Source of the DNA: a virus
Length of the DNA stretch: 29,445 nucleotides
Direction: 5' to 3' (one strand)
IMG/VR virus record: IMGVR_UViG_3300036792_000088
Coordinates: 1-29,445 of that record
The notes below the pieces were generated by a model. That model ran no database searches. It worked only from the letters and a program-made list of their open reading frames with translations, and was not told the origin of the DNA. Positions 1 through 29,445 of this stretch are shown piece by piece; position 1 is the stretch's first letter; every line of letters starts with the position of its first letter. A program made the translations under genes and the position numbers.

Positions 1-1
1 C

Positions 2-1066
2 GAACCCGTCGTTTTGAGGGGCGTGGTCGAGAAGTTCGTGACCCCCGAGACGCTGACCATGCTGTCGCGCCTCGACCAGACCCCCTGGCCGTACCCCTCG
101 GCCGTGTGGGACGTCATCAAGGGCAGCCGCATGATCGCGACGCCCAACGTCCCCAACAGCGAAGCGCACGTCGTGTCGCGCCTCGGCCGCCAGCAGGAGT
201 CGGCCGCCTTCATCTACCTGCGGGAGAAGAAGGTCTTCCAGCCGACCACGCTGCGGTGGCTGCGTGAGCCTGGCCAGATCGCCGCGCTGAACGCCGAGAA
301 GGCGGTGCTGCGCGAGATCAACGACCTGAACATCCGGTTCGACAACTTCGCGGAGTGGTCGATCTGGCAGGCGATGACCGGATCGCTGAGCTACAACTAC
401 CCGGACGTGCAGGGGACGGCCAACTACGGCTTCCCGGCGTCCCACCTGATCACGGTGGCCAGCGGCCAGGCATGGACGCAGAACGCTGTGTCCAACGGCG
501 CGGTCCTCAACCAGGCCAGCACCAACCTGGCCGGCGCGACCATCTACGCCACCCCGTTCCAGATCGTCGAGCAGGTCCGGTCCTGGAAGCGGATCGTGCA
601 GATCCACGGCCGCGTCCCGGCCAAGGAGGCGTTCGCCACCTCGGTCACGATGGCGGCTCTGATGGAGGCCTGGATTCACGGCGGCGCCGGTGCCACGGTC
701 AACATCCCCGCGTCGATGATCAGCGACCGGATGAAGGACCAGTACTACTCGTCCGGCATCATCGACGGGTTCATGGGCCTCACCTGGACGCAGATCGAGC
801 AGGTCTACGAGGACGTCACCGGCAACCTGCAGTTCTTCGTCCCGGACGGCGCGCTGTACCTCGGCAACTACACCGACCAGCGGCCGATCGAGCTGCTCGT
901 CGGCCCGACCGCGGACGACGAGGCCCCCAACGGCTTCACCGGCAAGTACGCCAAGACGTGGAAGGAGAAGGACCCCTCGGCTCGGCAGTACCTGCTGGAG
1001 TGGAGCCTCCTCCCGATCATCACCCGCCCGGAGCAGATGCTCTACGTCACCGGCCTGGTGCAGTAG
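2..1066 (+). CDS. Major capsid protein, lambda gpE-like (5' partial)
   Basis: Predicted to be the shell-forming major capsid protein. The C-terminal third carries the pattern of the phage capsid E family: a PDGALYLGNY segment, then a Gly/Lys/Thr-Trp stretch and EKDPSARQYLLEWS, ending in LPIITRPEQMLYVTGLVQ, which matches the family's 'PLP..-.-P' ending. The reading frame is open from base 2, and the first possible in-window start (TTG at 14) has no ribosome site, so the true start is probably just upstream. The visible 354 codons are already near the usual size (about 340-350 residues). A small gene follows after 18 bases, preceded by AGGGAG. Family assignment is from motif recall; placement at the head of a virion gene string agrees with it. 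Confidence 0.85.
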   Translation, partial: EPVVLRGVVEKFVTPETLTMLSRLDQTPWPYPSAVWDVIKGSRMIATPNVPNSEAHVVSRLGRQQESAAFIYLREKKVFQPTTLRWLREPGQIAALNAEKAVLREINDLNIRFDNFAEWSIWQAMTGSLSYNYPDVQGTANYGFPASHLITVASGQAWTQNAVSNGAVLNQASTNLAGATIYATPFQIVEQVRSWKRIVQIHGRVPAKEAFATSVTMAALMEAWIHGGAGATVNIPASMISDRMKDQYYSSGIIDGFMGLTWTQIEQVYEDVTGNLQFFVPDGALYLGNYTDQRPIELLVGPTADDEAPNGFTGKYAKTWKEKDPSARQYLLEWSLLPIITRPEQMLYVTGLVQ

Positions 1067-1084
1067 CCAGAGGGAGTACGCAAG

Positions 1085-1471
1085 ATGTTCATCGACCAGA
1101 ACCTGACGATCTACGTCGACACCAAGGACGCGGGCACGCTGGAAGTTGGGCCCGCGGACAAGATGACTCTCGACCCGGCTGGGGTCGAACTGGAGATCGC
1201 GGACCGGAACGAGCGCATGTTCCTTCCGTGGGGCCAGATCATCCGGCTCCGACAGCCCGTCGATAGCAGTTCGTATGACGCGTACTACCCCAGCAACGAC
1301 CCCCGAGCCGCCGACGACCGGCAGCGGTCCCAGGGTATCCGCGAAGAGGTCTCCAAGCGGCGAGCCGAACAGCGGGAAGACGCCGCCGAGCGGGTCGACG
1401 AGCGAGCCGACAAGGCCGCCGACAAGTCCGGAGACAGCAAGCCCAGCGGCCGGAAGCCAGCAGCTTCCTGA
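1085..1471 (+). CDS. Small head-region protein of unknown function
   Basis: A 128-residue protein starting at an ATG preceded by AGGGAG at a good distance. Residues 1-60 look like a compact beta-rich domain (FIDQNLTIYVDTKDAG, then IADRNERMFLPWGQIIRL). Residues 70-128 are highly charged and low in hydrophobics (Arg, Glu, Asp, Lys, Ala), probably a helical or disordered tail. Directly downstream of the capsid gene it could be a decoration, scaffold-like or capsid-associated protein, but I do not recognise a family. The end is odd: the stop is TCC TGA, and the next coding frame (+1) is open across it with no convincing start of its own. Confidence 0.7.
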   Translation: MFIDQNLTIYVDTKDAGTLEVGPADKMTLDPAGVELEIADRNERMFLPWGQIIRLRQPVDSSSYDAYYPSNDPRAADDRQRSQGIREEVSKRRAEQREDAAERVDERADKAADKSGDSKPSGRKPAAS

Positions 1472-1514
1472 GCCCAAGCTGAACGCAGGCGAGCAGGTAC
1501 CGTCTCACTCGGAC

Positions 1515-2255
1515 GTGCCTGCTCGTTCGCGTGTCCGGGGTCCGCGTACTACGCCTGGGCCGCCGACGCCGGAAGAGGTGCTCAGCCAGCCGCACTGCCC
1601 GGACGGGCACGTAGTCACGGCGGAGATGAAGTTCTGTCCCGAGTGCGGGGCCAAGGTCATCGACCCCAGCAAGCCGGTGACGTGCTCCAAGGGACACGAG
1701 GTGGAGTCGACCGCCAAGTTCTGCCCGATGTGCGGCGTGTCCATGGCCGCCCCGGCTGCCTACGTGCCGCCGCTGGCGCCGCGGGCGGAAGCGGACCTGA
1801 CGTCTGACGAGATGGCCGAGCGCAAGGCTGCGCACGAGGCTGCGGTCCGCCTGGGCCAGGAGATGCCTCCGGTCTCCTACGGAGAGGGCGCTACTCCGGC
1901 TAAGGCTAAGACCATCGTGGTTCACTTCCTCAACGACGGCTTCAGCGTGTTCGGCACTGTGTGGTACCGCGGGCAGGAGGCTGAGGTGTGGGAGGGGCAC
2001 CCGCGGTGGGGAGAGATGCAGCGGCTAGCGTCCGAGACGGTCGCCGACCAGTACCGGTACTACGGCAGGCAGATGCACGCTCTGGGTCCGTGGCCGGGCG
2101 AGCGCAGCTACACCGCAGGGGCTGGCCGGTTCGAGCAGCTCAAGGCCGAGAGCGGCGACGGAGTGGTGTCTCAGCCGTCTGAAGAGGAGCTGGCTCGGGC
2201 TGATGAAGCCGAGCGCCGCCGCGGTCGGCGGGTACCACTCCCTCTAGGACAATGA
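1515..2255 (+). CDS. Double zinc-ribbon protein of unknown function
   Basis: Coding potential in this frame is clear from about 1580 on. Two tandem zinc-ribbon units are visible: CPDGH followed by CPECG, then CSKGH followed by CPMCG, each pairing a C-x2-GH knuckle with a C-x2-C knuckle. After a Pro/Ala linker comes a roughly 130-residue domain with a hydrophobic core (TIVVHFLNDGFSVFGTVWYRG) and a charged Arg/Glu tail. The start is uncertain: GTG at 1515 or 1578 have weak ribosome sites, ATG at 1626 would cut into the first ribbon, and the frame is open back to 1275 inside the previous gene. A +1 shift from the previous gene at TCC TGA (1466-1471) would make a fusion. Ribbons of this type bind zinc for protein or nucleic-acid contacts; the role here is unknown. 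Confidence 0.65.
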   Translation: MPARSRVRGPRTTPGPPTPEEVLSQPHCPDGHVVTAEMKFCPECGAKVIDPSKPVTCSKGHEVESTAKFCPMCGVSMAAPAAYVPPLAPRAEADLTSDEMAERKAAHEAAVRLGQEMPPVSYGEGATPAKAKTIVVHFLNDGFSVFGTVWYRGQEAEVWEGHPRWGEMQRLASETVADQYRYYGRQMHALGPWPGERSYTAGAGRFEQLKAESGDGVVSQPSEEELARADEAERRRGRRVPLPLGQ

Positions 2256-2267
2256 GGGAGGTAGGGC

Positions 2268-2657
2268 ATGACTTTTCCATTCACGTCTCTGGACGGAGCT
2301 ACGGCAACTGGTCCCGGCGAAGCGTACGACCTGGAGGGGGTGCGCAGTTACCATTCCATGGTCGTCACGGTCGAGGACTACGCAGGATCCGGGTCGGTGG
2401 CGGTTCGCCTGGAGTACTCACACGACGGCGTTAACTGGGCTACGGGTGTCGGCGGAGGCTACCAGATCTACCAGCAAGTGGTGGAAGCTACGGGTAACCA
2501 AGTTTCCTTGGCGACCTCCTCGTGGTTCACTGCCAGCGGATCGTTCGTTCCCCTTCAGGTCAACGTTCCGTGCCGGTACATCAGGGCCAACCTTGTGGCG
2601 CTGCCGTCTGGCGGCGCTACCGTTACCGCTACGGTGGCTAGCGCAGACGACCAGTAA
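2268..2657 (+). CDS. Putative beta-rich virion protein
   Basis: A 129-residue protein with ATG start and an excellent ribosome site (GGGAGG about 8 bases upstream). Alternating hydrophobic and polar residues, many Gly, Ser, Thr and Val, and the segments SVAVRLEYSHDGVNWATG and RYIRANLVAL suggest a beta-sandwich fold. The 'YSHDG-NW' and 'RYIRA' pair is common in small structural proteins of actinobacteriophages. It lies between the capsid-proximal genes and the connector gene, so a head decoration or other structural role is plausible. No catalytic motif is visible. Confidence 0.7.
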   Translation: MTFPFTSLDGATATGPGEAYDLEGVRSYHSMVVTVEDYAGSGSVAVRLEYSHDGVNWATGVGGGYQIYQQVVEATGNQVSLATSSWFTASGSFVPLQVNVPCRYIRANLVALPSGGATVTATVASADDQ

Positions 2658-2681
2658 CCTCATTAGTGTGTGGCCAGGCCC

Positions 2682-2696
2682 GATATCTAAGGCATG
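2682..2696 (+). promoter_or_regulatory. Start-abutting motif copy 1 (GATATCTAAGGC-ATG)
   Basis: GATATCTAAGGC at 2682-2693 directly touches the ATG of the connector gene. It is the most diverged of the clear copies (TCTAAGGC for TACAGGGC) but keeps the 12-base spacing. Confidence 0.5.
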
Positions 2697-3309
2697 TATC
2701 CCGTGCCTTCGCTGTCGGACCTGGCCACGTTCAGTGGCAGGCCAGAGCCCACCTACACGGGATACGCCACGTCGGCGCTGCTGCAGGCCACCATCCGGTT
2801 CACATTCCTGACCGAGATCACTGACCCGACCCAGCTGAGCGGGTACAACGCGCTGACCGCGGCCGACCAGGCGGTGCTGGCCCTGCAGGGTATCTGCGCG
2901 CTGGCCGACAACATCTACTTGCAGTTCCCCTACCAGCAGGCCATCGCCTCCCCGCTAATGAGCGAGACGCTCGGTAGCTACACCTACGCCAAGGGGTCCG
3001 CTATGGGCGGCGGCGGGTCGATGTCTGATGGCCCCGGCCGCCATGGAACTGTCGATGGGCACCACCGGCGTCCAGCTGTTCGACATGGCGGTCCAGCTGC
3101 TGTCGCTGCGCACCATCGCCTCCGGTGTGTTCCACGACGGTATGAGCCTCTTCGAGGAGGGCGAGCGCAAGTCGGCGCTGGGAGCCGGGCTGTACATCAC
3201 GGAGGACGGTACCGGGCGCCGCTGGATTCTCGGTCCGGAGGACCACGACAACATCAACTTCCCGTTCGACGTCAACTCGCAGGGCTTCCCCGGAGACCCG
3301 GGCGTCTAG
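2694..3309 (+). CDS. Head-to-tail connector protein, split over two reading frames
   Basis: Residues encoded from ATG 2694 (SLSDLATFSG...LTAADQAVLALQGICALADNIYL...SETLGSYTYAKG) look like an adaptor or head-completion protein that binds below the portal. Good coding stops at a Gly-rich stretch near 3000-3025 and resumes in the +1 frame (APAAMELSMGTTGVQLFDM...) until TAG at 3307-3309. The original frame runs on as an implausible Arg/His-rich shadow into the next gene. Homologues I remember have a glycine-rich linker followed by TGV-x-x-FDxAV, so both halves appear to be one protein of about 204 residues. Either a +1 recoding event, a real frameshift, a separate gene at ATG 3028, or a sequence error explains this. 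The start directly abuts the GATATCTAAGGC motif and has no ordinary Shine-Dalgarno. Confidence 0.65.
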
Positions 3310-3317
3310 GAGGCAGC

Positions 3318-3512
3318 ATGCCGTCATCGAGCAAGTGGCAGCAGCACATCGAATGCACCCGCCTCATGCGACAGCATCCTGACTGGGATGACGAGCGGGT
3401 GCTAGTGGAGATGCACCTGCACCCGTTGGAGATCAACATTGTGCAGGAGGCACGGCGTGAGGTCACTAACGAGACAGCCCCTCCAGACGGCAGCTCAGTC
3501 CGCAGTTACTGA
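3318..3512 (+). CDS. Small neck-region protein
   Basis: A 64-residue protein. The ATG has a near-perfect ribosome site (TAGGAGGCAGC), which overlaps the stop codon of the preceding connector gene and so indicates translational coupling. The sequence is soluble and helical-looking, with QHPDWDDERVLVEMHLHP in the middle and a polar tail. I do not recognise a family. The same frame is open upstream, but that part is the out-of-frame shadow of the connector gene. Confidence 0.65.
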   Translation: MPSSSKWQQHIECTRLMRQHPDWDDERVLVEMHLHPLEINIVQEARREVTNETAPPDGSSVRSY

Positions 3513-3774
3513 GCAGCTGTACCTGGAGGGCCGGCTGCTGCGTGCGCTGGTTGGCTGCACGTGCTCGTACGAGGCGTTCGCCCTGGCCACCCGGTCGGTG
3601 CCCACGGTGTCGCACTACTGCCGGGAGTACCCGTGGGTGGGCGGCGTCATCCTGGGCGGGCTGGTGATGCACTTCTACTACGAGCGGCAGATGCTGAACG
3701 CGGTGGCAGCGGCCCGGGCCCGGTCACGATTGAACAGGGCATGCACAGTCCCTGGGAGCGCCACCCGCACGTAA
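3457..3774 (+). CDS. Small protein with one hydrophobic segment
   Basis: A 105-residue protein. GTG at 3457 was chosen because AGGAGG sits 7 bases upstream, inside the end of the previous gene; GTG at 3439 is in the same frame but lacks a ribosome site. Residues near 65-80 (WVGGVILGGLVMHFYY) could be a single membrane span, and the C-terminus is Arg-rich. Several Cys residues (CTC near 35 and C near 58) are present without a recognisable metal site. It overlaps its neighbours on both sides. Function unknown; the setting is the head-tail junction cluster. Confidence 0.55.
   Translation: MRSLTRQPLQTAAQSAVTEQLYLEGRLLRALVGCTCSYEAFALATRSVPTVSHYCREYPWVGGVILGGLVMHFYYERQMLNAVAAARARSRLNRACTVPGSATRT
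3728..3743 (+). promoter_or_regulatory. Start-abutting motif copy 2 (GATTGAACAGGGC-ATG)
   Basis: Bases 3728-3740 read GATTGAACAGGGC and run straight into the ATG of the DUF1003 gene. It belongs to the set at 2682, 4267, 9243, 16368 and possibly 14638. There is no Shine-Dalgarno at normal spacing, so the gene may be read from a leaderless message or the motif may itself act in initiation. Confidence 0.5.
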
Positions 3775-4259
3775 GGACCGGCGACGAGCTGAGCTTCGGC
3801 GAGAAGGCAGCCGACGTCATGCGCAACGCGTTCGGCAGCTGGGCGTTCGTCGGCAGCTTCCTCGGCTTCATGGCCATCTGGATGGTTGTCAACGGGGTCC
3901 TGCTGGGCAACGGCGCGTTCGACAAGTACCCGTTCATCCTGCTGAACCTGGCGCTGTCGATGATGGCCGGGCTGCAGGGCGCGCTGATCCTCATTGCCGC
4001 CAAGCGGGCCGACCGGGTGTCGGCTGAGCAGGCACTGGCGCATTACAGCGAGACCGGCAAGATCGACGCGCTGCTCACCCAGAACACCGAGCTGACGCAG
4101 ACGATCGCCAACCAGACCGCGCAGCTGGAGAGCCTGGCTTCTTCGGTCGCCCGGATGCACGCGGTGGTCTGCGCGCCGTCCGCGCTGAAGTACCAGCCGG
4201 GGATCATGCTGTGCGGCTGTGCGGAGGGTACGCACAGCCCGGATACCCCCGACCAGTAG
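3741..4259 (+). CDS. DUF1003-family membrane protein
   Basis: A 172-residue protein whose first half fits DUF1003: FGSWAFVGSFLGFMAIWMVV (33-52) and PFILLNLALSMMAGLQGALI (64-83) are two membrane spans with the family's FGSW and PFILLNL signatures. Residues about 105-140 are a predicted coiled coil (LLTQNTELTQTIANQTAQLE), and the tail has a Cys cluster (CGC). DUF1003 proteins occur in bacterial membranes and have no established biochemical role. Finding one in the middle of a head-neck gene string is unusual; a role at the host membrane late in infection is possible. The start is set by the abutting motif at 3728. Confidence 0.75.
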   Translation: MHSPWERHPHVRTGDELSFGEKAADVMRNAFGSWAFVGSFLGFMAIWMVVNGVLLGNGAFDKYPFILLNLALSMMAGLQGALILIAAKRADRVSAEQALAHYSETGKIDALLTQNTELTQTIANQTAQLESLASSVARMHAVVCAPSALKYQPGIMLCGCAEGTHSPDTPDQ

Positions 4260-4266
4260 TTCCCCC

Positions 4267-4282
4267 GATTGAATAGGGCGTG
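4267..4282 (+). promoter_or_regulatory. Start-abutting motif copy 3 (GATTGAATAGGGC-GTG)
   Basis: Bases 4267-4279 read GATTGAATAGGGC and directly precede the GTG of the next gene. This copy differs from copy 2 by one base, yet the genes that follow are unrelated, which argues for function rather than gene duplication. Confidence 0.5.
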
Positions 4283-4792
4283 ACTTATCCCAGCCCGCCG
4301 CCGCAGCCGTACCAGACGTTTGCCGTTGGCAGCCCGATCCGGACGATGTACCAGTCGCTGGTGCAGGTCTACCGGCTGAAGATGAAGCTGAACGCGGGCA
4401 GCCCGACGCTGACGTGGGCGCCGGTGGCGGCGGTCATCGACCCGTACGTGGAAAAGGCCGGGCAGATGATGTGCCGGCTGGACCTGGGATTCATCAAGCG
4501 CGGCGACATGCCTATGCCGGTCACGGCCGGGCGCGCACCGGACCGGATGGGCACAGCGTTCTTTGACGCCGCGGTCGACCCCGACACCGGGGCGCCGTAC
4601 GTCCTGGCTGGCGACCGGTTGTTCTGCCTCGCCGGGCCGATCACCGGCACGTTCGAGATCCGCACCATCCCCACTGCGGCGGTCGGCTTCGGCGGCGCGC
4701 ACCACGTGGAAGTCCAGATCTTTGAGGTAGCCCAGTCCATCGCCAAGGGCAGCCAGACGCCGTTCCCGGGGTCGGAGGGGTCGGATACATGA
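4280..4792 (+). CDS. Putative head-closure or neck protein
   Basis: A 170-residue soluble protein, GTG start fixed by the abutting motif. It contains a Pro-rich N-terminus, then a mixed alpha/beta body with a run of small residues, and near the end GTFEIRTIPTAAVGFGG followed by HHVEVQIFEVAQ, a strand pattern like that seen in phage head-tail stopper proteins. Position, after the connector and before the tail-completion genes, supports a neck role. The assignment is tentative because no signature residue is decisive. Its last codons overlap the next start by ATGA. Confidence 0.55.
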   Translation: MTYPSPPPQPYQTFAVGSPIRTMYQSLVQVYRLKMKLNAGSPTLTWAPVAAVIDPYVEKAGQMMCRLDLGFIKRGDMPMPVTAGRAPDRMGTAFFDAAVDPDTGAPYVLAGDRLFCLAGPITGTFEIRTIPTAAVGFGGAHHVEVQIFEVAQSIAKGSQTPFPGSEGSDT

Positions 4793-5028
4793 CCGAGCAG
4801 TTCCCCACGCACTACGGAGACGACTTCGTCGGCGGCGAGATGGCCCAGCGCGGCACCATCCACGGGTCCGGCACGATCGACATCGAGGTGGACCCCGACA
4901 CCAAAGAGGTCACGGCGGTGTGGTTCCGCTGCCTGAACCTGCCGTACCGGGTGTTCATGCACAAGGCCACGGCGGTGATCCAGCCCGGCACGTTTGTCAC
5001 TGCGGTGGAGTACCTGGAGGCGACATGA
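4789..5028 (+). CDS. Small virion-region protein of unknown function
   Basis: A 79-residue protein, ATG in an ATGA overlap with the previous stop; GGAGGGG lies upstream. Visible are an acidic N-terminus and a central beta-like stretch (IHGSGTIDIEVDPDTKEVTAVWFRC). No family recognised. The tight coupling on both sides suggests that it is made together with the neck proteins. Confidence 0.6.
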   Translation: MTEQFPTHYGDDFVGGEMAQRGTIHGSGTIDIEVDPDTKEVTAVWFRCLNLPYRVFMHKATAVIQPGTFVTAVEYLEAT

Positions 5029-5417
5029 TCAGGTTCGAGGTGAACATCAGCCCGGCTGAGGTAGAGCTGGACCGCCTGCAGCACCCGCCGACGCACGAGC
5101 TGGAGTCGGTGCTGGCGGCCAACTTCGCCACCACCGAGGCGCGGGTGCACGTCATCACCGGCCACCTCAAGGCCAGCGGCCACCCGACGTCCGAGCACAC
5201 CGGCGACGTGTGGACCGGCACCCTGCATTTCGACCGCGACCCTGGCATCTTCGAGCTGGCCCGCGGCCTGAAGCACACCAAGCACCATGGCGGCTTGGGC
5301 GACTCGCACTTCTTCTTTGACCCGGTAGAGGCCCGGTGGCCTGGCGACTGGACGACTGGTGACTCGTTCCAGATGTACACCAAGGTCATCCGCCGTTTCA
5401 TAGGAGATGATGCGTGA
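5025..5417 (+). CDS. Putative tail-completion / HK97 gp10-like protein
   Basis: A 130-residue protein with ATG overlapping the previous TGA (ATGA) and GGAGG just upstream. The body contains ATTEARVHVITGHLKASGH, a Gly-containing strand pair (WTGTLHFDRD) and HFFFDPVE, which resembles the small neck/tail-completion proteins that gate the head-tail junction (HK97 gp10 group: long helix, then 'TG-L..S', then beta strands). Gene order immediately before the tail terminator candidate agrees. No enzymatic motif. Confidence 0.55.
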   Translation: MIRFEVNISPAEVELDRLQHPPTHELESVLAANFATTEARVHVITGHLKASGHPTSEHTGDVWTGTLHFDRDPGIFELARGLKHTKHHGGLGDSHFFFDPVEARWPGDWTTGDSFQMYTKVIRRFIGDDA

Positions 5418-5443
5418 CCGGGCGTATATTGGCCGGCACCTGA

Positions 5444-5590
5444 GTGCCCGGCTACACGGTGGTTGAGGTGTCGTTCCTGGTCGGGCGCAAGCTGTTGCTC
5501 TGCCAGGACTGCGGGTCGGTAGTGGTGGACGAGTGGCAGACCACCCACGAAGCGCTGCACAGCAAGCTGGAGGCACGGAATGGCAGATGA
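5444..5590 (+). CDS. Small zinc-finger-like protein
   Basis: A 48-residue protein from GTG 5444, immediately after an in-frame stop at 5441. It contains LLCQDCGSVVVDEWQTTHEALH: a C-x2-C pair followed about 15 residues later by H-x4-H, a typical small zinc knuckle seen in many actinobacteriophage orphan proteins. A TATATT box sits at about 5425-5430. The ribosome site is weak, and GTG 5459 is an alternative start. It ends 11 bases into the next gene. Confidence 0.5.
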   Translation: MPGYTVVEVSFLVGRKLLLCQDCGSVVVDEWQTTHEALHSKLEARNGR

Positions 5591-6143
5591 CGTAGCCAGC
5601 GGCGCCTACTGGTTCCTGACGTCCCAGAGCGACGTGACGGCGGTCGTGGGGGCATTCCCGGCCGACGACCCGGACAACGCTGGCGTCCCGTGGATCTTCG
5701 TCCGCAACGTGGCCACCCGACTGGAGACCGCCTCCATCATCAAGGGCACTCAGGCGGTCGCCCTGGTCTGCTGCTTCATGGGGCAGGCCGCCACCCCCAA
5801 CGCGTCGTCCACCGCCCGGTCGCAGCGGCTGGAGGTTGACATCTGGGTCGACCCGCTGCGCGACTCGATGGGCAACGTGACCAACCCGTCCGAGACCGAG
5901 AGCCGCGGCCTGAACGTGTTCTCCGTCATCGACAGCCACCTCCACCGGGTCGCCACCGACCAGAACACCGTGGTCTGGGGCAACCTGGTCACCACCGGAA
6001 GCACCCGGATGACCGAGCCGGTCTGGTACCCGGTGCCGGACGGGGACGGGCTGATCCGCGGTGCCTGCTTCTACGAGGTCGCGTGCTTCGGCAACACCGG
6101 CGACCTGCGGGTCAGCAGCGGCGACGGCGGGGGCGGGCAGTAG
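5580..6143 (+). CDS. Putative tail terminator protein
   Basis: A 187-residue protein, ATG with GGAGG about 7 bases upstream. It has a short helical start (VASGAYWFLTSQSDVTAVVG), a beta core with RLEVDIWVDPLRD, and FSVIDSHLHRVATD followed by strands (FYEVACFG), a layout like siphophage tail terminator proteins (lambda gpU group), which cap the tail tube before it joins the head. The tail is Gly-rich. It is the last gene of the head-neck string before the glycosyltransferase insertion. Confidence 0.6.
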   Translation: MADDVASGAYWFLTSQSDVTAVVGAFPADDPDNAGVPWIFVRNVATRLETASIIKGTQAVALVCCFMGQAATPNASSTARSQRLEVDIWVDPLRDSMGNVTNPSETESRGLNVFSVIDSHLHRVATDQNTVVWGNLVTTGSTRMTEPVWYPVPDGDGLIRGACFYEVACFGNTGDLRVSSGDGGGGQ

Positions 6144-6172
6144 TTATCGACTGCCGATAGATCAGGGTCACT

Positions 6173-6460
6173 ATGAGCAGCCGCAGCATGGAGTGGTACA
6201 GCGACCCGGCCAACCGGGACAAGCGCAAGGCCAGGATGCGAGCGTACGGCCAGGCGACGACCGAACTCGGCCAGCGTCACCCGGAGGAGCGGCTGGCCGC
6301 TTACCGGCAGGCCGTCGCGGACGGCAAGGAGCACGGCAGCCGTGCGCAGAACCAGGCCAACGCCACGCTGCGGTCCAGCTACCCGGACGAGTTCCGGCGT
6401 CTCTTCGAGGAGAAGCTGTCCAGTGAAAGTACTGCTCCGGTCACCGATCAACAGCTATAG
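6173..6460 (+). CDS. Small basic protein of unknown function
   Basis: A 95-residue soluble, helical, Arg/Lys-rich protein (for example RDKRKARMRAYGQATTELGQ, then RHPEERLAAYRQAVADGKEHG). A GATAGATCAGGG sequence close to the start-abutting motif lies 10-20 bases upstream, but here the ATG is 8 bases further on and there is no clear Shine-Dalgarno. The repeated 'YRQA-ADGKE' layout suggests a small nucleic-acid or protein binder, but I recognise no family. It overlaps the glycosyltransferase start by 38 bases, so the two are probably coupled. Confidence 0.6.
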   Translation: MSSRSMEWYSDPANRDKRKARMRAYGQATTELGQRHPEERLAAYRQAVADGKEHGSRAQNQANATLRSSYPDEFRRLFEEKLSSESTAPVTDQQL

Positions 6461-7541
6461 CGGGTACGGCCGGGACGGGGTGGGCATCGCCCGGGCGCTG
6501 GTGCGCTGGGGGGCAGACGTCTACCTGGAGCCCAGCTACGTCTCGCCGCCGTTGCCCAAGGACGTGGCGCTGCTGCTGACCAAGCACCTCAAGGCACCGT
6601 TCGACCTGATCATCCAGCACAGCGACCCGGACAACCTGGGCATCTCCGACATCGCCGCGCAGTGCAGTGAGGTCCGGGTCGGCTGGAGCATGTGGGAGTT
6701 CAGCGACGCCAAGCCGCTGGCCAGCCGGATCTCCACGTTCAAGCGGCGCCTCAAGCACTTTGACCTCATGCTGATGTACGACAGCGTGTCACTGGAGGCG
6801 TGGCAGCAGTACGGACCCAAGCGGCTGGCCTGGGCGGTCCTGCAGGGCGGGTACGAGGCGGCCGAGTGGAAGTACTACGGCGAGCGCGACTGGTTCGAGG
6901 ACCGGTTCATGTTCATCATGCACGGGCAGCTGCACAACCGGAAGTCGCCGTACGTCACCATCCAGGCGTTCAACGAGCTGAAGCACGAGCACCCCAAGGA
7001 CTTCGAGCCCGCCCGGCTGGGACTGCACACCACGATCGGTGACCCGCTGGTGGTCTTCGGGCAGATGATCCCGGGGATGAAGGTCTGGCACGAGATGTGG
7101 GAGAAGTCGGTGCTGGAGGAGTTCTACCACGCCGCCCACGTGCTGGTCGCGCCCAGCCGCGGCGAGGGCAAGAACCTGCCAGCGCTGGAGATGCTGACCA
7201 CCGGCGGTGCGGTGGCGGCCACCAACTGGGGCGGGCACACGCAGTGGATCAACCCGCAGTACGCCTACCCGCTCGACTACACCCTGACCCCGACCGACCC
7301 GAATCACCCGGACGGCGCCCACGATGCGAAGGTGTCGGTCCAGACGGTCAAGGACATGATGTGGCACACCTTCAACAACCGCGAAGAGGTCAAGTGCAAG
7401 GCTGAGATCGGGGCGGAGACCATCCCCAAGATGTGCGACTGGTCGGTGGTGATCGAGCGGTTCTTCGACCGGGTGCGGGACAACGTGCCGGACAAGGGCG
7501 AGAAGCTGTGGATCAAGGCCCAGCAGTGCCGGAAGGAATGA
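6423..7541 (+). CDS. Glycosyltransferase, GT-B fold (family 4-like)
   Basis: A 372-residue enzyme that should move a sugar from a nucleotide donor to an acceptor. GTG 6423 is chosen because the protein then opens with MKVLLRSPINSYSGYG, the first strand and Gly loop of the N-terminal Rossmann domain, with GAGGAG upstream. The C-terminal domain carries the E-x7-E signature of retaining GT-B enzymes (E248 and E256 in SRGEGKNLPALEMLTTGG), then ATNWGGHTQWINP for donor binding. The end (MCDWSVVIERFFDRV) is typical of the family. Sited among virion genes, it may decorate capsid or tail protein, or a host surface polymer; the acceptor cannot be read from sequence. Its stop lies inside promoter element copy 1. 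Confidence 0.85.
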   Translation: MKVLLRSPINSYSGYGRDGVGIARALVRWGADVYLEPSYVSPPLPKDVALLLTKHLKAPFDLIIQHSDPDNLGISDIAAQCSEVRVGWSMWEFSDAKPLASRISTFKRRLKHFDLMLMYDSVSLEAWQQYGPKRLAWAVLQGGYEAAEWKYYGERDWFEDRFMFIMHGQLHNRKSPYVTIQAFNELKHEHPKDFEPARLGLHTTIGDPLVVFGQMIPGMKVWHEMWEKSVLEEFYHAAHVLVAPSRGEGKNLPALEMLTTGGAVAATNWGGHTQWINPQYAYPLDYTLTPTDPNHPDGAHDAKVSVQTVKDMMWHTFNNREEVKCKAEIGAETIPKMCDWSVVIERFFDRVRDNVPDKGEKLWIKAQQCRKE

Positions 7542-7570
7542 TTGACGACCGTCAGGCGTTACACTATATG
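7536..7570 (+). promoter_or_regulatory. Promoter-like element, copy 1
   Basis: A 35-bp element starting GAATGATTGAC and ending GTTACACTATATG. TTGACG and TATATG are spaced by 17 bases; a second candidate -10, TACACT, lies inside. It overlaps the stop of the glycosyltransferase and precedes a non-protein-coding stretch closed by a terminator. Confidence 0.7.
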
Positions 7571-7591
7571 TAAGGGTAGTCCGGAGGGGAG

Positions 7592-7642
7592 GTGATCGCC
7601 AGGGGAATGCCTCAGCGCGGCGGCAGCGATAGGAGCGCCTGA
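7592..7642 (+). CDS. Possible 16-residue leader peptide
   Basis: A very short frame, GTG 7592 with GGAGGGG just upstream, encoding a peptide that begins MIARGMPQRGG and ends in SDRSA. ATG 7607 is an alternative start in frame. It ends in a TGATG overlap with the next short frame. The small size means chance cannot be excluded; support is the ribosome site, the overlap and the promoter in front. Confidence 0.3.
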   Translation: MIARGMPQRGGSDRSA

Positions 7643-7695
7643 TGAAACTGCAGGTACGCGACAGCAGTAAGGCTCTGATCAGCGTAATGGTTTGA
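7642..7695 (+). CDS. Possible 17-residue peptide
   Basis: Short frame MKLQVRDSSKALISVMV, with AGGAG 7 bases before the ATG and TGATG coupling to the preceding short frame. No family can be assigned. It sits between promoter element copy 1 and a strong terminator, so it could be the translated part of a small regulatory transcript. Confidence 0.35.
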   Translation: MKLQVRDSSKALISVMV

Positions 7696-7757
7696 ACCGC
7701 CCAACCTGAGGCAGGCGACAGTCCACGTCCTGGCAACAGGACCACTGGCGGCACGGA

Positions 7758-7791
7758 AGCGTCTTGGCCCACCTGGGCCGGGGCGCTTTTT
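7758..7791 (+). terminator. Intrinsic terminator
   Basis: A 14-bp stem from AGCGTCTTGGCCCA against TGGGCCGGGGCGCT (three G-U pairs in RNA), with a tiny loop, followed by a run of five T. It separates the candidate small transcript from promoter element copy 2. Confidence 0.85.
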
Positions 7792-7804
7792 CCGTCCCAG
7801 CTGG

Positions 7805-7839
7805 GAATGATTAACAGTCGTCTATGGTTATAGTAAGTG
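7805..7839 (+). promoter_or_regulatory. Promoter-like element, copy 2
   Basis: Begins GAATGATTAAC and ends GTTATAGTAAGTG, 35 bp, in the gap just after a terminator and 50 bases before the DUF932 start. TTAACA and TAAGTG are 17 bases apart. It is the most diverged of the four copies in its centre. Confidence 0.7.
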
Positions 7840-7846
7840 TAAGCAG

Positions 7847-7881
7847 CTGGACAGGAAGTCCGGCGGAGTCAGCAGGTGGGG
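7847..7881 (+). promoter_or_regulatory. Hairpin leader and ribosome site of the DUF932 gene
   Basis: CTGGAC and GTCCGG pair around an AGGAA loop (7847-7863), followed by GGTGGGG at 7875-7881 and GTG at 7890. The same arrangement follows promoter copies 3 and 4. Confidence 0.5.
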
Positions 7882-7889
7882 AGAACCTA

Positions 7890-9176
7890 GTGACTGCACC
7901 AGTAATCGACCGCAACGAGGCGTTCGCGGCAGAGCGGGCCAGCCAGATCGCGGCCATCCAGAACTTCAACTCGACCATCCCGGACCGGGCCGCCGCGGCC
8001 AGGGAAGCGGCCGACAAGTACCGCGCCGACTTCGCCCAGCGGGTCGCGGACGGCAAGGTCAGGGACAACGGCAACGGCACCTACACGGTGACCGACCCCG
8101 GTTCCTGGGACAACGGCGAGACCCTGCGGATGCGGACCCCGCGCGGCTTCGAGCTAGAGCAGCCCATGGCGCTGCCGGAGTCGAACCTGGACGAGACGAC
8201 CGGCAAGGTCGCCCTCTACTCCATGCAGGACGAGTGGCACGGTCTCGGCAACATCGTCCCCGAGGGTGTCAGCGACCTGGACGAGGTGCTGCGACTGGGC
8301 GGCATCGACTTCGAGGTCGTGCAGGTGCCGACCCTGTACACCAACCCGGTGACCGGCAAGGTGGAAGAGGTGCCGGGCACGTTCACCACCGCCCGGGCCG
8401 ACACCGGGGCCGCGCTGAGCAAGAACGGGCAGTCGGTTGGCAAGGTCTACCGGGCCATCCAGAACCGCCAGATGGGCGCGTTCCTGCAGGACCTGGTGGT
8501 CCGGTACGACGTCAGGTTCCTGAGCGCGGGCGCCACCTACGGCGGCAGCCACGTGTTCATCGGGATGAAACTGCCCGAGGATATTGTCCTGGACCTGGGC
8601 GACGGGGTGGAAGACATCATCGAGCCCAAGCTGTACTTCCTCGGCAACCACGACGGGACCGCGCGCAACACGATCACCGTCGCCCCGTGGCGGGTCGCCT
8701 GCGGCAACACCGAGCGCTTCAGCATGCGCGACGCGGTGGCCAAGTGGGGCGTGTCCCACACCACCAACGCCATGAGCGACGCCAACGTCAAGGAAGCCCG
8801 GCGCACCCTGGGACTCACGGTCAAGTACTTCACCGAGTTCAAGGGCGAGGAGGAGGCACTGGCCCGGACCAACCTGGCCATCGCCGAGTTCGAGGCCGTG
8901 ATCGGTGACCTGTGGGAGAAGCCCGCCAAGGACGCCAGCAAGCGCGCCCAGGACAACTGGAGCGAGCGGACTGGAACCCTGGTGGACATGTGGGGCGAGC
9001 AGGTCTCCTCGACCGGCAAGACCGCATACAGCGCCGAGCGGGTGTTCACCGACTGGACCGACCACGTGGCCTTCACCGGCCGCGGCAAGGCAGCCCGGGC
9101 CACCGCCCTGATCGAGGGCACGGACGACCAGCTGAAGAACAAGGTCCACAAGCGGCTGATGCAGACCGTCAAGTAA
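7890..9176 (+). CDS. DUF932 / phage-plasmid-like protein
   Basis: A 428-residue protein of the DUF932 (phage/plasmid-like TIGR03299) group. Recognisable parts are the W-x-GLG segment (QDEWHGLGNIVPEG), ALSKNGQSVGKVYRAIQNRQ, GSHVFIGMKLPEDI and, centrally, NTITVAPWRVACGNT, which is the family's most constant 'RVVCxNT' site; a helical Arg/Glu-rich C-terminus follows. GTG 7890 is preferred because GGTGGGGA stands 8 bases upstream; the ATG at 7824 lies within the promoter element itself. The family is widespread in phages and plasmids of actinobacteria, but its biochemical role is not established. It has its own promoter and terminator and so forms a single-gene transcript. Confidence 0.85.
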   Translation: MTAPVIDRNEAFAAERASQIAAIQNFNSTIPDRAAAAREAADKYRADFAQRVADGKVRDNGNGTYTVTDPGSWDNGETLRMRTPRGFELEQPMALPESNLDETTGKVALYSMQDEWHGLGNIVPEGVSDLDEVLRLGGIDFEVVQVPTLYTNPVTGKVEEVPGTFTTARADTGAALSKNGQSVGKVYRAIQNRQMGAFLQDLVVRYDVRFLSAGATYGGSHVFIGMKLPEDIVLDLGDGVEDIIEPKLYFLGNHDGTARNTITVAPWRVACGNTERFSMRDAVAKWGVSHTTNAMSDANVKEARRTLGLTVKYFTEFKGEEEALARTNLAIAEFEAVIGDLWEKPAKDASKRAQDNWSERTGTLVDMWGEQVSSTGKTAYSAERVFTDWTDHVAFTGRGKAARATALIEGTDDQLKNKVHKRLMQTVK

Positions 9177-9206
9177 GATCGGGAGCGCTTAGCAGGCGCT
9201 GCTCAG

Positions 9207-9239
9207 GGAACCCCCGGAGAGATCCGGGGGTTCCTTTTT
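9207..9239 (+). terminator. Intrinsic terminator after the DUF932 gene
   Basis: A perfect 12-bp stem (GGAACCCCCGGA with TCCGGGGGTTCC) around a GAGA tetraloop, then five T. It is the strongest terminator in the window. Confidence 0.95.
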
Positions 9240-9242
9240 GTC

Positions 9243-9257
9243 GATATACAGGGCATG
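9243..9257 (+). promoter_or_regulatory. Start-abutting motif copy 4 (GATATACAGGGC-ATG)
   Basis: GATATACAGGGC at 9243-9254 runs directly into the ATG at 9255 and stands 4 bases after a terminator's T-run. A new transcript must begin around here for the downstream gene to be read, which favours a promoter or leaderless-start role. Confidence 0.55.
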
Positions 9258-9482
9258 GAGACGGTGCTGGAGTACCGCTGCCCGCTGGGGGCCCGGCGGC
9301 TGTTCATGATCATGCGCCGCCGCGGAGAGCAGCCCAGCTACATCCACCCGGACAACCTGATCGAGTTCTCATGCTACGACTGCCGTCACCGCCTGGCACA
9401 GCAGGAGAGCCGCCGGGTACGGCGCGTTCTGCACCGGTATGACCTTGCAGGCACCCTTATCGAGACGCTAGTCGTGGAGTGA
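9255..9482 (+). CDS. Small Cys-containing protein
   Basis: A 75-residue protein. The opening EYRCPLGARRLFMIMRR and the later LIEFSCYDCRHRLAQQE form a single Cys plus C-x2-C layout, typical of a small actinobacteriophage/actinobacterial protein with a 'RCP-G-RLL ... IE-.C-DC' pattern, possibly a zinc knuckle. A basic helix follows. The start is fixed by the abutting motif; no Shine-Dalgarno is present. Role unknown. Confidence 0.65.
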   Translation: METVLEYRCPLGARRLFMIMRRRGEQPSYIHPDNLIEFSCYDCRHRLAQQESRRVRRVLHRYDLAGTLIETLVVE

Positions 9483-9486
9483 TTCC

Positions 9487-10101
9487 ATGCAGCAGCACCT
9501 GGCAGTTAAGATGGCCACATCCGCGTACCATGGCGCCGCCATGACGGGCCGGGCGTGGCGAGATCAGGCCCGCTGCTCCAAGGAAGGTGTCCCGCTGAGC
9601 AAGATGTTCGCCGAGGGAGCGGACGCCCAGCGGAAAGTTGCCCGGGCGGTCTGCCCGTACTGCCCGGCCAAGGTGGACTGCCTGGTCGAGGCGCTGGCCA
9701 TGCCGTACATGCCGGACGGGGTGTGGGGCGGCACGACCTTCCAGGAGCGGGCGCGGATGGTATCCCGGGCGCTGCGCGGCCGGTGCCGCAACTGCGGCGA
9801 CCGGGTGGCCAGCGATCAGCGGTACTGCGTGGTCTGTGAGAAGGCCGCCTCGTGGAGATCCTTAGGCACTGCGGCAGTTGTGGTGGAAGTCTGCGCGCTG
9901 ACAACAGGTCTGGGTACTGCCAGCGCACTGAAGCATGTGTGGCGCGTTACAACGAGTGGTACAAGCGCCGGCCTCCCATCACTCGCACCTACGACTCCCC
10001 CAACAGGGAGCGGATGCGAGAGTTCAGGGCGCGGTTGTCCCGTTCGTGGTGGGATTTGCAGGATGGCATGTGTGCATGGCCGTTGTGCGGCAAGCCGCTG
10101 A
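9487..10101 (+). CDS. WhiB-family iron-sulfur regulator with added zinc ribbon
   Basis: WhiB proteins hold a [4Fe-4S] cluster through four Cys and modulate transcription with the main sigma factor; phages use them against host whiB genes. Here the four Cys are C30, C56, C59 and C65 (ARCSKEG..., then AVCPYCPAKVDC), followed by the GVWGG turn (78-82) and TTFQERARM. Residues 100-117 add a second metal site (CRNCG and CVVC). GGAG stands before ATG 9487; ATG 9541 is an alternative. Odd end: after about residue 123 the frame runs 250 bases into the endonuclease gene without a stop, and that tail reads like a shadow. The functional protein may end near 9850 by recoding, or the tail may be real. Confidence 0.8.
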   Translation: MQQHLAVKMATSAYHGAAMTGRAWRDQARCSKEGVPLSKMFAEGADAQRKVARAVCPYCPAKVDCLVEALAMPYMPDGVWGGTTFQERARMVSRALRGRCRNCGDRVASDQRYCVVCEKAASWRSLGTAAVVVEVCALTTGLGTASALKHVWRVTTSGTSAGLPSLAPTTPPTGSGCESSGRGCPVRGGICRMACVHGRCAASR

Positions 10102-10307
10102 CGGAAGGGCGAACGTCGCTGGATCACAACCACCGCGGCGGCATGATGCCCAGGCTAGATCTCTACCGGGGCAGGGACGCTATCCGGGGGCTGGTTCACC
10201 CGCGGTGTAACGGCGTCATAGCGGCGCTGGAGTCGATCCTGCCATCGGAGCACGTGGCGGTTAGTGCAGAGATTGCCAGCTACCTGGCACGGGGACGGGG
10301 TGCGTGA
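9852..10307 (+). CDS. Endonuclease VII-like HNH nuclease
   Basis: A 151-residue protein of the recombination-endonuclease VII group, which cuts branched DNA or nicks near packaging junctions. Motifs: a zinc pair C74 and C79 (MCAWPLCGKPL), the catalytic LDHNH at 90-94, and RGLVHPRCNGVIAALE at 112-127, where the usual first Cys of the second zinc pair is a His (H116). An N-terminal extra knuckle (CGSCGG, then C23 and C29) is present. GTG 9852 has GAGAAGG at a suitable distance but sits well inside the WhiB frame. Its position next to WhiB rather than terminase is unusual. It ends in TGATG overlap. Confidence 0.8.
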   Translation: MEILRHCGSCGGSLRADNRSGYCQRTEACVARYNEWYKRRPPITRTYDSPNRERMREFRARLSRSWWDLQDGMCAWPLCGKPLTEGRTSLDHNHRGGMMPRLDLYRGRDAIRGLVHPRCNGVIAALESILPSEHVAVSAEIASYLARGRGA

Positions 10308-10474
10308 TGGAGTCCTATTGCCACAACTGCCACCAGTGGAGCGACCTGGCCGACCGGGTGCACTGCGGCTGGTGCCTGGACTTCTTCCGTAAGCACGGCC
10401 GGATGTCGGTCCCGGCTGATGCGGAGGAGAAGACGGTCATCCAGCGGCTGTACGATCAGCTGGCTGCCAAGTGA
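10307..10474 (+). CDS. Small zinc-ribbon protein
   Basis: A 55-residue protein beginning MESYCHNCHQWSD. Two C-x2-C knuckles (CHNC and CGWC, about 15 residues apart) form a compact zinc ribbon, followed by a polar helix. ATG overlaps the endonuclease stop. Such mini-ribbons are common orphan genes in actinobacteriophages; no function is known. Confidence 0.6.
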   Translation: MESYCHNCHQWSDLADRVHCGWCLDFFRKHGRMSVPADAEEKTVIQRLYDQLAAK

Positions 10475-10842
10475 CGCACGGCGCGTATGCCCCCGAGGGC
10501 ATGGAGTGGACCCTGGTCGACGGCAGCAAGGACCACCACCGGGTGTGGCTGTGGCGGCTCAAGCCGGGCAACGTGCGGCGCACGCGCATCCTGGTGGGCG
10601 AGGTCCGGCGCTACCGCCTGGAGGGCCGCCTAACCCGCTGGTGGCGGACCTTCCCCGAGGGCGTGCTTGAGTACCCCGAGGTCTTCGAGAACCACTTCCT
10701 GGCGATGGACTACCTGAAGAACCGGTGGGAGACGCGCAGCGCGCTGCCGGAGATCGTCCGCCCGGTGCCGCGGTCGGCTGACGACGATGCTGGCTGGGAC
10801 GCATTCTTCGGAATGATTGACAGCCGTAAAGCGTTACACTAA
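10471..10842 (+). CDS. Arg/Trp-rich protein of unknown function
   Basis: A 123-residue protein starting at GTG in a GTGA overlap. It is rich in Trp and Arg (HHRVWLWRLKPGNVRRTRI, RLTRWWRTFPEG) and has an acidic end. No family recognised. Its last eleven codons are written inside promoter element copy 3 (read here as FGMIDSRKALH), so protein end and promoter share the same bases. Confidence 0.6.
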   Translation: MTHGAYAPEGMEWTLVDGSKDHHRVWLWRLKPGNVRRTRILVGEVRRYRLEGRLTRWWRTFPEGVLEYPEVFENHFLAMDYLKNRWETRSALPEIVRPVPRSADDDAGWDAFFGMIDSRKALH

Positions 10843-10845
10843 GTG
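10811..10845 (+). promoter_or_regulatory. Promoter-like element, copy 3
   Basis: Begins GAATGATTGAC and ends GTTACACTAAGTG; TTGACA and TAAGTG are 17 bases apart. It overlaps the 3' end of the preceding gene and precedes a four-gene string of small proteins. Confidence 0.75.
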
Positions 10846-10848
10846 GAG

Positions 10849-10874
10849 GGGCCGGAAGGACCGGCCCGGTGGGG
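10849..10874 (+). promoter_or_regulatory. Hairpin leader and ribosome site
   Basis: GGGCCGG and CCGGCCC form a perfect 7-bp stem with loop AAGGA (10849-10867), directly followed by GGTGGGG (10868-10874). The spacing argues for TTG 10881 as the start, as in copy 4. Confidence 0.5.
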
Positions 10875-10880
10875 ATCGAC

Positions 10881-11150
10881 TTGGAGGCTAACAACCGGCT
10901 CAGCCCCGACGCGTACGAGCGACTGGTGCTGGAGCTGATGAACGGGCAGGCGGTCACGGACATGGCCAACGAACTGCCTGATGACATGGACGTGGAGGCG
11001 CTGGTTACCTCCGGGGTCAAGGGACGCCACAACGCAGGCTTCGCCGCGGTGGCCAACGCCATGTACGACCTGCTCACCAACGACGGCCGGGAGCGGCCCC
11101 AGGGCGTTGTGCCCGACGCGCTGCTGCGGGTCCTGCGGGCGCGGTCATGA
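10881..11150 (+). CDS. Small acidic helical protein
   Basis: An 89-residue protein opening MEANNRLSPDAYERLVLEL. TTG 10881 was chosen because it stands 5 bases after GGTGGGGA, exactly as the ATG of the gene after copy 4; GTG 10869 lies in the ribosome site itself. Predicted mostly helical and soluble (LPDDMDVEALVTSGVKG, then FAAVANAMYDLLTND). No family recognised. It ends in an ATGA overlap with the next gene. Confidence 0.55.
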   Translation: MEANNRLSPDAYERLVLELMNGQAVTDMANELPDDMDVEALVTSGVKGRHNAGFAAVANAMYDLLTNDGRERPQGVVPDALLRVLRARS

Positions 11151-11311
11151 CTGGGTACGACGACTACGACCCGCACTCAACCGAGAACGAGCCGGACTGG
11201 TTCGACTGGACCGGCGTCAAGCGCGTGCCTGAGTACCAGCCCGACGAGGAGCCGCCCGCCGAGTGGATCGGCTGGGCCAAGGAAGGACCGGACAATGACG
11301 ACACTCAGTAG
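11147..11311 (+). CDS. Small acidic protein
   Basis: A 54-residue protein, ATG in an ATGA overlap. The sequence is dominated by Asp, Glu, Tyr, Trp and Pro (MTGYDDYDPHSTENEPDW, then PDEEPPAEWIGWAKEG). Such small acidic phage proteins may mimic DNA or bind a basic host protein, but that is only a thought from composition. It is coupled on both sides to neighbours. Confidence 0.55.
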   Translation: MTGYDDYDPHSTENEPDWFDWTGVKRVPEYQPDEEPPAEWIGWAKEGPDNDDTQ

Positions 11312-11534
11312 CGCGTTCGCCGAGGACATCGAGGGCGCGCTGAAGTACACGCTGCAGTCCATGGAAGAGGCCGACGAGGGCACTCCCGTCGAGGAGCTAC
11401 TGAGCCTGGGCGATGGCGTCAGCCGCGTGGAGACCTTCGCGGAGGCCATGCTGATGACCAGCGACAAGGGACTGTCGGTCAAGTTCAACGACGGCTCGGA
11501 AGCGTTCATCACCATCGTGGCGACCACGCCATGA
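11295..11534 (+). CDS. Small acidic protein of unknown function
   Basis: A 79-residue protein with GGAAGGA 8 bases before its ATG, inside the end of the previous gene. Helical N-terminal half (IEGALKYTLQSMEEADEG), then a short beta pair (GLSVKFNDGSEAFITIVA). No family recognised. Part of the small-gene transcript from promoter copy 3. Confidence 0.6.
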   Translation: MTTLSSAFAEDIEGALKYTLQSMEEADEGTPVEELLSLGDGVSRVETFAEAMLMTSDKGLSVKFNDGSEAFITIVATTP

Positions 11535-11635
11535 ACTGGATGGCCGTTGTCGGCATCGCCCTGATCGTCCTGGGCGTCGCGGGGAGGTGCCTGGCATTCA
11601 TGCTCGAGCGGAAGGAGAGGGACCGCTGGGAATGA
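11531..11635 (+). CDS. Single-span membrane peptide
   Basis: A 34-residue protein: one membrane span (WMAVVGIALIVLGVAGRCLAF) followed by a charged tail (ERKERDRWE). ATG lies in an ATGA overlap. The layout is that of tiny inner-membrane peptides that modulate a host protein or membrane; no specific role can be stated. Its stop is inside promoter element copy 4. Confidence 0.55.
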   Translation: MNWMAVVGIALIVLGVAGRCLAFMLERKERDRWE

Positions 11636-11664
11636 TTGACGACTGTCAAGCGTTATACTAAGTG
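11630..11664 (+). promoter_or_regulatory. Promoter-like element, copy 4
   Basis: Begins GAATGATTGAC and ends GTTATACTAAGTG. TTGACG and TAAGTG are 17 bases apart, and TTGAC-GACT-GTCAA forms a perfect inverted repeat over the -35 region, which could be an operator. Confidence 0.75.
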
Positions 11665-11666
11665 CA

Positions 11667-11690
11667 GGGGGCAGGGAGCCCCCGGTGGGG
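11667..11690 (+). promoter_or_regulatory. Hairpin leader and ribosome site
   Basis: GGGGGC and GCCCCC form a perfect 6-bp stem with loop AGGGA (11667-11683), followed at once by GGTGGGG (11684-11690) and an ATG 6 bases later. Confidence 0.5.
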
Positions 11691-11696
11691 AGCAGG

Positions 11697-12188
11697 ATGA
11701 CCAACATGACCGCCATGGAGAAGTGGCTCACAGACGAGGGTTTTGAGCAGGAGATGGCGTACCCGGCCTACGGGTGGTCGTACCGCAAGGGCAGCGTCCG
11801 GGTGCAGTCCGAGGACGCCGGGGCGCAGTACGTGGCCATCTACGTGTTCGACCCCAAGAACCCGAGGGCGCAGCTGCTGATGTGGGAGGCCACCTTCGCC
11901 GGGGCACCCAACGAGGTGGTCCAGCAGGCCGTCACTACGGCGCGCGGTACCGTGCGGGCAGCGCTGCTGCCGACCGAGTTATGTTCACCAGCGCAGACAG
12001 GCAGTGGCGGGTCAAGCCCATCAAGCGCAACGGCGTCGACCTGCTGCGGGTCGAGCACAAGGGCGTGGAGGGCATGCCGTACCACCAGGTGGACAACAAC
12101 CGCTGCGGCCCGGTCCGGACCGGAGACGGCTGGTGGCTGGCCGAGGACGTGCGCAGCATCGGGGAGGTGGCGAAGTGGGTACCGCTGA
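11697..12188 (+). CDS. Small protein of unknown function, uncertain 3' end
   Basis: Opens MTNMTAMEKWLTDEGFEQEM and continues with a strand-rich stretch (SVRVQSEDAGAQYVAIYVFD) and a helix (EVVQQAVTTARGTVRAALL). Residues 1-95 look like good coding sequence. After 11981, where the next gene starts in another frame, this frame reads Ser/Thr/Cys/Arg-rich shadow to 12188. The natural protein may therefore be about 95 residues with a lost stop, or the long overlap is real. The start has an ideal GGTGGGG site. Confidence 0.55.
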   Translation: MTNMTAMEKWLTDEGFEQEMAYPAYGWSYRKGSVRVQSEDAGAQYVAIYVFDPKNPRAQLLMWEATFAGAPNEVVQQAVTTARGTVRAALLPTELCSPAQTGSGGSSPSSATASTCCGSSTRAWRACRTTRWTTTAAARSGPETAGGWPRTCAASGRWRSGYR

Positions 12189-12214
12189 AGGAACTGTCGG
12201 AGTCGGTTACGTGA
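11981..12214 (+). CDS. Small protein of unknown function
   Basis: A 77-residue protein from ATG 11981, opening MFTSADRQWRVKPIKRNGVD. Alternating pattern and Gly turns (LLRVEHKGVEGMPYHQVDNN, then GPVRTGDGWWLAEDV) suggest a small beta fold. No clear ribosome site is visible, and the start lies inside the previous frame, so coupled re-initiation is likely. It ends in a GTGA overlap. Confidence 0.55.
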   Translation: MFTSADRQWRVKPIKRNGVDLLRVEHKGVEGMPYHQVDNNRCGPVRTGDGWWLAEDVRSIGEVAKWVPLKELSESVT

Positions 12215-12390
12215 TCATCGTCAGTGACGGCTGGGGCGAGGGCACCGAGGTGGCCGGGGTGTTCACCGAGCAGCCCACCCGCAAGGACCTGATCAAGGCC
12301 CGGAGGCAGTTCGGTGCGCAGTACGCCCGGTGGGAGAAGTTCCCGCTGAACAAGGTCACCCGGAGCGAAGAGGACGGACGGCTGCGCTGA
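12211..12390 (+). CDS. Small protein of unknown function
   Basis: A 59-residue protein, GTG in a GTGA overlap, starting MIIVSDGWGEGTEVAGVF. Polar, with a basic helix (RKDLIKARRQFGAQYARWEK). No family recognised. Coupled to its neighbours by overlaps at both ends. Confidence 0.55.
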   Translation: MIIVSDGWGEGTEVAGVFTEQPTRKDLIKARRQFGAQYARWEKFPLNKVTRSEEDGRLR

Positions 12391-12641
12391 TGGCAACGCA
12401 GGCGTACGGCTACCGGCAGGACGCTGGCTACCTGGTCTCGTGGTACGTCTACGTGGTGTGGTACGAACTGCGCGAGACCTGGCGGGCCCTGCCTGGTCCG
12501 TGGTACGTCAAGGTACTGCTGACGGCGATCTGCCTGGCGATCCCTTTCGATCCGTGGGACGAGATCGTGCTGCTGGCGATCGTCAAGTTCGCCCGGATGC
12601 GCAAGGTTCGCAAGGAGAAAAGCCGCGCCGATAAGGTTTAG
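12390..12641 (+). CDS. Small membrane protein
   Basis: An 83-residue protein, ATG in an overlap with the previous stop. An aromatic N-terminal half (LVSWYVYVVWYELRETW) precedes one or two hydrophobic stretches (VKVLLTAICLAIPF, EIVLLAIVKFA) and a Lys/Arg-rich cytoplasmic-type tail. This resembles short phage membrane proteins of unknown role. It is the last gene of the accessory block. Confidence 0.55.
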   Translation: MATQAYGYRQDAGYLVSWYVYVVWYELRETWRALPGPWYVKVLLTAICLAIPFDPWDEIVLLAIVKFARMRKVRKEKSRADKV

Positions 12642-12735
12642 CGTTTCGGCGTGTAGCCGCTTTGGTGCCCCTGACCCGGTATCAGCGAGGGTAGCTATCC
12701 GAGCCGAGGTACTTTTTGCCTGTCTGGAGACAGCA
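12642..12735 (+). other. Gap with hairpin around the lysin ribosome site
   Basis: No gene fits in these 94 bases. At 12720-12733 CTGTC and GACAG pair around TGGA, which places the only SD-like bases (GGAG) in the loop and stem immediately before the ATG at 12736. A T-run (12711-12715) follows a weak stem, so a poor terminator is possible. Confidence 0.35.
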
Positions 12736-13536
12736 ATGCGGTGGGCAACTGCTCTATCTGACCGGATCTTCGACCGGGCTGTTAGCCGCGCTCATTCACG
12801 GCGGAACATCGTGCGGGTGGCGGCAGTCGGTGCCGCTGGCGTGATGGCGGCCGGGGCTATCCACCATTACACCGTTCAGCCGGGTGACACCCTGTCGGGC
12901 ATCTCGCAGGCCGTATGCGGCCACGCGGGCCAGTGGCAGAACGTCTACCAGCAGAACCGGGCGGTGGTCGGCGGCAACCCCAACCTGATCTACGTCGGGG
13001 AGAGACTGGCATTCAGCTGCACCGTCTCGGTCACCTCCTCCACCGACGCGGTGTCCGCGACCCCGGACGGTGACGACATCGGGGGCGGCACCAAGGGCAC
13101 CACCTCCGGACACGTCACCGTGCCTGTGGTCACCGGACCGGTCGTGGCCGGGTCATCGAACGCCAACCTGGTCACCATCGCCCGGTTCATGGTCGCGCAC
13201 GGGTTCACCCGCGCGGCCGCGGCGGGCATCGCCGGTGACATCGACGGCGAGTCGGCTGGCAACCCCGAGTCCGTAGGAGACGGCGGGGGCGGCATCATCG
13301 GATGGACGCCACTGCCCGGCGGGCTGGTGACTGGCAGCCCGTCACGGGACCTGTCCGTGCAGCTGCTGGCCCTGCTGACCTACACGCAGATCTGGCACCA
13401 GTACATCGCGCTGCTGAACTCGGCTAGCGGGCCGGTCGCGGCCGGGGACATCTTTAGCCAGTACTTCGAGCGCCCGGCTGTGCTGTACAGCGACACCCGG
13501 CCGTCTGTAGCCACCGCGATCTATGGCCAGCTGTGA
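12736..13536 (+). CDS. LysM plus tail-lysozyme-type lysin
   Basis: A 266-residue cell-wall enzyme. After a basic N-terminus, residues 24-42 (NIVRVAAVGAAGVMAAGAI) are a hydrophobic segment that could export or anchor it. Residues 44-94 are a LysM peptidoglycan-binding domain (YTVQPGDTLSGIS to LIYVGERLAF). After a Thr/Gly/Val-rich linker, residues 142-266 match the phage tail lysozyme family (Phage_lysozyme2), with catalytic Glu E172 in GDIDGESAGNPE, then GGGGIIGWTP and a YFERP ending. It should cut the glycan backbone. The same domain, interrupted by an intein, occurs in the tape measure protein. It is coupled (GTGA) to an NlpC/P60 gene, together forming the likely lysis cassette. Confidence 0.8.
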   Translation: MRWATALSDRIFDRAVSRAHSRRNIVRVAAVGAAGVMAAGAIHHYTVQPGDTLSGISQAVCGHAGQWQNVYQQNRAVVGGNPNLIYVGERLAFSCTVSVTSSTDAVSATPDGDDIGGGTKGTTSGHVTVPVVTGPVVAGSSNANLVTIARFMVAHGFTRAAAAGIAGDIDGESAGNPESVGDGGGGIIGWTPLPGGLVTGSPSRDLSVQLLALLTYTQIWHQYIALLNSASGPVAAGDIFSQYFERPAVLYSDTRPSVATAIYGQL

Positions 13537-14393
13537 ACGACGACACGCAGCCGTTGTCGCTGCAGCGTCGGCAGCCCGGCCGCCACCGCAAGCCGCGGTC
13601 GGCTGCCCGGTGGATCGTGGCCACGGTGATGGTCCTCGCCGCCGCGGCACTGGTCGGATGGCTGGTAGCGTCCAGCGGCGGTCACGGCAAGTCGACCGGA
13701 CTGGGCGACATGATGGGTTCGGCCCGGCCGGTCGCGAACACCAGCCCGGTGCGGGTGGCGCTGACCCATGCCCGGGTGCCCCGGAAGCCGCGGCAGTCCG
13801 CCGAGTCGGTGGCGCACCCACTGCGGACGGCGACGGTGAAGCCCGCGGCTGCTGTCGTTACGCACCCGGCTGTGGTCCCGACCACGCCCGCCCCGGCTCC
13901 GTCCACCCCGGCGGCTCAGCCTGCCCCTACTCAGGCGCCGTCGACCCAGGCACCGGCCGCGGTTCAGGCGTCAGCTACGATAGCGCCGACTCCAACGGCT
14001 ATCCAGACCACCATGACGGCTGTCACGTCCACCCTGGGCGCTCGCATCCTGGCTGTGGCCGAGACGCGCCGGGGCGACTGGTACGTCTACGGAGCGGCTG
14101 GTCCCAGTGCGTTCGACTGCTCCGGGCTGGTCTACTGGGCGTCGCATCAGCTGGGCGTCAACATGCCGCGCACCACCTACGGGATGCTGAGCACCGGAGT
14201 GGCGAGCGGCATCCTGGTCCGTACGTACAAGCCTGCGCCTGGCGTCCTGGCATTCTTCGGATCCGGGCACGTGGAGTTCGTGACTTCCCTACTGGACACC
14301 ACTTTCGGTGCGCAGCATACCGGGACACGGGTGGGGTTCAACCGGTATTACCCGCCTAGTTATGAGCCTACTGCGTATTACCGCATCACCTGA
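13533..14393 (+). CDS. NlpC/P60 cell-wall peptidase with membrane anchor
   Basis: A 286-residue protein expected to cut peptidoglycan peptides. Residues 27-47 (WIVATVMVLAAAALVGWLV) form a membrane anchor after an Arg/Lys-rich N-terminus; 100-165 is a Pro/Ala/Thr-rich spacer; 168-286 is the NlpC/P60 domain. Catalytic residues visible are C196 in AFDCSGLVYW and H246 in FFGSGHVEFV; the third polar residue is not certain. GTG start in a GTGA overlap with the lysin gene. A signal-anchored endolysin would reach the periplasm side without a large holin pore, but the phage also has a holin candidate next door. Confidence 0.85.
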   Translation: MNDDTQPLSLQRRQPGRHRKPRSAARWIVATVMVLAAAALVGWLVASSGGHGKSTGLGDMMGSARPVANTSPVRVALTHARVPRKPRQSAESVAHPLRTATVKPAAAVVTHPAVVPTTPAPAPSTPAAQPAPTQAPSTQAPAAVQASATIAPTPTAIQTTMTAVTSTLGARILAVAETRRGDWYVYGAAGPSAFDCSGLVYWASHQLGVNMPRTTYGMLSTGVASGILVRTYKPAPGVLAFFGSGHVEFVTSLLDTTFGAQHTGTRVGFNRYYPPSYEPTAYYRIT

Positions 14394-14619
14394 GGCCGGC
14401 CTAGCCGGGGCGGTCATTCTCGCTATGGTCATCTGGGCCATGGTCAGCCTCGGCCGGTGGATAGAGCGCCGGATGAACGAGGCGGAGTTCCGCCGGGTGC
14501 AGCGTGAATGGCAGGAAGACGTAGCGGAAAGACTTGGATTCGGCCCCAAGGTGCCGGTCCGCAAACGACCGGGAGCGCACCGGAAGACGAGAGCCGGGCC
14601 TAAGCACCGGCGGTCCTGA
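14362..14619 (+). CDS. Holin candidate (single-span membrane protein)
   Basis: An 85-residue protein from ATG 14362, inside the end of the peptidase gene. One membrane span (GLAGAVILAMVIWAMVSLG, about 13-31) is followed by a charged helix (WIERRMNEAEFRRVQREW) and a strongly basic tail, the layout of small phage holins. The call rests on this layout and on position right after two lysins; no holin family signature is recognisable. Longer in-frame starts at 14308 lie deep in the peptidase domain and are less likely. Confidence 0.5.
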   Translation: MSLLRITASPEAGLAGAVILAMVIWAMVSLGRWIERRMNEAEFRRVQREWQEDVAERLGFGPKVPVRKRPGAHRKTRAGPKHRRS

Positions 14620-14637
14620 GCAGTACAAATGTGTCCC

Positions 14638-14654
14638 GATTGTTCAAGGCTGTG
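14638..14654 (+). promoter_or_regulatory. Start-abutting motif, weaker copy (GATTGTTCAAGGC)
   Basis: GATTGTTCAAGGC plus one T precedes GTG 14652 of the metallophosphoesterase gene. It favours that start over GTG 14631, but spacing is one base longer than in the clear copies. Confidence 0.4.
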
Positions 14655-15986
14655 AATAACACACGGCGGGGTAATGGGGACACGCTGCCTGAGCGTGCGG
14701 AGCGGGACCCAGAGGTTCGCGCGGTGCTGGAGAACCTCAGCATCGACAACGTGGCCGCTGGACGGCAGCTGGGGGTCAACGAGGCCTCCGTCCGCCGGTG
14801 GAGACTTAGCCAGCGCGGCAGCGGCACAGTGGTGCATGGGCGTATGTCCGGCGAGGACCGGCAGCGGATGCACACCCGACTGGACCAGGTGCTGGACGAG
14901 CTGAACGGCGAGCAGGTCAGCGGCATGCGGGTCTCCCAGTGGGAGAACGTCATGCGCGGCCAGGACGGCGAGCCTGTCATCACCCAGCTGCAGGGCATCA
15001 AGCTGGACATCAAGGCCAGCCAGACCGCGCCGGACTGGCCGCTGGTTGACCGGCCGCAGGCACTGCTCAAGGTGGTCCCGCCCGATGCACCGAGACCGCG
15101 GCACGACCGGGACCGCATCGCGGTGATCCTGCCTGACCCGCAGATCGGCTACCGGCTGTTCGATGACGGGCGGCTGGACCCGTTCCACGACGAGGACGCG
15201 ATCGACGTGGCCATGCAGATCGTGTCCGACCTGCGGCCGGACCAGGTGGTGTGCCTGGGCGACTTCCAGGACTTCGCCGAGTTCGGCAAGTACACGCAGG
15301 AGGCCGCCTTTGGGCGCACCACGCAGCGCGGCATCGACCGCGGCCACCAGTTCGTCGCCCAGATGCGCGCCGCCGCACCGGACGCTGAGCTGGCGGTGAT
15401 GGAGGGCAACCACGACGTGCGGGCCGAGAAACGGATCCGGGAGACCAACATGGCGGCCTGGGGACTGCGGCGGGCGGCCGACACAACTGGCTGGCCGGTA
15501 TTCTCCGTCCCCTACCTGTGCGCGTTCGACCAGTTCGACTGCCGCTACATCGGCGGGTACCCGGCCGGGGAGTTCTGGATCACGCCTGAGCTGCGGTGCA
15601 TCCACGGGGTGAAGGTGAGGTCCGGTTCCTCGACCGCGGCGGCAGTGGTCAAGGACGACGGCGTGTCCACGATATTCGGCCACGTGCACCGGATCGAGAC
15701 GCAGTACCTGTCCGTCCGGGTTCGCGGCGGCCAGCAGACCCGCCTGGCCCACACGCCCGGCTGCCTGTGCCGGATCGACGGCTCGGTGCCTTCGGTGAAG
15801 TCGGCCACCAGCCTGGACGGCCGGCCGGTTCCCACGGCGGAGAACTGGCAGCAGGGGCTGAGCGTGGTGGAGTACCGGCAGGGGCGCAGCAGCTTCGCTT
15901 TGCACTCCATCCACATCAACACCGCCGAGGGGTACGAGGCCAGGTTCAACGGGCGGACGTACGTGCCGCGGAGGCGCAAGCGGTAA
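14652..15986 (+). CDS. Calcineurin-like metallophosphoesterase with N-terminal helix-turn-helix
   Basis: A 444-residue enzyme that hydrolyses phosphoesters with two bound metal ions. All family motifs are present: D162 in LPDPQIGYR, D204 in LGDFQDF, GNHD at 252-255 (N253, H254), H318 in CIHGVKV and GHVH at 343-346. Residues about 32-52 (DNVAAGRQLGVNEASVRRWR) look like a helix-turn-helix, so it may be a DNA-associated nuclease. GTG 14652 is preferred to GTG 14631 because a GATTGTTCAAGGC copy of the start-abutting motif falls just before it and the stretch between is the motif itself. Substrate cannot be read from sequence; it follows the lysis genes. Confidence 0.85.
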   Translation: MNNTRRGNGDTLPERAERDPEVRAVLENLSIDNVAAGRQLGVNEASVRRWRLSQRGSGTVVHGRMSGEDRQRMHTRLDQVLDELNGEQVSGMRVSQWENVMRGQDGEPVITQLQGIKLDIKASQTAPDWPLVDRPQALLKVVPPDAPRPRHDRDRIAVILPDPQIGYRLFDDGRLDPFHDEDAIDVAMQIVSDLRPDQVVCLGDFQDFAEFGKYTQEAAFGRTTQRGIDRGHQFVAQMRAAAPDAELAVMEGNHDVRAEKRIRETNMAAWGLRRAADTTGWPVFSVPYLCAFDQFDCRYIGGYPAGEFWITPELRCIHGVKVRSGSSTAAAVVKDDGVSTIFGHVHRIETQYLSVRVRGGQQTRLAHTPGCLCRIDGSVPSVKSATSLDGRPVPTAENWQQGLSVVEYRQGRSSFALHSIHINTAEGYEARFNGRTYVPRRRKR

Positions 15987-16018
15987 CAGGCTGCCATGAC
16001 TGCACCGAAAGTAGAGTC

Positions 16019-16165
16019 ATGAGGTTCGTCCAGAAGCAGCGCCAGCGCTCGCGACACAGCGCAGAGCACTATGAGCAGGCCTGGCCGCTGCCTCGCCTGG
16101 AGACAGCGGCCGACACGTCAGTGGACTACATCGACGAGTCGCTGCGGGAGCCGGAGGCCGACTGA
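16019..16165 (+). CDS. Small charged protein
   Basis: A 48-residue protein starting MRFVQKQRQRSRHSAEHYEQ, basic at the N-terminus and acidic at the C-terminus (YIDESLREPEAD). GAAAGTAGAGTC stands directly before the ATG, a distant relative of the start-abutting motif. It ends in a TGATG overlap with the next gene, which supports it as real despite its size. Confidence 0.5.
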   Translation: MRFVQKQRQRSRHSAEHYEQAWPLPRLETAADTSVDYIDESLREPEAD

Positions 16166-16356
16166 TGGTCATTCACGCGCTGGTGATGATGGCAGCTGAG
16201 GGCGGTGAGCTGTCGACCGCGGCGGAGGTGGACATCATGCTCCGCGAACTGCTGAAAAGCGACCACAAAGACCACACCCTGGCCGAGGTCGTGGACGCCC
16301 TGCTGGACGTGCGCACTATGATGACGCACGCGGTGGAAGTGCCCGTTCCGGTCTAG
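16165..16356 (+). CDS. Small helical protein
   Basis: A 63-residue protein, ATG overlapping the previous stop. It is predicted all-helical (VIHALVMMAAEGG, then EVDIMLRELLKSDHKD). Function unknown. Its stop lies in the loop of an inverted repeat (TTCCGG...CCGGAA). Confidence 0.55.
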   Translation: MVIHALVMMAAEGGELSTAAEVDIMLRELLKSDHKDHTLAEVVDALLDVRTMMTHAVEVPVPV

Positions 16357-16379
16357 CCGGAATCCCCGATTATACGGGG
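16346..16379 (+). promoter_or_regulatory. Tandem hairpins and start-abutting motif copy 5
   Basis: TTCCGG-TCTAG-CCGGAA (16346-16362) forms a perfect 6-bp stem over the stop codon of the previous gene. CCCCG-ATTATA-CGGGG (16364-16379) forms a second stem that ends one base before the ATG at 16381. The second also holds the start-abutting motif (GATTATACGGGGC). Confidence 0.5.
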
Positions 16380-16380
16380 C

Positions 16381-17187
16381 ATGACTGTTAATTTCCGGGG
16401 CGGCTGGGTTCCTACCCCGCCCGAGCGTCCGCGAGTGCAGATGACGGCCGCGCTGAGCGATTCGCCGCCGCCTTCGGCTGACTACTTCAGCGCAGTGACC
16501 ACGGTCGGCATGCACCTGAACGACAAGTGGGGCTGCTGTGTCTTCGCTGGCGACGCCAACGTCATCCAGGGCATCACCGGCTACGGGTCGGGCAACGAGG
16601 TGGTGGTCCCTGACTCCGACGTCCTCAAGGCGTACGAGAAGGTCGGCCACTTCAACCCGAACGACGGACCGCCCGGGCAGAACCCGACCGACCAGGGCGC
16701 GCAGGTGCCGGACGGTCTCAAGTACCTGCAGAACACCGGCATGGCCGGGCACAAGATCGCCGGGTACGGCGACATCGCGGTGAACGCCACCGCCAAGATC
16801 AAGACCGCCATCGCCGAGTTCGGCTACGTGAGCACGGGCGTCAACCTGCCCAACAGCGCGATGGACCAGTTCAATGCCGGCCCGCCCGCGGGTGAGGAGT
16901 ACCCGGTCTGGGACGTTGTGGCCGACGACGGGGGCATCGACGGCGGCCACTGCGTGGTCATGTGCGGCTACAACGCCAAGGGCTTCCTGATCTGGACCTG
17001 GGACGCGGTGGTCCTGGTCACCTACGCCTGGTGGGCCAAGTACGGCGGCGAGGCCTGGGCGGTGCTCAGCCACGATTGGGTGAACGCCGCGACTGGCAAG
17101 GACCCCGAGGGCGTCGACACGGCTGCCCTCGGCGCCGAGTTCCAGGCGGTGACGGGGACCAACCCTTTCAAGCGCCGCCGCCCGTAG
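16381..17187 (+). CDS. Papain-like cysteine-protease-type protein
   Basis: A 268-residue protein that resembles papain-fold cysteine peptidases found in some phages and bacteria. A presumed nucleophile lies in KWGCCVFAGDANVIQ (C54 or C55), near the start of the main helix as in the family. The His site is GGHCVVMCGYN followed by a hydrophobic TWDAVVLVTYAWW stretch, the usual place of the His and its following strands. No secretion signal is visible. The substrate is unknown; maturation of a virion protein or action on host cell-wall peptides are both possible. ATG is fixed by the abutting motif. Confidence 0.65.
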   Translation: MTVNFRGGWVPTPPERPRVQMTAALSDSPPPSADYFSAVTTVGMHLNDKWGCCVFAGDANVIQGITGYGSGNEVVVPDSDVLKAYEKVGHFNPNDGPPGQNPTDQGAQVPDGLKYLQNTGMAGHKIAGYGDIAVNATAKIKTAIAEFGYVSTGVNLPNSAMDQFNAGPPAGEEYPVWDVVADDGGIDGGHCVVMCGYNAKGFLIWTWDAVVLVTYAWWAKYGGEAWAVLSHDWVNAATGKDPEGVDTAALGAEFQAVTGTNPFKRRRP

Positions 17188-17261
17188 GCGGCCTGTGCGG
17201 CTGGATCAGGCGGCACTTCGGCTGATCCCAATCACCACCGTCCCGGGGAGGGGGTGCTCGC
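17188..17261 (+). other. Short non-coding gap
   Basis: I see no convincing gene, hairpin or promoter in these 74 bases apart from the GGGGAGGGGG ribosome site of the next gene. Confidence 0.4.
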
Positions 17262-17672
17262 ATGACTACCGAGGCGATCCTGGCGATCGTGGCTGTTATC
17301 GGCTTGCTGGTTGGTGCGGCCAACGTGTTCGGCACGTTCAGGGTCAGCCGCAACCAGAGCGCCGTGTCCGGGTACCGGGACGCCGCCGCGGGCTGGGAGG
17401 CCAAGGCACGGGCGCAGGAGGTCCAGATCGTCGACCTGCGCACCGTGCTGGCCACCGCTAACGCCAAGATCGACGCCCAGGAGCAGCGCATCAACATGCT
17501 GCAGGACATGGTGACCAGCAAGACGCTGATCGAGGCGCTGGCCCGGACCCTGGACGACAACCACTCAACCATGATGGGGAAGGTCACCGAGATCCTGGCG
17601 CTGTCCGGGGACATCCGGACTGACATCAGGACAATGGCACGGCAGACAGGCGGGCAGGCAAATGGACGATGA
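17262..17672 (+). CDS. Membrane-anchored coiled-coil protein
   Basis: A 136-residue protein with ATG start and strong GGGGAGGGGG site. Residues 5-25 (AILAIVAVIGLLVGAANVFG) are a membrane span, and about 35-100 form a long coiled coil (AQEVQIVDLRTVLATANAKI, then AQEQRINMLQDMV). A single N-terminal span plus a long helix fits spanin- or Rz-like lysis accessory proteins, or a small structural membrane protein. Neither can be confirmed. It overlaps the next gene by 11 bases. Confidence 0.6.
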   Translation: MTTEAILAIVAVIGLLVGAANVFGTFRVSRNQSAVSGYRDAAAGWEAKARAQEVQIVDLRTVLATANAKIDAQEQRINMLQDMVTSKTLIEALARTLDDNHSTMMGKVTEILALSGDIRTDIRTMARQTGGQANGR

Positions 17673-18069
17673 CTTCCTCTCTCCGGTCCCGGTGGCGGCC
17701 CTGGACGACCAGTACCGGCGCAACGACCGGGACTACCGCCGCCTGTGGCTGCTGTCGGCCGTGGCAGTGGGTCTGGTTGTCATCGGCGTGGTGGCGTTCC
17801 TGGTGGTGACCCTCATTGGCCAGCAGAGCCAGATCAACACCCAGCAGCGCCAGCTGACGGCCAGCTGCGGTGTGTGGCAGACGGTCGGCTCACTCACTCC
17901 GACCGTCCCGGCGGTGACCCCGGCGGGCAGTCCGGCCATCCCCAGCCGGGAGGGCGTGGTGCTGATCGTGGAGTCCCGGCGGGCCTTCTTCGGCCAGCGG
18001 TGCGGGACGCTGCCGGCCCCGACCGCGGGCCTGCTGCACTGGGCGGCCTACTACCACCTCAGCCTCTGA
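17662..18069 (+). CDS. Single-span membrane protein
   Basis: A 135-residue protein: charged N-terminus, membrane span at about 29-52 (LWLLSAVAVGLVVIGVVAFL), then an outside domain with two Cys (SCGVWQ and QRCGTL) that may form a disulfide. It overlaps the preceding coiled-coil membrane gene, and the two may act as a pair. Function unknown. Confidence 0.6.
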   Translation: MDDDFLSPVPVAALDDQYRRNDRDYRRLWLLSAVAVGLVVIGVVAFLVVTLIGQQSQINTQQRQLTASCGVWQTVGSLTPTVPAVTPAGSPAIPSREGVVLIVESRRAFFGQRCGTLPAPTAGLLHWAAYYHLSL

Positions 18070-18140
18070 GGGCCTGCCGCCGATAACAGAGGCAACTAGA
18101 CGACTTCGGAGGCCGTGGAGCCTGCTATCAGGGAGAGGGC
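18070..18140 (+). promoter_or_regulatory. Leader of the major tail protein gene
   Basis: GATAACAGAGGC at 18082-18093 resembles the start-abutting motif but here stands about 50 bases before the ATG. GGGAGAGGGC immediately before the ATG is a strong ribosome site. A promoter for the tail module may lie here. Confidence 0.35.
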
Positions 18141-18767
18141 ATGTCTACAACCCCCACCTTTGAGGGATTTTCACTGTCCCACGCGGCCATCCTCGACAAC
18201 CCGACCTCGCTGGGCGGCGGTGGCACCGGCGCTGAGGCGGCGACCCTCTACGGCGTGCGGAACGGCACCCTGTCCACCGACTCGGGTAACTTCGAGAACA
18301 CGGGCGACGACTTCGTGCTGTCGGAGTGGTTCTGGTTCAACTTCGCGAACCTGACCATTGAGTCCGGGTTCCTCACGTTCAACACGATCGCCACCATCAC
18401 CGGCAACTCCATCAGCTCGTCGGGCAACAGCCCGAACGACTACTACGGACTGCCGCTGTGGACGTGGAACAGCCTCAACCAGGTCACCCGGCCGGTCGCC
18501 CTGCGCGTCCCGTCGCGTGACAGCACGGGCAACGTCCGCACCCTCGACTTCATCCTCTACCGGGTGCAGTTCCAGCCCTTCAACTTCACCGGGCCGAGCT
18601 ACAAGAACGGTCTCACGGTGTCGCTGGCTGGCCGGGCACTGATGTCCCTGATCGACGAGCGCGGCAACGCCCTCCCGGCGTCCTACCCGCGGTCCCTCGG
18701 TCGCATGGTCAACAGCCCCGGCACGCTGACCGGAGCCTTCCTGGCGGAGCCGTTCGCCGGTATCTAA
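18141..18767 (+). CDS. Major tail protein
   Basis: A 208-residue protein predicted to form the tail tube. It begins MSTTPTFEGFSLSHAAIL and is rich in Thr, Ser, Asn and Gly with alternating strand pattern (FLTFNTIATITGNSISS), as expected for a tail tube beta barrel. Gene order is the strongest evidence: it is followed by a stem-loop, then tail assembly chaperones with a programmed frameshift, then the tape measure gene. The strong ribosome site and separate stem-loop fit a highly expressed gene. Confidence 0.75.
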   Translation: MSTTPTFEGFSLSHAAILDNPTSLGGGGTGAEAATLYGVRNGTLSTDSGNFENTGDDFVLSEWFWFNFANLTIESGFLTFNTIATITGNSISSSGNSPNDYYGLPLWTWNSLNQVTRPVALRVPSRDSTGNVRTLDFILYRVQFQPFNFTGPSYKNGLTVSLAGRALMSLIDERGNALPASYPRSLGRMVNSPGTLTGAFLAEPFAGI

Positions 18768-18786
18768 CCCACATACAGCGCAAAGG

Positions 18787-18824
18787 CTGCCCCGGTACGC
18801 GTACCTGTCGTACCGGGGCAGTTT
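18787..18824 (+). terminator. Stem-loop after the major tail protein gene
   Basis: A perfect 13-bp stem, CTGCCCCGGTACG with CGTACCGGGGCAG, and a 9-base loop, followed by only three T. It probably stops or slows most transcription after the tail tube gene so that the tube protein exceeds the downstream tail proteins. Confidence 0.75.
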
Positions 18825-18829
18825 CCATT

Positions 18830-18846
18830 CCCGATATACCCGGGCA
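18830..18846 (+). promoter_or_regulatory. Motif relative (GATATACCCGGGC) after the stem-loop
   Basis: CCCGATATACCCGGGC lies 8 bases after the stem-loop and about 27 bases before the chaperone ATG. It is like the start-abutting motif but does not touch a start codon, which favours a promoter reading of the motif. Confidence 0.4.
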
Positions 18847-18872
18847 CACCGTCACGGAGCCTGGGAGGCTAG

Positions 18873-19664
18873 ATGGAAGACGACGCGGACCTTGTTGCTG
18901 CGCTGGACGACGAGGACGAAGAGTACGACGAGTCGCAGGACGAGTACGACCGCGACGAAGAGGACGAGCCCGAGGACGCCGGCAACGAGCTGGACCGGAT
19001 CGACCCTCAGCACGGCGAGACGATGACCCTCAAGTGCGGCATCGAGGTCCACGTGCTGCCTATGCGCACCCGGCAGCTGTTCAAGCTGCTGCGGATCATC
19101 ACCCACGGGGCTGGCCAGGCGCTGCAGAACGCTGGCCTGGACTTCGCCGAGGACCCCTCGGTGTTCATGTCCAAGCTGGTGGGCATCGTAGCGTTCTCCA
19201 TCCCCGATGCGGAGCAGGAGACGGTGGACTTCCTGCAGTCCATGGTCGAGCCGTCTGGGCTGGTGGACAAGATGCCGCGGGACCTGAGCAAGCAGGAGCG
19301 GGAGAACAACGTCACGCTCTGGACTGAGCTGAACCAGGAACTGTGGAACCCCGACCCGCTCGACACCATCGACCTGGTGGAGAACATCGTCGCCCGGGAG
19401 GCCAAGGACATTCAGGCGCTGGGAAAAAGGGTGCGCCAGCTCGTCGAGCTGGCGAGCAAGACCGGGCAGCTCAGCGGCAAGCCCGCTCCCGCGTCCCCGG
19501 CGCCGAACTCCTCGGGGAGTTCAGCCGTGTCTTCGACGCGATCTCGCACGAGTACGGCTGGTCGGACGAGCAAATCCTCGACATCCCGCTCCGGCGGCTC
19601 CGCCAAATCAGCAGCGCGATCCTCGCGCGGCAGTGCGACGAAGAACGCAACCGCCGCTTCCTGA
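18873..19664 (+). CDS. Tail assembly chaperone, short form (gpG-like)
   Basis: Zero-frame product of 263 residues. Residues 1-40 are extremely acidic (DDEDEEYDESQDEYDRDEED), and 50-185 form the folded chaperone domain (TMTLKCGIEVHVLPMRTRQL, FKLLRIITHG). Past the slippery site at 19421 the frame stays open for about 80 residues; this tail turns Ser/Thr/Arg-rich and reads like a shadow of the other frame. These chaperones coat the tape measure protein during tail assembly. ATG has GGGAGG upstream. Confidence 0.8.
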   Translation: MEDDADLVAALDDEDEEYDESQDEYDRDEEDEPEDAGNELDRIDPQHGETMTLKCGIEVHVLPMRTRQLFKLLRIITHGAGQALQNAGLDFAEDPSVFMSKLVGIVAFSIPDAEQETVDFLQSMVEPSGLVDKMPRDLSKQERENNVTLWTELNQELWNPDPLDTIDLVENIVAREAKDIQALGKRVRQLVELASKTGQLSGKPAPASPAPNSSGSSAVSSTRSRTSTAGRTSKSSTSRSGGSAKSAARSSRGSATKNATAAS

Positions 19665-20170
19665 TCGAGTGGCAGACGCAGGTCCTGGCCGCGTACATCG
19701 GTTCCACCGCGCAGGGGATCAAGCCGGTCAACGGCAAGAACCCGCTGGTGACCGGGGCGCGGAGCATCCGGATGCCCATGCCGTACGAGGACGACCCCGA
19801 CGACGATTATGAAGACGAGGACGACGAGTGGGAAGACGACGAGGAGGACCAGGAATTGCCTGAGCCTATGAGCGAGGACGAGCAGGTCAACGGCTCGTTC
19901 CCGGCCCCTCGCACCAAGCCTCCCAAGCGCCGCAGGCGGATGCCCCCTATGCCAGAGGCGCCGGTCCCGCGCAAGCGCAAGAAGGGCGACGTCTGGCACC
20001 CGCCGTTCGAGGTGCGACCGGACGGGACGGTCGTCGGCGTCAAGGTCGGAGAGGGCCTGGACAAGATGCCGGTGCAGATCCTCGAGGACGGCACCCGGCA
20101 GGAGTTCGACGTCGAAAAGGGCACCATGGAGGGCGTGGCGGGCATCTTCAGGCCGCCTGGCTCGCGGTAA
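18873..20170 (+). CDS. Tail assembly chaperone, frameshifted long form (gpGT-like)
   Basis: Produced if about 1 in many ribosomes slips -1 at GGGAAAA (19421-19427): 185 codons of frame one joined to the -1 frame from 19427 to the stop at 20168-20170, about 432 residues. The added part contains a helical domain (EFSRVFDAISHEYGWSDEQI, LDIPLRRLRQISSAILARQC), a second very acidic run (DDDYEDEDDEWEDDEEDQE) and a basic Pro-rich stretch. Lambda G/GT logic: the T part recruits the tail tube subunit while G coats the tape measure. The -1 part has no plausible start of its own, which supports frameshifting. Confidence 0.8.
19421..19427 (+). promoter_or_regulatory. Programmed -1 frameshift slippery site GGGAAAA
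   Basis: G GGA AAA fits X XXY YYZ in the correct phase for the gpG frame, and the following -1 frame is the long-form extension. A hairpin 3' of the site was not checked by folding. Confidence 0.85.
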
Positions 20171-20188
20171 GGACGGGGGAGGTCAGCT

Positions 20189-23100
20189 GTGCCGGAGTGG
20201 GAGGTCATCTACCGCGCGGTAGCTGACTTCAGCGACCTCAACCGCAAGGCAGCCGAGTCCGTCGCCAACCTGGAGGCGATGAAGAAAGCAGCCGAGGCGC
20301 AGTCGTCGGCTGAGATGCAGAACAACCAGCGGATCGTGGCGTCCCGGCAGGCCGACCTCAAGGCGATGCGGGACCAGGCCAGCGCTATGGACATGCTGCA
20401 GCAGAAGGGGCAGCAGTACCAGCGCTGGGTCAACTGGGAGGGCAACCAGAGTGCGGACATGTACCTGGCCTACCTGCAGCGCCAGGAACAGTACCAGCGG
20501 CTGCTGAACATCCAGAAGCAGCGCGGGTTCTACTCGCCGTTGCAGGACTACGCGTTCCGCAACCAGGAAATCACTCAGATGACCCAGTACAACAGGGCCG
20601 CTCAGGGTGGGTACGCGACGCCGGACCAGTACCTGCAGTACCTGGCCGCGCACCGGACGGCCATGCAGCTGGAGAACGCCACCTGGCTGCAGCGGGTGGC
20701 TGTGCTCAAGCAGGCCACCGACGCCGCGGTGGCTCAGGCCAACGCGGTCGGCGGGACGCACCAGAGCGCCGCCCAGCTGATGGGCGGGGCAGACAAGCTG
20801 CAGCAGTCACTGCGGGCGCTGGACGCGCAGTCAGCCAACCCGCAGGTCAACCTGGACGACACGCAGTTCGGGGCTGACGTCACGGCCGACACTCAGGCTC
20901 TGCAGGCGCTGGACGCGTTTACCGCCCAGCCTGGGGTGGCCCTGGACGACGTGCAGTTCCGGGCTGACGTCGCCAAGGACATGGACCTGCTGGGGACGCT
21001 GGGCAAGATGGTCGCCCGGCCGCGGATAGCGATCGACAACGCGTCGGCGCTGACCGCCCTCGACCAGGTGATCGCGGCGATGCAGCGGGCTGCCGCGGCC
21101 CACTCGGTCATCAACCTCGGTGTAGCCGCCACTGCGCCGTTGACGCCGCAGGCGCCTATGACTGGCGGCGCCAACTCAGGAGCGAGCCCTAACAACAACG
21201 GCGGGTGGGCTGCCGCTGCAGCCGCCGCAGCGGCCGCCTCCGGCGCGGCGAGGGCACAGCAGGCGGCTCTGGCCAACGCCAACAACGGATCCGGCAGCAT
21301 GGCGTCCTCCGCGGCTGCGGCAGCTGCGGCTTCGGGTGCCGCCCGGTCGGCCTCGCAGGCGACACTGGCCAACATCGCACTGGCAGCAGCGCAGCAGCGC
21401 GTCGGTCAGTCCGCATCCACGGCTGTCCCCCAGGTGGCGGCGCTGTCCAATGCCCAGCGTCAGTCCGCCCTGAATGCGATAATGGCTTCGGCTGCGCAGG
21501 GCCAGGCCGGCGCGGCGATGGATAACACGGGCAAGTCGGCCCAGCGGATGTACGGCTGGATGGGCCTGCTGACCAAGGAGTTCACCCTCTTCGGCGGGGC
21601 GTTCGGCGGGGCGGCGATCTTCGGCTCCATCGCGCTGTGGCACATAGCGCTCGACACGCTGATCGAGACACTGGCCATCCTGGTCCCGGCGCTGAGCACT
21701 GCGGCGTTCGGCATCACCGCGTTCGCGGTAGCCGCGGCAGCTACAGGGCAGCAGATCTACACGCAGTTCAAGGCGATCACCACCGTCTCGTCGGCACTGA
21801 ACACCACCATCCCGCCGCTGACCGGCAACCTGCAGAACCTGACTAACGCGGTGCGGCCGCAGGTGTTCTCCCTGCTCGGAGCGGCGCTGTACCAGCTGAA
21901 CCATCAGGGCGGGCTGGTGCAGGAGTGGGCGCTGCGCACGGGGTCGGCCTTCCAGGATTTCGCCGCCAAGGTGGACGTGTTCCTCAACAAGGGCGGCAAC
22001 GGACTCAACACGTTCCTTAACCAGGGCGCGGCCGACCTGACGCAGCTGGCCAAGCTGTTCGCTGGATTCGGGGCGATCTTCGCCCGGTTCATCACCGCCA
22101 CCGCTACCACGCAGGTGGCCGAGAAGCTGCTGTCGGCCCTGGTGTTCGTGGTCGACGGTCTGGCGAGCGCGCTGAACCGGATTCCTATCGGGGCGATCAT
22201 CGCCGCCGTCGCCATCCACTCCATCGCCGTCTACGGCGGCCTGCTGACCACCACGCTGCAGAAGGTGGCGCTGGGGTTCGATGCGATGCTGGCCAGGTTC
22301 GGCCCCACCTCGCAGATGGCACTGAACCTGGCCCAGCACCTGGGAGCCACCAACGACCAGCTGGCGGCGATGTCCAAGGGCACGCCGTTCCTCAAGCAGA
22401 TCGCATCCGACGCCGCGGCCGGGTCGTCCAACGCGTATCAGCTGGCCCAGGGGCTGGGCGTATCACACGACAACCTGGTCAAGCTGGTCTCTCAGGACTC
22501 CAAGATTCAGTCGGTCGCCAAGTCCCTCGGCATGGCCGACGAGGAGGTCGCCAGCATCGCGCTTGGCTTCGCCAAGTCCGGCACGTCGGTCGAGGACTTC
22601 GCGAGCAAGGCGGTGGGCGGCACGGGCAAGCTGGCGGCGTTCACCAGCGGCCTGTCCCAGGCTGATAAGGACGCGGTGAACCTGGCCGGTGCGATCGGCG
22701 GGTCGCAGGGCGCGCAGGCCGCGGTCGACCACATCGGCTCCTCCGCATCTACCGCTGCTTCCAAGACGGGCATCTTCACCAAGGCGTTCACCGGACTAGG
22801 CAGCTGGCTGAGTGGCAACTGGGTCCTGATCGCGGCGGCTGCCGCAGCCGGGCTGGCGTACATCGTGTACCAGGCCCAGCAGGCGTCTGCCAAGATCACG
22901 AACTTTGTCGGCAGCATGAACGCCGAGCTGGACAAGATCGGCGCAGGCGCGTCCCTGGTGGCCCTGCCGGCCCTGGTGGGCAGCATCCAGACGCAGCTGG
23001 ACAAGATCCACAAGGGAGCCGAGGACCTCACTGGCTACTGGGGCCAGTCGTTCGAGAAGCTGTTCAAGGCGCAGCAGATCCCGAGCGGCAGCATCTTCTC

Positions 23101-26100
23101 GGCCACCTTCTGGAAGCAGACCGGCTCTCAGATAGCGTCCAACTTCAGCGGCTTGATGCACGTGTTCGGGATCGGGCTGTCCACCGCGGCCAACGACACT
23201 CAGGCGCTGTCGGACGAGCAGAAGCACCTGATCGGCTATTTCGACAACCTGACGAGTACGGTCTACCAGTCGGGCAAGGGCTACGAATCACTGTCCAAGC
23301 AGGGGTTCAGCCTGTCCCAGTCGATGTCGATCTTGACCTTGGCCGGGGTCAAGCAGGGCGACTCGCTGTCGCTGATGCGGCAGAAGGTCACCGACCTGCT
23401 GACCGGCTACCAGGCGATGTCGCAGCGTTCGGGCGAGATCGGCTCGGACATGAACGTCATCACGGTGGCGGCGTCCAACCAGCTGAAGTCGATGGGCCAG
23501 CTGAACACGGCGTGGGATGCCTTTACCAAGATCGTTTCCGCACCGGTCGACACGTTCCTGACCGTGGCCAGCGCATTCAACACCTTCGCCACCGATGCCC
23601 AGCTGGCGGGGGCGGGGGCCTCCGGGCTGGCTACCAACTTCAAGGCCCTGACCGGGGCTGTGTCGCCGAACGCGCTCAAGCTGCAAACCGACTTCCAGAC
23701 CACGTACACCTCGATCACGCAGATGTTCGACGCCATGCGCAACAGCTCGGCTGTCAGCGGATCCGGCGACTTCACCAAGTTCGCCAAGGACGCGGTGGCT
23801 GCGCTGCTGCCGCTGGCCGGGTCGAACAAGGCGGCCGCGGCTGAGATCTCCACCCTGGCCCAGGAGGCGGGCGGACCGGCCACCACCAACCTGAAGGAAC
23901 TGGGCAAGTGGGCGGGCAACGTCAAGGACCCCATGAAGGGGATGTACGACGCCACCCAGAACGCTGCCGTGGCGGCGTCCAACCTGAGTGCTGACGCCGC
24001 CCGGCTGTCCAGCACGCTGGCGAACGACCTGACCCCGCTGATGGCGACGTCTATCCTGCAGGCAGCCAAGGCCGGTCCGAGCATGCAGAATTTCGCCTCC
24101 GCGGTGTTCGGGGCGCACGGCAACATCGACAAGATGGTGCCATCTGGTACTGCACTGGCCTCGGTGCTGACCAAGGTCAGCGGTAACAGCGCCAACGCCA
24201 AGGCGCTGTTCATCGGCATGGCTGAGTCCATGGGCCTGTCCAAGAAGCAGGCCGACGACCTGTGGAGCCGGGTCAACGGCAAGCCGCTCAAGCCAGTAGC
24301 GGACACCATCGCCGCCACGCACGCGCTCAACGACCTGCGGGCGGAGGGCATCAAGGCGGTGAGCCCGCCCGCCAAGGCGCCAACTGGCTGGGCGAAGGTG
24401 TGGAGCGACATCTTCAACGGGTTCGCCAACGACGTCGACCACCCGATCACGCATTTCTTCACCAGCACCCTGCCTGGTGCGTACAACACGAGCAACAAGA
24501 TCCTGGCGACCGGCTGGAATAAGGTCTACAACGGGTTCGCCAACGACGTGTCCGGCAAGATCGAGTCGTGGTTCGTCAACAGCCTGCCGCATGCGGTCTC
24601 CCTGGTCAGCGGCTCGATCACTCACGCCTGGCTGTCCGCGTGGAGCGGGTTCGACAATGACGTCGCCAAGCCCATCGCCAACTGGTTTGATGCCAGCCTG
24701 CCGCATGCGGTCTCCCTGGTCAGCGGCTCGATCACTCACGCCTGGCTGTCAGCATGGTCCGGGTTCGACAACGACGTAGCCAAGCCCATCGGCAACTGGT
24801 TCGCCAACTCGGTGCCGCACGCGCTCGCCCTCGTTGGCGGGGCGATATCTCACACCTGGCTGACCGGTTGGTCGGACTTCGAGAACGACGTTGCCAAGCC
24901 CATCGGCAACTGGCTCGCCAACAGTGTGCCGCATGCCCTTGCCGTCCTCGGGGGCGTGATCAGCCATACCTGGCTGGTGGCCTGGTCTGACTTCGAGAAC
25001 GATGTCGTCAAGCCGATGGCCAACTGGTTCGCCAACTCGGTCCCGCACGCGCTGGCCGTCCTCGGCGGAGCTATCAGCCATGCCTGGCTGACTGCCTGGT
25101 CTGATTTCGTCAACGACGTGATCAAGCCGATGGCCAACTGGTTCGCCAACAGCGTGCCGCACGCTCTGGCTGTCCTCGGCGGGGTGATCAGTCACACCTG
25201 GCTGGTGGCCTGGTCCGACTTCGTTGTCTCCGTGGCCAAGCCGATGGCCAACTGGTTCGCCAACAGCGTGCCGCACGCGCTGTCCGTTCTCAGCGGAGTG
25301 ATCAGCCACACCTGGCTGACCGCGTGGTCGGACTTTGACCGTGACGTCGTGGGTAACCTGAGGCACTTCTTCGGCACCACCATGCCCGGCTGGCTCACCA
25401 TCATGGGCGGGGCGATCAAGGACGCCTTCAAGTCAGCGTTTGAGTGGTCGGTCGACAAGGCTGTCGCGATCATCAACACGCCCATCAACTTCATCAACAA
25501 CGACGTCCTCAAGCACCTGCCCGGCGGCCTGCACATCCCGACCATCACCAAGCCGTTCGCGGCCGGTGGCGGCGCCTTTGACGGCAGCGTGCCCGGCCCG
25601 GCCAGCCACGACCACTACAACGCCCGGCTCATGGGCGGCGAGTTCGTCCTGCGCCAGCCCGCGCGGATGGCCGTGGAGCGCGACTACGGCCGCGGCTACA
25701 TGGACTTCCTCAACCACTACGACTCACTGGGGCCGCGCAAGTCCGGCAGCCAGGGCACGCTGGAGTCTCAGGGAGCGCCCGGCGGCCGGATGGGCCACTA
25801 CGCATCCGGCGGCATCAACCTGAGCGGGTACAGGAACCCCATCCCGGCGGGCGCGACTCCGGAGCGGATCGACCAGGGTGTCGACTTCGCGGGCAACGGG
25901 CCGATTGGTGCGATCGGCGCGGGCACGATCATCGAGACCAACGGCGGCGGGTGGCCTGGCGGTCCGTACATGTCCTACCGGCTCGACAGCGGAGCGCTGG
26001 CTGGGCTGGACGTGTACGTCGCCGAGAACATCCGACCGGTGGTCAAGCCCGGCCAGAGCGTCAAGGCCGGGCAGGCCATCGCCACCATGTTCAACGGCGG

Positions 26101-29017
26101 TACTGGCATCGAGATGGGCTTCGCCGCACCGGGCGGCGGGTCGCCTATGTCGCAGACGGCGGCGGCTGGGGCGATCTCCGGGGCCAACTTGCCGCCGGGC
26201 AGTGCTACGCAGGTCGGCCACATCTTTGACGAACTGCTGGTCGCGCTGGGCGCACCCAAGGCGCCGAACTACAACGTCGGCCCGGCCGGTAAGATCCCCG
26301 GTTCCATCCCGGGCGGTACTGCTGGTGCACTGGCTGGGCTGGCAGCATTCGCCAAGAGTGCGGGCGGTGGCCTCGGCGGGCTGCTGGGGGCTATCTTCTC
26401 TGACATCGAGGGGCTGACGTCGGCGGCTGGCAGCGCCCTGGCAGGCGGCCTGAAGGGCCTGATAGGCGACGTCAAGGGTGGCGCCAAGGAACTGCTCAAG
26501 CTGGCCCAGGCAGGCGCCCGGGCAGTGTTTGACGGGGTGTGGGACGGCACCGCGGGCAAGATGTTCGGCCTGGCAGGCAACGACACCATCCCGGGCGACA
26601 TGGTGACCGGGACTGGCGGGCTGATCAAGCAGGGCATCGACTCGTTCATGGGAGCCCAGGACTCCTCAGCTCAGGCGCAGGCGGCTGCCTCTGGCGTTAC
26701 GGGGGGAGCGGCCGGGGCGGTCGCCGCGGGAAGCGGGCTGCAGAACCTGATCACCGTGGCCAAGTTCCTCATGTCCCACGGGTACAGCGCGTTCGCCGCG
26801 GCCGGTGCAGCTGGTGACATGTACGGCGAGTCCGGCGGTAACCCTGAGTCGCGCAACTGCGTGCCGCTGACCTACCTGGTGGTGACCACCCGCGGCCTGC
26901 TGCGGCACGACGAGGTGAAGGTAGGCGACCAGACGCCGACGTACAACCCGGCCACCAAGCAGCCCGAGCTGGCTACGATTCTGGACGTGCCGTACCACGA
27001 CAACGCCAAGATCTGCCGCATCGGCAACAAGGGCTGGTCGGTTATCTGCACCTGGGACCACAAGTGGATCACCGAGCACCGGGGCCTGGTCCGGGCAGAC
27101 CGCATTGTGGTAGGGGAGAAGATCCTGCTCGGGGAGGGATGGGGCGAGCCGGTCGAGTTCTTCGAGGACCTGGGCCGGGAGGACACGTTCTGCCTCACCA
27201 CCACGACTGGCACGTGGACCACCCACCGGGACGAAGAGGTGGCCGCGGGCGAGGGCATGAAGCCGGGCAGCTTCTGGACCGGCAACTCAGGCGGCGCTGG
27301 CCTGCTCGGCTGGACGCCGCCCAGCTCGGCTCGGCCGGACCCGAACATCCTCACCGGCAATGCGTCCAAGGACCTGCAGACGCAGATGACGGACATCCTG
27401 GGGTACAACCAGATCTGGGCGTCCTACATCCCGGCGCTGAACGCATCCAAAAACGTTACGCAGGCCGCCGAGATCTACTCCAAGGACTTCGAGCGTCCGC
27501 GATCGCTGTACAGCGACGTCAACACAGGGGTCTCGCAGCAGATCTACAACGCGATCGCTGGGAGCGCGGCCAACAAGTCGTTCCAGGTAGGCACCGCCAA
27601 CAACGCAGCGCCGGGCGGGGTGTCCTCGATCCCCACGCACGCCGCGGGCGGGCTGATCGGCATGGCAGCTGGCGGCAAGACGGGCATGATGTCGTTCATG
27701 GCCACCGGCGGCGAGCCTATGGTCAGGGACGGCAGCACCGGTGCCGCGGTGCGGCTGCTGCAGTCCGACCTGGACAAGACTGGCGACAAGCTGTCGGTCG
27801 ACGGCATCTTCGGCTCGCACACCCTGAGCGCGGTCGAGGCCTTCCAGAAGCTGCATCACCTGAAGGTAGACGGTATCGTCGGGCCGCTCACCTGGGCTGC
27901 GCTGATGAAGGTAGCCGGCACTGGCGGCACCGTGTCCAACACGCCGGGCGGCAGCAAGGCGCCGGTGCCTACGGCGCACAAGTCCCAGGTCCAGCTAGCA
28001 GGCTTCAGCGGCTACCCGCTGTCTAAGGCTAAGGCAGAGTTCCCGGCCGGGACGGTGACCAGCCAACTGATCGCCGCCCCGTGGATCTACGGCTACAGCG
28101 GCCACACCAACACGGCTTCGGTACCGGCCAGCGGCACCGGCATCTCCACGCCGGTCATCCCCTATCACAGCACGCAGTCCCCATCGTGGAACGCTACGGT
28201 GGACGCTGCCTGGGCTGCGCAGGCTCAGTTCGACCAGGACTACAACACGCTCTTGGGTGGCGGACGCGACAGCACCAAGCAGAAGCCGGCTGTGCAGGCC
28301 GGGTTCGACGTGCTGGCAGACATGGTGAAGAAGGAGGTCTCCGCGTGGAACGCGTTCGCGCTGCGGACCGACCTGCCGAACAAGCTCAACCGGACCAACC
28401 TCAACAACGTCCGCACGAACATGTCGGCTATCTGGGACACCATGCGCACCGACACCGCGGTGCGTACCCCGGTCGGCAAGATATCGGGCAGCCTCTACGG
28501 CAACCTTGAAACTGACATCGACGCGCCGACCGGCCTGAGCACTACGTTCGCTGCGATCGAGAACATGTGGCCGCAGCTGTGGGATAACGGCGCACTGTCG
28601 CCTGGCCACCAGACGCCAGGACCGGGCAGCACCGCGGGCAGCGTGTCACCGGGGTCGCTGCCGGTGCCCAACCTGGGCGGGCTGCTGGCTATCCCGGTGT
28701 CGCCGTACGACGTGGCTGGGCATGCGTCCGGTGGCTACATCGGCCTCAACGACCTGCTGGGCCAGGTGAGCATCGGGCCGCGTATGCCATCCGGCCGGTT
28801 CGGCGCCCAGGACCCGATAAATGCAGTGAGGGCGGCAACTGCCAACACCGAGCCCACGCGCGTACGCAGCGAGGCTGCGGCGGCCAGCAGCGGCCAGGGA
28901 GCCAACGTCACCTTCGGAGACATCAAGATCTACAACCCGCGGCCGGAGCTGAGCAGTCACTCCATCACGCGGAGCACGCAGAAGGCCGCGTGGCTGGCCG
29001 GAAGGGAGCTGGGGTGA
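20189..29017 (+). CDS. Tape measure protein with lysozyme domain and embedded intein
   Basis: A 2942-residue protein (2799 after intein removal) that should set tail length and reach into the host envelope. GTG with GGGGGAGG. Order: N-terminal coiled coil (1-330), Ala-rich run (341-395), hydrophobic spans about 465-525, 669-690 and 877-897, long helical body, eight 38-residue repeats (1438-1741), a conserved GGEFVLRQ segment near 1820, a degenerate M23-like domain (1871-1990; GVDFAGNGP present but the metal-binding His are replaced: RIDQGVD, IEMGFA), a tail lysozyme (2184-2456, E2214 in GESGGNPE), interrupted by an intein (2224-2366), and a peptidoglycan-binding domain (2511-2577; SVDGIFGSHT, VDGIVGPLT). 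The C-terminus (DIKIYNPRPE) is of tape-measure type. Confidence 0.9.
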   Translation: MPEWEVIYRAVADFSDLNRKAAESVANLEAMKKAAEAQSSAEMQNNQRIVASRQADLKAMRDQASAMDMLQQKGQQYQRWVNWEGNQSADMYLAYLQRQEQYQRLLNIQKQRGFYSPLQDYAFRNQEITQMTQYNRAAQGGYATPDQYLQYLAAHRTAMQLENATWLQRVAVLKQATDAAVAQANAVGGTHQSAAQLMGGADKLQQSLRALDAQSANPQVNLDDTQFGADVTADTQALQALDAFTAQPGVALDDVQFRADVAKDMDLLGTLGKMVARPRIAIDNASALTALDQVIAAMQRAAAAHSVINLGVAATAPLTPQAPMTGGANSGASPNNNGGWAAAAAAAAAASGAARAQQAALANANNGSGSMASSAAAAAAASGAARSASQATLANIALAAAQQRVGQSASTAVPQVAALSNAQRQSALNAIMASAAQGQAGAAMDNTGKSAQRMYGWMGLLTKEFTLFGGAFGGAAIFGSIALWHIALDTLIETLAILVPALSTAAFGITAFAVAAAATGQQIYTQFKAITTVSSALNTTIPPLTGNLQNLTNAVRPQVFSLLGAALYQLNHQGGLVQEWALRTGSAFQDFAAKVDVFLNKGGNGLNTFLNQGAADLTQLAKLFAGFGAIFARFITATATTQVAEKLLSALVFVVDGLASALNRIPIGAIIAAVAIHSIAVYGGLLTTTLQKVALGFDAMLARFGPTSQMALNLAQHLGATNDQLAAMSKGTPFLKQIASDAAAGSSNAYQLAQGLGVSHDNLVKLVSQDSKIQSVAKSLGMADEEVASIALGFAKSGTSVEDFASKAVGGTGKLAAFTSGLSQADKDAVNLAGAIGGSQGAQAAVDHIGSSASTAASKTGIFTKAFTGLGSWLSGNWVLIAAAAAAGLAYIVYQAQQASAKITNFVGSMNAELDKIGAGASLVALPALVGSIQTQLDKIHKGAEDLTGYWGQSFEKLFKAQQIPSGSIFSATFWKQTGSQIASNFSGLMHVFGIGLSTAANDTQALSDEQKHLIGYFDNLTSTVYQSGKGYESLSKQGFSLSQSMSILTLAGVKQGDSLSLMRQKVTDLLTGYQAMSQRSGEIGSDMNVITVAASNQLKSMGQLNTAWDAFTKIVSAPVDTFLTVASAFNTFATDAQLAGAGASGLATNFKALTGAVSPNALKLQTDFQTTYTSITQMFDAMRNSSAVSGSGDFTKFAKDAVAALLPLAGSNKAAAAEISTLAQEAGGPATTNLKELGKWAGNVKDPMKGMYDATQNAAVAASNLSADAARLSSTLANDLTPLMATSILQAAKAGPSMQNFASAVFGAHGNIDKMVPSGTALASVLTKVSGNSANAKALFIGMAESMGLSKKQADDLWSRVNGKPLKPVADTIAATHALNDLRAEGIKAVSPPAKAPTGWAKVWSDIFNGFANDVDHPITHFFTSTLPGAYNTSNKILATGWNKVYNGFANDVSGKIESWFVNSLPHAVSLVSGSITHAWLSAWSGFDNDVAKPIANWFDASLPHAVSLVSGSITHAWLSAWSGFDNDVAKPIGNWFANSVPHALALVGGAISHTWLTGWSDFENDVAKPIGNWLANSVPHALAVLGGVISHTWLVAWSDFENDVVKPMANWFANSVPHALAVLGGAISHAWLTAWSDFVNDVIKPMANWFANSVPHALAVLGGVISHTWLVAWSDFVVSVAKPMANWFANSVPHALSVLSGVISHTWLTAWSDFDRDVVGNLRHFFGTTMPGWLTIMGGAIKDAFKSAFEWSVDKAVAIINTPINFINNDVLKHLPGGLHIPTITKPFAAGGGAFDGSVPGPASHDHYNARLMGGEFVLRQPARMAVERDYGRGYMDFLNHYDSLGPRKSGSQGTLESQGAPGGRMGHYASGGINLSGYRNPIPAGATPERIDQGVDFAGNGPIGAIGAGTIIETNGGGWPGGPYMSYRLDSGALAGLDVYVAENIRPVVKPGQSVKAGQAIATMFNGGTGIEMGFAAPGGGSPMSQTAAAGAISGANLPPGSATQVGHIFDELLVALGAPKAPNYNVGPAGKIPGSIPGGTAGALAGLAAFAKSAGGGLGGLLGAIFSDIEGLTSAAGSALAGGLKGLIGDVKGGAKELLKLAQAGARAVFDGVWDGTAGKMFGLAGNDTIPGDMVTGTGGLIKQGIDSFMGAQDSSAQAQAAASGVTGGAAGAVAAGSGLQNLITVAKFLMSHGYSAFAAAGAAGDMYGESGGNPESRNCVPLTYLVVTTRGLLRHDEVKVGDQTPTYNPATKQPELATILDVPYHDNAKICRIGNKGWSVICTWDHKWITEHRGLVRADRIVVGEKILLGEGWGEPVEFFEDLGREDTFCLTTTTGTWTTHRDEEVAAGEGMKPGSFWTGNSGGAGLLGWTPPSSARPDPNILTGNASKDLQTQMTDILGYNQIWASYIPALNASKNVTQAAEIYSKDFERPRSLYSDVNTGVSQQIYNAIAGSAANKSFQVGTANNAAPGGVSSIPTHAAGGLIGMAAGGKTGMMSFMATGGEPMVRDGSTGAAVRLLQSDLDKTGDKLSVDGIFGSHTLSAVEAFQKLHHLKVDGIVGPLTWAALMKVAGTGGTVSNTPGGSKAPVPTAHKSQVQLAGFSGYPLSKAKAEFPAGTVTSQLIAAPWIYGYSGHTNTASVPASGTGISTPVIPYHSTQSPSWNATVDAAWAAQAQFDQDYNTLLGGGRDSTKQKPAVQAGFDVLADMVKKEVSAWNAFALRTDLPNKLNRTNLNNVRTNMSAIWDTMRTDTAVRTPVGKISGSLYGNLETDIDAPTGLSTTFAAIENMWPQLWDNGALSPGHQTPGPGSTAGSVSPGSLPVPNLGGLLAIPVSPYDVAGHASGGYIGLNDLLGQVSIGPRMPSGRFGAQDPINAVRAATANTEPTRVRSEAAAASSGQGANVTFGDIKIYNPRPELSSHSITRSTQKAAWLAGRELG
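24500..25411 (+). repeat. Eight tandem 114-bp (38-residue) repeats in the tape measure gene
   Basis: Units begin at 24500, 24614, 24728, 24842, 24956, 25070, 25184 and 25298. Each encodes a pattern like HTWL-AWSDFENDVAKP followed by NWFANSVPHAL-VLGG; the first and last are most diverged. A 57-base stretch is identical at an offset of 114 between 24580-24636 and 24694-24750, so the array grew recently or is kept uniform. Confidence 0.95.
26858..27286 (+). mobile_element. Predicted mini-intein (Hint domain) in the tape measure lysozyme
   Basis: A 143-residue insertion from C2224 to N2366. Block A: C1 with CVPLTYLVVTTRGLL, then EVKVGDQTPTYNP. Block B: T65-x-x-H68 in VICTWDHKWIT. A block F-like stretch DTFCLTTTTGTWTT has C112 at the usual catalytic place. 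Block G ends GN, followed by Ser (+1). The penultimate His is replaced by Gly, so splicing efficiency is uncertain. No endonuclease fits in this length. On removal, extein halves GESGGNPESRN and SGGAGLLGWTP join and align without gap to the intact lysozyme of the lysin gene at 12736. Confidence 0.85.
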
Positions 29018-29268
29018 GGCACGTCACCGGCTGGGGCTGGTACTGGCTGATCTGGTTCTTCGGCGGCTTCGGCATCGCCGAGGCCATCGGGCTGCTCTGG
29101 AATACCAAGTGGACCCTGAGCTGGCAGTTCTGGGGCCTGGAGCACATCGACGTCAAGCACCCCCTCGACTTCGCCGAGTGGTCACCTATCCACTGGGTGT
29201 TCGGCATCGTCCTACTCGCATTCACCGTGTGGCTGTTCGTCCACCTGGTGTTCGGCATCTGGCGCTGA
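29014..29268 (+). CDS. Small two-span membrane protein
   Basis: An 84-residue protein, GTG in a GTGA overlap with the tape measure stop and GGAG upstream. Trp/Phe-rich spans are WYWLIWFFGGFGIAEAIGLL near the N-terminus and WVFGIVLLAFTVWLFVHLVF near the end, with a polar loop between (GLEHIDVKHPLDFAEWSP). Function unknown; such genes often follow tape measure genes in actinobacteriophages. Confidence 0.65.
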   Translation: MRHVTGWGWYWLIWFFGGFGIAEAIGLLWNTKWTLSWQFWGLEHIDVKHPLDFAEWSPIHWVFGIVLLAFTVWLFVHLVFGIWR

Positions 29269-29282
29269 AGGGAGGTACCCAC

Positions 29283-29360
29283 ATGTACTGGGGAATCGGC
29301 AGTCTTGTAGTCCTGATCCTTGTCATCCTGATCATCCTGGCTCTGCTGGGACACCTGTAA
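29283..29360 (+). CDS. 25-residue membrane peptide
   Basis: Starts MYWGIGSLVVLILVILIILA, essentially one membrane span. GGGAGG stands about 8 bases before the ATG and the stop overlaps the next ATG (TAATG), which supports it as real despite its size. Role unknown. Confidence 0.5.
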   Translation: MYWGIGSLVVLILVILIILALLGHL

Positions 29361-29445
29361 TGGCTGAGTTCTTCCACTCGCCACGGTTCCACGTGATCAT
29401 GGCGGCAGTGTGGGCAGCCCTGCTGGTGCCCACACTGCTGTGGTG
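29360..29445 (+). CDS. Small membrane protein (3' partial)
   Basis: Begins MAEFFHSPRFHVIMAAVWAA and continues hydrophobic to the window edge. ATG overlaps the previous stop. The visible 28 codons suggest an N-terminal membrane span; the rest is outside the window. Confidence 0.55.
   Translation, partial: MAEFFHSPRFHVIMAAVWAALLVPTLLW

Follow-up and report, generated by a model that had tools for sequence, protein, structure and literature searches.

Leaderless messages are familiar from Mycobacterium, where a -10 element lies close to ATG or GTG and no Shine-Dalgarno (SD) sequence is present. Phages often redirect the host sigma-A through small proteins, and T4 and SPO1 possess a phage sigma subunit that reads short -10-like promoters in front of late structural genes. 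A phage-encoded sigma with short -10-like promoters at late structural genes has also been described for phage 7-11 (PMC4331800). Among cellular sigma factors, the sigma-28/WhiG group has GCCGATAA as its consensus -10 element (PMC2859248; PMC8325347) and, at WhiG/FliA promoters, TAAA as -35 (PMC8325347), while transcription from cellular sigma-28 promoters starts 6 bp after the octamer (PMC2859248). Start-associated sequences (SAS) are of another kind: in Microbacterium cluster EF phages, they occupy the position of the ribosome-binding site and were shown against the 3' end of 16S rRNA (PMC7302621).

The window, i.e., the whole 29,445-nt stretch analysed here, is a 29-kb fragment of an actinophage genome of about 140-150 kb. 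An earlier note had described a GAT...AGGGC motif in direct contact with the starts of several unrelated genes; all the copies that it listed are present on the + strand of the window (Table 1). The core holds, and the CC preceding GAT (frequencies of 77% and 88% at starts with 12-nt spacing, d=12) has to be added to it as two overlooked flanking bases. Across related loci, the consensus reads C-C-G-A-T-W-n4-R-G-G-C directly followed by RTG; the bases 3' of CCGATW differ by lineage, being RGGC in most and CCCTGA in the cultured Microbacterium phage Magritte. In the window, AGGGCATG occurs 8 times versus 1.5 expected. The gene starting at GTG 4280 has an abutting copy in 13 of 41 orthologs, and that at ATG 9255, which encodes 75 aa and lies ahead of a WhiB-like gene at 9487, in 7 of 31. 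In the weaker copy, at 14638-14651, an additional base precedes GTG 14652, which brings the GAT-to-GTG distance to 14 nt. Those copies that do not touch a start, at 6156, 18082 and 18833, are equally present; conservation upstream of tail genes was not recognisable to the author of that note.

Table 1. Predicted promoter elements and neighbouring features in the window
Feature	Sequence	Position	Strand	Remarks
Predicted promoter element	CCGATATCTAAGGC	2680..2693	+	Abuts ATG 2694; score 13.8; GATATCTAAGGC-ATG at 2682-2696
Gene, Magritte gp24 ortholog		2694-3512		Abutting copy in 12/49 non-redundant orthologs
Predicted promoter element	ACGATTGAACAGGGC	3726..3740	+	Abuts ATG 3741; score 16.0; GATTGAACAGGGC-ATG at 3728-3743
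Predicted promoter element	CCGATTGAATAGGGC	4265..4279	+	Abuts GTG 4280; score 16.0; GATTGAATAGGGC-GTG at 4267-4282
Weaker promoter-like element	CCGATAGATCAGGGT	6154..6168	+	About 5 nt before ATG 6173; score 9.5
Intrinsic terminator	GGAACCCCCGG...CCGGGGGTTCC TTTTT	9207..9239	+	Directly upstream of 9241 element; hairpin region about -28.5 kcal/mol
Predicted promoter element	TCGATATACAGGGC	9241..9254	+	Abuts ATG 9255; score 11.3; GATATACAGGGC-ATG at 9243-9257
Predicted promoter element	CCGATTGTTCAAGGCT	14636..14651	+	One base off start; score 14.6
Metallophosphoesterase gene		from 14652		Starts with GTG
Predicted promoter element	CCGATTATACGGGGC	16366..16380	+	Abuts ATG 16381 (gene 16381-17187); score 15.9; GATTATACGGGGC-ATG at 16368-16383
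Predicted leadered copy	CCGATAACAGAGGC	18080..18093	+	Upstream of major tail protein gene; score 14.9
Major tail protein gene		18141..18767	+	ATG 18141, leader with GGGAGAGG; homology to Magritte gp33; PHROG 36442
Terminator-like hairpin		18787..18825	+	Upstream of 18831 element; hairpin region about -30 kcal/mol
Predicted leadered copy	CCGATATACCCGGGC	18831..18845	+	Upstream of tail assembly chaperone gene (ATG 18873); score 14.4
Tail assembly chaperone gene		18873..19664	+	PHROG 34893; Magritte gp34 ortholog

Counted over 134 related loci, the pattern CGATn4-8[AG]GGCATG falls on the gene strand 94 times and on the other strand twice. A less biased view is given by the distance from CCGATT to an ATG opening an ORF of at least 70 codons: in 134 related viral loci, 80 cases lie at 12 nt and 17 at 13 nt, with 0-8 cases at each other distance and 0 on the opposite strand at both 12 and 13 nt. 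The motif is thus associated with starts and with the gene strand, and the equal frequency away from starts that would have spoken against the idea was not found. The reported lack of SD sequences is also borne out, as these are found at 4% of motif starts versus 41% of called genes, in a comparison from which one genome (G001) was omitted because the simple gene caller had mis-stranded it. The motif is concentrated in late regions (59/66, p ~4e-15). No -35 element emerged when TAAA, TTGAC, GTTT and GGAA were sought upstream of motif starts; in the regions before the 181 non-redundant starts that CCGATW precedes by 12-13 nt, TAAA occurs once and every column holds at most 0.11 bit. At the level of sequence, these loci demonstrate a conserved 14-15-bp element, CCGATWn4(n)RGGC, that has no -35 element and a GAT-to-start-codon spacing fixed at 12-13 nt. 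Among the matches listed for a collection-wide scan with a DNA pattern, most were unrelated contigs. One genome (G017) has its own repeated motif, GATTCTGAG, mostly in another region, and this was kept apart from the CCGATW element.

Whole-genome matches to the motif matrix (PWM, score 9) without a start show a slight gene-strand excess (296 versus 244). As this excess is weak, leadered copies were tested at orthologous genes and recognised by conserved context rather than by score. At the major tail protein gene, CCGATW lies about 45-60 nt before the start and is followed by a leader with a normal SD in 37 of 40 orthologs (1/40 on the opposite strand), and most of the genomes compared show the leadered arrangement before the tail assembly chaperone gene as well. 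For gene 16381, whose copy abuts the start in the window, a leader follows the element in 13 of 29 orthologs. The scaffold gene has an abutting element in 33 of 46 non-redundant orthologs and an upstream one in 6 more; in the genomes compared directly, Magritte included, the element is at or near its start. In Magritte, there are 11 copies of GATATCCCTG, all on the gene strand; three abut ATG and six lie 29-69 nt upstream of annotated starts. The earlier note had placed one of its copies that touch no start just after a terminator; the copies at 9243 and 18833 both directly follow an intrinsic terminator, at the former with just about 15 nt from the T-run to ATG 9255. Comparison of orthologous late genes hence establishes two placements of the predicted element, one immediately before the start codon and one ahead of an SD leader. 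Because of the copies before the major tail protein leaders, we read it as a promoter rather than a translation signal and, on this comparative evidence, as one serving the late genes of a large actinobacterial phage family. Of the earlier proposal, "a promoter for leaderless messages", the promoter part has strong support; the leaderless part is well supported, short of proof.

As to what reads this promoter, every near-complete relative encodes a divergent homolog of FliA/WhiG (sigma-28), gp47 in Magritte. The gene lies in the helicase-DnaB interval and was found in 20 of 30 records, including all those of at least 100 kb. Its best profile match is TIGR02479 (FliA_WhiG; E 8.5e-25 to 2.9e-20 for three members), at 73-88 bits, i.e., under the NCBI curated cut-off of 189.6 bits, so that it is a distant homolog and not a family member. 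The closest solved relatives are E. coli FliA (PDB 6pmi, E=6e-22) and Streptomyces WhiG (6pfv, E=1e-19). Region 2.3-2.4, which reads the -10 (RxRGAMLDxLRxxDWVxRSxR), is conserved (phage RMRGAMLDHLRSQDWVTRSAR versus FliA RIRGAMLDELRSRDWVPRSVR), whereas the region-4 recognition helix lacks ESRVSQ and the basic residues for -35 contact (e.g., phage GMAPEEVTVLQQQGVLAVHEAL or GVTPDEAARLHQEAILECHRAM versus FliA VGESRVSQLHSQAIKRLR), a loss that fits the absent -35. An AlphaFold model (13 sequences) reached a mean pLDDT of 77 and a pTM of 0.45, the domain arrangement being unreliable; a Foldseek search with it ranked sigma factors at the top, sigma-28 and WhiG among them. Bacterial genomes yielded only three relatives, weak and partial, and 14 genomes contained no T7-like RNA polymerase scoring above cut-off. 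No presence-absence correlation of sigma and motif is claimed: in Magritte, G014 and G015, too, a family-specific profile detects the sigma and inspection revealed variant motifs. From the profile and structure-database matches, the presence of a divergent FliA/WhiG-like sigma factor in these phages is evident. The reader of the motif is likely a phage protein, and this sigma is the likely candidate given its presence in every near-complete relative and the GCCGATAA -10 of its family.

Taken together, the motif is probably the -10 and discriminator of a late promoter that is read by a phage sigma on the host polymerase and yields leaderless or near-leaderless late mRNAs. The phage sigma, whose gene in this virus would lie outside the 29-kb fragment, would bind the host core RNA polymerase via its conserved region 2 and recognise CCGATW as -10, no -35 contact being needed with a region-4 helix devoid of its basic residues. 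Transcription would begin at the start codon or within about 3 nt of it. The octamer-to-start distance of 6 bp at cellular sigma-28 promoters would here give 5' ends that precede the start codon by 1-3 nt instead of coinciding with it, and leaders of 0-3 nt are possible at abutting starts. Scaffold, head-tail and tail genes would then give leaderless or near-leaderless mRNAs accepted by actinobacterial ribosomes, while the major tail protein and chaperone mRNAs would retain a leader of roughly 30-40 nt and a ribosome-binding site. In a bolder version, to which we give about even chances, a captured sigma of the flagellar/sporulation clade, having lost -35 recognition, acts at a self-sufficient promoter that consists of -10 plus discriminator and is fused to start codons, making much of virion expression leaderless; the sigma operon would carry the motif in one sublineage, implying autoregulation, and some copies would sit inside terminator hairpins, with only motif-begun transcripts escaping termination.

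Of the other readings, a promoter recognised by a host sigma (WhiG/FliA-like, sigma-A with a phage co-activator, or ECF) fares best and is still unlikely. WhiG/FliA sigmas share the GCCGATAA -10, sigma-A is often redirected by small phage proteins, and a WhiB-like gene lies in the window; however, the TAAA -35 of WhiG/FliA promoters is absent, the -10 lacks the TAnnnT pattern of sigma-A, and all large relatives have a FliA/WhiG-like sigma of their own. That the element acts in translation, as an RNA or DNA mark of start codons without any promoter, is very improbable. It does touch the starts of unrelated genes where SD is rare, and motifs of similar appearance are known from cluster K and Microbacterium cluster EF phages (PMC7302621). 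A new start-associated element of the cluster K type, the other of the two readings in the earlier note, is contradicted by the leadered copies before the major tail protein and chaperone genes, by the alternation of abutting and leadered forms at gene 16381, and by elements directly behind terminators; moreover, the cluster EF SAS is at the ribosome-binding-site position, whereas the window element leaves no spacer. Just as little weight goes to the other, ECF-like sigma gene of several genomes as reader of the promoter: strong Sigma70_r2 matches exist in G001-G004, G007, G011 and G016, but G005, G006, G008, G009 and G010 have motif copies without such a full match, and all five have the sigma-28-like gene. 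Finally, an artefact of chance or codon usage at GC-rich gene starts, conceivable since GGGC is frequent in GC-rich DNA, is refuted by the strand asymmetry (94 versus 2), the spacing peak and the conservation at orthologs, and its probability is negligible.

A late promoter read by the phage sigma would provide a concrete late-transcription mechanism for a family of actinophages of about 130-150 kb known almost only from metagenomes. If true, it would be unusual on two counts, the phage use of a sigma from the flagellar/WhiG clade and the leaderless expression of late structural genes. In Magritte, the candidate regulator is gp47, whose annotation says no more than DNA-binding protein, and start codons, promoters and operons would be predictable from the motif, e.g., a start of Magritte gp9 at 5353 rather than 5332. 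The short -35-less promoter and its sigma could also form an orthogonal expression pair for actinobacteria.

Compared with known systems, the proposed arrangement resembles the gp55-dependent late promoters of T4 (TATAAATA) and those of phiEco32, 7-11 and SPO1 in its phage sigma and its short -10-like promoters at late structural genes, with the single -10-like element of the T4-type late sigma system; it differs in the FliA/WhiG clade of the sigma, in a GC-rich element and in the fusion of promoter and start codon. With Mycobacterium leaderless messages, it shares a -10 element near ATG or GTG without SD, but those are host promoters and the element here is phage-specific and found at late genes. 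The SAS of cluster K and Microbacterium cluster EF are likewise asymmetric motifs that recur at the starts of unrelated phage genes (PMC7302621); they lie at the ribosome-binding site, however, and the present element directly adjoins the start and also serves at a distance from it, ahead of leaders. FliA/WhiG promoters share the -10 core CCGATA/CCGATT, and FliA/WhiG is the best family match of the phage homolog. The phage element matches the GCCGATAA octamer in part (the CC at its d=12 frequencies, GAT, then mostly T or A), the leading G not being preferred. Unlike these promoters, it lacks a -35 and its conserved bases reach the start codon. The phage sigma scores under the curated cut-off of the family, and its region-4 helix is devoid of the conserved SRVSQ and of basic residues; and where FliA/WhiG sigmas serve flagella or sporulation, the genes concerned here are phage late genes.

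The earlier note had described a motif, GAT...AGGGC-ATG, at several gene starts and read it as a start-associated element or a promoter for leaderless messages. Every copy it named is present in the window, and 134 related loci contain 94 gene-strand matches to the pattern CGATn4-8[AG]GGCATG, compared with two on the opposite strand. The measure least exposed to selection bias is the position, after CCGATT, of an ATG that begins an ORF of 70 codons or more: in these loci, which take in some overlapping records, it lies at 12 nt in 80 cases and at 13 nt in 17, while each remaining distance from 6 to 39 nt accounts for 0-8 cases and the opposite strand has none at 12 or 13 nt. Once similar copies were removed, 181 starts had CCGATW 12-13 nt upstream, these being drawn from related sequences, and hence not independent events, with genes called by a simple method. 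The consensus is CCGATWn4(n)RGGC, then ATG or GTG; its leading CC (77% and 88%) was outside the first search pattern. There is no sign of a -35 element: TAAA occurs once in the 181 upstream regions and no column there exceeds 0.11 bit, which confines the entire conserved signal to about 15 bp.

The window, a complete IMG/VR record of 29,445 bases, covers the structural region of a tailed phage (see table), in which the tape measure gene contains tandem repeats of 114 bp (24415-25456). Its relatives are metagenome phages of about 125-152 kb, the nearest large one being G006 (139,587 bp; 80% identity in the major capsid protein, MCP). The Microbacterium phage Magritte (MCP identity 53%) is the only clear close record in the phage collection.

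Features of the window and of related loci (L040, L153)
Feature	Position	Remark
Major capsid protein	from 14	
Head-tail genes		within the structural region
Glycosyltransferase	6342-7541	
TTGAC-n4-GTCAA-like element	7535-7576, 7804-7845, 10810-10851, 11629-11670	7.5-12 kb stretch
WhiB-like transcription regulator gene	9487-10101	directly 3' of gene 9255, predicted to be motif-driven
Metallophosphoesterase		within the structural region
Leadered copy before major tail protein	18080	
Major tail protein	18141-18767	
Leadered copy before chaperone gene	18831	
Tail assembly chaperone	18873-19664	
2942-aa ORF		tape-measure position
RNA-like element before MCP gene	L040:9843-9967, L153:20000-20122	and orthologs

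Several features of these sequences together strongly support reading the motif as a promoter. Shine-Dalgarno sites are rare, found at 4% of motif starts versus 41% of called genes. Copies also stand before leaders: CCGATW lies upstream of the major tail protein gene in 37 of 40 non-redundant relatives (opposite strand, 1), mostly 45-50 nt 5' of the ATG with an AGGAGG-like site within the leader, and the chaperone gene is arranged likewise in most genomes compared. A single gene can, judging from orthologs, use either form, since the element abuts the ATG of window gene 16381 and lies 31-95 nt upstream, before a leader, in 13 of its 29 orthologs. Of 46 scaffold gene orthologs, 33 have the element abutting the start and 6 more have it upstream; among directly compared genomes, G014 is leadered and the others abutting or nearly so. 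Some copies directly follow terminators (9207-9239 and 18787-18825 in the window, with further examples in relatives), where upstream transcription would end. Finally, 59 of 66 high-scoring abutting copies fall in late regions, whose share of the DNA is 43% (binomial test with region bounds set by hand, p about 4e-15).

In orthologs of gene 16381 such as L105, L112 and L125, the putative promoter forms part of the left arm of a leader hairpin that resembles a terminator, CCGATTCGAAGGGCGGG...CCCGCCCTTCGTCG, and the full hairpin would therefore be formed by read-through transcripts alone.

Magritte, an independent lineage, has 11 copies of GATATCCCTG (0.08 expected), all of them on the gene strand. 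Three abut a start codon as CCGATATCCCTGAC|ATG (genes 9, 19 and 98), six lie 29-69 nt 5' of annotated starts, among them those of gp17 and of gp33, the major tail protein, and two are intragenic. The core CGATA is kept whereas the start-adjacent bases differ from those of other relatives, the pattern that a -10 element whose discriminator varies between lineages should show.

As to what may read the motif, no T7-like polymerase scored above cut-off among 14 genomes, and 12 of the 14 match sigma-70 region 2. One sigma class, of about 230 aa, best matches FliA/WhiG (TIGR02479, E 8.5e-25), with E. coli FliA (6pmi, E 6e-22) and Streptomyces WhiG (6pfv) as solved relatives; it scores below the curated family cut-off and is thus called a divergent homolog rather than a member of the family. 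Its gene occupies the helicase-DnaB interval in 8 of 8 genomes mapped. A family profile detects it in 20 of the 30 records, among them all those of at least 100 kb, the other 10 being 34-97 kb; it is absent from the window's 29,445-base fragment. In Magritte it is gp47, annotated 'DNA binding protein' (E 1.3e-32). A second, ECF-like sigma gene is found in G001-G004, G007, G011 and G016.

Sigma-28 promoters read TAAAGTTT-n11-GCCGATAA, CGA being essential, and at aer the start lies 6 bp after the octamer (PMC2859248); WhiG has the same specificity (PMC8325347). CCGATW matches this -10 element. The phage sigma keeps the -10-reading segment (RMRGAMLDHLRSQDWVTRSAR versus RIRGAMLDELRSRDWVPRSVR in FliA) but not the region-4 recognition helix (e.g. 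APEEVTVLQQQGVLAVHEAL in G006 versus GESRVSQLHSQAIKRLR in FliA), a difference that fits the missing -35. Because these lines agree, we infer that the phage sigma reads CCGATW. Directly before its gene, G001-G004 and G007 carry a small gene (e.g. L210, L208; MASTRVEWFLAAKKALRAH... in four) that starts at a motif-like site, CGATCACGCGGGRC|ATG or similar, possibly reflecting autoregulation or a sigma partner.

The start codon begins 11 or 12 nt 3' of the A of GAT. The 5' end would fall 1-3 nt before the start codon with cellular sigma-28 spacing and on it with sigma-A-promoter-like spacing; given these two possibilities, messages from the abutting motif are predicted to be leaderless or near-leaderless.

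Other elements recur in these phages. The TTGAC-n4-GTCAA-like inverted repeat precedes genes, has GTTAYACTAAGTG or a related sequence after it, and is a predicted operator or early promoter; in G001, TTGACn4GTCAG occurs 27 times on the gene strand versus once on the other. In G017 (L265-L267; 74-100 kb), GATTCTGAG has 19 gene-strand copies and a single one on the opposite strand, mostly outside the late region. In most relatives, Magritte among them, a conserved, covarying RNA-like element (GGCCAGCC...hairpin...GGCGCAGGCC GGGCACC...GGUGUCGCUGA) lies 5' of the MCP gene, outside the window. Of its 17 predicted pairs, 14 show compensatory changes, and the one copy compared with Rfam gave no credible match.

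Sigma-28 promoters and leaderless actinobacterial messages are already known. In a limited, mostly non-subscription literature, we found no paper that pairs a phage sigma of the FliA/WhiG clade with short -10-like promoters, nor one that describes the start-abutting motif in this phage family. In T4, the late sigma is phage-encoded and used with short -10-like promoters. Phage 7-11 likewise combines a phage-encoded late sigma with short -10-like promoters (PMC4331800).
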